A stretch of 64,000 nucleotides of DNA, taken from NCBI GenBank assembly GCA_015063135.1, contig SUTA01000002.1:104134-168133 (forward strand), written 5' to 3'. A program made the position numbers and the translations under genes. Positions 1 to 64,000 of the stretch are shown in pieces. The notes under the pieces are model-generated. The model ran no database searches. It was given only the letters and a program-made list of their open reading frames with translations, and had not been told where the DNA came from. Source of the stretch: Thermoplasmata archaeon (GTDB lineage: Archaea; Thermoplasmatota; Thermoplasmata; Methanomassiliicoccales; Methanomethylophilaceae). How positions within the stretch are numbered: position 1 is the stretch's first letter; each line of letters opens with the position of its first letter.

Positions 1-2718
1 TCCGGTGGACTTCATCTCGGGGGTGAGGATGGAGTCGACCCCGGGCAGCTTGAGGAAGGGGAACACGGATGCCTTGATGGCGTAGTGGTCGATCTTCCTG
101 TATCCCTTGAGGCCGAATTCCTTCAGCTTCTTGCCGAGCATGATCTTGGTGCCGATCTTGGCCAGGGGCACGCCGGTGGCCTTGGAGATGAAGGGCACGG
201 TCCTTGAGGCCCTGGGGTTGGCCTCGATCATGTAGACCTTTCCGTCCTTGACAGCCAGCTGGAGGTTCATCAGTCCCTTGATGTGCAGGGCCAGGGCGAC
301 GCGTGTTGTGATGTCGACCATCTCGTCGATGATCTCCTGCTTGAGGGTGAACGGGGGCAGGACCATAGTGGCGTCCCCGGAGTGGCATCCGGCATACTCG
401 ACGTGCTCCATGATGCCTCCGATGTAGACGTCCTCGCCGTCGCAGACGGCGTCGATGTCGATCTCGATGGCCTCGGTGAGGTACTTGTCGACGAGGATGG
501 GGTGGTTCCTGGACACCTTGACCGCGGTCTCGACGTAGGTCTTCAGCTCCTCCGTGGAGTAGACGATCTCCATCGCCCTCCCGCCCAGCACGTACGAGGG
601 GCGGACCAGGACGGGGTACCCGATGGACTCGGCGATGCTCTTGACCTCGTCGAAGGAGTAGCCGGTCCCGGATGCAGGCTGGTTGATCTTCAGGTCGTCC
701 ATCAGCTTGGAGAACCTGCGCCTGTCCTCGGCGACGTCCATGTCGTCGGGGGCGGTCCCCAGGACCTTGGTCTTGGTCCCCTCGAGGGCCTTCTCCAGGT
801 CCACGGCGAGGTTGACGGAGGTCTGTCCGCCGTACTGGACAATGACGCCGTCGGCGTCCTCCTCGCGGATCACGTGGAGCACGTCCTCAAGGGTCAGGGG
901 CTCGAAGTAGAGCCTGTCGGATATGTCGTAGTCGGTGGACACGGTCTCGGGGTTGTTGTTGATGATGACCGCATCGACGCCCTCCTCCTGTAGCGCCATG
1001 ACTCCGTGGACGCAGCAGTAGTCGAACTCGATACCCTGTCCGATCCTGATGGGGCCGCCGCCTATGATGACGACCTTCTTGTTGTCGCCGGGCTGGGCCT
1101 CGGATGACCTGCCGTAGGTGGAGTAGTAGTAGGGGGTCTGGGCCGCGAACTCGGCGGCGCAGGTGTCGACCATCTTGTAGACGGGGACGATGCCCTCCTT
1201 CATCCTCTGGGCGCGGATGTCTGCGGCGGGCTTCCCGACCAGGTCCGAGATGGTGTCGTCGGAGAATCCCATCTCCTTGGCCTGCTTCAGGAGCTCGGGG
1301 GTCATGCCCTTGGCGAGCTTCGCCTCCATGTCCACGACGTTCTTGATCTTCTTTATGAAGAATGGATCCCACTTGGCCAGGTCGGCGATCCTCTCGACGG
1401 ACCAGCCCATCCTGAGGGCCTCGGCCATGACGAAGATGCGCTTGTCGGTGGCGTGGGTGAGCTCCTCGATGATGTCCTGCTCGTTGACCTGGACCCTGTC
1501 CAGGCCCTTGACGCCGATCTCCAGGGACCTGAGCCCCTTGAGCAGCGCCTCCTCGAAGGTCCTGCCGATGGCCATGACCTCCCCGGTGGACTTCATCTGG
1601 GTGCCCAGGTGCCTGTCCACGGTGCGGAACTTGTCGAAGGGCCATCTCGGGATCTTCAGCACGACGTAGTCCACGGACGGCTCGAACGCCGCGTAGGTGG
1701 TGCCGGTGATCCTGTTGGGTATCTCGTCGAGGGTGAATCCCGCGGCGATCTTGGTGGAGACCCTGGCGATGGGGTATCCGGTCGCCTTGGAGGCGAGCGC
1801 GGATGACCTGGACACACGGGGGTTGACCTCGATGAGCCTGTAGTCCCCGTTCTCGGGGTTGAATGCGAACTGGACGTTGCAGCCTCCTGCGATGTTCAGC
1901 TCCCTGATGACCTTGAGTGAGGCGTTCCTGAGGCGCTGGTGGTCCCTGTCGGAGAGGGTCAGGCACGGGGCGCAGACGATGGACTCCCCGGTGTGGATCC
2001 CCATGGCGTCCAGGTTCTCCATGTTGCATATGATGATGCAGTTGTCGTTGGAGTCCCTCATTACCTCGTACTCGTACTCCTTCCAACCGAGGACGCTCTC
2101 CTCGATGAGGACCTGGTGGATCCTGGAGTAGGCGAGACCGCGTGCGCAGATCTCCTCCAGCTCCCTCTCGTTGTATGCGATGCCTCCGCCGGTCCCTCCG
2201 AGGGTGAACGCGGGCCTGATCAGCACGGGGTACCTGCCGATCGTCTTTACGGCCTCCTTGGCCTCCTCGATGCTCTCGACGGACCTGGACAGCGGGATGG
2301 GCTCGCCGATGCGCTCCATGGCCTCCTTGAACAGCTCCCTGTCCTCGGACATGTCGATCGCGTCGGGCTGGGTCCCGACGAGCTTGCAGTGGAGCCTCTC
2401 GAGCTCGCCGGACTCGGCCAGCTCGGAGCAGATGTTCAGAGCGGTCTGGCCGCCCATTCCGGAGAGGACGCCGTCGACGCCCTCCTTCTCGATGATCTTG
2501 GCGACGTTCTCCGCGGTCAGCGGCTCGATGTAGACCGCATCCGCGGTGTCGGCGTCGGTCTGGATGGTGGCGGGGTTGGAATTGACCAGGACGGTCTTGT
2601 AGCCCTCCTCCCTCAGGGACCTGCAGGCCTGCGTTCCGGAGAAGTCGAACTCCGCGGCCTGGCCGATGACGATCGGTCCGGATCCGATGACCATGAGCTT
2701 CTTGTAATCGTTCCTCAT
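1..2718 (-). CDS. carB: Carbamoyl-phosphate synthase large subunit, 3' part cut by window edge
   Basis: Makes carbamoyl phosphate from ammonia, bicarbonate and 2 ATP with CarA, for pyrimidine and arginine synthesis. About 906 codons are present and the frame stays open to base 1, so roughly the last 150 residues lie outside. The N-terminus (MRNDYKKLMVIGSGPIVIGQ) and the ATP-grasp signature ending in IEVNPRVSRSSALASKATGYP are unmistakable. The second half repeats the fold, including a GGGPIRIGQGIEFDYCCVH segment and IEANPRASRTVPF. Its ATG overlaps the TGA of carA by 4 nt (ATGA), so the two are translationally coupled. Confidence 0.97.
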   Translation of the reverse strand, partial: MRNDYKKLMVIGSGPIVIGQAAEFDFSGTQACRSLREEGYKTVLVNSNPATIQTDADTADAVYIEPLTAENVAKIIEKEGVDGVLSGMGGQTALNICSELAESGELERLHCKLVGTQPDAIDMSEDRELFKEAMERIGEPIPLSRSVESIEEAKEAVKTIGRYPVLIRPAFTLGGTGGGIAYNERELEEICARGLAYSRIHQVLIEESVLGWKEYEYEVMRDSNDNCIIICNMENLDAMGIHTGESIVCAPCLTLSDRDHQRLRNASLKVIRELNIAGGCNVQFAFNPENGDYRLIEVNPRVSRSSALASKATGYPIARVSTKIAAGFTLDEIPNRITGTTYAAFEPSVDYVVLKIPRWPFDKFRTVDRHLGTQMKSTGEVMAIGRTFEEALLKGLRSLEIGVKGLDRVQVNEQDIIEELTHATDKRIFVMAEALRMGWSVERIADLAKWDPFFIKKIKNVVDMEAKLAKGMTPELLKQAKEMGFSDDTISDLVGKPAADIRAQRMKEGIVPVYKMVDTCAAEFAAQTPYYYSTYGRSSEAQPGDNKKVVIIGGGPIRIGQGIEFDYCCVHGVMALQEEGVDAVIINNNPETVSTDYDISDRLYFEPLTLEDVLHVIREEDADGVIVQYGGQTSVNLAVDLEKALEGTKTKVLGTAPDDMDVAEDRRRFSKLMDDLKINQPASGTGYSFDEVKSIAESIGYPVLVRPSYVLGGRAMEIVYSTEELKTYVETAVKVSRNHPILVDKYLTEAIEIDIDAVCDGEDVYIGGIMEHVEYAGCHSGDATMVLPPFTLKQEIIDEMVDITTRVALALHIKGLMNLQLAVKDGKVYMIEANPRASRTVPFISKATGVPLAKIGTKIMLGKKLKEFGLKGYRKIDHYAIKASVFPFLKLPGVDSILTPEMKSTG

Positions 2719-3800
2719 TGTTTCGCCTCCTTGATCATCTTGGCGAACCTGTCGAACAGGAACGCGGTGTCGTTGGGGCCCGGTGCGGACTCCGGGTGGT
2801 ACTGGGTGGTGAAGATGGGGAGATCCCTGTGGCAGACGCCCTCCACGGACCCGTCATTGACGTTGGTCTGGTTGGCGATGAGCCCGGTGCCGTCGAGGCT
2901 GGCCTCGTCCACGGCGAACCCGTGGTTCTGCGATGTGATGTACACGCGGCCCTCCAGCTTGACCGGCTGGTTGCATCCCCTGTGCCCGAACTTCATCTTG
3001 TAGGTGGTGGCGCCCATCGCCCTTGCGATGATCTGGCTGCCGTAGCAGATGCCGAACATGGGCATCTGCGTGGAGAGGTCGGAGACGGTCCTCTGGGTGG
3101 TGGCGACGATGTCCTTCTGGGCGGGGTCACCAGGGCCGTTGGAGATCAGGACCCCCTGGACCCCGGAGTCGACGATGACATCCGCGGGCGTGTCGTAGGG
3201 GAACCTGACGATGTTGAACCTCTCCATGAGGCACTTGGGTATCTCCGCCTTGGCGCCGCAGTCGATCATCCCGACGGTGATGTCGTGGCCCGTGTACATG
3301 CGGGAGACCTCCTTGCAGGAGACCTCGGCCACGAGGTTGCTCTCGGAGGGGTAGGGCATCTTCTGGAGCGATTTCACGGTGGCCTCTATGTCGGCCCCCT
3401 CGCGCACTATGGCCCCTTTGATCGTTCCCTCGGTCCTCAGCTTGATGACCAGGTCGCGGGTGTCGATCCCGGAGATCCCGGGCACGCCGTAGAATTTGAG
3501 GAACTCGTCGATGGTGCGCCCGCCGTACATGGGCGAGGGCTCCCTGCAGTACTCCCTGACGACCAGGCCGCGGGTGTGGACGGCGCAGGACTGGTAGAAG
3601 TCCTCCGTTATCCCGTAGTTCCCGACCAGCGGGTAGGTCATGACCAGGATCTCGCCCCTGTACGAGGGGTCCGTAAGGCTCTCCTGGTAGCCGTCCATAC
3701 CGGTCTCGAAGACGACCTCCCCAGTCGCCTCGGTCTCCTTTCCGAAAAGCTCTCCTTTATAAACGGTCCCGTCTTCCAGGACCAGGTATCCGCATGACAT
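2715..3800 (-). CDS. carA: Carbamoyl-phosphate synthase small (glutaminase) subunit
   Basis: Glutaminase partner of CarB; hydrolyses glutamine and channels ammonia to the large subunit. The 361-residue product has the CPSase small domain (MSCGYLVLEDGTVYKGELFG, then DGYQESLTDPSYRG) and a class I amidotransferase domain with nucleophile Cys in FGICYGSQI and the HPES motif near the C-terminus. An upstream in-frame ATG at 3887 is rejected: a TATA-like element (3826-3834) lies 26 nt before the chosen ATG at 3800, which fits a leaderless mRNA and the family N-terminus. First gene of a carAB operon; stop TGA overlaps carB. All Arg codons are AGG or CGC. Confidence 0.97.
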   Translation of the reverse strand: MSCGYLVLEDGTVYKGELFGKETEATGEVVFETGMDGYQESLTDPSYRGEILVMTYPLVGNYGITEDFYQSCAVHTRGLVVREYCREPSPMYGGRTIDEFLKFYGVPGISGIDTRDLVIKLRTEGTIKGAIVREGADIEATVKSLQKMPYPSESNLVAEVSCKEVSRMYTGHDITVGMIDCGAKAEIPKCLMERFNIVRFPYDTPADVIVDSGVQGVLISNGPGDPAQKDIVATTQRTVSDLSTQMPMFGICYGSQIIARAMGATTYKMKFGHRGCNQPVKLEGRVYITSQNHGFAVDEASLDGTGLIANQTNVNDGSVEGVCHRDLPIFTTQYHPESAPGPNDTAFLFDRFAKMIKEAKQ

Positions 3801-3825
3801 CGGAGAATTATCAGATTTAGGTACC

Positions 3826-3834
3826 GTATATAAT
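3826..3834 (-). promoter_or_regulatory. TATA box of carAB
   Basis: On the minus strand this reads ATTATATAC, about 26 nt before the carA ATG. It supports the downstream start and a leaderless transcript. Confidence 0.6.
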
Positions 3835-3957
3835 GACATTGGTATCGGCCTGACAGGTTTCCGAATCGGTTGTCGGATAGCAGACATAACCGTACCCTGC
3901 GGACTACGTCCCCCTACGGGGGAAAGGTATTATCCGCGGTCGCACAATGGGTGTCGC

Positions 3958-4998
3958 ATGCGCATACTCGGCAGGGACCCCTCGGACAACTCGGTGAAGG
4001 TCTACATCGAGACAGACGAGGACATCTGGCATCTCTACAACGTGATCGAGGAGGGCGACCTGGTCACCGCCTCCACCACCCGCAGGGAGGAGAAGTCCGC
4101 CGACAAGATCAGGGCCGAGAGGGCCGAGAAGAAGCGCATGACCCTGGGGATCCGCATCGAGAAGATGGAGTTCTCCGAGGACGACCTCAGGCTTAAGCTC
4201 CTAGGGACCATCGAGACCGGCCCCCAGGACATCGGCCAGCACCACACCCTTATCCTGGAGGTCGGGGACCAGCTGTCCATCGGGAAGCCCCACTGGAGGC
4301 AGACGCACAGGGATAGGCTGGAGAGGGCCGTCAGCGACTCCAAGAAGCCTAGGATCGTGTTCGTGTCCCTCGACCAGGACGAGGCCACCATCGCAGTGCT
4401 GAGGCAGTACGGGCTGAAGGAGGTCGTGACCATGAGGTCCGGCAGGTCCGGGAAGCAGTACGCCGAGAAGCCGCAGGCCGACAACTACCACAGGGAGATC
4501 ATGGACAAGCTGCTGCCGCTGATGGAGCCGGGCATGCCCCTGGTGCTCCTAGGGCCGGGCTTCGAGAAGGAGGCCCTGTCCGAGTCCCTGAAGAAATCCG
4601 GGGAGCCCCTGTTCTCGAGGCAGTTCGTGTACCATACGGGGCAGACGGGGATGGCCGGGGTGAACGAGCTCCTGAAGGCCGGGATGGGAGCGGATGTCCT
4701 CAGGGAGTCCTCCGTGGGGACGGAGATAGAGGCCGTGGAGAGCCTCATGGCCGAGATAGGGAAGAACGGCCCCGCCACGTACGGCGATATGCAGATCAGA
4801 GCCGCCGCGGACGCGGGGGCCATAGAGAAGCTCCTCATCCTCGACTCCAGGATAAGGGAGCAGGACCTCGACGACCTCGTCAGGGCCGTGGAGGCCCAGA
4901 AGGGGACCGTGCTGGTGGTGTCCTCCCAGCATGACGGCGGGAAGCAGCTCGCCGCCCTAGGCGGGATGGGGGCCATCCTGAGGTACAGGATGGAGCGA
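3958..4998 (+). CDS. pelA: Pelota (Dom34), ribosome rescue factor; ends at CGA
   Basis: Archaeal pelota binds stalled ribosomes with aEF1A/ABCE1 and promotes subunit splitting. The N-terminal Sm-like domain (residues 1-125, starting MRILGRDPSDNSVKVYIETD), an eRF1-like central domain with RIVFVSLDQDEATIAVLRQYG and a C-terminal domain ending GGMGAILRYRME are all present. The family normally ends at this RYRM motif; here the next codon is CGA (4996-4998), giving 346 residues, a typical length. Read-through would add 24 codons to TAG 5070 and would run across the TATA box of the next gene. A TATA-like element (about 3929-3936) lies 27 nt before the ATG. No internal CGA. Confidence 0.95.
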
Positions 4999-5006
4999 CC
5001 TCGGCC

Positions 5007-5014
5007 TTATATAC
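5007..5014 (+). promoter_or_regulatory. TATA box of the DRE-TIM gene
   Basis: TTATATAC lies 9 nt after the CGA that ends pelota. It would place transcription start near 5035, just before a small upstream ORF at 5039. Confidence 0.5.
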
Positions 5015-5038
5015 GATTCTTATCTTACAGTTACAAGG

Positions 5039-5056
5039 ATGCACCCGCAGGAACGA
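5039..5056 (+). CDS. Possible 5-codon upstream ORF (MHPQE, stop CGA)
   Basis: ATG CAC CCG CAG GAA followed by CGA begins at the predicted transcription start and precedes the DRE-TIM gene in the same frame. If CGA terminates, the downstream ATG at 5093 must be the real start and this is a leaderless uORF. If CGA were sense, this ATG would give an 18-residue N-terminal extension with no resemblance to the family. It could simply be chance. Confidence 0.3.
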
Positions 5057-5092
5057 TTATTCCAGCGTAGCGTGCGCTCGGATGGGATTCAC

Positions 5093-6271
5093 ATGAAGGA
5101 CAAGAACCAGTTGATGGAAGCGTTCAAGGACAAGAAGCTGTGCATCTGCGACTGCACCCTCGCCAACGGCGAGCAGGCCCCGGGGGTCGTGTTCTCCAAC
5201 ATCGAGAAGTACAGGATCGCGCAGCTCCTCGACGAGGCCGGCATCCCCCAGATCGTGGCCGGCATCCCCATGATGGGGGATGATGAGAAGAAGTCCGTGA
5301 AGCACATCGCCCGCATGGGCCTGGGAGCGTCCGTCATGGCCTGGAACCGCGCGGACATCAACGACATCAACACCAGCATCGAGTGCGACGTCGACTCCGT
5401 CGTGATCGCCATCGGCGCTTCCGAGCACCAGTACAAGGACGTCTACGGCCAGGACCAGCAGTGGGTCATCGATATGATCTGCAGCGCGGTCTCCTACGCG
5501 GCCGAGCACGGGCTGTACGTGTCCTGCGTGGCGCAGGACGCCCCCAACGCCGACCTCGGGTTCCTCATCGACTTCGCCAAGGCAGCCAAGGCCGCCGGCG
5601 CCAACCGCTTCGGATACGCCGACATCCTCGGGAACGAGGACCCCTTCTCCTGCTACGAGAGGCTCAAGACCCTCAACCAGATAGTCGGGATGGACATCGA
5701 GGTCATCGCCAGCAACGACCTCGGCATGGCCACGGCCAACTCCCTGGCCGGCCTCAGGGCTGGCGCGAAGTTCGTCAGCACCACCTCCATGGGGATCGGG
5801 AAGAGGGGAGGCTGCGCAGCTCTCGAGGAGGTCTGCCTCGGTGCGAAGCACATCATGGACGTCACTTGCGACGTTGACTTCACCATGTTCAAGGGCATCG
5901 CCGAGGCTGTGGCCATGGCATCCGGACGCCCCATTCCCGACGGAAAGCCCATCATAGGCGACAAGGTATTCGTCCAGGAGGACGGAGTCGCCGCGGACGG
6001 AGTGGTGCGCGACGAGAACGGCGAGGCGTTCGACCCCGCAGAGATCGGCGCCACAAGGACGGTCGCCATCGGGAAGCACTCCAGCAGGAACACCATCATC
6101 GCCGAGATGGCGCAGATGGGCATGCAGATAGAGAAGGGCGCCGCCGAGGAGCTCCTCAAGCTGGTCAGGCAGGCCTGCAACCAGATGCACCGCGGCATCA
6201 GCCGCAGGGAGCTGTTCCTCCTCTGCGAGGACATGATGAACGGCGCCGACGTCTTCGACAACGAAGAGTGA
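5093..6271 (+). CDS. DRE-TIM metallolyase (homocitrate/isopropylmalate synthase-like) lacking catalytic residues
   Basis: A 392-residue member of the HMGL-like/NifV/LeuA superfamily, whose usual members condense acetyl-CoA with 2-oxo acids. The fold is clear: DCTLANGEQAPGVVF (residues 20-34), NDLGMATANSLAGLRAGAKF, GIGKRGGCAALEEV and IGKHSSRNTI. Key residues are missing. The Arg of the DTTLRDGEQ motif is Ala24, and the metal-binding HxH that precedes ND is replaced (VIASND; Ile205 and Ser207). The Asn of ERxGN is Cys. So ordinary Claisen condensation is doubtful, and function is unknown. Start chosen at ATG 5093 because the in-frame ATG at 5039 is followed by CGA. Stop is TGA, followed by a strong hairpin terminator. 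Confidence 0.85.
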   Translation: MKDKNQLMEAFKDKKLCICDCTLANGEQAPGVVFSNIEKYRIAQLLDEAGIPQIVAGIPMMGDDEKKSVKHIARMGLGASVMAWNRADINDINTSIECDVDSVVIAIGASEHQYKDVYGQDQQWVIDMICSAVSYAAEHGLYVSCVAQDAPNADLGFLIDFAKAAKAAGANRFGYADILGNEDPFSCYERLKTLNQIVGMDIEVIASNDLGMATANSLAGLRAGAKFVSTTSMGIGKRGGCAALEEVCLGAKHIMDVTCDVDFTMFKGIAEAVAMASGRPIPDGKPIIGDKVFVQEDGVAADGVVRDENGEAFDPAEIGATRTVAIGKHSSRNTIIAEMAQMGMQIEKGAAEELLKLVRQACNQMHRGISRRELFLLCEDMMNGADVFDNEE

Positions 6272-6279
6272 ATTCAACA

Positions 6280-6312
6280 GGGGGAGGGGGCGCCCCCTCC
6301 CCCGCCTTATTT
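6280..6312 (+). terminator. Hairpin terminator after the DRE-TIM gene
   Basis: A perfect 11-bp G/C stem (GGGGGAGGGGG / CCCCCTCCCCC, loop CG) 8 nt after the stop codon, followed by GCCTTATTTT. Confidence 0.6.
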
Positions 6313-6376
6313 TCCGCCATCTGGCACATACATTTTTGAAGTTTTTTGTTAACAGCGTTCATCAACAATTTGCCAT

Positions 6377-6389
6377 GGATAAATTATCC
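6377..6389 (+). promoter_or_regulatory. Palindromic operator candidate before the winged-helix gene
   Basis: GGATAAATTATCC is a 6-1-6 palindrome placed directly upstream of the TATA element CTTTATATCC (about 6389-6398). Its position suggests autoregulation by the adjacent winged-helix protein; inference only. Confidence 0.4.
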
Positions 6390-6420
6390 TTTATATCCAT
6401 CAAGCAAAGTAGACATGGGC

Positions 6421-6780
6421 ATGACAAAGCTCAGAACCAGCCAGCTATTCGGCCAGAAGCATGTGATCGATATCATGATGCTTCTATACTTCTTCGGGGA
6501 CAAGACCCGCGGAGAGATCTATAAGGCCGTCTCTGCCTGCAACACCATGCCCGAGAAGCTGGAGCAACTGGAGGAGTACGGCATCCTCGAGACGAAGAAA
6601 GGGCACCGCTACGGAAGCAAAGTGACCTGCCTGACCAAAGACGGTCGCAAACTCGCTGAGGACTTCCTTTCGATGGAGATATTCCTCAACGGCGACCTGG
6701 AGGAGTACCGTGTCGACACCGCGTGCCGCATGTACAGCGACCATCTCGAGATAACCGAGGACGGGATGAGATGGAACCGA
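6421..6780 (+). CDS. Winged-helix transcriptional regulator; ends at CGA
   Basis: Small DNA-binding protein of about 119 residues. The segment HVIDIMMLLYFFGDKTRGEI, then LEQLEEYGILETKKGHRYGSKVTCLTKDG, is a typical winged-helix DNA-binding domain with wing; the remainder is a short C-terminal helix region. The ATG at 6421 lies 26 nt from the TATA element (6415 is the alternative). Homology ends at EDGMRWN followed by CGA (6778-6780). The frame would otherwise run to 7053 antisense inside paaK. It meets the convergent paaK tail to tail with zero intergenic bases: the two CGA codons form the palindrome CGATCG. Confidence 0.75.
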
Positions 6781-8088
6781 TCGCTCGTAGGACCTGTTGT
6801 CGGTGACGTGCGACGCCTTGCCCTCGAACCTCGGCAGGGTGCCCGGCAGCACCAGCCTCACATCGGCCTTGATGTTCAGGATGCTCTTCATCCTGTCAGC
6901 GGTCAAGCGGGTCATGCGCGAGAGCTCCACCATGTCCTCGGTCAGATGGTCCTCGTCCAGTTCGACCTCCACCACCATGCTGTCCATGTAGTTGGCGTTG
7001 TTGAGCGTGATGTGGTAGAACGGGGACAGGAACGGCATCTCGCCGATGACTGATTCGATCTGCGACGGGAACACGTTGACACCGCGGACCACGAGCATGT
7101 CGTCGGTCCTGCCGGAGATCCTCATCAGGCGGGGGTGGGTCCTGCCGCACTTGCATGGGGACCAGTCCAGGGCGGAGATGTCGCCGATCTTGTAGCGGAT
7201 CAGGGGGAACGCCTCCTTCTGGAGCATCGTGACCACTATCTCTCCCCTCTCGCCGTCCTTGCAGGGCTCGCCGTTCTCGTCGAGGATCTCCATGTAGCAG
7301 AGGTCTGCCCAGACGTGGAGCCCGCACTGCTCGCTACACTCCAGGAACATGGGGCCGTAGAACTCGCTGGCGCCGTAGCAGTTGTGGACACGGACGCCGG
7401 TGCGGTCCTGGAGCTTCTGCCTCATGCTCTCGGACCAGGGCTCCCCGCCGGCGATGGCCAACCGGACCTTGGTGTCCTTCCTGATATCGATTCCCTTCTG
7501 GTCGCAGACATCAGCGATATGGAACATGTAGGAGGGCGTGCCCGCCCAGACGGTGACTGGGAGGTCCTGCATCAGCTGGATCTGCCTCTCGGTATTGCCG
7601 GTTCCTATGGGGAGCACGGTAGCTCCGACCTTCTCGGCACCGTAGTGGACGCCGAGTCCGCCGGTGAACAGCCCATAGCCGTGGAAGTTCTGGAACATGT
7701 CCTTGCTGCTCATACCGAACGAGGTCATCCCCCTGGCCAGGGACTCTGTCCAGTTCTCAAGATCCTTCCTGGTGTAACCGACTACGGTGGGCTTGCCGGT
7801 GGTCCCGGAGGACACGTGCACCCTCACAAGCTCATCGTATGGCCTGACGAACAACTTGTCCGGATAGTTGTCGCGGAGGTCGGACTTCCTCATGAACGGG
7901 ACCTTGCGGAACGCCTCGAAGCTCGTGATGTCCTCGGGCTTGACGCCGGCCTCGTCCATCCTGCCGCGGAAGAACGGCGAGATCTCGTACATCTCCTCGA
8001 CCTTGGCACGGAGCAGCCTGAGCTGCATCTCCTCGAGCTTCTCGCGGGGCATCGTCTCGATCTCTTCGTTCCAGAAAGCCATGGTCAT
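6781..8088 (-). CDS. Phenylacetate-CoA ligase (PaaK) family AMP-forming ligase, copy 1; ends at CGA
   Basis: Adenylate-forming acid-CoA ligase, probably activating aryl acetates or similar acids for 2-oxoacid:ferredoxin oxidoreductase metabolism. It has the P-loop VHVSSGTTGKPTVVGYT, the YGASEFYGPMF acceptor motif, a CxC pair (SPCKCGRTHPR) typical of this clade, the VRGVNVFPSQIE segment and the C-terminal LPRFEGKASHV with catalytic Lys. Homology ends at DNRSYE followed by CGA (6781-6783), giving 435 residues, matching copy 2 (432) at 9.9-11.2 kb. Read-through would add 99 antisense-derived codons. Start at ATG 8088, downstream of an SD-like GGAAGG run and the TATA element at about 8135-8145. 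Confidence 0.9.
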
Positions 8089-8196
8089 TCCTTCCGCCCT
8101 TCCAGGGCACTGTGCTATGTTATGGCATACCACATATAACCATATCGGTCGGGGCTTTCATCAATGTAATTATACGAGCGATTGGATTCATCATCC

Positions 8197-8499
8197 ATGA
8201 GAACGAAGGACATGGCCCGCTGGGGCATCGCCATAATGGTCGTCCTGATGGCCCTGATCATCGCCGTGGTGATACTGACTGGGGGTTCCGACGTGAGGAC
8301 CCAGGTTATCGCATCCGGGGCGGCGTCCATGGTCATGATGACGTTCGTCCTCGTCTTCGCGGTTTTATACACGCGCCAGATGAGGGTGGAGGCCGCGGAG
8401 GCGGAGCTGACCGGGCAGTGCCCCCGCTGCAAGGTCCCGCTGGGAGCCGACGGCGCCTGCCCCCAGTGCGGGACCCGGTGGTCCCGCGACAAGAACCGA
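8197..8499 (+). CDS. Two-TM zinc-ribbon membrane protein; ends at CGA
   Basis: A 100-residue protein of unknown function. Two membrane segments (WGIAIMVVLMALIIAVVIL and the segment around MVMMTFVLVFAVLY) are followed by a cytoplasmic zinc ribbon CPRCKVPLGADGACPQCG. ATG 8197 lies about 27 nt after a TATA element (TTATAC, 8170-8175); a TTG at 8182 is too close. It ends RWSRDKN then CGA (8497-8499). The frame would otherwise continue to 8955 antisense to the next gene. The convergent neighbour's CGA stop is only 2 nt away (CGAGGTCG). Confidence 0.65.
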
Positions 8500-8501
8500 G
8501 G

Positions 8502-9464
8502 TCGCGGGAGGATTATCGACCCGAGGACGCGAAGCTTCCCGCCCTCGAGGTACATCAGTATGGCGCGGTCGCCGGGCTTGTGGATCATATCGGAGTCCAT
8601 CTCCAACGCGACCTGCGCCTGGCGGAAGTCTGAACCGTCATCGACCGCGGTGACCCTGCAGGGCACCATCTGCATCCAGTGGCCGAGGTGCAGGACCATG
8701 CCCTCCTTGAGGGGGGTGGGCCAGTACTTGACCAGGGACGACTTGCCGGAGACGGACCTGGACATCTTGACCGACGCGTCGGTGGTGAGGACGTATCCCC
8801 TGTCGAGCTCGTCGGACTCGATGCCCCTGAGGGCCAGCCCGACGTGGTCGCCCTTGACGCCGTCATCGGCATCTATGTCGTGCTTCTGGATGCTCTTGAG
8901 GATGACCTCCCTGTTGATGGGGAAGACCTTCATCTTGTCGTGCTTCCTGAAATAGCCGTCGATGACGGAGCCCAGGACCACGGTCCCGACGCCCTTGACG
9001 TTGAAGTGGCTGTCCACGGGGCAGGAGCCGCATGAGCCCTCGCCGGGCTGCTTGGCGGCCGCCTTGGCCATGGCGATGAGCTCCTCCCTCATCTTGATGG
9101 GGTCCTCCTCGCGGTACTCGTAATGCTCCAGGCAGGTCCCCGCCAGGATGGGGGCCAGCTGCTCGGGCTGGATGTAGTTCCTGAGGATGATGAACCCCTT
9201 GTCGATGCCCAGGGAGTCCACCATGACGATGGTCTCCCCCAGGAAGGAGTCGATCTTGTCCACTACTAGGATGCAGAACTCCGACATGGCGACGGAGTAG
9301 AACAGCGATGACAGCTTCTCGGGGTACTTGGAGGGCTCGATAAGGGTGAAGGAGTCGGTGCCCGCCTTGTGGTCGTAGAAGGTCATGTCTGTGACGGTGC
9401 CCTTCTTGCCTACGGTCCCCGCATACCCCGGGGTGCCGACCACCGCGATGTTCAGGTTGCCCAT
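8502..9464 (-). CDS. EF-Tu/SelB-like protein with degenerate GTPase domain; ends at CGA
   Basis: 320 residues resembling translational GTPases: N-terminal Rossmann-like part (MGNLNIAVVGTPGYAGTVGK), then the two beta-barrel domains (GVGTVVLGSVIDG, HDIDADDGVKGDHVGLALRG, the MVPCRV segment, GGKLRVLGSIILP). The G domain looks inactive: no GxxxxGK[ST] P-loop and no NKxD. It therefore may bind aminoacyl-tRNA or a partner without GTP hydrolysis; this is inference. It ends exactly at the family-like IILP followed by CGA (8502-8504). It follows the ACT protein by 4 nt, in an operon paaK2-ACT-EF-Tu-like. Confidence 0.75.
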
Positions 9465-9468
9465 CTGC

Positions 9469-9891
9469 TCAGATCTCCTGGTCTGTTATCAGTTCGATGC
9501 CCGCGCACTCGAGCTCGCGGACGGCCTTGGCGGCGTCGTCGACCCTGAGGAAGAACGCGGCCTTGTTCCTGCCTGTGTAGGCGTAGCCGTACTCGATGTT
9601 GATGCCCGCCCTGCCGAGGAGGTCCGCGGCCTTGAAGATCGATCCGGGCTCGTCGGCGATGACTACGCCGATGACATCGGTCTTCCTGACTATGACGTCC
9701 TTGGCCTTCAATCTGGAATAGGCGTCCTCAGGGTCTTCGACGATGGCCCTGAGGATCCCGAACTCCGCGGACTCCGCGAGGTTGAACGCCTTCATGTTGA
9801 CGCCGCAGTCCCTCAGGACACCCACGATATGGGCCAGGCGGCCGGGCTCGTTGTTCACGAAAATTGACAGCTGTGTGATGATCTTCGACAT
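9469..9891 (-). CDS. Tandem ACT-domain protein
   Basis: 140 residues made of two ACT domains (QLSIFVNNEPGRLAHIVGVL and DVIGVVIADEPGSIFKAADLL), small-molecule (often amino-acid) sensors. Such proteins commonly sit next to PaaK and indolepyruvate oxidoreductase genes and probably sense aromatic amino acids or their oxoacids. The SD GAGGTGA, 7 nt before ATG 9891, overlaps the CGA stop of the upstream paaK2. Stop is TGA, and the next ATG follows 4 nt later. Confidence 0.88.
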   Translation of the reverse strand: MSKIITQLSIFVNNEPGRLAHIVGVLRDCGVNMKAFNLAESAEFGILRAIVEDPEDAYSRLKAKDVIVRKTDVIGVVIADEPGSIFKAADLLGRAGINIEYGYAYTGRNKAAFFLRVDDAAKAVRELECAGIELITDQEI

Positions 9892-9902
9892 TTGTTCTCA
9901 CC

Positions 9903-11201
9903 TCGTAACTTCCTGGTATCGATAACGCGTTTTGCCTTGCCCTCGAACCTGGGCAGTTCTCCGGGGGCCTTGAGCTCCACGGTGACGGCGATGTTGAGGT
10001 ACTTCTTGAGCTCCGACTCGATGTGTGACCTGAGGCGGATCATGTCCTCCAGCTTGTCGGTGAACGCCTCCTCCTTGATCTCCACCTGCAGCACCATGTT
10101 GTCCAGGGCGCCCTCCCTGCTGACGTATATCATGTACTGGTTCCCGACCTGGGGGATCTGCAGCAGGGTGTATTCGATCTGGGACGGGAACACGTTGATA
10201 CCGCGGATGATCAGCATGTCGTCGGACCTGCCGGTGATCCTGCTGATCCTGGGGGAGGTCCTCCCGCACTCGCACTCGTCCTCGTTGAGCGTGGTGATGT
10301 CCCTGATCTTGTAGCGGATCATGGGCATGGCCTCCTTCTTCAGCATAGTGACCACCATCTCTCCCTTCTGGCCGGGCTCCAGGGACTCCCCCGTGTCCGG
10401 GTCCAGGATCTCGACGTACATGATGTCGCCGGCGATGTGGATGCCCTTGCGCTCCTCGCACTCGGTGAACATCGGGCCGGCCTGCTCGGAGGTCCCGTAT
10501 ATGTCGTAGGCCTTGATCCCCATGTCCTGCTCGATGTGCTGGCGCATGCTCTCGGACCAGGGCTCCGCTCCCAGGACCGCCTTCCTCAGCTTGGTGTCCC
10601 TCCTGAAGTCGACGCCCATCTTCTTGGCGACGTCCCCCATATGGACGAGGTAGGAAGGGGTGCACGCGATAGCGGTGACCCCGAGGTCCTGGATGAGCTC
10701 GATCTGCCTCTCGGTGCCGCCGGTCCCGGTGGGAAGGACGGTCGCACCGACCCTCTCGGCCCCGTAGTGGAGTCCGAGGCCGCCGGTGAACAGTCCGTAG
10801 CCGTAGGAGATCTGCATGGTGTCGTCCGGGCCGATGCCCACTGAGGTCAGGGACCTGGCCAGGGCCTCGGTCCAGTACTCGAGGTCGTTCTTGGTGTAGC
10901 CCACGAGGGTGGGCTTGCCGGTGGTCCCGGAGGACACGTGGTACCTGACGACCTCGTTGTTCGGGACGGTGAACATGTTGGTGGGGTAGTAGTCACGCAG
11001 GTCCTGCTTGTACATGAACGGCAGCTTGGTGATGTCGGCCAGGCCGGTGATGTCGTCAGGATGGACGCCCTGGACCTTCATCCTGTCGTGGTAGAACTTG
11101 TTGAATGAGTAGAGGTTGTTAACGAGTGCTTTCAGCTCGCGGTACTGCAGCTGTTTCAGCTGCTCCTTCGGCATGCACTCAATCTTAGGGTTCCAGTACA
11201 T
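9903..11201 (-). CDS. PaaK-family phenylacetate-CoA ligase, copy 2; ends at CGA
   Basis: Paralogue of the 6.8-8.1 kb gene with the same motifs: YHVSSGTTGKPTLVGYT, IYGTSEQAGPMF, DECECGRTSPR, IIRGINVFPSQIE, LPRFEGKAKRVID. It ends DTRKL then CGA (9903-9905), 432 residues, the usual length for archaeal PaaK. Read-through would run 16 codons into the next gene's SD and start region. Start at ATG 11201 (MYWNPKIECMPKEQLKQLQY). First gene of an operon with the ACT protein and the EF-Tu-like protein, which supports a role in aryl-acid/amino-acid metabolism. Confidence 0.92.
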
Positions 11202-11288
11202 AAAATCCCCTTTATGCTTCGACCTAACACCGCGCTCGTAGATAAACATTGCACGCGCGTTTTTATGCATCGGCCGCATTCGGCATCC

Positions 11289-11870
11289 ATGGGCCGTGGC
11301 CAGGAAGACGTCTGGGATTCGCTGTACGCCTCCAATCCGGGGGCATGGAGGGGCAATGCCAGGATACCCGTCCCCTGCGTCGGCAGGGCCCTGGACGTGG
11401 GCTGCGGGAACGGAAAGACCGTGGCCTCGCTGATCGATGCCGGATTCGAGGTCTCCGCGGTCGATTTCTCCGCCGAGGCCGTGAGGCTGGTGAGGGAGAG
11501 GTTCGGAGACAGGGTGAATGCGGCGGTCTCCGATGCGGGGTCAATCCCATTCGGAGACGGCTCCTTCGAGTACATCACCGCGGTCCACCTGTGCGAGCAC
11601 CTCACCGATGACGAGATGGAGGGGTTCGCCTCCGAGGTCGCACGGCTCCTCGTCCCCGGGGGGCTCGTTTTCATCAGGTCCTTCGGCGCCTCGGACTTCC
11701 GCTCGGCCAAGAGGGCATCCTCGGACATCACCTACATATACCGCTCCCATGACTATCTGGCACATTTCTTCGTAGGGTTCGAGGCAGTTTCCTCCAGGAC
11801 CGTCGAGGAGAGGACCCGCTTCGGGGAGGTCCGCTCCAGGGAGGAGTGCCTCCTGAGGCGCACGTATTAA
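11289..11870 (+). CDS. Class I SAM-dependent methyltransferase
   Basis: 193 residues with a canonical SAM site: ALDVGCGNGKTVASLIDAGF (motif I), VSAVDFS (motif II), SDAGSIPFGDGSFEYITAV and LLVPGGLVFI. Substrate unknown. Divergent from paaK2; ATG 11289 lies 26 nt after a TATA-like GTTTTTATGC (11258-11267). Stop is TAA, and that region also carries the TATA (about 11866-11873) of the following gene. Confidence 0.8.
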   Translation: MGRGQEDVWDSLYASNPGAWRGNARIPVPCVGRALDVGCGNGKTVASLIDAGFEVSAVDFSAEAVRLVRERFGDRVNAAVSDAGSIPFGDGSFEYITAVHLCEHLTDDEMEGFASEVARLLVPGGLVFIRSFGASDFRSAKRASSDITYIYRSHDYLAHFFVGFEAVSSRTVEERTRFGEVRSREECLLRRTY

Positions 11871-11893
11871 ATCGTGAAGGCGTTCCCAGGGTC

Positions 11894-12244
11894 ATGAAAT
11901 GCCCCAAGTGCAGGGCCGAGAACCCTGATGACGAGATCTTCTGCCAGCAGTGCGACTGGAGGCTGGACCAGAAGTACGTCCCCGAGAAGAAGACGAAGAC
12001 CCGCAGCCCGCTGAACGTTTCGTCGACAGCGGCATTGGGCGGAATCCTCTCCCTCATCATGTACTTCGCCGAATTCAAATACGCGCCGATCGTCCTCGGA
12101 GCCGTCGGCCTCTTCATGGGAGGATACGCGATCACATATGCCAGGCTCGTTGAGTGCAACAAGAACCTCTGCATGGCCCTGGCCGCGATCGGTCTCCTCA
12201 CCGGCATCATCGGACTGATGTTCGGAATCAAGCAGGTAATCTGA
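11894..12244 (+). CDS. Zinc-ribbon protein with two or three TM helices
   Basis: 116 residues: an N-terminal zinc ribbon (CPKCRAENPDDEIFCQQC) followed by membrane segments around ALGGILSLIMYFAEF, APIVLGAVGLFMGGY and CMALAAIGLLTGIIGLMFG. Function unknown. Its TGA shares the A of the following ATG (TGATGG), implying coupled translation with the YkgJ-type gene. Confidence 0.65.
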   Translation: MKCPKCRAENPDDEIFCQQCDWRLDQKYVPEKKTKTRSPLNVSSTAALGGILSLIMYFAEFKYAPIVLGAVGLFMGGYAITYARLVECNKNLCMALAAIGLLTGIIGLMFGIKQVI

Positions 12245-12771
12245 TGGCCGTCTACCGCGGCAAGTACGTGCTCCAGGGCCTGGGAACCATCGATGCGACG
12301 ATGGAGCACAACCTGGACATTGCCTACGACATCTGCATGTCGTACCGCCCGGACTTTCCGTGTGAGATGTGCGGCAGATGCTGCCACCAACCCCATATCA
12401 TCATCCGCCCGGAGGAGGTCGAGAGGATCTCCTCCGCCGCGGACATCCCCTTATTCCAATTCATGACAGAGTACCTTGTCCCCATAGGGGACGGGAACTT
12501 CCACTTCAGGAAAACGGATCCCTGCGCGTTCCTGGGCCCGGACAACAGGTGCACCATCTGGAAATCCCGTCCCGGGATCTGCGACGACTTCCCCTACGCG
12601 GTCTCGATGTTCATGAGCCGCGTGTACCTCGCCCTCACCAATCCCGATGCCGACATCATGGAGCTCATCGCCTACATGGACGACGAATGGCCCTGCACCA
12701 GGGTCATAAAGGGCAGCATCAGGGGAAAGATCGAGGAGCGCAGGAAGGACGTCATCGACTCTAGCGCGTAA
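12244..12771 (+). CDS. YkgJ-type CxxCxxCC cysteine-cluster protein
   Basis: 175 residues with the UPF0153/YkgJ metal-binding signature: CEMCGRCCHQP near residue 40, then DPCAFLGPDNRCTIWKSRPGICDDFPY. Such proteins are thought to bind zinc or an Fe-S cluster; the function is not established. Overlaps the upstream gene by one base. Stop TAA lies in the promoter region of apgM. Confidence 0.8.
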   Translation: MAVYRGKYVLQGLGTIDATMEHNLDIAYDICMSYRPDFPCEMCGRCCHQPHIIIRPEEVERISSAADIPLFQFMTEYLVPIGDGNFHFRKTDPCAFLGPDNRCTIWKSRPGICDDFPYAVSMFMSRVYLALTNPDADIMELIAYMDDEWPCTRVIKGSIRGKIEERRKDVIDSSA

Positions 12772-12796
12772 ATACCTGCATCGCGATGCACACCCG

Positions 12797-14017
12797 ATGG
12801 CCCCCAAGAAGATCCTTCTGGTCGTATTGGACGGAATGTCCGACCGCGCATGCCCCGAGCTCAGGGGATCCAGCCCGCTCCAGTACGTGCGCAAGCCCAA
12901 CCTCGACTGGTTCGTGGACCACGGGATCGCGGGGCTGTGCGACCCCATCGCCCCGGGCATCCGCTGCGAGACCCTGCAGACGTACCTGTCCCTGCTCGGT
13001 TACGACCCCATGGATTCGACCTACGGCCAGGGTACGTTCGACGCCCTCGGCAAAGGCCTAGACCTCCAGCCCGGCGATGTCGCAATCAGATGCAGCTTCG
13101 CCACGGTGGACGAGACGGGCCAGATCGTGGACCCGTCCGCCGGGGGCCTGACCAACGGGGAGACAGCCAGGTTCGTGAAGGCCCTGGACGGCATCGAGGC
13201 GGGCGGGGCGGAATGCACCCTGTCCCCGGGCACCGGCCACCGCGCCATACTGGTCATCAGGGGCGACGGCCTGGGATCCAACATCTCCTGCCCCTACGGG
13301 GAGCCCGTGGCCGCCCTGGACGACGAGTCCTGCGAGACGGCCGACATAGTCAACTCGCTCATGGAGCAGTATGCCGAGGCCCTCGCCGACCATCCGCTCA
13401 ACAGCGAGCGCATCGCCGAGGGGAAGCCCCCTGCGAACATCCTGATCCCCAGCGGGGCCGGGGGGTACCCGGAGATGGAGAGCTTCTCCGAGACGCACGG
13501 CCTGAGCTCGTGCTGCGTCGCGGGTTACGACCTCATCAAGGGGATATGCAAGGCCATGGACATGGACATCTACCCTCTGGCCGAAGCCTGCGACGGCACC
13601 GTCCACACCAACTTCGGGGCCAAGATGGACTGCGCCATGATCGCCCTGCAGGACTACGACTTCGTCATCATCAGCTACAAGGCCGCGGACGTGGCCGGTC
13701 ACATGGGGGATCCGAAGGCCAAGTGCGATGTGATCAAGATGCTGGACACCACCATGGGCTACCTCAGGGCCAACATCAGCGACGACCTGCTCATCGCCAT
13801 TACCTGCGGCCAGTGCACCCCCTGCGGGCTCGGCCTCCACGCCGGGGACCCGGTCCCCGTGGCCATCTACACCAAGAACTGCATCAGGGACGATGCCACT
13901 GAGTTCAGCGAGACCGGCTGCTCCCACGGCTCCATAGGCAGGATACGCGGGTCCGACTTCCTGAGGATCTGCATGGACATGGCGGACCGCAGCCCCACGC
14001 CGCAGTCGCGCATACGA
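12797..14017 (+). CDS. apgM: 2,3-bisphosphoglycerate-independent phosphoglycerate mutase, archaeal type; ends at CGA
   Basis: Interconverts 3- and 2-phosphoglycerate in glycolysis/gluconeogenesis. The alkaline-phosphatase-superfamily metal site (LVVLDGMSDRACPEL), SCCVAGYDLIKGICKAMDMD, SYKAADVAGHMGDPKAKCDVI and the C-terminal CSHGSIGRIRGSDFLRICMD are conserved. Homology ends at TPQSRI followed by CGA (14015-14017), 406 residues, the normal size. Without termination the frame runs to 14671 across two antisense genes. It overlaps the convergent prepilin-like gene by 12 nt, both ending in CGA. A TATA-like GTAAATAC lies about 26 nt upstream of the ATG. Confidence 0.95.
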
Positions 14018-14443
14018 TTCCGCCTTTATCGTCACCGTCCCCCCTGCCGTCACCTCGACCTCCTTCCTCATGGAGTCAGACATCCGCCCGTGGCCGTCGC
14101 CTATGCTTATCCCCACGCCGCCGTACTCGGCGGTTATCCTGTACATCCCCTCCCCGAAGTAGATGTCCCCAAGCTCCGCCATGTATCCCATAGCCGAGCC
14201 GTCACCGGAGGCGATGCCGTAGGCCACCATGTCCGTCAAGGAGACCAGGGAGTCGTCCTCCCCTCCCAGGTCGGACATCCTGACCTCCACGCCCATGACC
14301 GCATCCATGAACTCAGACGTACGGGTCGTGTGGTCCTGCGAGGGCTCGGAGTACCCCGCCGTTATCGTGAAGGCCACCAGGAGTATCGCCATGCAGACCA
14401 TGGCATCCGCCATCGCAAGGAACCCACGGTCGCTCAGGCGCAT
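14006..14443 (-). CDS. Prepilin-like secreted protein B; ends at CGA
   Basis: 145 residues. N-terminus MRLSDRGFLAMADAM followed by a hydrophobic stretch (VCMAILLVAFTITAGY) resembles a class III/type IV prepilin leader, with likely cleavage before Phe in RG-FLAMAD, although Asp replaces the usual Glu. The rest is acidic and extracytoplasmic, ending KAESYA then CGA (14006-14008). Overlaps the upstream prepilin-like gene by 10 nt. It lies about 2.4 kb from FlaI/FlaJ-like genes on the other strand, so it is probably a pseudopilin of that system. Family assignment is weak. Confidence 0.6.
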
Positions 14444-14832
14444 ACCGTCACCCCGAAAACCGTGGCCAACCAGCGCCCGGAGGCGCATTCGGTCAGCCCG
14501 ATCCACCTCGCCGACGACCTGGGCCCTTCCACGTCCCCGTACTGGAACGCCATCTCGCCCATGCCGGTGCCCGGCATGGACACCACTACCACAACCCCGG
14601 AAGCGGAGCCCCCTGCGATGAACCCCGCGATGTACTCCTCCGCGCGGTCGTCCAGACGGCCCTCGGGGTAATCGAACCCCAGGGCATCCATGTCGAACCC
14701 GGCCATCGGATCGTCCCCGGCCATGAGGACCGAGCCCGTCGACGAGAGGTACACCAGCAGAGCCGTGACCACAACCATCATGGCGACCATGGCTTCCATG
14801 AAGCCCGCGTCGCCCCTATCATCCCGTTCCAT
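14434..14832 (-). CDS. Prepilin-like secreted protein A
   Basis: 132 residues starting MERDDRGDAGFMEAMVAMMV, with a hydrophobic H-domain to about residue 30 and Glu at the position expected after a G-F cleavage site. This matches the archaeal type IV prepilin pattern. The mature part is Gly/Ala/Asp-rich with no family I recognise. A TATA element (CTTTATACG, about 14853-14861) lies 25 nt upstream. Stop TGA is inside the start region of prepilin-like B, so the two form a bicistron. Confidence 0.6.
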   Translation of the reverse strand: MERDDRGDAGFMEAMVAMMVVVTALLVYLSSTGSVLMAGDDPMAGFDMDALGFDYPEGRLDDRAEEYIAGFIAGGSASGVVVVVSMPGTGMGEMAFQYGDVEGPRSSARWIGLTECASGRWLATVFGVTVCA

Positions 14833-14877
14833 AGGGACGGTTTCGCGGTGGCCCCGTATAAAGGGCCACCCGTGCGG

Positions 14878-16776
14878 TCACACTCCGCGCTGGTAGAGCC
14901 CGCGGGTCACGGCGCCGCCGCACATGGCGATGATCTTGTCCTTGGCCTTCTGGTCGCCGGTGGTGCAGAACTCGCCCACGGCCTGCGCCAGCTCAGGCGG
15001 GCGCTTCCTGAGGTCCAGACCCACCGATACCGCCCCCGAGTTTCCGAGCTCCTCCAGGCTATCCAAGAGGAACAGGTCGACGGAGTTCAGTACCCTGGTG
15101 AACCCCCTGGAATCGGTGTACACGGGGAATTGGGCGCCCATGCCGTCTGTGAGGACCTTGTCCCCCGCCCCGGGATCGCGGGAGTACATGAGCTCCGCCC
15201 TTCCGAAGGCCATGACCTCGCAGCGGCCCGGATAGTGGGATATCAGATTGGATACCTCGTTACGTGCCAGCTCAACGGAAATGGTGGTCTGGTAGACGTC
15301 CATCGGGAAGTGCGAGTTGAACACGTTCATTACGCTGCTGGCATATATGCGGGGAGCCTTCCTGCAGGCCCTGTACTGCCCGGCGCCGTTGACCATGACG
15401 GGCATTTCCACTGGAACTACCTCGTCGAGGGCATCGAACCTCGGGAGCATGAACACGACCTCCTTGCCGTCGGCGGTGTCCACGGCCTTGTCGAGCTTGT
15501 CGGGGTCATCGAAGTATATCCTGTCGGCGTACGGCAGGGCGGCCTTCAGGGACTTTATCGTGTTGACGTAGAAGGACAGCTCCGGCTTGTAATGGCGCAC
15601 CGGCTGCTTGTCCAGCTTCACCTTCGCCGGCTTGCGCTGGGTCTCACCCTTGAGCAGGGGTATCTCGGAGAATCCGGCGGCTATGCCGTCGAACCTGCGG
15701 TCGTAGGTCTTGCGGACCTCGTACTTCCCGTTGGGGACCTTGAACGGCAGCAGCAGATGGGCGGGGTCCTTGACCTTGAATCCCCCCACCTTCTCGTAGC
15801 CGCGGTACAGCGAGAGCCCGTCGCCCGCCGACACCCCTCCAATGGAAACGATGGTGTTGTTCCTGACCTCGGCCTCCCCGAGCGGCTCCCCGCGGTTGTC
15901 CGCGAAGTCGGGCTGCACGATGGTGTGCACGCCGTCCAGGTACACCGGGGCCGATCCCCTGTTGAAGGCCACCTCCATGAGCTCCAGCGTCTCTTCGAGC
16001 TCGGGACCGACGAGGCCGTCCCTGGCCATCCTGTACGCCTTGGCGGTGAGGTAGCCGTACACCGGGGATTTCATCCTGCCCTCGATCTTGAACGAATCCA
16101 CGCCCAGGGCCTTCAGGCGCTGGATGTGGTCTATGCCGTAGATGTCGGCGCTGCTCAGAAGGAATCCGGAGTGCTGGTCCCCCTCGTAGAACTTCCTGCA
16201 GGGCTGGGCGCACTCGCCCCTATTGCCGCTCCTGCCGCCGATGAACGCGGACATGTAGCATCCGCCCGACATGCAGTGGCAGAGCCCGCCGTGGACGAAG
16301 ACCTCGGTTTCCACTGGAGACTCCGGGATTATGCGGGAGAGCTCATCCATCGTGAGCTCCCTGGCGAGGACCGCCCTGTCGAGGCCGTTCTCGGCGCACC
16401 ACTCCAATCCCTCCAGCGAGTGGATCTGCATCTGGGTGGAGGCGTGCTTGGGGATGTCGACCCTCGTGAGGTTCTTCAATAGCCCGAAGTCCTGAACCAG
16501 GACCGCGTCCGCGCCTATGTCGGCCAGGAACCTGACCATCGAGACGGCGTCCGCCATCTCCTCGTTCCTTATCAGGGTGTTGACCGTCACGTAGACCTTC
16601 ACGCCCCTGTCGTGGGCGTAGTTCACGGCCCCCTCCAGCTGCTTGTCGGTGAAGTTCTTGGCCATGGCCCTGGCGCCGAAGCTCTTGCCTGCCAGGTATA
16701 CCGCGTCGCATCCGCCGTCCATGGGGGCGGAGAGGCCCTCGGGCGTGCCGACGGGCGAGAGGATCTCCGGATTCAT
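14878..16776 (-). CDS. Peptidase U32 family protein
   Basis: 632 residues. N-terminal MNPEILSPVGTPEGLSAPMD and the U32 signature EVFVHGGLCHCMSGGCYMSA, then NRGECAQPCR, place it with YegQ/RlhA/TrhP-type proteins, several of which are Fe-S enzymes in RNA hydroxylation rather than proteases. The Cys set (CHC, GGC, C...C) would fit a cluster. An extended C-terminal region follows, as in the longer DUF3656-type members. Start at ATG 16776, about 25 nt from a GTTTATCTA TATA element. Stop TGA. The substrate is unknown. Confidence 0.85.
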   Translation of the reverse strand: MNPEILSPVGTPEGLSAPMDGGCDAVYLAGKSFGARAMAKNFTDKQLEGAVNYAHDRGVKVYVTVNTLIRNEEMADAVSMVRFLADIGADAVLVQDFGLLKNLTRVDIPKHASTQMQIHSLEGLEWCAENGLDRAVLARELTMDELSRIIPESPVETEVFVHGGLCHCMSGGCYMSAFIGGRSGNRGECAQPCRKFYEGDQHSGFLLSSADIYGIDHIQRLKALGVDSFKIEGRMKSPVYGYLTAKAYRMARDGLVGPELEETLELMEVAFNRGSAPVYLDGVHTIVQPDFADNRGEPLGEAEVRNNTIVSIGGVSAGDGLSLYRGYEKVGGFKVKDPAHLLLPFKVPNGKYEVRKTYDRRFDGIAAGFSEIPLLKGETQRKPAKVKLDKQPVRHYKPELSFYVNTIKSLKAALPYADRIYFDDPDKLDKAVDTADGKEVVFMLPRFDALDEVVPVEMPVMVNGAGQYRACRKAPRIYASSVMNVFNSHFPMDVYQTTISVELARNEVSNLISHYPGRCEVMAFGRAELMYSRDPGAGDKVLTDGMGAQFPVYTDSRGFTRVLNSVDLFLLDSLEELGNSGAVSVGLDLRKRPPELAQAVGEFCTTGDQKAKDKIIAMCGGAVTRGLYQRGV

Positions 16777-16865
16777 GCCTGGGGGACCGTGGCGCGGATA
16801 GATAAACAGTTGGCTAGCTGACCGCACGGTCCCTGCTTTATAAGCTGCCGATGCGAGGACGTGGC

Positions 16866-17375
16866 ATGGAACTCAGGGATATGCTGGGAGCCTTGCTCCC
16901 GGGCAAGGACAGGAACGCCCCGGCCGCCGAGATGGACGGAGGGACGCTGGTTATCGACTGCCGCGCATGCGAGGAGCCGCCGGACCCGGCCTCGGAGCGC
17001 TGCATAGGGTGCATGGTCAGGAGGCTGGCGGAATCCGGGCCGGCCTCGGAGGTCGTGCTCAGGAACGGCAACGACCTGGACGTCTGCGGAGCCTCGGGCA
17101 GGAGCCTGGGGGAGGCCGCATCGCTGATGAGGTGGTCCGTGCCGGATCCCCCGTCCGACAGGAGGTGCGCCGGATGCAGCCTTTCGCCCGACAAGGTGAT
17201 GGGGAGGGCATGGGAGGACTTCCCCCGGGAATCCATCGGATACGCCAGGGACATGCTCGACTGGGAATGCCCGGGCGGGGACGACTGCGACAGGTGCAGG
17301 GATTCTACCAGGAGGTCGCTCGATTCCCTGGAATCGGACCTGAGGGAGCTTTCCGCGAGGATGGTGGTGCCATGA
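16866..17375 (+). CDS. Cys-rich protein leading the pilus ATPase operon
   Basis: 169 residues, no family recognised. It carries several CxxC-type pairs (CRACEEPPDPASERCIGC, RCAGC, CPGGDDCDRC), suggesting metal binding, and no signal peptide or membrane segment. ATG 16866 is preferred to 16851 because it sits 28 nt after CTTTATAAGC (about 16836-16845). Its TGA overlaps the FlaI-like ATG (ATGA), so it is co-translated with the secretion ATPase and probably belongs to the same machine. Confidence 0.6.
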   Translation: MELRDMLGALLPGKDRNAPAAEMDGGTLVIDCRACEEPPDPASERCIGCMVRRLAESGPASEVVLRNGNDLDVCGASGRSLGEAASLMRWSVPDPPSDRRCAGCSLSPDKVMGRAWEDFPRESIGYARDMLDWECPGGDDCDRCRDSTRRSLDSLESDLRELSARMVVP

Positions 17376-19147
17376 TAGGGAGGATCCGCTCCGGCGGCCT
17401 GATAATCCGCCCCGAGCCCGAGGACAGGCCCAGGCCGAGGAGAGCCTCCTGCAGGAGCCCCGCTCCGGAACCGCCGCCCGGGCCAGGGCCCGTGTCCATA
17501 GACGTCCGCCGCGCCAGGCCCTCGAGGGTCGGGGTGCCCAGGAAGTTCGGGCCGCTCCTGTCCTCGTCCATCGCCGATGACATTAGGAGGAGGCCCTCCT
17601 ATGCGGACACATGGATGCTGCCCCCAACGCCTGGCACGGAGCCCATAGCATCCTACGAATCGGACGGCTGGTCCGCATCCGTGGGGACGGCCCCCGACGG
17701 GGAGTACGAGTACACGCTCATCCCCCTGGAGTACTCCCTGCCCGATGCGGCCAACAGGCTGGTGTCGGAGGCCGTGGAGGCCGTCAGGGGGAGGTACATG
17801 GACGAGGGCGGGCCCACGGACAGGGACTCGGTCCGCGCGGCCGCCCGGAGCTTCCTCTGGGGGCGCATGGACGAGCTGGAGGACGCGCTGGGAGATGGGG
17901 CGGCCGCCAAGGTGGATGCCATCTGCGGAGCGGTCCACAGGCACGCCTTCGGGGCCGGCATCCTGGAGTCCGTCCTGTCCGACCCCCATATCGAGGACGT
18001 CTACATCGACGCCCCGTGCTGGGAGAACAGGATCTACGTCACCATGAACGGGATCGAGGGAGTCAACTCCCACATGAGGTGCAGGACCAACCTCCTGGCC
18101 GGGCCGGGGGAGGTCTCCAACCTCATCAACATACTGAAGCGCGAGAGCGGGCTGAGGTACTGCCAGTCCTCGCCGGTGCTGGAGACGGACCTCCCCGGCT
18201 TCGATGCGAGGGCGACCATCGTGGGCTATCCCATGAGCCCCAACGGCGATGCCGTCGCCATAAGGAAGCGCTCCGACCGCCCGTGGACGCTGCCCAGGCT
18301 GATCATGAACGGGACCATGGACGCCGGCACGGCGGGGCTGCTCTCGTTCATGGTGGACAACAGGTGCACCATGCTGGTGTGCGGGGCCAGGGGATCGGGC
18401 AAGAGCTCCCTGCTTTCCGCCCTGATGTTCGAGCACTCACCCAAGAACAGGATCATCACCATAGAGGACACGATCGAGCTGCCGGGAGAGACCATGAGGA
18501 AGCTCGGCTACAAGGTGCAGACGATCCTCGTCGACGACAGGATGAACGGCGACCAGCTTTCCAGGTCCAACGAGGCCCTGAGGCTCTCGCTGAGGCTGGG
18601 GGAGTCGGCCATTGTGCTGGGGGAGGTGAGGGGCGAGGAGGCCAGGACCCTCTACCAGAGCATGAGGACCGGCAGGGCCGGGAGCTCCATCATGGGGACC
18701 GTCCACGGTGACTCGGCGAGGACCGTGTACGACAGGATGGTCCACGACCTGGGGATCTCCGCGGAATCGTTCATGGCTACCGATGTGATCGTCACCCTGG
18801 GCACCCGCAAGGACAGGACGACTGGGAACCTGGTCAGGAGGGTGGAGGAGGTCGCCTCCACCACCTCCCGCCCGGGCGAGTTCTCGGACATCACCGAACC
18901 GTCCCGCATGCTCTCCTCCAACGTGATCCGCCGCGCCATGACATCCGGCTCCATGGCAGAGTCGGATGTGTCCGCTGAGATAGCCGCTCGCGGGACCATG
19001 CGCAGCATGCTGGCCGACGGGGGGAGGAAGGACGAGCGCTACCTCAGGCCCGAATGGGTGATGGCGGCCAACGAGGAGCTGTCCAAGGGCGTCCGCGGAT
19101 CCCCGGAGCGCCTGAGGGCCAGGATGCGCGAGGGGGCGATGCCTTGA
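17372..19147 (+). CDS. FlaI/TadA-like type IV pilus/secretion ATPase
   Basis: 591-residue hexameric ATPase that powers pilus or archaellum assembly at the membrane. An unusually long Pro/Arg-rich N-terminal region (about 100 residues) precedes the N-terminal domain ([16 protein letters not shown]). Walker A is [14 protein letters not shown] (about residues 335-348), followed by the Asp box ([10 protein letters not shown]), Walker B with Glu ([13 protein letters not shown]) and the His box ([16 protein letters not shown]). It overlaps neighbours at both ends (ATGA; TTGA). I read all Arg codons in frame and found no CGA. Confidence 0.9.
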
Positions 19148-20526
19148 ACGCCAGGAAGCTCGTGGGCGAGTGCCCGACGGTGGTCGGCATGATCACGGCG
19201 TCCCTCGAAGCGGGCGGGTCCTTCGACTCCGCCGCCCGGTACGTGGCGGAGGAGGGGCCTCCACTCTCCGCCGAGCTGTTCTCCAGAGCGGTGCGCATGG
19301 CCGACGCGAAGGCGTCCCCGGGCGTTCGCCGGGCCCTGTCGGAGGTCCTGGACGGCGTTCCCGAGGGTGCAGGCGGCTACAGGCAGGCGGTGTCCATGTG
19401 CATGGCCGCATCCGAGTCCTCGGACCGCGAGGGCATGGACTCCATGCTGAGGGAGGCGTCCGACGCATCCCTGGAGGCCGTCAGGGGCATGGGGGAATCG
19501 TACAGCGCATCCCTCAACTTCCCATGCATGGCCGTGTTCGCCATCGGGATAATGGTGCCGATGATCCTCATGTCGCTCATGCCCATGATGGACATAGGCG
19601 GGATGTTCGGGGCCGCGGCCCTGGACAGGGGGACCGTCATGGCGATAACGCTGGTGGCCATCCCCGCAGGCATACTCCTGCTGACGGCGAACGTCCGCGC
19701 CAAGAACCCGTTCCTGGTCAGCGGCGGTGGCAGCGACGCCCTGAGGCTCTGCGCGCCACTCGTGATCGCAGTGCCATGCGGGCTGGCGTACTGGGCCTTG
19801 GTGGGGGGAGAGTCCCTACTGCTGGCCGCAGCCGTGCCAGCATGCTCTGCGGCGCTGGCGCTGTCATATGGCCGCTACTCCGCGGAGAAGCGCAGAGCAT
19901 CCTGCGATTCCGGCATGAGGGACTGCGTCTACGAGATCGGGAACAGGATGTCCTCCGGAGAGAACTTCGAGTCAGCGGCGGTGGGGTCCCTGTCCGGGAG
20001 AGCCGAGTGCAGGGAGGCTTCCGAATCCCTGTCCCGGTCCCTCCGCCTGTGCCGCGGCGATGCGGAGAGGGCCGTGAGGGCCGCCGTAGACCCCGTATCG
20101 CAGGAAATGGGGTCCGCCCTGGCGGAGATAGAGAGGTGCTCCCGCATCGACCTGAGGGACGCCGGCGGCCTCGCCATCGCCCTGGGCCGGCAGTTCCAGA
20201 ACCGCAGGGCCGCACTCGCCTCCCTGGAAGCCGGGATGAAGTCCATGACGGACATGATGGTGGGCACGGCCATGGTGTTCGCCCCGCTGGTCCTGGGGCT
20301 GAGCGTCGCGATGATGCGCCCCCTGTCGCGGATATCGGGCTTCGAGGGCGTGGACGGGGCCTGGTGGATCCTCGGGGCCTACCTGATCGAGCTCTGCGCC
20401 CTGATAGCCCTGCTCACATCGAGCCTGGGCAGGGAGGAGAGGTTCGTCACCGGCCTGTGGAGGTTCTGCCTGATGTGCCCGGTCTCCCTGTTGGTGTTCA
20501 CGGTATCCTGCGGCATACAGCTACGA
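19144..20526 (+). CDS. FlaJ/TadC-like type II secretion system F protein; ends at CGA
   Basis: 460-residue polytopic membrane platform for the pilus ATPase. It has two T2SSF-like repeats ([20 protein letters not shown]... and [20 protein letters not shown]...), each followed by paired TM helices ([40 protein letters not shown]). TTG start overlaps the FlaI-like TGA. It ends [10 protein letters not shown] then CGA (20524-20526) with the last TM complete; read-through would fuse it in frame to the rubredoxin at 20566. Shorter than archaellar FlaJ. Confidence 0.85.
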
Positions 20527-20565
20527 CAAGTGTTTAGAGCCCGCAGGACGTACGGGAGCGTTACC

Positions 20566-20826
20566 ATGCTCAAACTGTTCAAGAAGAAGGACGCCCCCGC
20601 CCAGGAGAAGAATGCAGACTCGGAACCCGCGGAGGAGCACGACCCGTTCCCCAAGGCGAAGCCCGCGAAATGGAAATGCACCACGTGCGGCTATGTGTAC
20701 GATCCCGAGATAGGCGACCCCGACAGCGGTATCGCCCCGGGCACGAGGTTCGAGGACATACCCGACGACTGGGTGTGCCCCACCTGCAAGGTCGGGAAGG
20801 ACAGCTTCAAGAAGCTCGATTTCTGA
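20566..20826 (+). CDS. Rubredoxin
   Basis: 86 residues. The C-terminal about 52 residues are a complete rubredoxin: [15 protein letters not shown] and [17 protein letters not shown] give the two CxxC knuckles for one Fe. The N-terminal about 34 residues are a charged, low-complexity leader ([19 protein letters not shown]). It carries electrons in the cytoplasm, often to oxygen/ROS-detoxifying proteins. It is in frame with, and 39 nt after, the FlaJ-like CGA, so if CGA were sense the two would make one implausible fusion. Stop TGA, then a terminator. Confidence 0.93.
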
Positions 20827-20835
20827 AACGAAGAA

Positions 20836-20867
20836 GCGGGGGCCGAGGCCCCCGCATTTTATCCTTT
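20836..20867. terminator. Hairpin terminator between convergent rubredoxin and cbiK
   Basis: GCGGGGGCC / GGCCCCCGC stem (20836-20855), then ATTTTATCCTTTT. It serves the plus-strand operon; the minus-strand gene ends just beyond. Confidence 0.5.
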
Positions 20868-20872
20868 TACGT

Positions 20873-21682
20873 TCGGAGCTCTTCCATCGCGGCCTTGACA
20901 TGGCCCAGGAAGAGGTCCCTGAACGCCTTGAACTCACCGAGGCCCTTGATCACGCAGTGAACGTCGTAGCCTTCGGCGGCCAGGACCGACTTGAGCGAAT
21001 CCTCGTCGTCCCCGGCGATGTCGTTGTTGGCGTGATCGCCGGCGACGACCATGAACGGGAACAGGACGACCTTCGTGGCGGCGCCCTCCATGAGCACGAT
21101 GGTGTCGTCGTACTCGGGGAAGCCCTCCACCGTGGTCACGAAGATGTCGTTGGGCCCGGTCGTCATCAGCATGAGCTGGAGCTGGCTGTACGTCGCGTTC
21201 GCGAAATGCTCGGATCCGTGTCCCGCCAGGACGATGGAGCATCCCTTGCCCGCTATCGCCTCCGCGGCCGGGACGAGCTCGGACTCGATGGCCGCTATTA
21301 CGTCCTCGTAGTCCTCCAGGGTGGTGAGCAGGGGCTTGCCCACTACAATCTTGTCGAACCTGGACCTGTATCTCCCCACGACCTCCACGATGTCGTCGTA
21401 CTCCTCGCCGTTCATGATGTGGGTGGGCTGCACGACAACGGTCCTGGCGCCGTCCGCGGCGAGCCTCTCCAGGGCATCGGTGACGTAGTCGACCTTCTTC
21501 CCGTCGCGCTCCGCCAGCTTCTTGATGATCATCCTGCTGGTGAAGGCGCGCCTGACCTCCCAGGAATCGCCGTAGGCCTCGCATATGGCCCTCTCTATCG
21601 CACCTATGGTCTTCGAGCGGTTCTCGTTGTAGCTCGTTCCGAAGCTCACCACCAGTATCGCACGGTCGTTCTTGCATGCCAT
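20873..21682 (-). CDS. cbiK: Anaerobic cobaltochelatase CbiK; ends at CGA two codons before TAA
   Basis: Inserts cobalt into sirohydrochlorin in early anaerobic corrinoid synthesis, needed for methyl-transfer methanogenesis. Motifs: ILVVSFGTSYNENR, VVQPTHIMNGEEYDDI (His ligand), IVLAGHGSEHFAN and VVLFPFMVVAGDHANNDIAG (metal-site His/Asp). It ends KAAMEEL then CGA (20873-20875), and TAA follows two codons later, so CGA adds only a minor C-terminal difference here. Start ATG 21682 with a TATA-like GTTAAAAACG about 25 nt upstream. Confidence 0.93.
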
Positions 21683-21741
21683 GCACTGGAGAATACATCC
21701 ATCGTTTTTAACGTCTCAGCACGGCAGGAGTGTCCGACGCG

Positions 21742-22560
21742 TCAGACCGGGATCACGCCGAGGATGAAGGCCAGCAAACCGAAGAGCATGCCGAACTTGG
21801 CGAACTTCTGGGCCTTGTGCGGGTCCTTGAACACGATGACGGCGCAGTAGATGAAGATGGCCAGGGCGATGAGGACGGTCCAGAAGAGGACGTGGTACGT
21901 GCCCATGTACAGCGGGTAGATGCATATGACCGGGCCGGCGATGAAGAAGACGGACGCCACGGCCGAGGCCGCCTTGACGCCTATGCTCATGGGCAGCGTC
22001 CTCCTGCCCTCGTCGGAATCCATATCCTCGATGTCCTTGGATATCTCCCTGCCCACGGACACGCTCATGGCCATGAGGGCCACGACGAGGTTGTCCCATA
22101 CGTTCCCGACCATGGCGCTGCCGAGCAGGAACATCATCCCTGTGAGGACGGCGATGGTCAGGTTCCCGACGAATCCCCTCTGCTTGAGGAACCTCTCGTA
22201 TGCGAGCATCAGGATGCAGGCGATGATCACGATGGCGATGCACACCGGGTCCAAGGTGAGGAACGACACGGCGACCGAGGCGACCATGGTTACGATGGCC
22301 GCCCTCAGGGCCTCCTTCCTCTCCATCCTGCCGGACGGGATCGGGCGCTCGGGATGGGCGGTCTTATCGATCTCGTAGTCGACGTAGTCGTTCATGGCGT
22401 TGCCGCCGCATATGAACAGGAAGACGACGACCGCGCAGATCAGGATGCCCTGCCACTCGTCGAGGACGTCGAGCCCCTTGGCCATGAAGCAAGCTATGAC
22501 CACTCCGACGATGCCCATGAGGGCGTTGCCCGTCCTGAAGAGCTGCAGGTACCTGTTCAC
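21742..22560 (-). CDS. UbiA prenyltransferase, probable digeranylgeranylglyceryl phosphate synthase
   Basis: Integral membrane enzyme adding the second geranylgeranyl chain in archaeal ether-lipid synthesis. 272 residues, about 8 TM helices, with both Asp-rich motifs: NAMNDYVDYEIDKTAHPERP and DIEDMDSDEGRRTLP. I start at GTG 22560: an upstream in-frame ATG (22593) lies inside the TATA box (TATTTATAC), which is about 25 nt before the GTG. Stop TGA. Neighbours (polyprenol kinase, PAP2) support a lipid role. Confidence 0.88.
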   Translation of the reverse strand: MNRYLQLFRTGNALMGIVGVVIACFMAKGLDVLDEWQGILICAVVVFLFICGGNAMNDYVDYEIDKTAHPERPIPSGRMERKEALRAAIVTMVASVAVSFLTLDPVCIAIVIIACILMLAYERFLKQRGFVGNLTIAVLTGMMFLLGSAMVGNVWDNLVVALMAMSVSVGREISKDIEDMDSDEGRRTLPMSIGVKAASAVASVFFIAGPVICIYPLYMGTYHVLFWTVLIALAIFIYCAVIVFKDPHKAQKFAKFGMLFGLLAFILGVIPV

Positions 22561-22698
22561 GCCCGCTAGAACCCTTACAGCGTATAAATACATTAATCGC
22601 CCCGACGGCAGGGGGCCGGAGGCGGACCTGGGCGCCTACTATAAAAGTATAGCGCATGTAATAAATAGGGACACGGCAATTGCCGAAGTCGGATAGGG

Positions 22699-23400
22699 AT
22701 GGTTACAAACGACTACATCGCGCTGGTCCTGGTCTACCTGATCATCGCATGCTCCCTCGGCCTGGCCATGCTCGCCGAGAAGAGGACTACATGGGACTCG
22801 AGGAAGATAGTCCACATCGGAGTGGGCACCTTCGTCTTCGTGTGGTGGATGTTCTCCGAGTACTGGATCATGCTGGTCTTCTTCACCATCCCGTTCGCGA
22901 TAATCCTGTTCCTGGCCATGCTGAAGGACAACAAGATCGCCAACTCCAAGCTCGGCGAGCTGTCCAAGGACAAGGGCCACAAGACCGGGCTCTTCCTCTA
23001 TGCCGTGACGATCACGATCATGGTGATCTTCTTCTTCGGCGAGCACTGGACCGCCGCCTCGGTGGGTATCATGGCGATGACCTGGGGCGACGGCATGGGC
23101 AGCGTCATCGGGAAGAAGTACGGGAAGCACAAGGGCTTCAGGGGCAAATCCCTGGAGGGGTCCCTGGCCGTGTTCGCCGCCACCGCCATCATGGCGATGG
23201 TCGTCATGCTTTTCTACGCCTTCCTGGCATCCAGCGGCCACTTCGCCTACGGGGCGTACGATGCCTGCATCCCGATGTGGGCCGCCGCGCTGCTGGCCGG
23301 GGCCATAGCGTCCGTGCTGGAGGCGATATGCCCCGGCGAGGTCGACAACCTGGCCATCCCGATCGTGGTCGCGGTGGCGATGGTCGCCATAGGGATGTGA
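22699..23400 (+). CDS. SEC59/dolichol-phytol kinase-like membrane protein
   Basis: 233 residues, about 7 TM helices, of the polyprenol/phytol kinase-CdsA superfamily. The early conserved Lys/His segment is RKIVHIGVGTFVFVWWMFSE, and the GDGMGSVIGKKYGKHK block followed by KSLEGSLAVFAATAI is diagnostic (nucleotide and Mg binding). It likely phosphorylates an isoprenoid alcohol with CTP. Divergent from ubiA. Stop TGA; the next gene starts 5 nt later. Confidence 0.8.
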   Translation: MVTNDYIALVLVYLIIACSLGLAMLAEKRTTWDSRKIVHIGVGTFVFVWWMFSEYWIMLVFFTIPFAIILFLAMLKDNKIANSKLGELSKDKGHKTGLFLYAVTITIMVIFFFGEHWTAASVGIMAMTWGDGMGSVIGKKYGKHKGFRGKSLEGSLAVFAATAIMAMVVMLFYAFLASSGHFAYGAYDACIPMWAAALLAGAIASVLEAICPGEVDNLAIPIVVAVAMVAIGM

Positions 23401-23405
23401 TCCGA

Positions 23406-23978
23406 TTGACATGGTACCTCGTTGACGGCATGGACGGCTCTGGCAAGAGCACCGTCGCCGACGAGCTCAAGCGCCTCCTTGAGGCCAGGGGCCGCAGGGT
23501 CATGATGTTCACCCACCCCAGCGAGGTCACCGTCCCCGGCAGGCTGTCGGCCAAGTACCTGACCAAGACCGGCAAGGCCGCCACCATTCTCTCCACGGGA
23601 TTCTACGTGCTGGACGCCCTGCGCTCCATCGCCTCCATAAGGATCAACAGGCGGAAGTACGATGACGTCATCTTCGTGAGGTACATCATGGCCGTCGCCT
23701 ACATGCCCGAGAAGCATTACGAGAGGCTTTACCGCGACATCGAGAAGATCCTCCCGATGCCCGAGGTGAGCATCTTCGTCGACATCGATGCCGAGACCGC
23801 CATGCAGCGCATCCTCTCGAGGGGCGAGGAGCTCGAGATGTTCGAGACCGTCGACCAGCTGGCAGACACCCGCAGGAAGATGCTCCACCTGGCGGACGAC
23901 AAATGGATCGTCATCAGCAACTCCGGAGAGCTGTCGGAGACGTTCAGGCAGCTTGAGCAGGGGGTGTTCGGTGCACGA
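23406..23978 (+). CDS. Thymidylate kinase-like nucleotide kinase; ends at CGA
   Basis: 190 residues. P-loop YLVDGMDGSGKSTVADELKRL, a DR-like loop and the lid segment HLADDKWIVI resemble dTMP/nucleoside-monophosphate kinases. Alternatively it may be a kinase for another (lipid-linked) substrate, given the neighbours. TTG 23406 is the likely start. It ends RQLEQGVFGA then CGA (23976-23978), overlapping the GTG start of the next gene by 8 nt. Without that stop the frame runs to 25040 out of phase with the two downstream genes. Confidence 0.75.
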
Positions 23979-24594
23979 TCCCGAGTACGGGGGAGAGCTG
24001 ACCCCGGGGAGGGCCAAGGCGGCCAAGTACATCTCGCTGCTCACGTACCCGCCCTTCATGGGCATCATCGCCTTCGCCGCCATCTCCATATGGCTCGCCG
24101 AAGGGGCGAACTCAGCCGTCACGTTCGGGATAGGCATAATGACCGCGACGGTGCTGCCGCTGGCCATCTCGCTCTACTTCGCCAAGAAGGTGAAGGACAC
24201 CGACGAGTTCGGCGACATACGCAACAGCCGCGACCGCCTCATACCAATGGCGGTCATAATCTGCGTGTATCTCGTCGGCGCCGTCCTGCTGTACATCTTC
24301 GAATGCCCCGCAGCATCGTACCTCTCGATGGTATCCTACGCCTGCAGCACCCTGTTCGCCCTCGTCGTGAGCTCGAAATGGAAGATCAGCCTGCACGCCA
24401 TGGGCGTCGTGGGTCCCGCCACGATGCTCGCCATATGCTTCTGGCCCATCGGCGCCCTCACGTTCCTCATCCTGCCCCCGGTATGCTGGAGCAGGTACGT
24501 CCAGAGGAACCACACCCTCCTGCAGCTCGTGGCCGGCAGCGTGTTCGGCACGCTGATCACGTACCTCGTGTTCCTGCTGCTGGGGGGAATACGA
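23971..24594 (+). CDS. PAP2-like membrane phosphatase family protein; ends at CGA
   Basis: 207 residues with about 6 TM helices (SLLTYPPFMGIIAFAAISIW, FGIGIMTATVLPLAISLYFA, LIPMAVIICVYLVGAVLLYI and others). The core SKWKISLHAMGVVGPATML, followed by RNHTLLQLVAGSVFG, resembles the archaeal PAP2-like proteins that dephosphorylate polyprenyl phosphates. GTG start within the end of the preceding kinase. It ends FLLLGGI then CGA (24592-24594). The downstream esterase is in the same frame, so reading CGA as Arg would create a membrane-esterase fusion. Confidence 0.72.
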
Positions 24595-25260
24595 ACGAGA
24601 CTCATCCTCGCGGGACGCACGGTCGACGTCTATCCGGGCAGATCCGCGGATGCCCCGCTGATCGTGCTCAACAGCTTCAAGGGGGACGGCTCCGACGTCC
24701 TCGCCGAGGCCAAAAGGATGACCGATGCGGACTTCTCCCTCGCATCCGTATACATCGACGATTGGAACGACGCCATGTCGCCGTGGCCGGCGGACCCCGC
24801 GTTCGGCGGGGAGCCGTTCAGGGGCGGAGCGGACGCCTACCTTTCGGACCTGACCAGAACCATACTTCCGGGGATCCGCGCCGAGATCGGGGAACCGGCA
24901 GAGACCATCATCGCCGGGTACTCCATGGCCGGCCTGTTCGCAGTATACTCCGCGTTCCGCACCGATGCGTTCTCGGCCGCGGCGAGCGCATCTGGGTCGC
25001 TCTGGTACCCCGGCATGCGGGAGTTCATGGAGGCCAATGAGATCTCCCGCAGCATCAGGAGGGTCTACCTCTCCCTGGGCGATGCCGAGAGCAGGACCAG
25101 GGACGAGCGGATGTCGAAGGTCGGGGCATGCACCGAGGGGGCGCTGTCCCTGCTGGGATCCAGGGGCATAGAGGCGGTGCTCGAGATCAACCCGGGGAAC
25201 CACTTCAACGAACCCGCCCGCAGGATGGCGAAGGGCATCGCATGGTGCCTCGAACACCGA
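24595..25260 (+). CDS. Putative esterase (alpha/beta hydrolase); start unresolved, ends at CGA
   Basis: The frame GRTVDVYPGRSADAPLIVLNSF, then IIAGYSMAGLFAVYSAFRTD (GYSMAG nucleophile elbow), ASASGSLWYP and NPGNHFNE (catalytic His) is an esterase-D-like hydrolase with a visible Ser-His pair. It ends AWCLEH then CGA (25258-25260). Coding-like sequence begins right after the preceding CGA, but the first usual start in frame is GTG 24664, which would cut conserved residues. So the start may be non-canonical, or the protein is translated by re-initiation. The whole open segment between the two CGA codons is given here. Confidence 0.6.
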
Positions 25261-25308
25261 TGCGCATCCCGTGCCGCCTTGATTTCGGCATATCAAACAA
25301 CTACGTAG

Positions 25309-25323
25309 GTAACACGAGTTAAC
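25309..25323 (+). promoter_or_regulatory. Operator copy 1, at the tetR promoter
   Basis: GTAACACGAGTTAAC matches 13 of 15 bases of the element at 26823-26837, and abuts the TATA-like TTTAATAC used by the TetR-type gene. Near-palindromic (arms TAAC/GTTA). It suggests autoregulation. Confidence 0.6.
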
Positions 25324-25394
25324 TTTAATACGGATTAAGGTTGTCTTAAAACTGTGCGGCAACACATGATATCCGCAAAAAGGCGGTGATTTTC

Positions 25395-25967
25395 ATGGCA
25401 TACGAGATGAAGAGCGACCTGCGCGTCATTAAAACGCGCGCTGCTATCAAGGGCGCCATAAAGCAAATGATATGCGAGATGCCACTCTCCGAGATAACGG
25501 TTAAAGAGCTCACGGAGAGGGCGATGATCCACCGCAAAACGTTCTATCTGCACTATGAGTCCATCGAGGACCTCTTCGAGGATCTGGGCAACGATGTCGT
25601 GCAGGCGTACTTGGCCCGCATCGAGCATCTCCCCCCGGATGCGCCCTACAGCGAGATCAATGCCGAGTTCTTCAAATTCATGTCCGAGCAGGAGCCTTAC
25701 GTGGAGAGGATCTACTGCTCCCCGGAGTACGGGGACGTCCTCACCCGCATGCTGATCGACATAATCCAGCACCACAAGGTGAAGGACAGCCCCTACAAGA
25801 AGTTCCCATGGGAGGAGCAGGAGATCGTCAACACCTACCTGGTGCTGGGATCCGTCAACATCTACCGCACCTGGGTCAGGGACGGCAAGCTGATCCCCAT
25901 AGACAGGCTCATGGAGCTCGCCAGCAAGCTGATGACCAAAGGGATTGAATCAGTCGTGAAGTACCGA
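25395..25967 (+). CDS. TetR-family transcriptional regulator; ends at CGA
   Basis: 190 residues. N-terminal TetR helix-turn-helix: KTRAAIKGAIKQMICEMPLSEITVKELTERAMIHRKTFYLHY, then a helical C-terminal ligand/dimer domain. The family-like length is reached at KGIESVVKY followed by CGA (25965-25967); otherwise it extends to 26180 antisense in marker 8. SD-like GGTGAT precedes ATG 25395. Ten nt separate its CGA from the CGA of the convergent marker 8 gene. The two genes share an operator, so it probably represses both itself and marker 8. The ligand is unknown. Confidence 0.85.
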
Positions 25968-25977
25968 CCCCGGAGCC

Positions 25978-26817
25978 TCGGTCGCCCCAGAATATCAGGG
26001 GCCTGGGCTCTTCCTTGGCGCCCCCGTCGTACGGGGCCTTGCCTATGGACTCCAGCTTCTGCAGGACCAGCCTGCGGCCGATATCGGTCACTCCATAGAT
26101 CTGGATCTTGTTCCCCGCGACGAGCACATCCCTCCTCTCGGCCTCCGCCCTCGTGCGGCCGGAGGCGCAGGCTGTTATGATGTCGCAGCTGTCGAAGAGC
26201 TTGGCCGCGCCGCCGCATGTCACGTGGCTGGTGTGGACTCCGACGATCAGCGCCCTGTCCCCGTATCTGCCGCGGATGGTCTCGGCGTCATCCGGATTGG
26301 CCACCGTCACGGCGAAACTCGAGTAACCCTTGGAAGCCGCAAGATCCGCCCCGCGGACCATGTCCAGCGGCACCGTCTCGGGGTCCAGGACGTTGTCCCT
26401 GCCCACGGCATCCAGGACAACCTTCAGCGGAGAGGTCTCGACCAGACCGGAGATCCTGCCGCACAGACCCTGAAGGAGCGCCGGCTCGGTGATCACGGCG
26501 GTCCCGCAGCCGTCCGCGGCTATGACCGCGGCGTCCAGATCGCCCCTCTCCAGCGCGGTGCTCAGGATCTCGGACACCCCGAAGGTCACGTAATCCGGGG
26601 CGCGGACGACCCTGTCCTCAGTGCAGAACCCGAAGTCCCTGATGCGGAACTCCATGTTCTCCCTCACCTTCTCGGCCGACAGCGAATCCATCCCGCATAG
26701 CTTCTTGAACAGCGGACAGAACTCCAGTTCGGGCTCCCCGACCTCGACAACCTTCCCGTCCTCGATGACTACCCTAGTCATCCCCAGGGTCTGGTACACG
26801 TGCCTTCCTCCTGACAT
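25978..26817 (-). CDS. Methanogenesis marker protein 8 (DUF2099); ends at CGA
   Basis: 279 residues. Nearly restricted to methanogens; the exact role is unknown. Diagnostic segments: TRVVIEDGKVVEVGEPELEFCPLF, FRIRDFGFCTEDRVV, FGVSEILSTAL, AADGCGTAVI, GRISGLVETSPLKVV and DIITACASG. It ends EPRPLIFWGD then CGA (25978-25980). ATG 26817 is preferred over 26829 because it sits about 26 nt from the TATA element (ATTTATATTT). The shared palindromic operator lies between TATA and start, pointing to TetR-type repression. Confidence 0.9.
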
Positions 26818-26822
26818 CGTAC

Positions 26823-26837
26823 TTAACACCAGTTAAC
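26823..26837 (-). promoter_or_regulatory. Operator copy 2, between TATA and start of marker 8
   Basis: Plus strand TTAACACCAGTTAAC contains a perfect inverted repeat TTAAC-ACCA-GTTAA. It lies 5 nt before the marker 8 ATG and overlaps the expected transcription start, a classic repressor position. Confidence 0.65.
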
Positions 26838-26850
26838 GAAATATAAATGA
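26838..26850. promoter_or_regulatory. TATA element between marker 8 and the synthetase-like gene
   Basis: GAAATATAAATGA reads as TATA on both strands. For marker 8 the spacing to ATG 26817 is right (about 25 nt); use for the plus-strand gene at 26913 would give a leader of about 40 nt. Confidence 0.5.
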
Positions 26851-26912
26851 TTCGGACCGCCTGGCATTAGCGACGGGCAAATGATATCATCACGCTACGG
26901 GTATGGGGGGCC

Positions 26913-27866
26913 ATGGAGGTCTACGAGGAGCTCGGAGCGGAGATAGAGGCCGAGGTCCGCAAGGCCAGCGAGGGCAGGGACGTCGGGATTGCCTTCTCCG
27001 GGGGCCTGGACTCCGGCCTGGTGGCGGCCCTGGCGTCGAAGTACGCCAAATCGGTGACCTGCTACACCTGCGGCACCGACAACGCCTTCGACGTGCGTGC
27101 AGGGAGGGAGCTATCGGAGAAGCTGGGCCTGCCCTGGGTGCACTGCAGGATCGGCCCCGGCAACATCGCCTCCGTCATCGGGGACCTAATCCGCGCCACC
27201 GGGGAGTCCGACCCGTTCACGATATCCTACGAGCTCCAGCTGTTCTGCGTCTGCGCGGAGGCCGAGGAGGACGTCATCCTCACCGGCCAGGGGGCGGACG
27301 AGTATTTCGGAGGGAGCGCCAAGTTCGTCGGCCTGGGCCATGATGATTTCAGTGTCCTTCTCCAGGACGGGAAGGACCGCCTGAACACTGTGTCCGTGCC
27401 CTGCGAGCTCCGGATCGCTGAGCACTTCGGCAAGGAGCTCCGCCATCCCTACCTCGTCCCCGCAGTGACTTCCATAGCGGACTCCCTCGGCGACGAGTGG
27501 ATACTGCCCAAGGATATGGACTCCAGGAAATAGGTTCTCAAAGCAGCGGCGGGGCACCTCGGGTACCCCGTGCTGACCCGCAGGACCAAGAAATCCTCCC
27601 AGTACGGTTCCGGGACCACGGACCTCATCAGGGCCATGGCCAGGGAGAACGGCATGATGTACAACGAGTACATCGCCGGGATCCGCGACGGCATCATGGG
27701 GCCCCCGTCGGACGGCAGGGGCGCGATGGTCAGCGTCAGGATGGACCCCGTGCTCAAGGCCAAGGCCGAGAGGATACTCGGCGAAGCCGGGATGACCCCC
27801 GCGGAGGCCGTGGAGGCGCTGTACAGGGACATCGTGGAGAACGGTCCACTCTCCGTGAAACGCTGA
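26913..27866 (+). CDS. Asparagine-synthetase-like ATPase with internal in-frame TAG (likely pyrrolysine) and RelB-like tail
   Basis: PP-loop amidotransferase-like domain: VGIAFSGGLDSGLVAALASK, then TGQGADEYFGG. At 27531-27533 the frame has TAG, right after MDSRK. Homology continues immediately in the same frame (VLKAAAGHLGYPVLTRRTKK, SSQYGSG), matching the [RK]-x-x-LR-x-A-A...KKxxQYGSG end of archaeal asparagine-synthase-related proteins. So TAG replaces one residue rather than ending the protein. Pyrrolysine is the obvious candidate in this order. The C-terminal about 45 residues (MVSVRMDPVLKAKAERILGE...) look like a RelB/DinJ-type ribbon-helix-helix. Total 317 residues, stop TGA. If TAG terminated, the product would be a truncated 206-residue protein. 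Confidence 0.75.
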
Positions 27867-27909
27867 GCGCTGACGAAGGTTCTTAACCGAACATGCTCTA
27901 GGTCCCGGC

Positions 27910-29898
27910 ATGGGAAGGATGCACATTCTGGCGTTAGCGCTGCTGGCCGCCCTGGCCGTCAGCGCCCTCGTCGCCCCGGGTTCGGAAGGCTCCGGCGATG
28001 CCGACGGGCTGCTGATATACGAGATCAACCCGAAGGGGGAGTACGAAGGGGTATCCGTGTTCAACTACGGCGCCTCGGCCGTGGATATGGCCGATTACAG
28101 CCTGTACGACGGGTACGGGTACATCACGTTCTCCGGGAAGCTGATCGTGGAGCCCGGTCAGCGCACCACGTTCTGCTCCAAGGCCTCCGCCGACGACCAG
28201 TTCTCCGGCAGGGACCGCGTCTACACCTCAGGCACAGCCGGGGTGACCGTGGATGGCAAGTTCGAGCTCAGCAACTCCGGCGACCGCGTGTACCTCCTCC
28301 TGGGCGATGCCGTGGTGGATGCGGTCTGCTACGGCAGCAAGACGATAGAAGACGCGTCCCTGTGGTCCGGGCGCTCGGTGCCGGTTCCCGCCAGCGGCTT
28401 CATCCAGAGGATCGGCGCCTTCGACTCCGACTCCGCGGACGACTGGTCCGTCTACATGCCGGGCAAGACGAGCTTCCCCTTCGATCCCGACAGGAGGTAC
28501 GAGGCGGATGTCACCCCGTTCACCTTCCCCGAGAGCGGCGGCATCCCCGTGTACAGGGCCCTCGAGTCTGCCACGAAGACCGTCGACATCTCCATCTACC
28601 TGATCTCCAGCGGCAACGTCTACGGCCTGCTTGCGGAGCTGGAGGGCCGCGGCGTCGAGGTCAGGCTGCTCCTGGAGGGCAACCCCGTGAGCCCCAAGAT
28701 AACCGATTTCCTCTCCCAGATCCGCACCGTGGCCGATGCCGGGGCCGAGGTCAGGATGATAAACGCCGGCGATGCCGACAGCAGGTACAACTTCGCGCAT
28801 GCCAAATACGCCGTCATCGACGGGTCCACCGTCGTCGTCACATCCGAGAACTGGGCGGTCGCCAACATGAACGGCAAGATCACCAAGGACCCGTACTCGT
28901 CGAAGAACAACGGCAACCGCGGATGGGGCGCCGTGGTGAAGAGCGCCGGGTACTCCGATTTCATGGAGGGGGTCTTCGAGAACGACTTCGACACCTCCTA
29001 CGGCGACACGGTGGACTTCCTGGAGAAATACCCGAACTCCAAGCCCGCGACGCTGACGTACACCTCCCCGAGCCATTCGGGTGACTTCAAGACGTATCAC
29101 ACCGAGGTCATTCCGGTCCTTTCCTCGGACAGCTCCTACGAAGCCATGAGGTACTACATCTCCAACTGCACGGAGCGCGCTTACTCCCAGAACCAGTCGC
29201 TCACCAGCTACTACGCGAACCTGGGCGAGTCGTCCCCCGTGATGATGATGGCGGACAGGGCGCACGACGGCGTCGACTGCAGGTTCATGCTCTCCTCCGA
29301 GGCCACGGATGCGGAGAACCAGATAATGCTGATCAACTCCTCCACGCTGGTCAAGGCCGCCACCATGAGCACCCCGTACCTGCACAACAAGGGCATGGTC
29401 CTGGACGACGTCGCGTGGGTGAGCTCCATAAACTGGACGCCCACATCCATCGAGAAGAACAGGGAGTGCGGAGTGGCCATCCTGTCCGGGGAGATAGCCG
29501 ACTACTTCGCCGGCTTCTTCCTGGCCGATTTCGAGAGGTACTACTCCTACGACGGCATCAGCGTGGACATCAGCGAGATCAAGAGCCCCTACAGGTCGGG
29601 CGAGGAGGCCACCTTCTCCGTCACCGTCAAGCCGGTAGGGACGTACACCTATGTGTGGGACCTCGGGGACGGGTCCGATCCCATCACCAGCAGCATCCCC
29701 CGCATAGCCGCGAAGCCAGCAGACGGGGCGCATGTCCTGAAGGTCACTGTTAGCGACGACAAGGGGCACGTGAAGACGGTCTCCAAGGACTACAGCGTCA
29801 TCGATGATGGGGATTCCCAGTCCGGTCCGTGGTTATACCTGGCGCCGGTCATCGCCCTCATAGCGGCCGTGGCGGCCGTCTTGAGGAGGCACAGATGA
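27910..29898 (+). CDS. Secreted, membrane-anchored phospholipase D-like protein
   Basis: 662 residues: signal peptide (1-27); lamin-tail-like domain (LLIYEINPKGEYEGVSVFNYG, to about residue 170); two PLD active sites, the first HAKYAVIDGSTVVVTSENW with a complete HxKx4D and the second HNKGMVLDDVAWVSSINW; a PKD-like domain (TYVWDLGDGSDP); and a C-terminal TM helix followed by RRHR. It likely cleaves phosphodiesters (lipid or DNA) outside the cell. Stop TGA overlaps the next ATG (ATGA). Confidence 0.85.
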   Translation: MGRMHILALALLAALAVSALVAPGSEGSGDADGLLIYEINPKGEYEGVSVFNYGASAVDMADYSLYDGYGYITFSGKLIVEPGQRTTFCSKASADDQFSGRDRVYTSGTAGVTVDGKFELSNSGDRVYLLLGDAVVDAVCYGSKTIEDASLWSGRSVPVPASGFIQRIGAFDSDSADDWSVYMPGKTSFPFDPDRRYEADVTPFTFPESGGIPVYRALESATKTVDISIYLISSGNVYGLLAELEGRGVEVRLLLEGNPVSPKITDFLSQIRTVADAGAEVRMINAGDADSRYNFAHAKYAVIDGSTVVVTSENWAVANMNGKITKDPYSSKNNGNRGWGAVVKSAGYSDFMEGVFENDFDTSYGDTVDFLEKYPNSKPATLTYTSPSHSGDFKTYHTEVIPVLSSDSSYEAMRYYISNCTERAYSQNQSLTSYYANLGESSPVMMMADRAHDGVDCRFMLSSEATDAENQIMLINSSTLVKAATMSTPYLHNKGMVLDDVAWVSSINWTPTSIEKNRECGVAILSGEIADYFAGFFLADFERYYSYDGISVDISEIKSPYRSGEEATFSVTVKPVGTYTYVWDLGDGSDPITSSIPRIAAKPADGAHVLKVTVSDDKGHVKTVSKDYSVIDDGDSQSGPWLYLAPVIALIAAVAAVLRRHR

Positions 29899-30335
29899 TA
29901 CGCCAGGCGACCCAGTCGGACCTCATGGGCGTCTACAAGGTCATCAACTCCAACCTTGACGACTACTTTGCCGAGTCCACCATAGAGTTCTTCATGGCGC
30001 AGTGGCCCGGCGGGCAGTTCGTATCGGCCGACCTTTTCGGCAGGATAGACGGCGCGCTCTGTGGGGCGATCCTCGACGCGGGCAGGGTGACAGTATCGCT
30101 CTTGGCAGTCGACGGCTCCAGCAGGGGCAGGGGGATCGGCACGGCCCTGCTGGACTCCCTGAAGCGCAGATGCTTCATGGAGGGCCGCACTACTATCCAG
30201 CTGGAGGTCAGGACGGCCAACGCCACCGCGATCAGGTTCTACAGGCGCAACGGGTTCGAGATATGCGAGACGCTGTCGGGATTCTACAACGACGGCGGAA
30301 GCGCCTACCGCATGGTCTGCCGCCTATCAGGCTGA
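29895..30335 (+). CDS. GNAT N-acetyltransferase (RimI-like)
   Basis: 146 residues. Acetyl-CoA site VSLLAVDGSSRGRGIGTALLD (motif A, R/Q-x-x-G-x-G/A) and motif B LEVRTANATAIRFYRRNGFE. It resembles RimI N-terminal acetyltransferases; the substrate is not deducible. Translationally coupled to the PLD gene. Its TGA overlaps the convergent surface-protein gene by 9 nt; here both genes have ordinary TGA stops, which shows the same tail-to-tail design as the CGA pairs. Confidence 0.85.
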   Translation: MIRQATQSDLMGVYKVINSNLDDYFAESTIEFFMAQWPGGQFVSADLFGRIDGALCGAILDAGRVTVSLLAVDGSSRGRGIGTALLDSLKRRCFMEGRTTIQLEVRTANATAIRFYRRNGFEICETLSGFYNDGGSAYRMVCRLSG

Positions 30336-32240
30336 CCTGTCCTTCTTCCTGAATGCGAATACCAGGGTCAGGATGGCGACGGCCACGATGCTCGCCACCA
30401 GCGCGGCGATTATGAGTGTGTTGTCCTTCTCCACCGGGCCCTGTCCGGAGTCCACGTACTTGATCTGGTAGGAGGTGCATGCAGAGGGGTTGAAAGTGAG
30501 CGTGCCCGCACCCGGCTCCGCGGAGCCCTCCAGGACGTAGCTGTTGGTCGCCTCGTCGTACCTGTAGACGTCCGCGACGTAGCCTGTCTCCAGATACGCC
30601 CTGTAAGAGGCCTCGACGGTGCTGTAGGATAGCGTGGCCGCCGGGATCCCCTCGATCGTGACCTGGAATGCGGCATCGAATCCCTCGATGACCTCGATGG
30701 GCCGCATCGACAGGAGGAACGTCTTCGTCGTGTATCCCGCGCCCTCGGGTGCAGCAACGGCGAGCGAGACCTCGCCGCCGAGCAGGGATGCCGATACCTC
30801 GGACACCATCCCCTCGCCGTCGTTGACGATCACGACGGCGTCCTCCGACGAGATGACGCTGATGCTCGGGTCGGAAGACGAGTAGCGTATGAACGATGCG
30901 ACGTATCCCTTGCCGGACACCTTCCCGTTGACCTCCCCCGACCCCACGACCTCTATAATGCCGCCGTTGCTCAGGGTGCCGCCGTTATCGATGGACCCTT
31001 CGAGGACCACGGTCCCGACGCTGATCAGCCTGCCGCCGTTCTCTATGACCACCTTAGCATCCTGGCCCACCATCAGCGCGCAGTCGCAGAAGATGCTGGT
31101 GCCCATGGGCAGCGTCTGGATGCCTAGGCCGTCCCATATCCCGTCCGACCCGTATACCGGGAAGCTTGCTCCGCTTTCATCGTAGCATGTGTTGCTGATG
31201 GCGGCCGTGGATGGTGTGGAGCCGATGCGGTAGTTGATGAAACTGTAAGCGGACGTCCTGCGCTCTGTCAGGAAGCATGTATCCACGGAGATGTCATGGG
31301 AAGCCGCCTGCAGCGTCACGTCCTTGGTGGTGAGGGGCTTGACCCTCTCCCCGTTCCACAGGATGTTCGGGACGTCCACCGATCCGGCCCCCAGGATGAC
31401 CGCCCTGGTCTCCACGCTCTCGTTGATGTACACGAAGACGCTGCCGGCGACGTACGACGTCGGGGCGTCCTTCAGATGCGTGTTGCCGGAGGACTCGGTG
31501 TCCGCGCCGATGCAGAGATAGTCCACGGAGCCGTTCTCCAGGTTGTAGGTGATCTCGCCTATCCTGGACTTCTGGTTGGACATGTACCCTATGGCCCCGC
31601 CCTTTAGGTCGATCCTTATGCTCTCGTACCTGCCGTTCGCCCCGCTGGTCAGGAACCTGTCCACGGAGGCGCCGTCGGATACGGAGACCGTCATGGAGTC
31701 CACCCCGACCATGTCCGACGTGGGCTGGAACTGTGCGACCGTCCCGCCCTCGATGCGGATGTCCAGGCTCTCCACGGGGGTGAAGACTGACGAGTAGCTG
31801 GTGCCGAGCTGCTGGCGCAGGGAGCTCTTCACGGTAACGGCGGAGAGCCTCGATACTTCGCCGCCCACCATCAATAGCTTGAGGGAGACGTACTTCTCCT
31901 GCGAGAGGTCGTCCACGTACAGCAGGGACAGCTTGCCGATGCTGGCCCCGTCCACGACTACATAGACCGAGTCCTCGATGATCGATAACTGGGATGCATC
32001 GAAGTCGACGCCCGGATAGGTGCTGCGTGTCTTCCACTCGAAATCCGGTTCGCCGGGCTTGGGGTCCTCCACGGGGGACCTGTAGGTGATGACGGTGTTG
32101 CCGTCCTTGTCGGCCGTGAGTATGAAATCTGCGTCCGGATAGATGCTCTGGGGGGACGGCGGGGCTGCGTCGGACGGAGCGGCCGCTAGCACCAAAACAG
32201 CAGCTGCCAGCAGCAGCAAGGCCAGGACCGCACCTCTCAT
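30327..32240 (-). CDS. Large surface protein with C-terminal membrane anchor
   Basis: 637 residues. Signal peptide MRGAVLALLLLAAAVLVLAA, a long Ser/Thr/Val/Gly-rich region with repeated beta-strand-like turns (GSIDNGGTLSNGGIIEVVGSGEVNG suggests a beta-helix), and a C-terminal TM (TLIIAALVASIVAVAILTLV) followed by RKKDRS. An adhesin-like role is inferred. ATG 32240 lies about 25 nt from CTTATACTG. Stop TGA. No catalytic motif seen. Confidence 0.7.
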   Translation of the reverse strand: MRGAVLALLLLAAAVLVLAAAPSDAAPPSPQSIYPDADFILTADKDGNTVITYRSPVEDPKPGEPDFEWKTRSTYPGVDFDASQLSIIEDSVYVVVDGASIGKLSLLYVDDLSQEKYVSLKLLMVGGEVSRLSAVTVKSSLRQQLGTSYSSVFTPVESLDIRIEGGTVAQFQPTSDMVGVDSMTVSVSDGASVDRFLTSGANGRYESIRIDLKGGAIGYMSNQKSRIGEITYNLENGSVDYLCIGADTESSGNTHLKDAPTSYVAGSVFVYINESVETRAVILGAGSVDVPNILWNGERVKPLTTKDVTLQAASHDISVDTCFLTERRTSAYSFINYRIGSTPSTAAISNTCYDESGASFPVYGSDGIWDGLGIQTLPMGTSIFCDCALMVGQDAKVVIENGGRLISVGTVVLEGSIDNGGTLSNGGIIEVVGSGEVNGKVSGKGYVASFIRYSSSDPSISVISSEDAVVIVNDGEGMVSEVSASLLGGEVSLAVAAPEGAGYTTKTFLLSMRPIEVIEGFDAAFQVTIEGIPAATLSYSTVEASYRAYLETGYVADVYRYDEATNSYVLEGSAEPGAGTLTFNPSACTSYQIKYVDSGQGPVEKDNTLIIAALVASIVAVAILTLVFAFRKKDRSA

Positions 32241-32311
32241 GAGGTGCGGACGGGGATAACAGTATAAGAGTTCGCCCATCGGATGCTCGGCCGACATGGG
32301 AAGATAAGGGC

Positions 32312-32331
32312 GGGGCCCCTGCAGGGGCCCC
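32312..32331. terminator. Palindrome after the Lon-like gene
   Basis: GGGGCCCCTGCAGGGGCCCC lies 5 nt past the stop of the Lon-like gene (minus strand). Strong hairpin but without a clear T-run. Confidence 0.35.
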
Positions 32332-32335
32332 TGCA

Positions 32336-33859
32336 TCACGAGAACATGTTGTCATCGAGATGCTCTGTCTGGTAATAGTAGTTGGATCTCTCCTTCTGAG
32401 CCGAGGAAACGTCCTTTCCGAGACCCTGGGTGTACGAGCCGTACCTCTCGCGGATCTGGTCCTCGACGGTCCTGGAGCGCCTGAGGGCCCTCTCTATGTG
32501 CTCGGCGGTGATGAGGTCCGCGCCCTCCATGACGGCGATGTCGCCGGCTGCCCTTATGAGGCCGCCGAGCTCCCTCAGCCTGAGCGTGAGGCAGTTGATC
32601 TGGCCGTCGGCCTTGGCACGCTTCCTGCCCTCGGCGATGATCGCCTCGACTGCATCGACGGTGGCGTGCGGGATGTGCCCGTCCAGGGCGACCTCCTGGG
32701 CCACGAACTGGGCGTACTTGGCGCGGTTCCTCTCGTTGTCGGGGATGACAGTGTCCACGAGGACCTCGTACCCGTTTCCTATGATTCTCGACCTCAGCGG
32801 GGAGAGGATGTTCTCCAGGTCCTGGATGTTGCACGCGGCCACCAGGATGAAGTCGCATGGGACGTCGTCGACCTTGACGCTGGCTCCCGCCGACTGCGGG
32901 TTCCTGCCGACGATGGGGAAGCACTTCTCCTGCATGGCGGTGAGGATGTACCTCTGGAGGTCCCCCAGGTGGGAGATCTCGTCCACGAACAGGACGCCCT
33001 CGTGGGCCTCGTGGATGGAACCGGCGACGATCCTCTCGTAGGCGGGCGACCCGAGCTTCTCGTGGCCGCCGTAGGGGTCGTGCCTGACGTCCCCCAGCAG
33101 CTCGGTCTCGGAAGCGCCGGTGGCGAGGACGAACGGGTCCCTCCTCAGCTTCACCAGGACCTTCTCGTTGGAGGTCCTCTGGAGCTCGCCCCTCTTGTCG
33201 AGGGCCTTCTGGTCCAGCATCCTGATCTTCTCTCCGGCGCGCTCAAAGACCACGGTCTCCTCCTCGCCGTCGCGCATGCGGGTGGTGTTCACCTTGGGCT
33301 TGCCCGCGGTGGCCTCGGGGATGGCATCCCCGAACATGCCACCGAGACTGCCGATGATGTCCTGGAACGGGTTGGAACCCTGTCCCCCGGACATCTTGGA
33401 CTTGCCACAGTGGGGGCAGGTGATGTCGGTGGGCTGTGAGTACTTGTGGCACTCCTTGCACCTGTACCCCAGGTGCTCCGCCACGTTGGGCGGGGCCTCG
33501 GAGGGGTCGAGAAGGGTGCCCACTGCATCCTTCTCGATGGCCTCCTGCCTGAGGACCTCGTCCTTGTCCAGGATCTCGAGGAACGGCCTCTCGGCGTTCT
33601 CGGGGTTCTTGGCGACCCTGATCTCGTGGGAGGGCTGGGGGAGGTTCATCGAGAGCGCGCGTGCGATCATCGACTTCCCGGTCCCCGGGGGCCCAACCAG
33701 GAGGAGGTGCCTCCTCTGCTTGGCTGCGATCTTGGCCAGGGCAATGGCCTCCTCCTGCCCCAGGACCCTGTCCAGGGGATCGGAGGGGATCTGTATCTCC
33801 TCTGTGGAGGACATGGAGGCGAAATCCTCCCATGTCTCCACCGGCCTCTTCTCTGTCAT
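32336..33859 (-). CDS. Lon-like AAA+ ATPase with zinc-ribbon insert, no protease domain
   Basis: 507 residues. Walker A LLLVGPPGTGKSMIARAL, Walker B GVLFVDEISHLGDLQRYILT and sensor region CDFILVAACNIQDLENILSPLRSRI are close to archaeal LonB ATPase. There is no Ser-Lys protease domain and no TM insert. Instead a zinc ribbon (CKECHKYSQPTDITCPHCG, about residue 130) lies in the insertion. Probably a remodelling ATPase or regulator. It follows dnaG by 5 nt, so they are one operon. Stop TGA. Confidence 0.8.
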   Translation of the reverse strand: MTEKRPVETWEDFASMSSTEEIQIPSDPLDRVLGQEEAIALAKIAAKQRRHLLLVGPPGTGKSMIARALSMNLPQPSHEIRVAKNPENAERPFLEILDKDEVLRQEAIEKDAVGTLLDPSEAPPNVAEHLGYRCKECHKYSQPTDITCPHCGKSKMSGGQGSNPFQDIIGSLGGMFGDAIPEATAGKPKVNTTRMRDGEEETVVFERAGEKIRMLDQKALDKRGELQRTSNEKVLVKLRRDPFVLATGASETELLGDVRHDPYGGHEKLGSPAYERIVAGSIHEAHEGVLFVDEISHLGDLQRYILTAMQEKCFPIVGRNPQSAGASVKVDDVPCDFILVAACNIQDLENILSPLRSRIIGNGYEVLVDTVIPDNERNRAKYAQFVAQEVALDGHIPHATVDAVEAIIAEGRKRAKADGQINCLTLRLRELGGLIRAAGDIAVMEGADLITAEHIERALRRSRTVEDQIRERYGSYTQGLGKDVSSAQKERSNYYYQTEHLDDNMFS

Positions 33860-33864
33860 GTTGA

Positions 33865-35496
33865 TCAGTAAAGGTCCTCTTTGGTCCAGATGGTGACCTC
33901 GGCGGGCATCTTCGTGATGTTGCCCTTGCGGGTCCCGATGATGTACTTGATGCCCTTGTCGGCGGACACGTCCAGGATCCTCTGAGAGATGACGCCGTCG
34001 AACACGATGGCGACGGCCTCGACGGGCTCCTCCTTCAGGGAGGTCACCAGATTCTTGACGGCGACCTGCCTCAGGACCTCGTTGTTCTCGCCCAGTACCT
34101 TCGCGTTGTGGGTCGTGGAGAGGTCGAGGAGCATGTCGCGGTACTGCTCCTGCTCGGGAGTCAGGACCTTGTCGCTGTTCCTCTTGCCGCGGAGGGAGCG
34201 GGTCTTGGTCTCCTTCTTCGCGGTCTTCTTCTCCTTCTTCTCCTCGGCGGGCTCCTCCGCGGGCTCCTCGACGGGAACTTCCACGGCGTCGGCCTCGACG
34301 GGCCCCTCTACGGCATCGTCCATGAGGGAGGGGACCTCCACGGTCTCCTCGTCGCTGACGGCCACGTCCTCGACCTTCTCGTCGTCGGACTCGTCGTCGG
34401 ATCTCTTCCTGTACTTGTCGATGGCGCTGTCGTCGAACCTGGCCTTGCGGCGCTCCTCGCGGTCCTTGCGGCGCTCGCGGCGGTCCTCGTCATCGTCATC
34501 GTCGTCGTGCCTCCTCAGGCGGCGCTCCTCGCGGTCCTTCCTCCTCTTCTCGCGCCTGTCGCGCCTGTCGTCGTCGTGCTCGCGCCTGTCGTCGGAACGG
34601 TGGTGCATCTCTGCATCGTCGGTCTCCCCGATGTCCTCGAGGGTCCTCTCCTCGGTGATGAGTCCGTTCATCTCCATGTACTGGTCGCCGGGCACCTTGT
34701 TGCGCAGGCACTTGACGATCTGCTTCGCGGTGAGCTCCTCGACCTCGTGGGCGCGGGGTGCGCGGGCGACGAAGTCGACCTCGGCCACCTGGAAGAGCTC
34801 CCTCAGGATGAGCTCGCCGCCCCTGTCTCCGTCGACGAAAGCGGTCGCGACCCTCTCCCTGGAGAGTTCCTGGACGGTCTTGGGGATGTTGGTCCCCTCG
34901 ACGGCGATGGCGTTCTTGATTCCGGCCCTGAGAAGGTTCAGGACATCGGACCTGCCCTCGACGATGATGATCGCCTCGGAGTCCCTGACGTTGGGTCCGG
35001 CTGGGCAGCGGTCCTTTCCGTAAGTGGTGATCTCCTCCACCTGGACGCTCTGCCTGACGCTGGCGGTCAGGTTGGAGCTGGAGCCCTCGGAAGCCTTGAT
35101 CATCTCGTTGAGCAGCTCCTTGGCGCGCTCGACGACCTTCTCCCTCTTGGTGATCCTGACATCCTCGATTCCGAGGACGCGGATGGAGGCCTTGCAGGGA
35201 CCGACGCGGTCGACGGTCTCCAGGGCGGATGCGAGGATGACGGTCTCCACCTGGTCCAGGCTGGAGCTCATGTAGATGATTCCCTCGGATTTCCCGCCTT
35301 TAGAGGTCACCTCGACCTCGATCCTGCCGATCCTTCCGGATTTCTGCAGGTCCCTCAGGTCCAGCTCGTCTCCGAGCAGGCCCTCGGTCTGTCCGAAGAT
35401 GGCGCCGACGACATCGGGTTTCTCGATGATTCCGTCGGCGTTGATCTTCGCCTTCACCATGTACTTCGTTGCATTGGGATCTATGTTCATTGTCAT
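33865..35496 (-). CDS. dnaG: Archaeal DnaG-like primase/exosome subunit with charged low-complexity insert
   Basis: 543 residues. Archaeal DnaG has primase activity and is also part of the RNA exosome. Toprim residues: AIIIVEGRSDVLNLLRAG (EGxxD) and ATAFVDGDRGGELI (DxD). Between about residues 300 and 440 is a long Arg/Asp/Glu/Lys-rich insert (runs such as RREHDDDRRDRREKRRKDRE), then a conserved C-terminal part (YRDMLLDLSTTHNAKVLGE...). ATG 35496 has SD GGAGGGTG at correct spacing; GTG 35508 is the alternative. Stop TGA. Confidence 0.92.
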   Translation of the reverse strand: MTMNIDPNATKYMVKAKINADGIIEKPDVVGAIFGQTEGLLGDELDLRDLQKSGRIGRIEVEVTSKGGKSEGIIYMSSSLDQVETVILASALETVDRVGPCKASIRVLGIEDVRITKREKVVERAKELLNEMIKASEGSSSNLTASVRQSVQVEEITTYGKDRCPAGPNVRDSEAIIIVEGRSDVLNLLRAGIKNAIAVEGTNIPKTVQELSRERVATAFVDGDRGGELILRELFQVAEVDFVARAPRAHEVEELTAKQIVKCLRNKVPGDQYMEMNGLITEERTLEDIGETDDAEMHHRSDDRREHDDDRRDRREKRRKDREERRLRRHDDDDDDEDRRERRKDREERRKARFDDSAIDKYRKRSDDESDDEKVEDVAVSDEETVEVPSLMDDAVEGPVEADAVEVPVEEPAEEPAEEKKEKKTAKKETKTRSLRGKRNSDKVLTPEQEQYRDMLLDLSTTHNAKVLGENNEVLRQVAVKNLVTSLKEEPVEAVAIVFDGVISQRILDVSADKGIKYIIGTRKGNITKMPAEVTIWTKEDLY

Positions 35497-35790
35497 TTGA
35501 CGTGACACCCTCCATGGGCGTACGGGAAAACACTACTACTTCCGTTCGTCCATGCCGGCGGCGTTCCTGGGGCCCTTCCGGCCCCGAACGGCTTATGCCT
35601 GTTACCAAATCAGAGAACCGTCATTGACCGGGTCGGAGCACCGTTGCCCGCGGTTTCTGATGTTCGCCCCTCCTCCGGGGCGAGTGATGATAGTGATGAT
35701 TGTGAACGGGAAGACTCTAGTGCAATCCCTACGGGCGGTATGTACGCTATTATATATAAAGAATAAGGATAAGAAGAAGTGGAAAGTTCA
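35497..35790 (-). ncRNA. 294-nt gene-poor stretch: long dnaG leader or structured RNA candidate
   Basis: A TATA-like element (CTTTATATATAATAG on the minus strand, 35749-35761) would start a transcript about 230 nt before dnaG. The stretch has two G/C hairpins on that strand: GCCCC-GGAGG-AGGGGC-type, and GGGGCC-GGAAG-GGCCCC. No convincing ORF. I do not recognise an RNA family; it may simply be the dnaG 5' leader. Confidence 0.3.
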
Positions 35791-36123
35791 TCGGAGCTCG
35801 TCGAACTCTATCGAATTGCTTCCCGATTTCTTGGCCAATCCCTTCGAGATCATCCCCTCCTCCAGCCAGCATGCATTGAACACCGCGGGGACCGCCAGAC
35901 ACTCGAAGCAGACGTTCTTCCTGACCTCCGGGGACATGATGCGGCTGCTGTAGATGTCGAGGATGTCGTCCATCGGCACGCCCTTCGCCAGCTCTTCGCC
36001 GAACTGCTGAAGCTTGGAGCAATCTGATTCCAGTTCAACGGAGATCGCGTCATCGCAGTGGACGGCGGTTATCCTGCATGTCTTGTCGCATACGCGCATG
36101 CATACTCTGACCGTGGAGGGCAT
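35791..36123 (-). CDS. Small Cys-containing archaeal protein (DUF6951-like); CGA directly before TGA
   Basis: 110 residues. Regularly placed cysteines (VCMRVCDKTCRITAVHCDD, SDCSKL, NVCFECLAVPAVFNACWLEEG) suggest metal or redox function. It resembles the small methanogen DUF6951 proteins, a tentative match. It ends SNSIEFDEL, then CGA (35791-35793) and immediately TGA, a double stop if CGA terminates. Downstream of the YhaN-like gene by 25 nt on the same strand. Confidence 0.6.
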
Positions 36124-36148
36124 GGCGGAGGGATGCCGCCCATCGTAT

Positions 36149-38212
36149 TTACATCGACTGGACGTCGATCCCCTGCGCCCTGCACATCTCTGCAGTCTGG
36201 TCGTCGCATGTGAACATAAGGATCTGCATCCTCTCCGAGGCTTTCAGGAGCGCCCTGACCGCTCCGGACTTGCGCTCGGTGTCGAACACCAGAAGGACAT
36301 CGTCCAGGATCACGGGGACCTCTCCCCCGCTCATCTCGGCGGCCACGGCCAGCTTGAGGGACAGGAGCGCCTGGGCCCTGAGCCCGGAGCTGCACTGCTT
36401 CAGCGACTTGGAGCCGTCGTCCCCCACCACTCTCAAGGGATCCTTCTCCCTCGGGTCCGAGACGATCCTGTAGCGGCCGCAGGTCATCTCCGACAGGTAC
36501 CTGTCGGCATCGGAGAACACCCCGGGATGCGCCGCCGCGTACAGGTCGGCGCAGGCATCGTCCAGCAGCCGGGAGGCCAGCAGGGCGGTCGCGCCCCTGA
36601 CCAGGAGGTCGCATCTCTGATCCTCCAGGGCGGCCTTCTCCGACCTCAGCGCGGCAGCATCCCCCGATTCCAGAATCTCGTCCATCCTGGCGGCGATCTC
36701 GCCTATCCTCCTGACGAGCAGCTCCTTCGAGCCGTCTTCCGCGGGGGGCTCCGCCACGGGGCACACCGGGGCGCCAGGGTCCAGCCCGGAGTCCCTGATG
36801 GCCTTGGCCAGGGTTTCCCTCCGGGTCGCCAGCACGTTGTAGGCCTCGGTCTTGGCCTGGGCGTCCTTGAAGCCTTCCTTCCCGGCATAGGCCATGTAGA
36901 ACCCGTCAAGCATGGATTTGGCGTGCTGGTACGCCTGAGTGGCCTTGAGCACATCGGCGCCGCTGGGGGCCCTGGCCTCATCCGCAGCCAGTATGTCCCT
37001 CAGGAGGCCGACGTCGGCGTCCGTCCCGGCCGGCTTGCATCCCAGGTCCAAGACCAGCGACCGGATCCTCGACTCGTATGCCCTGGCCCTGCCCTGGGCC
37101 GGGTCCTCGGCGACCGCCGGAGCGGGTCTCCTGACCAGGCCCACGGCGCATACGGCTATGCCCGCGACCGCGAGTGCCGCTGAGTAGATCGTGATTAAGC
37201 ATCCCGCCAATCCGATAACCGCCAAGGCAATCCCGATGACGGCGATCGCGGGGAAGCGCCCCTTGGAGACGGGCTGGGATGGGGGGGCGCGCCTGTCGTC
37301 CAGATAGCCCTCGTACCCATCCACCGCCCTGCGGATGTCCTTGGAGCGGGCACCCACTGCCTCCGGTTTCGCTCCCCCGGGGTAGCGGGCCGGGCGGGCC
37401 GTCTTCGCCTTATCGAGGTCGCCCCTGGCCTTCGCCAGCGACGTTTCAAGCGATGCCTGCGTGACTATATCCTCGGCGGACACGTGCCTGAAATCCCCGA
37501 GCTCCCCGATCTCCCTATCCGTCGCGGCCAGGCTGTCGTAGTTGGCCCTCTGCGCCCGGTACAGCCCCCAGATCCTCCTCTGCTCGTCCAGCTCGGGATC
37601 GTTGCCCTTCAGCTCCACCAGCCTGGATTCGAGTTCGGCCCTCTCGGAGGCGAGGGCGGAATAGGACGATTCCTTCTCCGATGCCGACTCGAGCCTCCGG
37701 TCCACATCGGCCAGCCTGGCGTTCAGCTCGTTGAGCGCGCTGCGGGAGTTGGACTTCTCCCCCACGCATTCGGCGAACGTCCCGTCCAGGATCTTGGCCG
37801 CTTCGGGGACCCGGTCCCCTCCGGGTATCGTCAGCATCTTGGACGACACCTCTCCGGAAGTCACGGGCCCGTCGTCATCCAGGTCCGATGGCCCCATTGC
37901 GAACACCGAGCGGTACAGGTCGGGGTTGACGGTGCGGAGGCAGGCCGGGGTCTCCCCCCTGGCGTTTTTGCCCGCTATCATGGCGGAATGCGCCTCCCCG
38001 CCCTCCTCGTACGTCACGGAGACGGAATCGGACGCGTCCTTGGCAGGGTAGACGTCCCTCTTGCCGGTGGGCGACAGGGAGCGCCTTATCGCCTCCATGA
38101 CAGAGGTCTTCCCGCTCTCGTTGGGGCCGTGCATGACGGTGAACTGCGTGAACGAGTACGACCTGTCCCTCAGGGCCCCGAACGACTTGATGGATACGGA
38201 GGATACCCTCAT
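36149..38212 (-). CDS. YhaN/RAD50-like SMC-family ATPase with central membrane hairpin
   Basis: 687 residues. N-terminal Walker A MHGPNESGKTSVMEAI, coiled coils, two TM helices about residues 320-365 (PAIAVIGIALAVIGLAGCLI, SAALAVAGIAVCAVGLV), more coiled coil, and the C-terminal signature SSGLRAQALLSLKLAVA with Walker B VPVILDDVLLVFD. This is the architecture of YhaN-type AAA_27 proteins rather than true Rad50 (no Zn-hook). It pairs with the YhaO/SbcD-like nuclease, overlapping it by ATGA. Stop TAA. Every Arg codon was checked: no CGA. Confidence 0.85.
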   Translation of the reverse strand: MRVSSVSIKSFGALRDRSYSFTQFTVMHGPNESGKTSVMEAIRRSLSPTGKRDVYPAKDASDSVSVTYEEGGEAHSAMIAGKNARGETPACLRTVNPDLYRSVFAMGPSDLDDDGPVTSGEVSSKMLTIPGGDRVPEAAKILDGTFAECVGEKSNSRSALNELNARLADVDRRLESASEKESSYSALASERAELESRLVELKGNDPELDEQRRIWGLYRAQRANYDSLAATDREIGELGDFRHVSAEDIVTQASLETSLAKARGDLDKAKTARPARYPGGAKPEAVGARSKDIRRAVDGYEGYLDDRRAPPSQPVSKGRFPAIAVIGIALAVIGLAGCLITIYSAALAVAGIAVCAVGLVRRPAPAVAEDPAQGRARAYESRIRSLVLDLGCKPAGTDADVGLLRDILAADEARAPSGADVLKATQAYQHAKSMLDGFYMAYAGKEGFKDAQAKTEAYNVLATRRETLAKAIRDSGLDPGAPVCPVAEPPAEDGSKELLVRRIGEIAARMDEILESGDAAALRSEKAALEDQRCDLLVRGATALLASRLLDDACADLYAAAHPGVFSDADRYLSEMTCGRYRIVSDPREKDPLRVVGDDGSKSLKQCSSGLRAQALLSLKLAVAAEMSGGEVPVILDDVLLVFDTERKSGAVRALLKASERMQILMFTCDDQTAEMCRAQGIDVQSM

Positions 38213-39345
38213 CTCCGTCCCCCCAGGGCGGATGCGGCGAGGCCGGCGGCCCCGCGCACCATGCCGTAGAACTCCTCGTCTGGGAGCGATTCGAAGTACG
38301 CCCTGTACGGCTTGAGCATGGTCTTCGCCATCAGGATCTCCATGATCCTCTGCCTCGGGAGTGCGGCCATCTCCTCGGCCTTCGACGCAACCTCATCTGC
38401 CACTGGACCCGGGGAGCGCTCCGGGCCGGTGAGGACGCGGACCTCCTGCACGGTGCATCCGAGGGCCCTGCCCAGCGCGCGGGCGGCGTCGGCCGGGTCC
38501 CTGCGGAGCATCCCGTCCAGCACGCCGGCGCCGGAGAGCGTCACTCTCGCGATGTCCCCCTTGGAGGCCTGCGCGCGCAGCTCGGACTCCACGTCCTGGA
38601 GGGTCCTGCCCGTGATGTCGGCACGCAGCTCGCGGAAGCAGAATGACTGCGTGGGGACGAATCTGGCATCGGATACCCTGCCGTCCGTCACCGTGACGAT
38701 GTACGCGCCCTTCTCGCCGGTCTCGCCCATGTCCCTGCCCTGGATGTTCCCGGGATAGACGGCCCAAGGGTCCCTGGAGACCACCTGGCGCTTGTGGATG
38801 TGCCCGAGGGCCCAGTAATCAACCCCCCTGCCGGCCAGCGAGGCGGGGTCGAATGGCGCGTATCCCGCCGAGCCGCCTGCATCGCAATGCACGCAGGCCA
38901 CGGTGAACATGTCGCCCCTGCCCCTGAGCATCGAAACCAGGTCCCTGCCGTCATGCTGCGATTGGAAGCTGACCCCCACCGCCTCGAACTGTCCCCCCGG
39001 GGTGTCGACTACGATGCTCTCCGGCTCCGCGGGGAACTCGTGGACGTTCGGAGGGTACGGTATGGAGCCGTCCCAGGGAGCGGCGCTGTCGTGGTTCCCC
39101 CTGGCGATCATCACCCTGCCGCCGAACCTGGACATCTCCGCCGCCAGGGCATGCCTGACCGACGGCGAGGCCGCCGACGAGTCGTAGACGTCCCCGGATA
39201 CGAGCATCGCGTCCGCCCGCTCCCTGACGGCCAGGTCCACGATCCTGGAGAGGGACTCCAGCAGGGCCCCCTCCCTCCCTTTGGCATGGACCGCGCTGCC
39301 CAGGTGCAGGTCCGCGCAGTGTACGAACTTGAAAGTGCTTCCCAT
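38209..39345 (-). CDS. YhaO/SbcD-like metallophosphoesterase nuclease
   Basis: 378 residues of calcineurin-like phosphoesterase: FVHCADLHLGS (DxH), LVSGDVYD (GD), ARGNHDS (GNHD), VACVHCDAG, WALGHIHKRQ (GHxH). It forms a nuclease-ATPase pair with the YhaN-like protein, a bacterial-type DNA-repair complex. TATA element GCTTATAAACC lies about 26 nt upstream of ATG 39345. Stop TGA overlaps yhaN-like start. Confidence 0.88.
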   Translation of the reverse strand: MGSTFKFVHCADLHLGSAVHAKGREGALLESLSRIVDLAVRERADAMLVSGDVYDSSAASPSVRHALAAEMSRFGGRVMIARGNHDSAAPWDGSIPYPPNVHEFPAEPESIVVDTPGGQFEAVGVSFQSQHDGRDLVSMLRGRGDMFTVACVHCDAGGSAGYAPFDPASLAGRGVDYWALGHIHKRQVVSRDPWAVYPGNIQGRDMGETGEKGAYIVTVTDGRVSDARFVPTQSFCFRELRADITGRTLQDVESELRAQASKGDIARVTLSGAGVLDGMLRRDPADAARALGRALGCTVQEVRVLTGPERSPGPVADEVASKAEEMAALPRQRIMEILMAKTMLKPYRAYFESLPDEEFYGMVRGAAGLAASALGGRR

Positions 39346-39383
39346 GGCCCTTCCTACGCATCCGTGGTTTATAAGCGGAAGCG

Positions 39384-39402
39384 GGGGGTGCCCGAAAGTG
39401 GA
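39384..39402 (+). repeat. 19-nt repeat, copy 1
   Basis: GGGGGTGCCCGAAAGTGGA, identical to 63813-63831 just upstream of tnpB. It sits in the divergent promoter region between the nuclease gene and cobQ-like 1. TCGGAAC follows at a short distance in both places. Confidence 0.6.
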
Positions 39403-39445
39403 CTGTACTCTTATCTATCGGAACACCCATCCATCCACGTTTACC

Positions 39446-41269
39446 ATGGACTGCATTAAGAAGAAGGTCAACGAGGAGCTGGCTGCCGGCTGGATCGGCT
39501 CGAACAAGGCCTGCGCGTACCACCCGTGCCACTTCACAGGGCAGGACTGCACTTTCTGCTACTGCCCGTTCTACCCGTGCAACGACACCACGTTCGGCAA
39601 CGAGCTCACGGGCAAGAGGGGCAACAAGGTATGGGCCTGCTCCGACTGCCTGTTCATCCACCGCCCCGAGGTGGGGAAGTTCGTCATCGCCCGCGCCAAG
39701 GAGCTGGGCATAGAGCAGGCGGAGGACCCGCGGTTCAGGGACATATTCATTGAGGCGAAGCAGAAGTTCTACAGGCGCGGCAGGGCGCTGATGGTGGTCG
39801 GCGCCACATCGGATGCCGGGAAATCGGTCACCGTGGCCGCCATCTGCAGGATACTCCACGACAGGGGCTACCTGGTAGCGCCCTTCAAGTCGCAGAACAT
39901 GAGCCTCAACTCCAAGGTGACCAGGAACGGCTCCGAGATCGCCATGATCCAGACGCTGCAGGCCACCGCGGCCGGGCTGAAGAACCCGGACCACCACATG
40001 AACCCCATCCTGCTGAAGCCCAAGAAGGACACGGTGTCCCAGGTCATCGTATGCGGGAAGCCCTACGCCGACTATGACGTGGAGGGCTACTACTCGGAGT
40101 TCGTCCCCGGCCCCGGCAGGGAGATCGTCAGGGAGCACATCGAGTTCCTGAAGGACAGGTACGACTACGTCATCATGGAGGGAGCCGGGTCCCCGGCGGA
40201 GATCAACATCTACGACGTGGACATCGCGAACATGCGCGCGGCCGAGATCTCCGACGCCGATGTGATCCTGGTGGTCAACGTCGAGTGGGGCGGTGCGTAC
40301 GCCTACGCCCTGGGGACCGTGGAGCTCATCCCCGAGGAGGACAGGAAGCGCATCAAGGGCATCATCCTGAACAACGTCCGCGGCAACCCGGAGAACATGC
40401 GCCCTGGAGCGGACAGGCTGGAGGAGATGCTCAGCATCCCGGTCATAGGCATCGTGCCGCATGCCGACGTGGTCCTGCCGAACGAGGACTCGGTGTCCCT
40501 CAGGGGCGTCAGGATGAAGGGGAAGGGGAAGTCCGTGATCGGGGTGATAAGATTCCCCAGGATCGCCAACTTCACCGACCTGGACCCGCTGTTCCTGGAG
40601 GACGTCTCCATCGTGTTCGTGCAGGGCCCGGAGGACCTGGAGGGCGTGGACGCCGTCCTGCTCCCGGGGACCAAGAACACCGTGGCCGACTTCCTGTGGA
40701 TGAGGGAGACCGGCATCGAGGCCAAGCTCAAGGAGCTGTGGAAGAAGGTCCCCATCGTCGGGATCTGCGGCGGCTACCAGATGATGGGTAGGGTCCTCCA
40801 CGACAATGGAATCGAAGGAGGCGTGGAGAGGGACATCGACGCGCTCGGGTTCTTCGACAACGAGACCTCCTTCGGCGAGTACAAGAAGGTGATCCTCCAG
40901 GACGAGGGCCACATGCTGGTCGGCGACAAGGGGGAAGTCACCGGATACGAGCTGCACATGGGCATCACGGATGTGAGGGAGGAGCCCATGTTCATCATCG
41001 AGAACAGGTACGTCTCCGGGCCGGAGAACGAGGGATCGGTCAGGGAATCCGAGCTGACCTTCGGGACCTACATGCACGGCGTCTTCGACAAGCCCTCCTT
41101 CAGGCGCTACTTCCTGTCCTTCGTGAAGCACGACGGAAAGCCGGTGGAGAGGCGCGAGGTCGAGGACTACGATGCCATAATAGACGAGAACCTCGACAAG
41201 CTGGCGAAGGTGTTCGAGGACAACATGGACGTGGACACCCTGCTCAGGATAATGGGGGCGGGAGAATGA
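39446..41269 (+). CDS. Cobyric acid synthase (CbiP/CobQ) fused to N-terminal cysteine-rich domain
   Basis: 607 residues. Residues 1-about 105 are a cysteine-rich small domain (CAYHPCHFTGQDCTFCYCPFYPC...CSDCLFIH). Then comes adenosylcobyric acid synthase: P-loop VVGATSDAGKSVTVAAICRIL, SQNMSLNSKVT, EGAGSPAEINIYDVDIANM, and a C-terminal class I-like amidotransferase with Cys in VGICGGYQMMG and His in TYMHGVFD. It amidates corrinoid side chains. The Cys domain may deliver metal; inference. Stop TGA overlaps the next ATG. Confidence 0.9.
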   Translation: MDCIKKKVNEELAAGWIGSNKACAYHPCHFTGQDCTFCYCPFYPCNDTTFGNELTGKRGNKVWACSDCLFIHRPEVGKFVIARAKELGIEQAEDPRFRDIFIEAKQKFYRRGRALMVVGATSDAGKSVTVAAICRILHDRGYLVAPFKSQNMSLNSKVTRNGSEIAMIQTLQATAAGLKNPDHHMNPILLKPKKDTVSQVIVCGKPYADYDVEGYYSEFVPGPGREIVREHIEFLKDRYDYVIMEGAGSPAEINIYDVDIANMRAAEISDADVILVVNVEWGGAYAYALGTVELIPEEDRKRIKGIILNNVRGNPENMRPGADRLEEMLSIPVIGIVPHADVVLPNEDSVSLRGVRMKGKGKSVIGVIRFPRIANFTDLDPLFLEDVSIVFVQGPEDLEGVDAVLLPGTKNTVADFLWMRETGIEAKLKELWKKVPIVGICGGYQMMGRVLHDNGIEGGVERDIDALGFFDNETSFGEYKKVILQDEGHMLVGDKGEVTGYELHMGITDVREEPMFIIENRYVSGPENEGSVRESELTFGTYMHGVFDKPSFRRYFLSFVKHDGKPVERREVEDYDAIIDENLDKLAKVFEDNMDVDTLLRIMGAGE

Positions 41270-42111
41270 AGGTCCTCTTCCTCGGGACGTCCTCCGGGGC
41301 CGGCAAGACCACCGTATGCGCCATGGTCTGCAGGAGGCTGGCCCAGCTCGGCAGGGACCCGGTCCCGTTCAAGGGGTCCAACCTCTCGCTGAACTCCTAC
41401 GCCACGTCCGACGGCGGCGAGATCGGCATCGGCCAGGCGTTCCAATCCTGGGCGGCGGGCGTCGAGGCCACGTCCGACATGAACCCGGTGCTGCTGAAGC
41501 CCGCCGGGAACGGGGTCATACAGCTGGTTCTGGACGGCAGGCCGTGCAGGGACATCACCAAATCGGCCCCGATGGAGAGGGAAGAGGTCATTGGCCACGT
41601 CACGGCCGCGCTATCCAGGCTGGAGTCGGAGCACGGCATCGTCGTGTGCGAGGGCTCCGGTTCCCCCGCGGAGCTGAACCTCCTCGACAGGGATGTCGCC
41701 AACACCGGCCTGATGCGCGCGGCGAATGTGCCGGCCGTCCTCGTGGCGGACATCGACAGGGGCGGCGTGTTCGCGGCCATTTACGGCACCTGGAGGCTCG
41801 TCCCCGATGACGTCAGGCCCCTGCTCAGGGGATTCGTCATCAACAGGTTCAGGGGCGACAGGTCGATCCTGAAGTCCGGTATCGAGAGGATGGAGGAGCT
41901 CACGGGCATGAAGTGCCTGGGGATCCTCCCGTACGAGTTCCTGAGGTTCCCGGAGGAGGACTCCCTGTCGTTCGCCGAGGGCAAGCTCGAGGGGGAGGAC
42001 CCGAGGGCGGCGTTCCTGTCCAACCTCGACGAGATGGTCCAGCACGCCGTGGAATCCGGCTTCGACTTCGATGCCCTCCTGGATATCGCCGGTTCCGGAT
42101 CGTCCTCCCGA
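41266..42111 (+). CDS. Second CbiP/CobQ-like ATPase, no glutaminase domain; ends at CGA
   Basis: 281 residues with the synthetase part only: LFLGTSSGAGKTTVCAMVCR, FKGSNLSLNSYAT, EGSGSPAELNLLDRDVANTGL, VADIDRGGVFAAIYGTW. It lacks the C-terminal amidotransferase domain, but the end (ALLDIAGSGSSS then CGA, 42109-42111) carries a last helix typical of the CbiP tail. It may amidate a corrinoid or another carboxylate using ammonia or another subunit's glutaminase. Overlaps the convergent ThiS-like gene by 12 nt, both ending in CGA. Confidence 0.82.
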
Positions 42112-42288
42112 GGCCACCCTGAGGGCGCGGACCTCGGAATCGGCCGAGAGCACCGTGTCCATCGGGACCGGCGCGCCATCGATAAGATAAAGGTACGCGT
42201 CAGGGCGGAGGCCAATGGAGCGGACGGCATCCGCTATCGTCCCCTCCGGCACATCGTGCGAGACCCCCGAAACCGTTATCCTGGGCAT
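42100..42288 (-). CDS. ThiS/MoaD/SAMP-like ubiquitin-fold protein; diglycine tail exposed by CGA
   Basis: 62 residues: PRITVSGVSHDVPEGTIADAV, LYLIDGAPVPMDTVL, EVRALRVASGG, followed by CGA (42100-42102). The beta-grasp pattern and a C-terminal Gly-Gly match sulfur-carrier/SAMP proteins, whose Gly-Gly carboxylate must be the free C-terminus for adenylation. If CGA were Arg, 163 unrelated residues would follow and block this. TATA TTTTATACC lies about 26 nt before ATG 42288. It is the clearest functional argument that CGA terminates. Confidence 0.82.
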
Positions 42289-42423
42289 GTTTCACGGAAC
42301 TGCGGTCGCGGGTATAAAACCATTGCATGCGCTGGCTGGGACCACCGATAGTTTTTCTATTATGATTGGGATGACCCACGAGTACCGCCAGGCCCCTCCA
42401 GGCCGGGCGGATGGGGAGAGAGC

Positions 42424-43782
42424 ATGATAAACGAGTACCAGCGCTTCATCGAGAAGAAATGCGACCAGTGCCGCAAGCTCGACAACGTCGAGCCGGAGCT
42501 CTACACGAAGTACGACGTGAAGAAGGGCCTCCGCGACGCCAAGGGCAACGGGGTGGTCGTGGGCCTGACCTCGGTGTCCCACGTGGACGGCACGAAGATG
42601 ATCGACGGCGTGAAGACCCCCTGCGAGGGCATGCTCCACTACCGCGGGTACGACATCAGGGACCTCACCGGCGGATTCCTCAACAAGCGCTTCGGCTTCG
42701 AGGAGGCCGCATACCTCCTGCTGTTCGGGGAGCTCCCCACGGCGACGGAGCTCGCGGAGTTCAAGAAGTACCTGGACGCCGAGAGGAAGCTCCCGGTCAC
42801 CTTCACCAGGGACATCATCATGAAGGCCGCCAGCAAGGACATCATGAACTCCATCACCAGGAGCATACTGTTCCTCGCCTCCTACGACAAGAAGCCCCTC
42901 GACAACTCCCTCGAGAACGTCCTCAGGCAGTGCATCCACCTCATAGGCGTGTTCCCCATGCTGACCGCCTACAGCTACCACGCCTACAACCACTACCTGA
43001 ACGACGAGAGCATGTACATCCACAAGCCCGACCCGAACCTGTCCACCGCGGAGAACATCCTGCGCATGCTGAGGCCGGACAAGGCGTACACATACCTGGA
43101 GGCCACCGTCCTCGACCTCGCCCTGGTCCTCCACATGGAGCACGGGGGCGGAAACAACTCCACGTTCACCACCCGCCTGGTCACCTCGGCCGGATCCGGC
43201 ACCTACGACGTCATGGCGGCGGCCATGTGCTCCCTCAAGGGCCCCAAGCACGGCGGCGCCAACCTCAAGGTCATGGACATGATCGCGGACATCAAGAAGC
43301 ACGTCAAGGACACCTCCGACGAGAAGGAGCTCAGGAAGTACCTGAGCCACATCCTGGACAAGAAGGCCTTCGACCACCAGGGCCTCATCTACGGAATGGG
43401 CCATGCCGTCTACACGAAGTCCGACCCCCGCGCGGTCGTCTTCAGGTCCTTCGTCGAGCAGCTGGCCGTCGAGAAGCAGCGCCAGGCCGACTTCCAGCTC
43501 TACGCCAGCATCGAGAGGATCGCCCCGGAGCTGATCCTGGCCAAGAGGCCCAACGCCACCAGCGTCTGCGCCAACGTGGACTTCTACAGCGGCTTCGTCT
43601 ACGACATGCTGGACATCCCCCACGAGATGTACACCCCGCTGTTCGCCATCTCGAGGATAGTCGGATGGAGCGCCCACAGGATGGAGGAGCTCATCACATC
43701 CAACAAGATCATGCGCCCGGCGTACGTCAACGCATCAGTCTTCAGGGAGTACGTGCCCCTTGACGAGAGGGGGTCCGAGCGA
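42424..43782 (+). CDS. Citrate synthase; ends at CGA
   Basis: Condenses oxaloacetate and acetyl-CoA. 452 residues with DTGGFLN-like RGYDIRDLTGGFLNKRFGFEEAAYLLLFGELP, AYSYHAYNH (active His), MEHGGGNNSTFTTRLVTSAGSGTYD, GPKHGGAN, GMGHAVYTKSDPRA (active His) and MEELITSNKIMRPAYV. The body ends VPLDERGSE then CGA (43780-43782), which overlaps the next ATG as CGATGG, exactly as TGATGG does at 12242. Otherwise 25 codons of the next gene's sequence in another frame would be added. Confidence 0.93.
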
Positions 43783-44246
43783 TGGGGCTCTTCCAGTCCG
43801 GGTCCAGGAAGGACCAGGTCCTGCGCAACGTCAAGAGAGCGCTGGCCGAGAGCGACCTGAAGTTCGAGGACAAGGACGGCGTCATAGTCCTGAGCGCCAT
43901 GGGCGACGACCTCCCGATAGGGATGGTCATCACCGCGGACGACGACAACGTGACCCTGAACATCTACTGCTTCCTGATGTTCGACGTGCCCGCGGATGCC
44001 CGCGCCAAGCTGATCCCCGAGCTCAACATAATCAACAACACGATCAACAACGGCGCGTTCTACATGGACAAGGACGAGCCCAAGATCTACTTCAAGATCA
44101 TCCAGAGCTACATGGACGGCGCCCCGTCAGTGTCCCTGGTCAAGCACCTGGTGATGGTCGCTTTCAAGACCGTCGACGTCAACGACGGGAAGCTGAAGGA
44201 CCTCATCCCCGCCGGATCCCTGCGCAAGGACCCCATGTACTCGTGA
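43782..44246 (+). CDS. YbjN/TY3-like small regulatory-domain protein
   Basis: 154 residues similar to YbjN-domain proteins: a compact alpha/beta domain (KRALAESDLKFEDKDGVIVLS, FDVPADARAKLIPELNIINNTINNGAFYMD). These act as chaperone-like or regulatory proteins; exact role unknown. The start ATG shares its A with the citrate synthase CGA. Stop TGA followed by TAG. Confidence 0.6.
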   Translation: MGLFQSGSRKDQVLRNVKRALAESDLKFEDKDGVIVLSAMGDDLPIGMVITADDDNVTLNIYCFLMFDVPADARAKLIPELNIINNTINNGAFYMDKDEPKIYFKIIQSYMDGAPSVSLVKHLVMVAFKTVDVNDGKLKDLIPAGSLRKDPMYS

Positions 44247-44250
44247 TAGC

Positions 44251-44628
44251 ATGGACAGGGAGGAGCTAGCGGCATCCAGGTTCGCCTGCGGCGAGAGGGA
44301 CAGAGCCCTCTTCGAGGCCGGCATCAAGATGGGGACCATCTACCACCAGTACGTCGGGACCCCGTTCAACGAATCCACCCGCCGCGGCCTGGAGGAGGCC
44401 ATGGAATCGGCGATTTCCGTGCAGCCCTACGTGGAATCCGTGAAGATACGCATCCAGCCCGACGATGCGAAGGGGGGCGACCGCTACTCGTACCGCTCCC
44501 TCACCGGCGAGATGATAGATGCCGTGGTCACCGTCCGCATAGGGGATTCGAGGGTCAAGGCAGAGATGAGGTACGACAGCGAACTATGCTATCCGCTGAT
44601 GTTCATCTCATCCATCGGGACCGACTGA
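44251..44628 (+). CDS. mptD: Archaeal dihydroneopterin aldolase
   Basis: 125 residues. Cleaves 7,8-dihydroneopterin to 6-hydroxymethyl-dihydropterin in tetrahydromethanopterin synthesis. Family motifs: ALFEAGIKMGTIYHQYVGTPFN, QPYVESVKIRI, YSYRSLTGEMIDAVVTV, ELCYPLMFISSI. It is 4 nt after the YbjN-like stop, so it is probably co-transcribed. Stop TGA. Confidence 0.88.
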   Translation: MDREELAASRFACGERDRALFEAGIKMGTIYHQYVGTPFNESTRRGLEEAMESAISVQPYVESVKIRIQPDDAKGGDRYSYRSLTGEMIDAVVTVRIGDSRVKAEMRYDSELCYPLMFISSIGTD

Positions 44629-44698
44629 AAGGTACGACTTGTTATATATCCAGACGTCGATTAAGACGATGTAGACCTATGCACTGCAAGGTGTTTCG

Positions 44699-45244
44699 AT
44701 GATCACGGACGTCAAGATAGGTATCACAGGCATTCCCGGTTCCGGGAAGACCTACACGCTCCTGCGCGTACTGGAGATGCTCCAGGATACCGAATACAAG
44801 ATTGGCGGAATGGTCAACGAGCCCATCGTCGACGGCAGGCACAAGACCGGGTTCACCGTGAGGAACCTCCTCACCGGAGAGAAAGAGGTCTTCGCCAGCA
44901 CCGAGATCGAGAGCAGGACCATGGTCGGCAAGATCGGAGTCGACCTCGAGAAGCTTGATGCCGTCGGCGTGAAAGCCATAGAGCAGGCCATCGAGGAGTG
45001 CGACATCATCGTCATCGACGAGATCGGCAAGATGGAGGTCGAGAGCGAGGCGTTCGTGGAGGTCGTTAAGAAGGCCCTCGACGCCGAGAAGCCCATGATC
45101 ATAACCCTCCACAAGAAGTCCAGGAACCCCCTCCTGCAGGACATCAGGAGGAGGGACGACGTCAGGATACTGGAGGTCACCCCGACCAACAGGAACATCC
45201 TGCCGTACAAGATCGTCCGCCTGATGAACGGTGAGAACGTTTGA
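44699..45244 (+). CDS. THEP1-type nucleoside-triphosphatase
   Basis: 181 residues. P-loop ITGIPGSGKTYTLLRVLEML and Walker B IIVIDEIGKMEVESEAFVEVV are characteristic of the THEP1 NTPase family (hydrolyses NTPs; physiological role uncertain). TATA GTTATATATCC (about 44641-44651) and SD-like AAGGTG precede ATG 44699. TGA shares its A with the trm1 ATG. Confidence 0.88.
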   Translation: MITDVKIGITGIPGSGKTYTLLRVLEMLQDTEYKIGGMVNEPIVDGRHKTGFTVRNLLTGEKEVFASTEIESRTMVGKIGVDLEKLDAVGVKAIEQAIEECDIIVIDEIGKMEVESEAFVEVVKKALDAEKPMIITLHKKSRNPLLQDIRRRDDVRILEVTPTNRNILPYKIVRLMNGENV

Positions 45245-46356
45245 TGCCCGAGGGCACTGTCAGGCGCGAGGGGTACACCGACATTCTGGTCCCCTCCGTA
45301 CATTCCGTGCACGGACCCGGCAAGAAGCAGGGGACCGTGTTCTTCAACGAGCAGATGTCGTTCAACCGCGACGTCAGCATAATGGTGCTCAGGGCGGCAG
45401 GCGGCAACATGACCGTGGCCGACGCTATGACAGCCACGGGGTCCAGGGCCGTGAGGATCGCCAACGAGGTCCCCGGCACCGAGGTCGTGGCCAACGACAT
45501 CAGCCCAGACGCCCTGCCCTACATAGAGGCCAACATCGAGCTTAACCATCTGGGGAACTGCACCCCGTCCATCCGCAACATGCACTCGCTGTTCGCGGAG
45601 GAGACGTTCGGCTACGTGGACCTGGACCCGTTCGGCTCCCCGATACCGTTCCTCCAGTCGGCCATACGCGGCTGCAGGAAGAGGGGGATACTGGCGATCA
45701 CCGCCACCGACACCGCACCCCTGGCTGGCGCCCACGCCCCCAAGTGCAGGCGCAGGTACCAGTCCGAGCCCGTCAGGGGCTTCATGTGCCACGAGGGCGG
45801 GCTGAGGATACTCATGTGCAGCATCGCCAAGGAGCTGGCGAAGTTCGACCGCGGGATGGAGCCCATGCTCTCGTTCTACGCCGACCACTACTTCAGGACA
45901 TACGTCCGCGTGGTGGAGGGCGCGGAGGCGGCGGACAGGACCCTCGCCAAGCTCGGCTACATGCACTACGACATGGGCACCCTGAAGCGCTCCACCTCCC
46001 CCAGGGCCGACGACGACCATAGGCTGGGGCCGTTCTGGCTCGGCAACCTGCACGACCAGGCCTTCCTGCAGAGCATGAAGGCCGAGGGCATGGCGGAGGA
46101 GCGCAGATGCGTCAAGTATCTGGACCTGTGGAGGAACGAGCTGGACTCGGAGGTGTTCGTCTACGACATGAGCGAGCTGTCCTCCCATCTGAAGCTCTCG
46201 CCCCCGAGGATCGACGAGTTCGTCGAGTTCCTGAACCAGCACGGCAGGGCATCCAAATCGCACATCGCGCCCACATCCTTCAAGACCGACATCCCGCTGG
46301 ACGAGCTCCTCCCCCTGTTCTCGGAGTTCTCCCCCGACGCTGGGCGCAAAGTGTAA
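45244..46356 (+). CDS. trm1: tRNA (guanine-26 N2)-dimethyltransferase
   Basis: 370 residues. SAM-dependent dimethylation of G26/G10 in tRNA. Motifs: FFNEQMSFNRDVSIMVLRA, VADAMTATGSRAVRIANEVPGTEVVANDIS, FGYVDLDPFGSPIPFLQSAIRG (DPFG), and CRRRYQSEPVRGFMCHEGGLRIL. The C-terminal region ends with a winged-helix-like segment (FLNQHGRASKSHIAPTSFKTD). Operon with THEP1 (TGATGC overlap). Stop TAA coincides with the purA TATA region. Confidence 0.93.
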   Translation: MPEGTVRREGYTDILVPSVHSVHGPGKKQGTVFFNEQMSFNRDVSIMVLRAAGGNMTVADAMTATGSRAVRIANEVPGTEVVANDISPDALPYIEANIELNHLGNCTPSIRNMHSLFAEETFGYVDLDPFGSPIPFLQSAIRGCRKRGILAITATDTAPLAGAHAPKCRRRYQSEPVRGFMCHEGGLRILMCSIAKELAKFDRGMEPMLSFYADHYFRTYVRVVEGAEAADRTLAKLGYMHYDMGTLKRSTSPRADDDHRLGPFWLGNLHDQAFLQSMKAEGMAEERRCVKYLDLWRNELDSEVFVYDMSELSSHLKLSPPRIDEFVEFLNQHGRASKSHIAPTSFKTDIPLDELLPLFSEFSPDAGRKV

Positions 46357-46395
46357 TTAAAGGCTACCCTTATGGAAAGGCCAAGGTGCCTTAAC

Positions 46396-47700
46396 ATGCC
46401 GAGCGTAGCGATTATCGGGTCCCAGTGGGGCGACGAGGGCAAAGGAAAGATCACAGACTATCTCGATGAGAACGCGGACCTCATCGTCCGCTTCCAGGGC
46501 GGGAACAACGCCGGCCACACCATCGTCGTGGACGACAAGGTGTTCAAGCTCCACGGTCTGCCGTCCGGGGTCGTCAGGCCCGGGAAGCTCGCTGTCATCG
46601 GGAACGGCGTCGTGCTCAACCTCGAGGAGCTCAAGGACGAGATCGACCAGGTCATCGCCGCGGGAGGCTCCATCGACGGCCTGAGGGTCTCCGACAGATG
46701 CCACCTCATCATGGGCTACCACAAGAAGCTGGACGGGGCCGAGGAGAAGTACCGCGGCAAGAACAGCGTCGGCACCACCAAGAAGGGCATCGGGCCCACC
46801 TACCAGGACAAGATCGCCAGGATTGGATTCAGGGCCGGCGACCTGCTGGAGGACGACCTCCTGAAGGAGAAGATCGCTTTCATCCTGCCCTACAAGAAGG
46901 ACCTCATGGCGATGATGGAGGCGGAGAAGTGCTCCTGCACCGTCGAATCGCTGTACGACAAGATGGTCGGCTGGAGGGACATGATCGGCAAATGCATCTG
47001 CGACACCTCCGTGCTCATCAACGACGCCCTGGACGAGGGCAAGAACGTCATGTTCGAGGGCGCCCAGGGTGCCATGCTAGACATTGACCACGGCACGTAC
47101 CCCTATGTCACCTCCTCCGCCACCTGCGGCGGCGGCATCTGCACCGGCTCCGGCGTCGCACCCAACAGGATCGACAAGGTCGTCGGAGTGGTCAAGGCGT
47201 ACACCACCCGCGTCGGCGAGGGCCCGTTCGTCTCCGAGCTCAAGGACGAGATGGGCGTCGAGCTGCAGAAGAAGGGCGGCGAGTTCGGCGTCACGACCGG
47301 GAGGGGGAGGCGCTGCGGCTGGCTGGACCTCGTGGTCGTGGAGCACGCCTCCAGGATGTGCGGGTTCACCTCCCTGTGCATGACCAAGCTGGACGTCCTC
47401 AACGACATCCCCGAGCTCCCCGTATGCGTCGCCTATGAGATCGACGGGCAGGAAGTGAAGAAGTTCCCCGCTTCCATCGCCAAGCTCGAAAGGGCCAAGC
47501 CAGTCTACGAGACGTTCAAGGGATGGAAGGGATGGAAGGACACCGACGCCCTCGTCAAGGGCGGATACGACAACCTCCCCGGCGAGATGAGGGACTACAT
47601 CGCATTCATCGAGAAGTACCTGAAGGTCCCGGCCGACCTTATCAGCGTCGGGCCCGACAGGGACGAGACCATCGACCGCAAGGGCGACTGGTGGAACTGA
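46396..47700 (+). CDS. purA: Adenylosuccinate synthetase
   Basis: 434 residues, GTP-dependent conversion of IMP to adenylosuccinate. IGSQWGDEGKGKITDYL (GDEGKGK), GGNNAGHTIVV, GIGPTYQDK, FEGAQGAMLDIDHGTYPYVTSS and GRGRRCGWLD are canonical. The length matches the bacterial/eukaryotic type rather than short thermophilic archaeal forms. SD AAGGTG before ATG 46396. Stop TGA, followed by a hairpin and T-run. Confidence 0.96.
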   Translation: MPSVAIIGSQWGDEGKGKITDYLDENADLIVRFQGGNNAGHTIVVDDKVFKLHGLPSGVVRPGKLAVIGNGVVLNLEELKDEIDQVIAAGGSIDGLRVSDRCHLIMGYHKKLDGAEEKYRGKNSVGTTKKGIGPTYQDKIARIGFRAGDLLEDDLLKEKIAFILPYKKDLMAMMEAEKCSCTVESLYDKMVGWRDMIGKCICDTSVLINDALDEGKNVMFEGAQGAMLDIDHGTYPYVTSSATCGGGICTGSGVAPNRIDKVVGVVKAYTTRVGEGPFVSELKDEMGVELQKKGGEFGVTTGRGRRCGWLDLVVVEHASRMCGFTSLCMTKLDVLNDIPELPVCVAYEIDGQEVKKFPASIAKLERAKPVYETFKGWKGWKDTDALVKGGYDNLPGEMRDYIAFIEKYLKVPADLISVGPDRDETIDRKGDWWN

Positions 47701-47706
47701 GTCCCA

Positions 47707-47757
47707 GGGGGCCCCGGCCCCCGACCCAGTCCCCCTCTTCCGACCATAGTTTTTTTA
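47707..47757 (+). terminator. Terminator region after purA
   Basis: GGGGGCC / GGCCCCC inverted repeat at 47707-47722, and a T-run TTTTTTTA near 47750. The T-run also contains the TATA box (TTTTTATACG) about 28 nt before tRNA-Cys. Confidence 0.45.
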
Positions 47758-47785
47758 TACGTCCAACCAATCATCGGCTCACTGT

Positions 47786-47859
47786 GTCGGGATAGCACAA
47801 CGGCTATGCAGTGGACTGCAGATCCGCAGAAGGGGGTTCGACTCCCTCTCCCGACCCCA
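47786..47859 (+). tRNA. tRNA-Cys (GCA), CCA encoded
   Basis: All stems fold: acceptor GTCGGGA/TCCCGAC, short D-stem with GG in the loop, anticodon stem GTGGA/TCCGC with loop CTGCAGA (anticodon GCA), variable loop of 4, T-stem GGGGG/CCCTC with loop TTCGACT. CCA (47857-47859) is encoded. The discriminator is C (47856), unlike the U73 usual for tRNA-Cys. No other tRNA was seen in the window, so tRNA-Arg(UCG) cannot be judged here. Confidence 0.92.
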
Positions 47860-47971
47860 TTATCCATCATCGATTGCTTGGGCACCGCCATGCGCTTTCG
47901 CCCGTCCAATCCCCCGCCCCGAGACAAACCTTTATAAGCACTATATAAATAGCCCTGGACGGTGTAAAACG

Positions 47972-48520
47972 ATGGCGAAAATGAACATCGAGAACGTTGT
48001 TGCCTCTACCTATCTTGGACAGGAACTCGACCTCACTAAGATCGAAGAGGCTCTGGACGGCGCTGAGTACAATCCCCAGCAGTTCCCTGGACTCGTCTAC
48101 AGGCTCAAGGAACCCAAGACCGCGACCCTGATCTTCAGGAGCGGGAAGGTCGTCTGCACCGGCGCCAAGTGCCGCGATGATGTCAAGGTCGCCATCACGA
48201 AGGTCGCCAAGGACCTGGAGAAGGCCGGCATCAAGATTACCATCGAGCCCAAGATCGAGGTCCAGAACATCGTGGCATCCTCCGATCTCGAGCAAGAGAT
48301 CAACCTCAACACCGTTGCTATCACCCTGGGACTGGAGAAGGTCGAGTACGAGCCCGAGCAGTTCCCCGGACTCGTCTACAGGCTCGACGAGCCCAAGGTC
48401 GTCGTCCTCCTGTTCGGATCTGGCAAGATGGTCTGCACCGGCGCCAAGGTCCCCGAGGACGTCACCCGCGCCGTCGACAAGATCGCCGCCGAGCTCAGGG
48501 CTGCCAGCCTGATGGTCTGA
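47972..48520 (+). CDS. tbp: TATA-binding protein
   Basis: 182 residues in two direct TBP repeats: IENVVASTYLGQELDLTKIEEAL...FPGLVYRLKEPKTATLIFRSGKVVCTGAK and the second copy VQNIVASSDLEQEINLNTVA...FPGLVYRLDEPKVVVLLFGSGKMVCTGAK. General transcription factor that places TFB and RNA polymerase. Strong TATA elements (CTTTATAAG, 47930-47938; CTATATAAAT, 47941-47950) lie upstream. Stop TGA. Confidence 0.97.
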   Translation: MAKMNIENVVASTYLGQELDLTKIEEALDGAEYNPQQFPGLVYRLKEPKTATLIFRSGKVVCTGAKCRDDVKVAITKVAKDLEKAGIKITIEPKIEVQNIVASSDLEQEINLNTVAITLGLEKVEYEPEQFPGLVYRLDEPKVVVLLFGSGKMVCTGAKVPEDVTRAVDKIAAELRAASLMV

Positions 48521-48542
48521 TTCAAAACAATATAGCAATCCA

Positions 48543-48574
48543 GGCCGGGGGTCGTCCCCGGCCATTATTTTTTT
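48543..48574. terminator. Terminator between convergent tbp and mtaA-like
   Basis: GGCCGGGG-GTCGT-CCCCGGCC hairpin followed by ATTATTTTTTTA, a textbook intrinsic-like terminator for tbp. Confidence 0.65.
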
Positions 48575-48583
48575 AGAGGTTTC

Positions 48584-49585
48584 TCAGAGCTCGCGGTACT
48601 TCGCGAGCGCGATGAGGTTCTCGTTGGGTGTCAGCGGCGGCACCCCGCATTCCGGGGTGATGATGTCGAATCCCGCGGCGGCGGAGGCCTTGGCCTCTGC
48701 GACGATGTCCGCGGGAGTCCCCTGGAAGAGGGTCTTCACGGGGTTCACCGCTCCGGCGAGCTTGACGGAATCCCCGACGAGCGCCTTGTAGCCCGCCATG
48801 TCATGGGACGCCTCCGGAGACAGGAGGGTCTCCCCCAGGGACGCGAGGTCCTTGGCGATGTCCGTGGTGGTTCCGCAGGTGTGGATGGCGGTGAACGAAT
48901 CCGCGGCCGATATCAGCTTCGGGAGGAAGTTCCCTACCACTGGCTGGAAGCAGTCCGGCGGGAGGATCTCCGCATCGGCCTCCTCGATGTACATCACCAT
49001 GTCGCTGGTCTCCGACAGCGCCTTGCCGTAGGCGGTCAGGTGGGGAGTGACGGCGGCCAGCCACTTCGTGACCCTGTCTGGGTCCATGAACAGCGCCATC
49101 AGGACGTTCTCCACACCGAGGATGTTGTCTATCGCCGCGAGGGGGGCGTTGAGGCTGGTGGTGAAGAACAGGTCCTCCCTCTTGGCAAGCTGGTTGGCGG
49201 TCTCGAGCATGGCCTGTATCCGGGGGTTGGCCATGAACTCGTCAACGGACAGGAAGTCGTCCGGGACGTCCAGGAAGTCGCCGTCGCCCATGAACGGGGA
49301 GGAACCGATGGTCGGCTGGCTCTCCTTCACCAGCCCGCGCTCCACGCCCCCGAAGGCGACGGAGTCGTTGGTGATGTTGAACGGAATCCTCACGGTCCCG
49401 AAACCGCATTTCTCGGATACCTGCAAGGCGAGGGTGGCCATCTTGGCGGGGTCGCTGTGGGCCTCCGGCCATGCCGCCCCGCATCCGTCCATCTGCTCGA
49501 CGGTGCCGCTCTGGGTGAATATCGCGGGGGGATGGGTGTCCCCGTGGCCCTCCAATGCGTCTATGATCTCGTCCCTGATTGTCAT
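48584..49585 (-). CDS. Methylcobamide:coenzyme M methyltransferase (MtaA/MtbA type)
   Basis: 333 residues of the uroporphyrinogen decarboxylase-like superfamily. Transfers a methyl group from a methylated corrinoid protein to CoM, the entry into methyl-reducing methanogenesis. Zinc site: His and Cys in FTAIHTCGTTTD and Cys in IITPECGVPPLTPNENL. Conserved GSSPF and MGDGDFLDVP segments fit MtaA/MtbA; which methyl donor is not deducible. Stop TGA. Every Arg codon checked: no CGA. Confidence 0.9.
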   Translation of the reverse strand: MTIRDEIIDALEGHGDTHPPAIFTQSGTVEQMDGCGAAWPEAHSDPAKMATLALQVSEKCGFGTVRIPFNITNDSVAFGGVERGLVKESQPTIGSSPFMGDGDFLDVPDDFLSVDEFMANPRIQAMLETANQLAKREDLFFTTSLNAPLAAIDNILGVENVLMALFMDPDRVTKWLAAVTPHLTAYGKALSETSDMVMYIEEADAEILPPDCFQPVVGNFLPKLISAADSFTAIHTCGTTTDIAKDLASLGETLLSPEASHDMAGYKALVGDSVKLAGAVNPVKTLFQGTPADIVAEAKASAAAGFDIITPECGVPPLTPNENLIALAKYREL

Positions 49586-49637
49586 GCCGAGCGTATCGAC
49601 TCACGACGTTTTAAAACAGGATGGGGGTTGGATGCAA

Positions 49638-51083
49638 TCAATGCCTGTATCCGTGCGACTCGAGGAGACTCATCCTCAGGTCCCACAGCCTGTCGGACAG
49701 GTCCACGTAGTAGATGTGGGGGTTCGAGAACCTCTTGACCTCCTCCCAGAGGTTGTCCACCGACTCCCTGCAGTGCTCCCTGATCTGCTCCAAAGTGGGC
49801 ATCTCGTAAACGAGCTCCCCCTTCTCGAAGATCGGCACCATGAGCTCCTCTGCGCGGTAGTTCTCTATGGTCTTCTTCTTCCATCTGGCATCGGGGGCGA
49901 ACAGGGTCAGGGGGCCGGAGAAGTCGATGTCCTCGTCCCTGAGGCACACCAGGTCGGCCACCGCCTTGCCGTCGGCGCCGTATATCCTGTAGACCTTCTT
50001 GAACCCCGGGGTGGTGATCTTGATGGTGTTGCTGGAGATCTTGATCTTGGGGACCACGTTCCCGTCGGCATCCTCCACCGCGGCGAGCTTGTAGACGCCG
50101 CCGAAGACGGGCGTGCTGTGGGAGGTGATCAGATTGTCCCCCACGCCGAAGGCGTTGATGCATGCCCCCTGATCCAGGAGGTCGCGGATGATCCACTCGT
50201 CCAGCGAGTTCGATGCCACTATGGCGCATTCCTGCAGCCCGGCCTCGTCCAGCATCGCCCTCGCCCTGCGGGTAAGGAACGCCAGGTCGCCCGAGTCTAT
50301 CCTGATGGCGCACTTCCTGATTCCCATGGGCCAGAGGACGCTCTTGAAGGCCTTGATCGCGTTGGGTATCCCGCTGTTCAGGACATCGTAGGTGTCGACC
50401 AGCAGGGTCGCGTTGTTGGGGTATAGCCTGCAGTAGGCCTCGAACGCCTCCAGCTCCGATCCGAAGCACTGCACCCATGAGTGGGCCATGGTTCCGCTGG
50501 CTGGTATTCCGTACTCCTTGTCGGCTATGGTGCAGGCGGTACCTACGCATCCGCCTATGTACGCCGCCCTGGCGCCGAGTATGGCCGCATCCGTGCCCTG
50601 GGCCCTCCTGGACCCGAACTCCATCACGGCGCGCCCGGCCGCGGCCCTGACGATCCTGTTGGCCTTGGTCGATATGAGCGACTGGTGGTTAATTGTGAGG
50701 AGCATCAGGGTCTCCAGCATCTGCGCCTGCGGCGCCGTGGCCCTGACGGTGATGATGGGCTCGTTGGGGAAGATTGGCGTGCCCTCCGGGATGGCCCAGA
50801 CATCCCCTGTGAATTTGAATCCCCTGAGGTACTCGAGGAAATCCTCGCTGAAGATGCCCTTGGAGCGGAAGAACTCGATGTCGGAGTCGTCGAAGCTCAT
50901 GTCCCTGATGCGCTCGATGACCTGCTGCAGTCCGGCCATGATGGCGAACCCGCCGTTGTCTGGCACGGACCTGAAGAACACGTCGAAGTAGACGATGGTG
51001 TCGCGCATCCCGGACTCCAGGTACCCGTTGGCCATGGTGTACTCGTAGAAATCGCAGAGCAGGGTCAGGTTCTTTCCGTCCAT
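49638..51083 (-). CDS. pncB: Nicotinate phosphoribosyltransferase
   Basis: 481 residues. Converts nicotinate and PRPP to NaMN in NAD salvage. N-terminal LLCDFYEYTMANGYLESGM, catalytic His region ASGTMAHSWVQCFGSE, LLVDTYDVLNSGI, CAIRIDSGDLAFLTRRAR and VASNSLDEWIIRDLLDQG, FGVGDNLITSHSTPVFGGVYKLA are diagnostic. Stop TGA, with an ATG just downstream of the upstream gene's (MFS) TAA. No CGA seen in the parts I read. Confidence 0.95.
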   Translation of the reverse strand: MDGKNLTLLCDFYEYTMANGYLESGMRDTIVYFDVFFRSVPDNGGFAIMAGLQQVIERIRDMSFDDSDIEFFRSKGIFSEDFLEYLRGFKFTGDVWAIPEGTPIFPNEPIITVRATAPQAQMLETLMLLTINHQSLISTKANRIVRAAAGRAVMEFGSRRAQGTDAAILGARAAYIGGCVGTACTIADKEYGIPASGTMAHSWVQCFGSELEAFEAYCRLYPNNATLLVDTYDVLNSGIPNAIKAFKSVLWPMGIRKCAIRIDSGDLAFLTRRARAMLDEAGLQECAIVASNSLDEWIIRDLLDQGACINAFGVGDNLITSHSTPVFGGVYKLAAVEDADGNVVPKIKISSNTIKITTPGFKKVYRIYGADGKAVADLVCLRDEDIDFSGPLTLFAPDARWKKKTIENYRAEELMVPIFEKGELVYEMPTLEQIREHCRESVDNLWEEVKRFSNPHIYYVDLSDRLWDLRMSLLESHGYRH

Positions 51084-51119
51084 TCGGTATCCCTGCCGTG
51101 CCCATGGCGGTGGCGTTGA

Positions 51120-52301
51120 TTAACCTTTTCCAGCCTGCTGCCTGTACCTGCGCCCCGGGATGCCCACCAGCACCGCGTAGATCACCAGGCCAGCGGCGGC
51201 CACGAAGCCCATGATCATGTAATCGGACGAGTAGCCGTAGGCGGCCACCAGGGCCCCGTGGACCATCGGGCCGACGGCGTACGACATGTCCCAGAATATG
51301 CTCAGCGTGGATATCGCCACGCCGTACCTCGACCTGTCCACATCCCTCACCACGAGGGCCTGGGACACGGTGTTGAGCATGGCCACCATCATCCCCATCA
51401 TGAAGCCCGCCAGGAGGAGCTCCGGGCCGTTGACCACGGTGGCTACCATGAACATGCCCACGGTGAACATTATGAGCGGGGGCAGCAGCGCGGCGTTCTC
51501 CCCGTGCCTGTCGTACACCTTCCCGAGGAACAGCCTGCAGATCAGCGTGGCGACCGATACCGCGATGAAGAACACCGAACCGTACCATCCGATGCCGATC
51601 TCGTCGGAGTAGGGGGCGACGAAGGCCAGCACCCCGGAGTACGTGAAGAAGAAGAGGAACATCACGAACGACACCTTGAGGGCGCTCCTCTCCACATGAT
51701 CCGACAGGCGGAAGCCGTTCTCCGGGGCCGGCACCAGCGGCAGCTCCCGGGAGAAAAGCATCAGGACCAGCGCCGTGGCCGATGACAGCGTGCCGAAGGC
51801 GAACATCGCATCGTACATGCCGGAGTTCTGAAGGGTGATGCTGATGAACGGCCCGATGATCGATGCGAAGGTGTTGCTGAGGGTGAAGTACCCTATGCCC
51901 TCGCCCCTCCTGCCCTCGGGTATCTCGGAGATCACCATCGTGTATATCGCCGTTTCCGCGACCCCGTACGTGAACCCGTGGACCAGCATCAGCGCGGCCA
52001 GGGCCGGTATGGAGCTTGTGAGGAAGTAGAGCAGCGACACCGCCGTGCCGGCGGCGATGAATATGACGGCGGACCTCCTGAGGCCCCACTGCTGGATCCT
52101 GGGGGCGCAGGCGAGCCTCGATATGATGTCCCCCACCACGAATATGCCCGTGAGTATCCCGGCGGTGGTGGTGCTCTCCCCCAGCCCGTCGATGATGTAC
52201 AGGGACATCCCGGTGAAGTAGACGAAGAATACCATCGTGAGGAACAGGCCCGCCAGCGTCGCCAGGACGAAGTTGCGGGTCATGAGCCTCTCTCCGGTCA
52301 T
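51120..52301 (-). CDS. Major facilitator superfamily transporter
   Basis: 393 residues, 12 predicted TM helices. The loop 2-3 motif CAPRIQQWGLRRSAVIF and the second-half counterpart LGKVYDRHGENAALLPP, with the mid segment SLYIIDGLGESTTTAGILTG, fit a drug/sugar-type MFS permease; no substrate clue. ATG 52301 is preferred (TATA CTATTATC about 29 nt upstream). Stop TAA. The promoter region is shared with the divergent acetyltransferase gene. Confidence 0.85.
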   Translation of the reverse strand: MTGERLMTRNFVLATLAGLFLTMVFFVYFTGMSLYIIDGLGESTTTAGILTGIFVVGDIISRLACAPRIQQWGLRRSAVIFIAAGTAVSLLYFLTSSIPALAALMLVHGFTYGVAETAIYTMVISEIPEGRRGEGIGYFTLSNTFASIIGPFISITLQNSGMYDAMFAFGTLSSATALVLMLFSRELPLVPAPENGFRLSDHVERSALKVSFVMFLFFFTYSGVLAFVAPYSDEIGIGWYGSVFFIAVSVATLICRLFLGKVYDRHGENAALLPPLIMFTVGMFMVATVVNGPELLLAGFMMGMMVAMLNTVSQALVVRDVDRSRYGVAISTLSIFWDMSYAVGPMVHGALVAAYGYSSDYMIMGFVAAAGLVIYAVLVGIPGRRYRQQAGKG

Positions 52302-52359
52302 GCCCCTCGAATCCCCTGGATGCGATAATAGTTTTACCATCGAGCGCCATCACTGCAGC

Positions 52360-52872
52360 ATGGGATTCACGATAAGGGATGCAGGCGTCGGCGACCTCGA
52401 CCAGCTGGTGGCGATCCGCATGGCGGCCATAAGATACGTCTACGCGCCGTACGGCAACTTCCTGACCGACGAGCTCTGGGCGAAGCTGGAGAAGGAGGTC
52501 CGCGATTTCTACTTCGACTGCCTCCTCGACGGATCCCACGTCGCGTGCCTGGCGCTTGTCGATGACGAGGTCGTCGGATGCGGCGGGATGTGCATCTACA
52601 GGGAGCTCCCGTCCCCGGAGAACTCGTCCGGGATAAGCTGCTACATCATGAACGTGTACACCGCACCGGAGCACCGGCACCAGGGCATCGGCAGGGCGAT
52701 GATGGACGCCCTCATATCGAAGGCCCACGAGGCGGGTGCAAGGAAGGTCTATCTCGAGACCTCCGACGCCGCGAGGAAGCTGTACGCCGACGAGGGATTC
52801 GTGGATATGAAGGGCTACATGCGCCTCCCCGGCGACTACATGGAATGGCGCAGGAAGCTGGGTATCGAGCGA
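52360..52872 (+). CDS. GNAT N-acetyltransferase; ends at CGA
   Basis: 170 residues. Motif A NVYTAPEHRHQGIGRAMMDALISKAHEAGARKVYLET, then AARKLYADEGFVDMKGYMRLP. It ends WRRKLGIE followed by CGA (52870-52872). ThiM follows in the same frame, so reading CGA as Arg would produce a GNAT-ThiM fusion. Substrate unknown. Confidence 0.85.
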
Positions 52873-52905
52873 TGCTTTTTCTATGCGACCAGCAATGGCC
52901 GGACC

Positions 52906-53703
52906 ATGGATTTCAAGCCGTCCGTTTTCATGGCAAAGGTCCGTTCTACGAAGCCTCTGGTTCATCACATCACCAACTATGTGACCGTCAACGACTGCGC
53001 CAACATCTGCCTTTGCGCAGGCGGATCGCCCGTCATGACGGACGAGATAAAGGATGTGTCCGAGATGGTCCGCCTCGCATCCTGCGTGGTCATAAACATC
53101 GGGACCCTCAACGACCGCACGGTCGAATCCATGATGCTCGCCGCCAGCCTGGCGCACGAGAAGGGGATCCCCGTGGTCCTGGACCCGGTTGGCGTCGGCG
53201 CCACCAAGTACCGCACGGAAGTAGCGCTGCGCCTCCTCGGGACCGGATGCATCTCGGTTGTCAAGGGCAACATGGGCGAGATGGGCGTCCTATCCGGAGC
53301 GGGCGGCACGGTCAGGGGCGTCGACTCCGAGGGCTCCTCGGCCGATCCTGCGAGAATAGTCCGCGACATAGCCGGGAAGTGGAACGTCGTGGCCGCCGCA
53401 TCGGGAGAGGTGGATTACGTATCCGATGGGGAGAAGGTCTACAGGCTGTCAAACGGCAACGGCTATATGGGAACGGTGTCCGGAACCGGATGCATGCTGT
53501 CCTCCGTGGTCGGATGCTATGTGGGCGCCTGCGGGCCGTCTCCGGAGGCCGTCGCTTCGGCGGTCACCGCGATGAACGTCGCCTGCGAGTACGCCCTGGG
53601 GAACTTCGATGGCCCCGGGACCTTCAAGCCCGCGTTGCTCGACGCCCTCTACTGCCTTGACGGCGAAATAATGGATGCCAAGGCAAAGATAGAACTGCTG
53701 CGA
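52906..53703 (+). CDS. thiM: Hydroxyethylthiazole kinase; ends at CGA
   Basis: 265 residues, the family length. Phosphorylates hydroxyethylthiazole in thiamine salvage. Motifs: PLVHHITNYVTVNDCANICLCAGGSPVM, VVLDPVGVGATKYRTEVALRLL, VVKGNMGEMGVLSG, GYMGTVSGTGCMLSSVVGCYV (catalytic Cys region). It ends AKIELL then CGA (53701-53703). ATG 52906 chosen; 52930 is the alternative. The CGA abuts the CGA of the convergent pth2 gene as the palindrome CGATCG. Confidence 0.95.
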
Positions 53704-54087
53704 TCGCAGCATCTTGAGCTCGCCGGTGATACGGTCGATCTCAGACTCGGGGGCTGGGCCTATGCCAACGCAGGTCTCGCTCCCGGGCTCAACCTGCGTC
53801 CTCCCGGCATCGGTTATGAGCGCGACGTGGAGGCCGCTGCTCGATGCCAGCTTCAGGTACTGATGGAGCTCCTCCAGGGAATCCACCTTGAGGACGACCT
53901 TCCTCTGGCCGCCCTTGTACCAGGCGTCGAAGGCCTTCCTGTTGCGCTCCTTCGCGAACAGGGCGCACTCCACGGCCGCGTGGCCGACCTGGGCCGCTAT
54001 CTTGCCGGTGCCCATCTTGAGGTCCTTCCTCACGATGACGACGAGCTTGTACTCCTCTCCGACCGCAGCCTTGAATCCGAAAGCCAT
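53704..54087 (-). CDS. pth2: Peptidyl-tRNA hydrolase Pth2; ends at CGA
   Basis: 127 residues. Releases tRNA from prematurely terminated peptidyl-tRNAs. Motifs: YKLVVIVRKDLKMGTGKIAAQVGHAAVE, QRKVVLKVDSLEELHQYLKLA, ITDAGRTQVEPGSETCVGIGPAPESEIDRITGELKML. The family C-terminus is TGxLKLL; here TGELKML is followed directly by CGA (53704-53706). A TATA (TTATAT, about 54110-54115) overlaps the stop region of the upstream gene. Confidence 0.95.
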
Positions 54088-54120
54088 GCCAGTTGCACCC
54101 CGGTCCTCGATATAATCCTA

Positions 54121-55338
54121 TCGGGCCACGGCCAGGCCGTAGTCCCCCGTGTACCTCTCGCCGTAGTAGGTGTACACGCCGCGTATCAGGTCGAAGCCGA
54201 AGCAGTCCCTCATGAGCCCCAGAGAGGGGCCCACCAGGGGATCGGCCGCCACATACCTGCTGCCGCCGCGTGAGAACTCCTTGAAGACGAATCCATCCGA
54301 CACATCGCGAGGCGCCTTCATCTGGACGGCCACCGCGACCATGCAGTAATCCGGGAGCCCGAGGATCCCGCAACCCATCCCGGCGGACTGCAGCAGCGAG
54401 GCGTAGAGCACGCAGAGGTCCTCCGAATCGCCGCTGCCGGCGAGCAGGGTCTCCACAGGGAACGCCCTGTACTGCTCGACACCATAGTTCTTGGCATCGG
54501 GCGCGTAATCGAAGCACTCCCTGACGAATGACAGCAGGAAATCGGCGTAGGCGGCATCGCTGTACCCGTACGACGAATCGAAAGCGCTGCGCAGGGACTT
54601 CTGCAGGCTGCCGATGGACCCGCCTGGCGTGATGAAGCGCACGGCATCCGCCAGCGCCTCCCCGTGCCTCAGGGAATCCTGGGCGGCTGTGCCGGACCTG
54701 TACCGCTCTATATCGTCCCTGGTGAGGACCGATGAGACCGATACCCGCTCCCCGCCGTAATCCCAGGCGTAGTTCAGGGTCTTGTCCCCGTAGTAGGTCA
54801 TCCCGCCGTAGTACGTCGCGGCGGCCTTGTCGTCGCTCTCGTGCGCATAGCAGTAGGCCATGATGGCGAAGAGCCCCACGTCGGGTTCCGTCCATTTCGC
54901 CTCCGGCTCCGTCTTCGTGGCCGTCTTATAGGTGTTGCTGAGATCGTCCCGCAGGACCCAGACGTAGCTCTCGTAGCCGTCGGCGATCGCACCGTCGAGG
55001 TATATTATGAGCTCGCCGCTGTTGTTCAGGTAGGCGTTCAGCTCACCGGTGGTGAAATCATCGGTCAGCTCGATGTACCTGCTGGAGTCCACCTGCAGGA
55101 TTATGCTGTTGGCCGGGTTCACGATCGGGCCCTCGTCCGTACCGCCGTTGTCGACTATGAAGAACGCGAGGAGGCATACCAGTACGGCTATCACGGCTAT
55201 GCCGGAGGCCACGACGGTCTTGCGCCCGTTCCGCAGCCTGTACAGGATGCCCTCGTCGTACGTCAGGTCCTGGCCGCAGAAGGGGCAGTAGCGGAGATTC
55301 TCGCCCTCGAAGGTCCTCCCGCAGTATGGGCAGAACAT
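54121..55338 (-). CDS. Zinc-ribbon, single-TM protein with transglutaminase-like domain; CGA then TAG
   Basis: 405 residues. Two CxxC zinc knuckles (MFCPYCGRTFEG, RYCPFCGQDL), one TM (about 40-62, VVASGIAVIAVLVCLLAFFI), then an extracellular part. A transglutaminase-like core is visible around GDSEDLCVLYASLLQSAGMGCGILGLPDYCMVAVAV, but the usual catalytic Cys of GDCED is Ser. It ends YGLAVA then CGA (54121-54123) and directly TAG (54118-54120), a natural double stop. Same operon as the membrane-anchored HTH protein (29 nt gap), with which it may form a sensor. Confidence 0.6.
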
Positions 55339-55367
55339 TTACGGACCTCCGGGGGCGATAAGGGCGC

Positions 55368-57833
55368 TCGGCTGAAGTCGCCGAGCTTGTAATCGATGGT
55401 CATGTCCTTGAAGCAGTAGAACAGCCTGAAGGTGTTGCCGTCGTCCTTGACGTCGATCTCCTTGGTGCTGCCGGTATCGTAGGTAACGATGATCTTGGTC
55501 CCCGTGGCCTGGGCGCTGCCGAAGGTCACGTTCAGGGTCTTCCCCTTGATCACCTCGAGCTCTCCGGTCACATAGTTGCCGTCGATGGCGTAGTCGCCGT
55601 TGAACGACAGGACGACGGTGGACGAGGGCATGTCCTTGACCTCGATGCCGTCCATGGACGGGTCCCTGACCAGCAGGGTCTTCCAGAGGACGGAATCCGC
55701 CTTATCGCCGGATGTGGACAGGTACTTGCCGTCGTCGGCGGTGATGCGGAGGACGGCGTTGGCGCCGACCCACAGGCCGCCGGTGGCCGCCTCGTAGTCT
55801 TCAGCGGTGTAGTACCCGCGGTAGGTATAGGCGCGCTTGTCGGATATCTGGTCGGCGAAGTTGTAGATCTGCGCGGAGACGGACTCCGGGAGCGATACCT
55901 CCGACAGGGACTCCAGCTTCAGGTCCGAGGACACCTTCACCGAGTAGACTCCGTTGCCTCCCGGCGACAGCCTGTAGGCCAAACCGCTCTCCGTGTAGCC
56001 TATGTCTGTCCCCTCCTCGACGGAGAAGCGGAGCACGGAGTTGACCGCAACCTCGGAGGGGGCGTCGATCTCGTTCCCGAACTCGTCGAAGAAGACCAGG
56101 CCGCAGTCCGCATCCTCGATGTCCACGCTGAACGTGTCCGCAACGGACCCTGAGTCGCCTCCCATGGAGAACGCGAGCACCGCGGCGACCATGGCGAGCA
56201 CCGCGAACGCGGTGATGTACCTGACGGTCCTGGCGGGCTTCCCGGTGGCCTTCTCGCTGCGGTTGAACAGCGCGGTCTTGACCGAGGAGGTCCTCCTCTT
56301 CGTGCTGGCGGCGGGGGCGAGGTTCTCGACCCTGATCCCCTCCACGGGGGTCATGCTGAGCGCGGGGTAGATCTCCTTGAACGAGATCTTGCTGCTCTCA
56401 TCGTCGCCCTCCATGTTCCTGACGAATATCCCGTCGCTGGCCATCTCCAGGCCCTGGTGGGCCATTCCCTTGACGAACGTCATGGCGGTGGAGATGCTGG
56501 ATTCGGGGTCCTCGGCCGAGATGCCGATGGTCAGGGGGTACACCGACACGACGTTCATCGACAGCCCAATGGCGCGTGCGATGTCCGACATCTTCCCGAA
56601 GAAGAGGTCGAAGTTCTTGGGCTGACCGTATCCGGCAGCCCTCATGTACTTGGCGCCCAGGACCACCATGAGGTAGTCTGTGTCGAATCCCAGGGCCTTG
56701 AAGTAGCCTATCGTGTAGAGGAGGTACCCCTCCATGAACGCCCCGTCCTTGGCGGCGACCTCCGAGAGCATGCCGCTCATGTCGTCGTCGATCGGGTTGC
56801 GCACCTTCTTCATCAGGATGGAGCAGGACAGCCCGTAGTAGGCCGACCCGGACTCGGAGTAGAAGACGGTGATGACCCCCTCCTCGACCATCCTCAGCAG
56901 GTTGGAGGTGATGGTGGAGCGGGGCGCGTTGACGCAGTTGACTATGTCCGTGATGCACAGGGGCCTCTCGTAGATGGCGTCTATCATGTCCAGCTGGACA
57001 TCGCTGGTCATCAGGCCGGCGGAGCCGTCCAGGTCGACCATCATGAAACGGGATGCCTCCTTCTTGGGCAGCGAGAGGTTGAGGTAGGGCTCCTCGCGAG
57101 GCTCGGCGCGGTCGAAGGTGACCTTGATGCGTGCGGAGTCCTCGGAGCTGAAATCCTCCAGGCCCACGACCTCGTAGTGCTTGCCCGTGGCGTTCTCCAC
57201 GGACCTGGCGACGAAGCGAGAGAGCATGTCGACCTTGGGGACCATGGTCCTGTCGCCCTCGAACACGAGGGACAGGGGGCTGAGCCCGTAGACGCTGAAC
57301 TTGAACCCGGTGACCCTGGCGAACTCCTCCCTGATGGCGGGGATGCAGTCCTCGAGGGTGCCCTCCGGAAGCGAGCGGGAGCACTCGTCGGCGAAGGCCG
57401 AGGCGTACCTGTTCCTGACCTGGTCCAGGTCGAGGCCGATCTCGCAGGTGTAGCTCTCGAGCATGTTCGCGACGGCGGAGAGCCCGTCGTAGTACCTGGA
57501 CGGGTCCCTGAACGTCTCGTCTGCGATGCGCTTGGAGACCTCGTCGGGGGTGAAAGACCCGGCCACCTTAATGGCCAGGTTGGAATAGTAGACGGACTTC
57601 TTCTCCGGGTCCGGCTTGGATCTGACCACGACCCCGGCCTCCACCATCTTGTCGAGCACGAAATGCAGCGACGAGGACGGTACGCCGAGCTCCGCGGCGA
57701 TGTCGCTGGGCCTCTTGGTCCCGGTCTGCAGGCAGTTGTAGACCAATATCTGCATGGGGTCGGTAAGCGGCACGACCCCCCTCTCCGTCAGAAGCACGGT
57801 GAAGTTGCGCAGGTATTCATCCTGTGATCCCAT
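55368..57833 (-). CDS. Membrane-anchored HTH regulator; ends at CGA
   Basis: 821 residues. N-terminal winged helix (RPSDIAAELGVPSSSLHFVLDKMVEAGVVVRS), a second HTH around residues 285-340 (ITDIVNCVNAPRSTITSNLLRMVEEGVITV), a region with RPSD-type linker, one TM about 540-560 (YITAFAVLAMVAAVLAFSM), then an extracellular beta-rich domain ending TIDYKLGDFS and CGA (55368-55370). A one-component signal transducer that senses outside and binds DNA inside is inferred. TATA CTTTATATTATC precedes ATG 57833 by about 25 nt. Ligand and targets unknown. Confidence 0.7.
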
Positions 57834-57896
57834 ACAGGGGCGTACGCATTACAGATAATATAAAGGGTGAGGCGGGATGCTCGGGACTTGTAGGAG

Positions 57897-58547
57897 TCGG
57901 AAGTTGATGTCATCCGGCCTGATGTGGGGCCTCACCTTCAGGATCAGGTCGCGGAGATCGTGGGCCGCGGCCCTCACATCGTCCTGGGCTACGACCGCGG
58001 ATACGACCGCCGCGGAGTCCGCTCCGGCGCGGATGACATCCTGTATGTTTCCCCTGTTTATGCCCCCGATAGCGACGACTGGCACATCTACGGCCTGCTT
58101 TATCTCGTAGATGGGGGAGAGGCCCAGCCCCTGCGCCGCGTCGGGCTTGGTCGATGTGGTGAAGATTGACCCGACCCCGACATAATCAGCACCGTCCTCT
58201 ACGGCCTTGACGGCCTCCTCGACGGTCGTTACGGAGCATCCGATGAGCGCATCGGAGCCCATCAGCCTCCTGGCCACATCCACCGGGATGTCCGACTGCC
58301 CCAGATGTACGCCGTCGGCCCCTGAAGCTATGGCTATGTCCACCCTGTCGTTGACGATGAATATCCTGCACATGTCCTCGGCGATCTCGCGGATGGCTAT
58401 GGCCTGGGAGAGCATATCCCCACCGTCGGCGTGCTTCATCCTGAGCTGGACGACGTCGGCCCCACCCTCGTAGGCCATCCTGGCTATCTCTGCATCGGAG
58501 CGTCCCTTGGACAGGTCTGAATCGGTGACGACGTACAGGTCGAACAT
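57897..58547 (-). CDS. thiE: Thiamine-phosphate synthase; ends at CGA
   Basis: 216 residues, TIM barrel coupling HMP-PP with thiazole phosphate. Motifs: YVVTDSDLSKGRSDAEIAR, DVVQLRMKHADGGDML, FIVNDRVDIAIASGADGVHLGQSDIP, LIGCSVTTVEEAVKAVEDGADYVGVGSIFTTSTKPDA, VVAIGGINRGNI. It ends RPDDINF then CGA (57897-57899), matching the family length. TATA TTTTATAG (about 58571-58578) overlaps the stop of the upstream ABC ATPase. Confidence 0.95.
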
Positions 58548-58576
58548 GCAACCTGGATTGGGCTGGACCTATAAAA

Positions 58577-59368
58577 TCGGTACCCGTCAGCCATCTCTTC
58601 GCCATCGTTATCGTAGATATGAACATAACGCCCGTGGACGGTCTCGACCACATCCGCGCTGACATTATAGACTTCCTTCAGCATGGTAGGCGTTATGACC
58701 TCCTCCGGCGGCCCAGACGCATAGATCTTTCCATCCTTCATGGCCAGGACCTTGTCCGAATACCTCATCGCGAGATTGATGTCGTGGAGGGCTACCACAA
58801 GACTGGCACCCTTGTCACGAATGATAGCCTTCATTATGCGCATGAGATCCAGCTGGTTGCGCATATCAAAAGCGCTGGTCGGCTCATCGAATATGTAGAA
58901 ATCTGGGTCCTGTGCGAGCGATCTGGCTATGACGACCCTCTGCAGCTGTCCGCCGGAAAGCTGGTTTATGAATGAGTCCACATAGTTCTCCATCTTCATC
59001 TTGAGAATCGCATCCGCACATATGGCTACATCTTCCTGGGAGTACGTCCATTCGATGTACGGCCTCCTGCCCATCAGGACCGTATCGTAAACTGACGAAT
59101 GCCCGCCCGACGTGTAATCCTGCGGAACATAGGAGATCAGCCTGGAACGCGCTTTGCGCTCCATCGTGATAACATCTTCCCCATCGATGGTTACGGTCCC
59201 GGCCCTCGGACTGTAGATACCGCAGAGCGTCTTGATCAGGGTGGACTTTCCGCACCCGTTGGGCCCCAGGACGGTGACGAGCTGCCCCGATTCAGCCTCC
59301 AGATCGATTCCGTCGAGGACAATCTTGTCCCCGTACCCCTGGACTATGCCCTCGGCACGCAGGATCAC
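58577..59368 (-). CDS. ABC importer ATPase (FecE/BtuD type); ends at CGA
   Basis: 263 residues. Walker A VLGPNGCGKSTLIKTLCG, Q-loop SYVPQDY, signature LSGGQLQRVVIARSLAQDPDFYIFDEPTSAFD, H-loop VVALHDINLAMRYSDKVL. GTG start overlaps the permease TGA (GTGA). It ends GEEMADGY then CGA (58577-58579); read-through would extend 31 codons into thiE in another frame. Energises import of a ferric-siderophore-, cobalamin- or molybdate/tungstate-like ligand. Confidence 0.93.
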
Positions 59369-60513
59369 GGGACCTCCCTCCATCTCTTGTTGACGACCAT
59401 CCAGATGAAGAATCCGCCTCCGATTAAGTAAATCAGGATGCCGACTGGAACATCGCTGGAGAAGGCATTCCTGGCCACGGTGTCCGATATCAGCAATATG
59501 AGCCCGCCCATCAGCGCCGATGCGGGTAGTAGATACCTGTTGTCGTTGCCGATGAGCCTCCTGCAGATATGGGGCGCCATCAACCCGATGAAGCCGATTG
59601 CCCCTGTAAACGAGAGACAGACGCACACTACCACAGTGCAGACCAGCAGCCCGTGCATCCTCAGCTTGGCGACATTGGTTCCGAGATTGTTCGCGACGCT
59701 GGTGCCTGCAGAAAGAGTGTTGATGTCGATGCTGATCTTCTCGAGATATATCAGGCAGATGATGACCGGGATGATCATAATGAACAGATTCACCCAAGTG
59801 GCACTCCATAGATTTCCCATCGTCCACAGGGTAATATCCCTCAGCGAGCCATCATCGGATATGTATTTCAGGAAAGACAATCCCGCCTGGAAGAGATAAC
59901 TAACGACTACCCCGGACAGGACCAACGTAGCCTTCGATACCCTCTCGTCCCTGGCTAGGATTATCACAAGGGCAATACTGAGCATCCCGAAGAGGAACGC
60001 GAACAGCATCGTCACAAGGGCTGAACCGGAGAATGTCTGGCCGATGAAGTCCACATGGAAGCTGTACAGGCCTCCGAACAACGCTGGACCCATGACTATG
60101 GCGATTCCTGCACCAAAGGCGGCAGCAGTGGATACCCCCAGGGTAAACGGACTGACCAACGGATTCCTGAGAATACCCTGCATAACGCAGCCGGCGGCAG
60201 CAAGGGCGGCGCCCACGACTACAGCCATGAACACACGGGGCATCCTGTCCTCAACCACGATATTAGTGAATCCGGCAGCCACATCATCGAAAACATGGAT
60301 AACGCAGTTCACTATAATTTTCAGAGTATCGGAGAAAGGGATGTCGGTGGGGCCGAGGGAAAGCCCCACAACGACCATAACTGCGATGGCTGCTACGATT
60401 CCGAGGATGAAGTGTATCTTCTTCTTCCTCGAGATGCCGTAACGCTCCACCAGATCGTCGCGGCTGGTGCGCTCGGATATGTGCGCCACCAGTTCCTCCC
60501 TCGGCTCCACCAT
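59365..60513 (-). CDS. FecCD-family ABC permease
   Basis: 382 residues with about 9-10 TM helices. Motifs: PRVFMAVVVGAALAAAGCVMQGILRNPLVSPFTLGVSTAAAFGAG and GFIGLMAPHICRRLIGNDNRYLLPAS are typical of BtuC/FecCD. ATG 60513 follows the CGA of the binding protein by 10 nt with an AAGGGA-like SD. Stop TGA overlaps the ATPase GTG. Confidence 0.92.
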   Translation of the reverse strand: MVEPREELVAHISERTSRDDLVERYGISRKKKIHFILGIVAAIAVMVVVGLSLGPTDIPFSDTLKIIVNCVIHVFDDVAAGFTNIVVEDRMPRVFMAVVVGAALAAAGCVMQGILRNPLVSPFTLGVSTAAAFGAGIAIVMGPALFGGLYSFHVDFIGQTFSGSALVTMLFAFLFGMLSIALVIILARDERVSKATLVLSGVVVSYLFQAGLSFLKYISDDGSLRDITLWTMGNLWSATWVNLFIMIIPVIICLIYLEKISIDINTLSAGTSVANNLGTNVAKLRMHGLLVCTVVVCVCLSFTGAIGFIGLMAPHICRRLIGNDNRYLLPASALMGGLILLISDTVARNAFSSDVPVGILIYLIGGGFFIWMVVNKRWREVP

Positions 60514-60523
60514 TTGTATCCCT

Positions 60524-61657
60524 TCGGTAAACCAGTTTCTCGACGAGCGGATGATCGTCATCGACCGGGAACTTGAAACCGTACTTCTCCAGGAAGTCCT
60601 CGGTTTCCTTCTCCAGGTGTGCGATGTTCTCGTCTGTCAGGGTGTCGGTAAACACGTAGGCGTAGATCAGGTACGAGATGCAGCACATGGCACCGGACAC
60701 CACATGGGTGTTCAGGTAGTACACGGGCACGGAGTTGTCCTCTACGAAGTCCCCCATGGTGGTCCCGGACATGACCTGGCTGTCGAATACTGCCTTGATC
60801 TGGTCGACGGTGTATCCATCGGTGCCCCTCGTGAACACTATGTCCGTGGCTGGCACCAGCGTATCGTGCAACAATGCGAACAGGGCCTCTCCGGTATACT
60901 GTCCGAATGACCCGGAGGACTGCTGGGCACGGTTGTATCCACTGATGTAGGTCACGATAGTATTGAGCTCGGAACTGCTATAGTAGTAGTTTCCGACTGA
61001 ACCGCTGGAAGATGCCATGTAGTATACGAATCTCTGGCCTGTGTCGGGTGTCGGCTTGATGGTTTTGGCCTCCTCGATAAAGCCGTTGAAATAATCCTTG
61101 AACTCATTGGCATTCGCCTTTATGTCGGAAGTGCTCCCGAAGACCTTCACCAGGATGTCAAGGTTGTCCAGCATCCTAGATCCGAACATGTCCACATATA
61201 CGACTTTGATACCTTTCGCTGTGATGGCATCGGCCTGCACGGTGGTTCCAATCCCCATGGTGGTGGGGGTCAACACCACTTCAATCCCTGCGCCCTTCAT
61301 CTTCTCTATGGATGTGGACCCTGAGAAGGCGGAACGCTTTCCCAGATCGACGACGTCGGACTGCTTGATCCTGTCCGTGCTGGACGGGATCTTGTCCCTT
61401 CCGTCAGAATCCATACCGACGATGGCGTCCTCGACGCCGAGAATCTGCAGTGCGTACATGATGTCGGTATTCACCACTGCAACCTTCTCCGGAACGGTAT
61501 CCAGTGTTACCGTGCGACCATTGTTGTCCACTACGGTGATGGTGTCACCGCCACCGCCTCCACCGCCACCGCCTCCGCTTGACAGTGCAAAGGCTGCGAC
61601 TGCCACTACGGCCACGATGGCCACCGCGATGATGGCGATGATCTTGGTGTTGCTCAT
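60524..61657 (-). CDS. Periplasmic-binding-protein-like FecB/BtuF receptor; ends at CGA
   Basis: 377 residues. N-terminal membrane anchor (KIIAIIAVAIVAVVAVAAFAL), a poly-Gly linker, then a FecB/TroA-like domain (TITVVDNNGRTVTLDTVPEKVAVVN, GVEDAIVGMDSDGRDKIP, VDLGKRSAFSGSTSIEKMKGAGIEVVLT). It ends HPLVEKLVY then CGA (60524-60526). Ligand unknown; a metal chelate or corrinoid is likely given the permease type. Overlaps the upstream gene's TGA (ATGA). Confidence 0.88.
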
Positions 61658-62316
61658 AGGAACGCCTTGAAGAACGTCTTGAGCATGTCCTCGAACTCAG
61701 CAAGGGTTATGTGCTCTGTGATCAGCAGAGTTTCCTCAGTGGGGAGTCCGAAGTAGAGCCTCATTCCGAGGCCTTCAGCCTCCTTTACCTGGCTGAAATC
61801 GATAACGTAGTTGCCCTGGAGAGCGACACCGTTGGCGATGGTGTACTGCTTGTTGTCCTCTGTCTTCTCAGCATTTCTGCTCCAGAGCGACATAGTGATT
61901 TTGTCGCAGCCGTACTCCTTGGCATCCTTGCCGGTGAGGGTGAGGTCCACGAGCTTGACGGTCATGGCAGAGGTTGTCGACATGCCGGATACGAGCAGAT
62001 CGAACTTAGCAGAAGCTTCAGCCTTGTCCTTGAAGTAGTAGACATATACAGTGTTGGAGGAGGTCTCCTCATCATGGTTCTTGATGTATTTGGGGACCAA
62101 AGATGTCATAATGGCCATCTTCTCATCGGATCCGAGGGCCATCTTGAACTCTCCGAACTCATCTGTCTCATCATAATTGTCGATGAATCTGTCAACATAT
62201 GCGGATGCACTTGTGGGACCTTTGTCTTTGTCCCCGAGCATCACAAAGGCAACTGCGGCCACAGCGATGATGGCCACGGCTACCACCGCAATGATGGTAA
62301 TCGTTTTCTTGTCCAT
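61654..62316 (-). CDS. Membrane-anchored extracytoplasmic protein, first gene of importer operon
   Basis: 220 residues. Short N-terminal TM (KTITIIAVVAVAIIAVAAVAFVM) then a soluble extracytoplasmic domain with no family I recognise (DRFIDNYDETDEFGEFKMALG...VYVYYFKDKAEASAKFDLLVSG). It overlaps the binding protein gene by ATGA. ATG 62316 has SD GGGTGAT. It may be an accessory receptor. Stop TGA. Confidence 0.65.
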   Translation of the reverse strand: MDKKTITIIAVVAVAIIAVAAVAFVMLGDKDKGPTSASAYVDRFIDNYDETDEFGEFKMALGSDEKMAIMTSLVPKYIKNHDEETSSNTVYVYYFKDKAEASAKFDLLVSGMSTTSAMTVKLVDLTLTGKDAKEYGCDKITMSLWSRNAEKTEDNKQYTIANGVALQGNYVIDFSQVKEAEGLGMRLYFGLPTEETLLITEHITLAEFEDMLKTFFKAFL

Positions 62317-62327
62317 TTTATCACCCA

Positions 62328-62341
62328 ATAATATTGGATGA
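62328..62341 (-). promoter_or_regulatory. Direct-repeat operator, copy 1
   Basis: Plus strand ATAATATTGGATGA, also part of a CCAAT-AAT-ATTGG palindrome (62325-62337). Lies between SD and transcription start of the importer operon. Confidence 0.5.
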
Positions 62342-62366
62342 ATCCTTCATCGACTGCCCCATAGAT

Positions 62367-62380
62367 ATAATATTGGATGA
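62367..62380 (-). promoter_or_regulatory. Direct-repeat operator, copy 2, over the TATA
   Basis: Identical 14-mer ATAATATTGGATGA 39 bp from copy 1 (start to start), overlapping the minus-strand TATA (ATTATATC). A metal-responsive repressor is plausible. Confidence 0.5.
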
Positions 62381-62481
62381 TTAAGACAATATACATTTTA
62401 GCAGAATTCGTTCTTAAACGATTCCTCACCCTTTATCAACACACATCTTAATGTGGCATGCAGAACGATTTCATCCCGAGT

Positions 62482-63771
62482 TTAACAACTGGCCCTAAAC
62501 AAGCTAGTCGACTCTCCTGTGCTCCTACGACATTTCGGCGCGGAGCTATTTTCCCATATTACCGGGGAGGGGTGGCCGGTCCACCCGCGGTCAAGTATAT
62601 TGATCGCAGCGTTAACGTCTCTGTCCGCAGTAAATCCGCAGAAAGGGCACTCATGCCTACGGGTGGATAGGTCCTTCCTAACATCTCTACCGCAATTAGA
62701 GCATATTTGTGACGTCCCTCTGGGGTCTACAAGAAGTACCCTGCGACCAGCTCCTTGCGCCTTGTCGCATATCCTTCTCCTCAACATTCCCAGTGAGGCA
62801 TCATTATATGCATGCTCCATATGTTTGCTACTGTTTTTAGAACGCAGGCCCCGTATGCTAAGATTTTCCATAACTATAACGTCTGCTTTATCTACAATAT
62901 CCCTTGAGATATTTTCGATTGCAACCTTCCTATGATTGGAAATTTTATTCCAAGCGTGGATGTGTTTAGCACGAGCCTTTTTGCGTTTTAATGAGTTTGG
63001 AAGTGACTTCCCGACTTTTGAGGTTTTACTCTTTAATTCATTCGAAACAGATGCATAGACTCTTTCGGCAGAGTATTTTGTACCATCCGACAGAGCAGCG
63101 ATATTTACAACACCAACATCTATACCTATCCACCTTTCATCCCTATCGAATGAAATAATTCCAGTATCAGGACGCTCAAAATCAATACAAGCATAATATT
63201 CGTAATGAGTTCCGATATCAACACGCTTGATAGTGCATCTCTTCAAAATGCCATTGATGGGCGAATGCTGATTGTAACACCTGATTTCCCCTGGAACTTT
63301 TCCCAGTTTCAGTTTCCTGACAGCATGACCTTTAGAGTCTTTCGCCTGAACGAACCTGTAGTCTGATTTATACCTAGGATATGAGAACGAATTATATGTC
63401 CCCATATTGCGATGCCTGGGCCGATGCATTGCACAATTAAGTTCATCATCAATGATCATACTGGCCGATTTTATCTTCTTCTTCGACTTTCTCGCATTCT
63501 CTATCCCCTGCTGAGAAGCCATCAGAGCTCTGGAAGCCGTATTCTGGAGAGGAGAGCTGTGAACATCAGATGCACCAGGGAAGACATGTCTGAATCTTGT
63601 AGCTAAGTTGTTGAGGTTAAACTGTGACGGGAGTCCTCCTGTGGATTCATAAACTAGCTTGCAAGCTGTCAAGAAGAAATTATACGCGTACCGGTTGACC
63701 TCTATTGCCGCATCTATCGCCCTCCTCTGCTTAGAGTTCGGTTCGATCCTCATTTTAACAGCCACAATCAT
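62482..63771 (-). CDS. TnpB (IS200/IS605-type RNA-guided nuclease), solitary
   Basis: 429 residues, A+T-rich with other codon use, so a mobile gene. RuvC residues: Asp in WIGIDVGVVNIAALSDG, Glu in ADVIVMENLSIRGLRSKN, Asp in FTADRDVNAAINILDRG; zinc finger CSNCGRDVRKDLSTRRHECPFCG. No TnpA nearby. Start ATG 63771 or 63753. Stop TAA. Its about 36 Arg codons use AGG, AGA, CGC, CGT, CGG but never CGA, although A+T-rich. Its guide RNA would be expected near the 3' end (about 62380-62520). Confidence 0.88.
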   Translation of the reverse strand: MIVAVKMRIEPNSKQRRAIDAAIEVNRYAYNFFLTACKLVYESTGGLPSQFNLNNLATRFRHVFPGASDVHSSPLQNTASRALMASQQGIENARKSKKKIKSASMIIDDELNCAMHRPRHRNMGTYNSFSYPRYKSDYRFVQAKDSKGHAVRKLKLGKVPGEIRCYNQHSPINGILKRCTIKRVDIGTHYEYYACIDFERPDTGIISFDRDERWIGIDVGVVNIAALSDGTKYSAERVYASVSNELKSKTSKVGKSLPNSLKRKKARAKHIHAWNKISNHRKVAIENISRDIVDKADVIVMENLSIRGLRSKNSSKHMEHAYNDASLGMLRRRICDKAQGAGRRVLLVDPRGTSQICSNCGRDVRKDLSTRRHECPFCGFTADRDVNAAINILDRGWTGHPSPVIWENSSAPKCRRSTGESTSLFRASC

Positions 63772-63812
63772 GCAATCGTACCCACTATTCCATGGGTATA
63801 TGAACCTCACAT

Positions 63813-63831
63813 GGGGGTGCCCGAAAGTGGA
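63813..63831 (+). repeat. 19-nt repeat, copy 2
   Basis: GGGGGTGCCCGAAAGTGGA, identical to 39384-39402. It lies about 42 nt upstream of the tnpB start, and could belong to an element end or a shared chromosomal motif. Confidence 0.6.
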
Positions 63832-64000
63832 TGTTGTCGGAACTATATAGTTAGAAAAAGTTTGCAATTCTCCAACCTAAATCTGCGGATTGTAGTACTA
63901 CAGTGATGTAACCATACGGATCTGACGTTTTTCTTTATATGTTGGGTAAAGAGCCAGCACATTCCGGGAAGGTATTAAATATGTAACCTTACATATAGGT

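Follow-up and report, generated by a model that had tools for sequence, protein, structure and literature searches.

The archaeal genome described here has its nearest named relatives in the Methanomethylophilaceae, a family of methane producers. In this genome CGA, an arginine codon, ends as many called genes as TGA and is missing as Arg from the conserved sequence compared. The release factor aRF1 probably recognises CGA directly as a stop; it carries Met at the position of Arg68 of mammalian eRF1, and no tRNA-Arg(UCG) that might compete with it was found. The window, that is, the whole 64-kb stretch of DNA analysed here, has a GC content of 62% and belongs to a 1.86 Mb cellular genome represented by a 40-contig draft assembly (87% complete), about one-third of which was examined base by base.

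Genes were called independently, based on coding potential, with CGA added as a fourth stop. The 411 genes called in 441 kb of the window genome end in TGA (195), CGA (193), TAA (17) or TAG (6). A preliminary description of the window had listed 27 CGA sites as gene ends. All 27 positions carry CGA on the strand given and 26 of them are ends of independently called genes, so that the observation of CGA at gene ends is confirmed; at 42100 on the minus strand, the CGA itself is present and the coding-potential calls in the window include no gene. Among the 61 genes called in the window, the earlier count of 28 TGA ends was reproduced, while CGA, TAA and TAG ends number 26, 5 and 2 instead of 27, 6 and 0. 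The next standard stop lies a median of 27.5 codons beyond CGA (224 CGA genes, 554 kb), and at least 9 codons beyond it in 181 of these 224 genes. T follows as the +4 base at 86 of 190 CGA stops versus 54 of 187 TGA stops of the window genome (p=0.0013). The 27 listed sites are as follows.

3958..4998, plus: pelota (mRNA surveillance), CGA 4996; TIGR00111 over residues 2-344 of 346, profile 2-350/351
6415..6780, plus: gene, CGA 6778; coding-potential call
6781..8088, minus: phenylacetate-CoA ligase-like (PaaK), CGA 6781-6783; TIGR02155 over 26-447, profile end 422/422; 450 residues before CGA
8197..8499, plus: gene, CGA 8497; coding-potential call
8502..9464, minus: SelB/EF-Tu-like GTPase, CGA 8502-8504; TIGR00475 partial, 148-304 of 320 aa; coding-potential call
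9903..11201, minus: second PaaK-like ligase, CGA 9903-9905; TIGR02155 over 35-456 of 458, profile 422/422
12797..14017, plus: 2,3-bisphosphoglycerate-independent phosphoglycerate mutase (apgM), CGA 14015; PRK04024 over 4-399 of 406 aa
14006..14413, minus: convergent gene, CGA 14006-14008; coding-potential call
19144..20526, plus: gene, CGA 20524; coding-potential call
20873..21682, minus: CbiK-like cobaltochelatase, CGA 20873-20875; NF047852 over 7-268 of 269 aa; coding-potential call
23430..23978, plus: gene, CGA 23976; coding-potential call
23971..24594, plus: gene, CGA 24592; coding-potential call; no NCBIfam match
24664..25260, plus: gene with weak esterase match (NF007758), CGA 25258; coding-potential call
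25386..25967, plus: gene with weak regulator match (TIGR02366), CGA 25965; coding-potential call
25978..26799, minus: methanogenesis marker 8, CGA 25978-25980; TIGR03275 over 10-262 of 283 aa, profile 259/259
35791..36099, minus: gene, CGA 35791-35793; coding-potential call; no NCBIfam match
41266..42111, plus: CobQ-like protein, first half of profile, CGA 42109; NF001989 over 3-242, profile 244/480; coding-potential call
42100..42102, minus: CGA of the preliminary list, present by base check; no called gene
42424..43782, plus: citrate synthase, CGA 43780; NF010635 over 6-449 of 452 aa, profile 448/448
52360..52872, plus: GNAT acetyltransferase, CGA 52870; TIGR01575 and others in the read-through frame, apart from ThiM
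52981..53703, plus: hydroxyethylthiazole kinase ThiM, CGA 53701; NF006830 to profile 262/263, two residues short of CGA
53704..54087, minus: peptidyl-tRNA hydrolase Pth2, CGA 53704-53706; NF003314 over 12-127 of 127 aa, profile 117/117
54121..55338, minus: gene, CGA 54121-54123; coding-potential call; no NCBIfam match
55368..57833, minus: long HTH-containing protein (821 aa), CGA 55368-55370; coding-potential call; weak HTH matches
57897..58547, minus: thiamine phosphate synthase ThiE, CGA 57897-57899; TIGR00693 over 4-197 of 216 aa
58577..59368, minus: ABC transporter ATPase, CGA 58577-58579; TIGR03873 over 8-250; coding-potential call
60524..61477, minus: ABC substrate-binding protein, CGA 60524-60526; TIGR04281 weak, 41-256; coding-potential call

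Coding signal is lost beyond in-frame CGA much as beyond TGA. Using a model trained with standard stops only, codons past an in-frame CGA looked non-coding in 82% of cases (n=102), compared with 89% after TGA (n=114) and 8% after CGC and AGG. With CGA included among the training stops, the proportions became 96.5% after CGA (n=170) and 93.8% after TGA (n=161). Homology gives a similar picture. NCBIfam profiles were searched with the read-through frames of 21 among the 27 sites, and none of the matches listed for these frames crosses the CGA. The best match ends 0-3 residues before CGA at 7 of the 21 (pelota, the two PaaK ligases, CbiK, citrate synthase, ThiM and Pth2), and the other frames show a match ending earlier or no match; GNAT and ThiM appear as separate matches in the one frame that spans CGA 52870. 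When 16,444 codons of the window genome were aligned to CGA-free proteins of relatives, CGA represented 4 of 994 aligned Arg codons, all four at or within 2 codons of a gene or homologue end, and the homologue ends (n=54) fell on TGA (27), CGA (20), TAA (1) or none of these (6). The preliminary description had read CGA as a stop and proposed a genome-wide comparison of conserved interiors with gene ends; gene ends, loss of coding signal and absence from conserved interiors all support that reading.

Inspection of the aRF1 decoding motifs, another of its suggestions, found NIKS and YxCxxxF both intact in the window-genome protein. The residue adjoining NIKS and aligned with Arg68 of mammalian eRF1 is Met. 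Both archaeal aRF1 structures shown have Arg at this position; the 63 ingroup rows have Met (60) or Leu (3) and the 14 outgroup rows K (5), R (5), N (3) or Q (1). K69N and N70H are found, among the rows aligned, in the window-genome aRF1 only. Simulations predict that loss of Arg68 weakens the rejection of C at codon position 1, the penalty against a first-position C falling from about 6 to 1-2 kcal/mol in Arg68Ala (available text of PMC5681627). aRF1 probably reads CGA directly, admitting either pyrimidine (C or U) as the first base ahead of GA. The substitution alone is insufficient, since group T shares the Met but retains CGA as an Arg codon (28 of 1315 Arg codons, with no CGA enrichment in aRF1). 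CAA, which relaxed first-base reading is expected to affect, is used little in both clade A and clade B; CTA and CCA are low there too, and the CAA depletion test is therefore unspecific. The window-genome aRF1 gene itself terminates at CGA; counting on from it, a standard stop is first reached at the 64th codon. A database protein, P0001, one residue off this aRF1, reads through that end CGA and counts 472 aa versus 409 up to CGA; predicted proteins of the window species can thus bear false C-terminal tails.

The loss of tRNA-Arg(UCG) had been guessed from the window and agrees with the inventory. The window genome has 41 tRNA types and the single-contig clade A relatives G004 and G006 have 42 each, the sole difference being tRNA-Arg(UCG), which was not found in the 87% complete window-genome assembly. 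At the syntenic site beside a conserved neighbour, the tRNA is present in G004 and G002, and contig C25 of the window genome has no tRNA there. The inventoried relatives retain it in both clade A (G004, G006) and clade B (G032). Relaxed first-base recognition by aRF1 combined with loss of this tRNA, one of the causes proposed in the preliminary description, fits the findings.

Relatives also use CGA at some gene ends. CGA ends separated from a standard stop by 9 codons or more make up 10 of 248 in clade A and 10 of 157 in clade B, with no such end among the 440 from groups C, D, E, T and O. The ten in clade A are spread over 6 of 19 loci; in the G004 stretches, 1 of 22 ends is CGA and none is that far from a standard stop. 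Seven of the ten in clade B concern one gene, Cmk, with TruB behind it in frame, which may be a real fusion with CGA read as Arg. Outside aRF1, CGA occurs 5 times among the 4602 Arg codons of clade A and 6 times among the 2276 of clade B, where all six are at the Cmk junction. With few CGA gene ends and CGA nearly absent as Arg, these relatives look, at the sequence level, like an intermediate state.

Their aRF1 genes each keep a single in-frame CGA: in one clade (18/18 rows) it is codon 77, in another (11/11) codon 24; the next base is C in 18/18 clade A rows. In the other groups, CGA in aRF1 falls within the first 125 codons in 13/16 cases in C, 9/10 in D and 16/18 in E, versus 35-39% of Arg codons, although in only 1/5 in T and 11/20 in O. 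Past the aRF1 CGA, homology stays in the same frame, with no +1 programmed frameshift. The window-genome aRF1 has CGC and AGG at the corresponding positions and has lost the CGA there. By analogy with prfB, the lone codon suggests release-factor autoregulation. It might instead be a rare codon that slows translation for folding or for a pause, or a synonymous site that has become frozen, an explanation that we consider possible though unlikely: 7/18 invariant Arg columns of aRF1 in clade A and 2/13 in clade B use a single codon, so one-codon conservation is not rare in this gene and freezing does occur, but CGA is nearly absent as Arg elsewhere in both clades, the lone CGA sits at differing early codons in different clades, and CGA in aRF1 is biased to early positions in C, D and E.

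Three other explanations would leave CGA without direct recognition by aRF1. That true TGA stops were written as CGA by assembly error or alteration, as the preliminary description had allowed, gains something from the draft state of the source and is nevertheless hardly credible. CGA is absent from conserved interiors despite being an abundant triplet (1615 on the plus strand of the window, all frames), CGA ends recur in separately deposited clade A and B genomes, and P0001 reads through the very same codon. C-to-U editing of mRNA, which would turn CGA into UGA at gene ends and leave the code standard, was also among its alternatives; CGA and TGA are one base change apart, and such editing at stops has a precedent in plant mitochondria. 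If transcripts were edited wherever CGA occurs, NCG codons followed by A would be recoded; comparison of residues with relatives showed no clear excess of the edited residue at four such codons: GCG-A to Val in 3.5% (n=86; 5-7.4% with other next bases), ACG-A to Met in 0/41, CCG-A to Leu in 1/42 and TCG-A to Leu in 0/24. Site-specific editing would need one guide for each of about 190 ends in 441 kb, and the CGA inside the relatives' aRF1 would be left unexplained. We thus regard editing as very improbable, its transcript-wide form being unsupported.

Passive termination is somewhat less remote, yet still improbable. Here CGA would be unassigned after loss of tRNA-Arg(UCG), and ribosomes stalled with an empty A site would be freed either by pelota or by aRF1 acting without reading the codon. 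The assembly lacks this tRNA, and eRF1 is described to terminate translation prematurely at rare sense codons in both Neurospora and Drosophila; CGA is one of the codons that cause stalling, and codon recognition is argued to be non-essential (available text of PMC6755126). Against it, clade B loci L078, L081 and L084 have CGA ends while the same genomes (G032, G037 and G035) carry tRNA-Arg(UCG), the single counted CGA end in L081 and L084 being the Cmk case. Slow rescue would also be hardly tolerable when CGA is used as often as TGA in ordinary metabolic genes.

Direct reading by aRF1 can be placed in a history that we consider reasonably probable, in which living Methanomethylophilaceae show the whole path to a fourth stop codon in a cellular genome. 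The alteration of aRF1 would have come first, loss of Arg68 leading to YGA reading and making CGA ambiguous. CGA would then have been purged from genes, with aRF1 keeping one early in-frame CGA to sense its own level, where read-through by tRNA-Arg(UCG) would rise whenever aRF1 is scarce; this putative autoregulation would be what is visible in relatives. In the window lineage, both this sensor codon and tRNA-Arg(UCG) would have been lost, and CGA would have spread as a stop until it was as common as TGA. Arg68 becomes a testable residue for first-base stop recognition, the stepwise relatives offer material on how codons get captured, and aRF1 a candidate for release-factor autoregulation in archaea.

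In the papers listed by the literature searches, sense-to-stop reassignments are described only for organelles such as mitochondria. UCA and UCG have become stops in green-algal mitochondria, where, as here, a sense codon disappeared from gene interiors and turned terminator while a class-I release factor changed (PMC6821328). Those are organelle genomes with few genes and a bacterial-type mtRF1a; the window genome is cellular, its aRF1 is of the eRF1 type, and the codon concerned is an Arg codon found at gene ends as often as TGA, the commonest standard stop. Known bacterial reassignments of Arg codons, CGA/CGG to Trp and CGG to Gln, similarly captured CGN-box codons after depletion and tRNA changes, but are sense-to-sense and occur in AT-rich bacteria (PMC8629427). 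The main survey tool, that behind them, is stated to be unable to detect sense-to-stop changes (PMC9825746), which may be why a CGA stop was missed; the use of CGA as a major stop by a cellular genome would define a new class of genetic-code change. The aRF1 CGA of relatives resembles the internal UGA of prfB (RF2), an early in-frame codon that the encoded factor would read as a stop and that is repeatedly lost (PMC13245932). It differs in its codon, CGA, in its factor, aRF1, in its presence in relatives and not in the window genome, and in an unchanged frame, which implies read-through rather than a +1 frameshift. Finally, as in simulated eRF1 Arg68Ala, the Arg holding the NIKS loop is lost and C at codon position 1 is predicted to be admitted (PMC5681627); the simulated protein is eukaryotic and carries Ala, whereas the Met described here is natural, belongs to an archaeal factor and is known from its sequence.

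The genome that holds the window (G000:C8:104134-168133) is archaeal and comprises 1.86 Mb in 40 contigs at 87% completeness; stretches totalling about one third of it were read base by base. The preliminary description placed 27 gene ends of the window at CGA, normally an arginine codon, and a base check found CGA on the strand given for 27/27. Genes were called by coding potential, with the caller seeded with the codon usage of the archaeal release factor gene (aRF1, eRF1-type) and CGA set as a fourth stop; counts based on homology of all open reading frames (ORFs) were dropped as antisense ORFs in GC-rich DNA spoiled them. These independent calls agree that CGA ends genes about as often as TGA: the 61 genes of the window end in TGA (28), CGA (26), TAA (5) and TAG (2), and with the same settings the 411 genes called in 441 kb of the genome end in TGA (195), CGA (193), TAA (17) and TAG (6). 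Because a caller trained with CGA as a stop risks circularity, we ran the scan again with a model whose training recognised none but the standard stops. Past CGA, the next 40 codons were non-coding in 82% of 102 cases, compared with 89% of 114 cases past TGA and 8% past CGC and AGG. A similar scan of 14 outgroup loci called only 9% of 43 post-CGA stretches non-coding.

Protein profiles place some of the ends at the same codon. For 21 of the 27 sites the frame was extended past the CGA and searched against NCBIfam, and at 7 of these 21 (pelota, two PaaK ligases, CbiK, citrate synthase, ThiM and Pth2) the profile stops 0-3 residues before CGA; at the other 14 the match ends earlier, is weak or is absent (for CGA 20524 the input was a frame other than the gene's own), and among the matches listed none crosses a CGA. 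CGA also closes the aRF1 gene, with the next standard stop as the 64th codon counted from there. Stop-start overlaps are found with both codons, as CGATG at 26/190 CGA ends and TGATG at 16/187 TGA ends. At 41266-42111 of the window, a CobQ-like protein matches the first half of its profile only.

The absence of CGA as an arginine codon was confirmed in conserved sequence. Alignment of 554 kb of the genome to 594 proteins of relatives, from which any protein containing CGA had been left out, covered 16,444 codons, and the 994 aligned arginine codons were AGG (645), CGC (283), AGA (40), CGG (12), CGT (10) and CGA (4), each of the four CGA lying at, or at most two codons from, a gene or homologue end. 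The 54 homologue ends fell at TGA (27), CGA (20), TAA (1) or no stop (6). Depletion of CAA was considered as a test of relaxed first-base reading and rejected as unspecific. Every CNA codon (CTA, CCA, CAA and CGA), not just CGA, is scarce in the coding sequence of clade A (the genus of the window) and clade B (Methanomethylophilus and kin).

The suggested loss of tRNA-Arg(UCG) was also supported. Rfam reports 43 tRNA hits in the genome and ARAGORN 41 types; two single-contig relatives, G004 and G006, have 42 ARAGORN types, and tRNA-Arg(UCG) is the sole difference. In G004 and another relative, G002, this gene adjoins a conserved gene whose counterpart here is C25:94318-95364. No tRNA follows that counterpart, and local alignment of tRNA-Arg(UCG) to the syntenic stretch scores 32, inside the shuffled range (mean 22.4, maximum 40). 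Across the genus a strong match is present in 18/31 genomes, with G006, G013 and G016 added by ARAGORN, and the gene is present in three clade B genomes (G032, G035 and G037). Since the pattern search overlooked the genes of G006 and G013, both of which have unusual anticodon arms, we claim no absence for the nine genomes left out of the inventory (G001, G003, G005, G008, G009, G010, G015, G025 and G029). The anticodon arm is odd in the genus, with the last pair mismatched in the ARAGORN drawing for G004, and the copies of G006 (L400) and G013 (L352) show a weak anticodon stem and, by eye, an apparent C for U at position 33. From these features the tRNA of G006 and G013 looks as if it were decaying; four-base-pair anticodon stems can alter decoding, according to the available text of PMC13092985. 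Separately, on a 12 kb contig of the genome (L150, G000:C4), close to its end, two near-identical tRNA-Pro(UGG) genes lie at 9149-9224 and 10850-10923, one with acceptor-stem mismatches.

CGA ends also occur in relatives. As CGA ends within 8 codons of a standard stop occur even in groups that use CGA as arginine (5/88 in group T), an end was counted only if at least two homologues supported it and the next standard stop lay at least 9 codons away. By this criterion clade A has CGA ends in 10/248 genes, spread over 6/19 loci, and clade B in 10/157 genes, in 7/11 loci; for C, D, E, T and O combined the count is 0/440, and for the stretches of G004 it is 0/22. Seven of the ten clade B ends belong to Cmk with TruB in frame behind (L071, L072, L076, L078, L081, L084 and L096), and no standard stop follows for 328-331 codons, so that a read-through product or a genuine fusion is possible. 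A CGA end of argS in relatives was rejected as a wrong-frame artefact, argS ending ATG TGA in those inspected with a standard TGA end. Outside aRF1, CGA makes up 5/4602 arginine codons in clade A (three in one C-terminal tail), 6/2276 in clade B (all at the Cmk junction) and 141/2733 in the outgroup. The relatives look like an intermediate stage of reassignment.

Apart from the window species, the aRF1 genes of clades A and B on the aRF1 tree contain exactly one CGA, at codon 77 in 18/18 clade A rows and codon 24 in 11/11 clade B rows, where the window species has CGC and AGG. Four rows were too short for the tree, with one CGA in L074, one in L102, none in L091 and two in L093. The first 125 codons also hold 13/16 of the aRF1 CGA codons in group C, 9/10 in D and 16/18 in E, a bias absent in T (1/5) and O (11/20). 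Fisher values for this enrichment overstate independence as the sequences are related, and the fixed CGA is counted as two clade-level events, alongside an early bias that recurs in other groups. Conservation of a single codon is not rare in aRF1, where 7/18 invariant arginine columns of clade A aRF1 hold one codon only (L039, identical in aRF1 to L037, was omitted from this count). At codon 185 arginine is CGT in 17/17 clade A and 11/11 clade B rows, although AGG and CGC dominate. In clade A, C always follows the internal CGA, and after the CGA stops of the window's genome T is preferred (86/190) and C rarest (18/190). UGA-C is described in the accessible part of PMC5289835 as an inefficient termination context and part of the control of prfB. 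The simplest reading of the lone CGA is a loop resembling the autoregulation of prfB, the bacterial RF2 gene, at an internal UGA: abundant aRF1 would stop at CGA in its own gene and scarce aRF1 would let tRNA-Arg(UCG) read through.

How CGA is read as a stop is most likely through relaxed first-base recognition by aRF1. The NIKS and YxCxxxF motifs, proposed for inspection, are both intact. Beside the NIKS loop, Met aligns with Arg68 of mammalian eRF1, and the two archaeal aRF1 structures shown have Arg. Over 77 aligned rows the ingroup (63) has Met in 60 and Leu in 3, and the outgroup (14) has K in 5, R in 5, N in 3 and Q in 1; K69N and N70H occur in the window's aRF1 alone among the aligned rows. 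Two clade A loci, L034 (with CGA ends) and L102, have NIRS in place of NIKS, with Arg at the Lys63 position; Lys63 of eRF1 touches the first stop-codon base. The homologue search used 68 upstream codons plus the first 341 aRF1 residues as query, and the best 120 of 4055 hits were all close. In a named genome collection, from which this or very near genomes were possibly left out, the nearest aRF1 records (at most 87% identity) are from Candidatus Methanomethylophilaceae and other Methanomassiliicoccales. A close metagenomic aRF1, P0003, has the C-terminus KVNRECQ, its R possibly another CGA stop followed by a short tail. Relaxed reading is favoured by a simulation in which the NIKS loop of eRF1 is held by Arg68 and loss of this residue lowers the penalty for C at the first position from about 6 to 1-2 kcal/mol, CGA being among the near-cognate codons simulated (PMC5681627, in the portion available). 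Group T has Met at this position yet still uses CGA as arginine, so other changes must also be needed.

C-to-U editing across transcripts, which would turn CGA ends into UGA, finds no clear support, as it predicts changed residues at NCG codons before A and no clear excess of them was seen. Sequence error or alteration of the supplied sequence, which the preliminary description had left standing, is opposed by the in-frame avoidance of CGA, by the recurrence of CGA ends in separately deposited relatives, and by P0001, a database protein one residue (position 388) off the window's aRF1 that reads through the same CGA. Passive drop-off at CGA as an unassigned codon is likewise opposed, in that relatives retaining tRNA-Arg(UCG) also have CGA ends. 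Active termination by aRF1 with relaxed first-base reading is the explanation we retain as likely.

A literature search by titles and abstract openings, which covered neither subscription journals nor preprints, showed among the papers listed no cellular sense-to-stop reassignment, no CGA stop outside mitochondria and no recognisable case of archaeal release-factor autoregulation. A large survey of genetic codes relied, by the accessible text of PMC8629427 and PMC9825746, on a tool unable to detect sense-to-stop changes. We found no precedent for such a change in a cellular genome; the sense-to-stop cases described for algal mitochondria in the available part of PMC6821328 are changes of the same kind in an organelle, whereas the present one is in a cellular genome.
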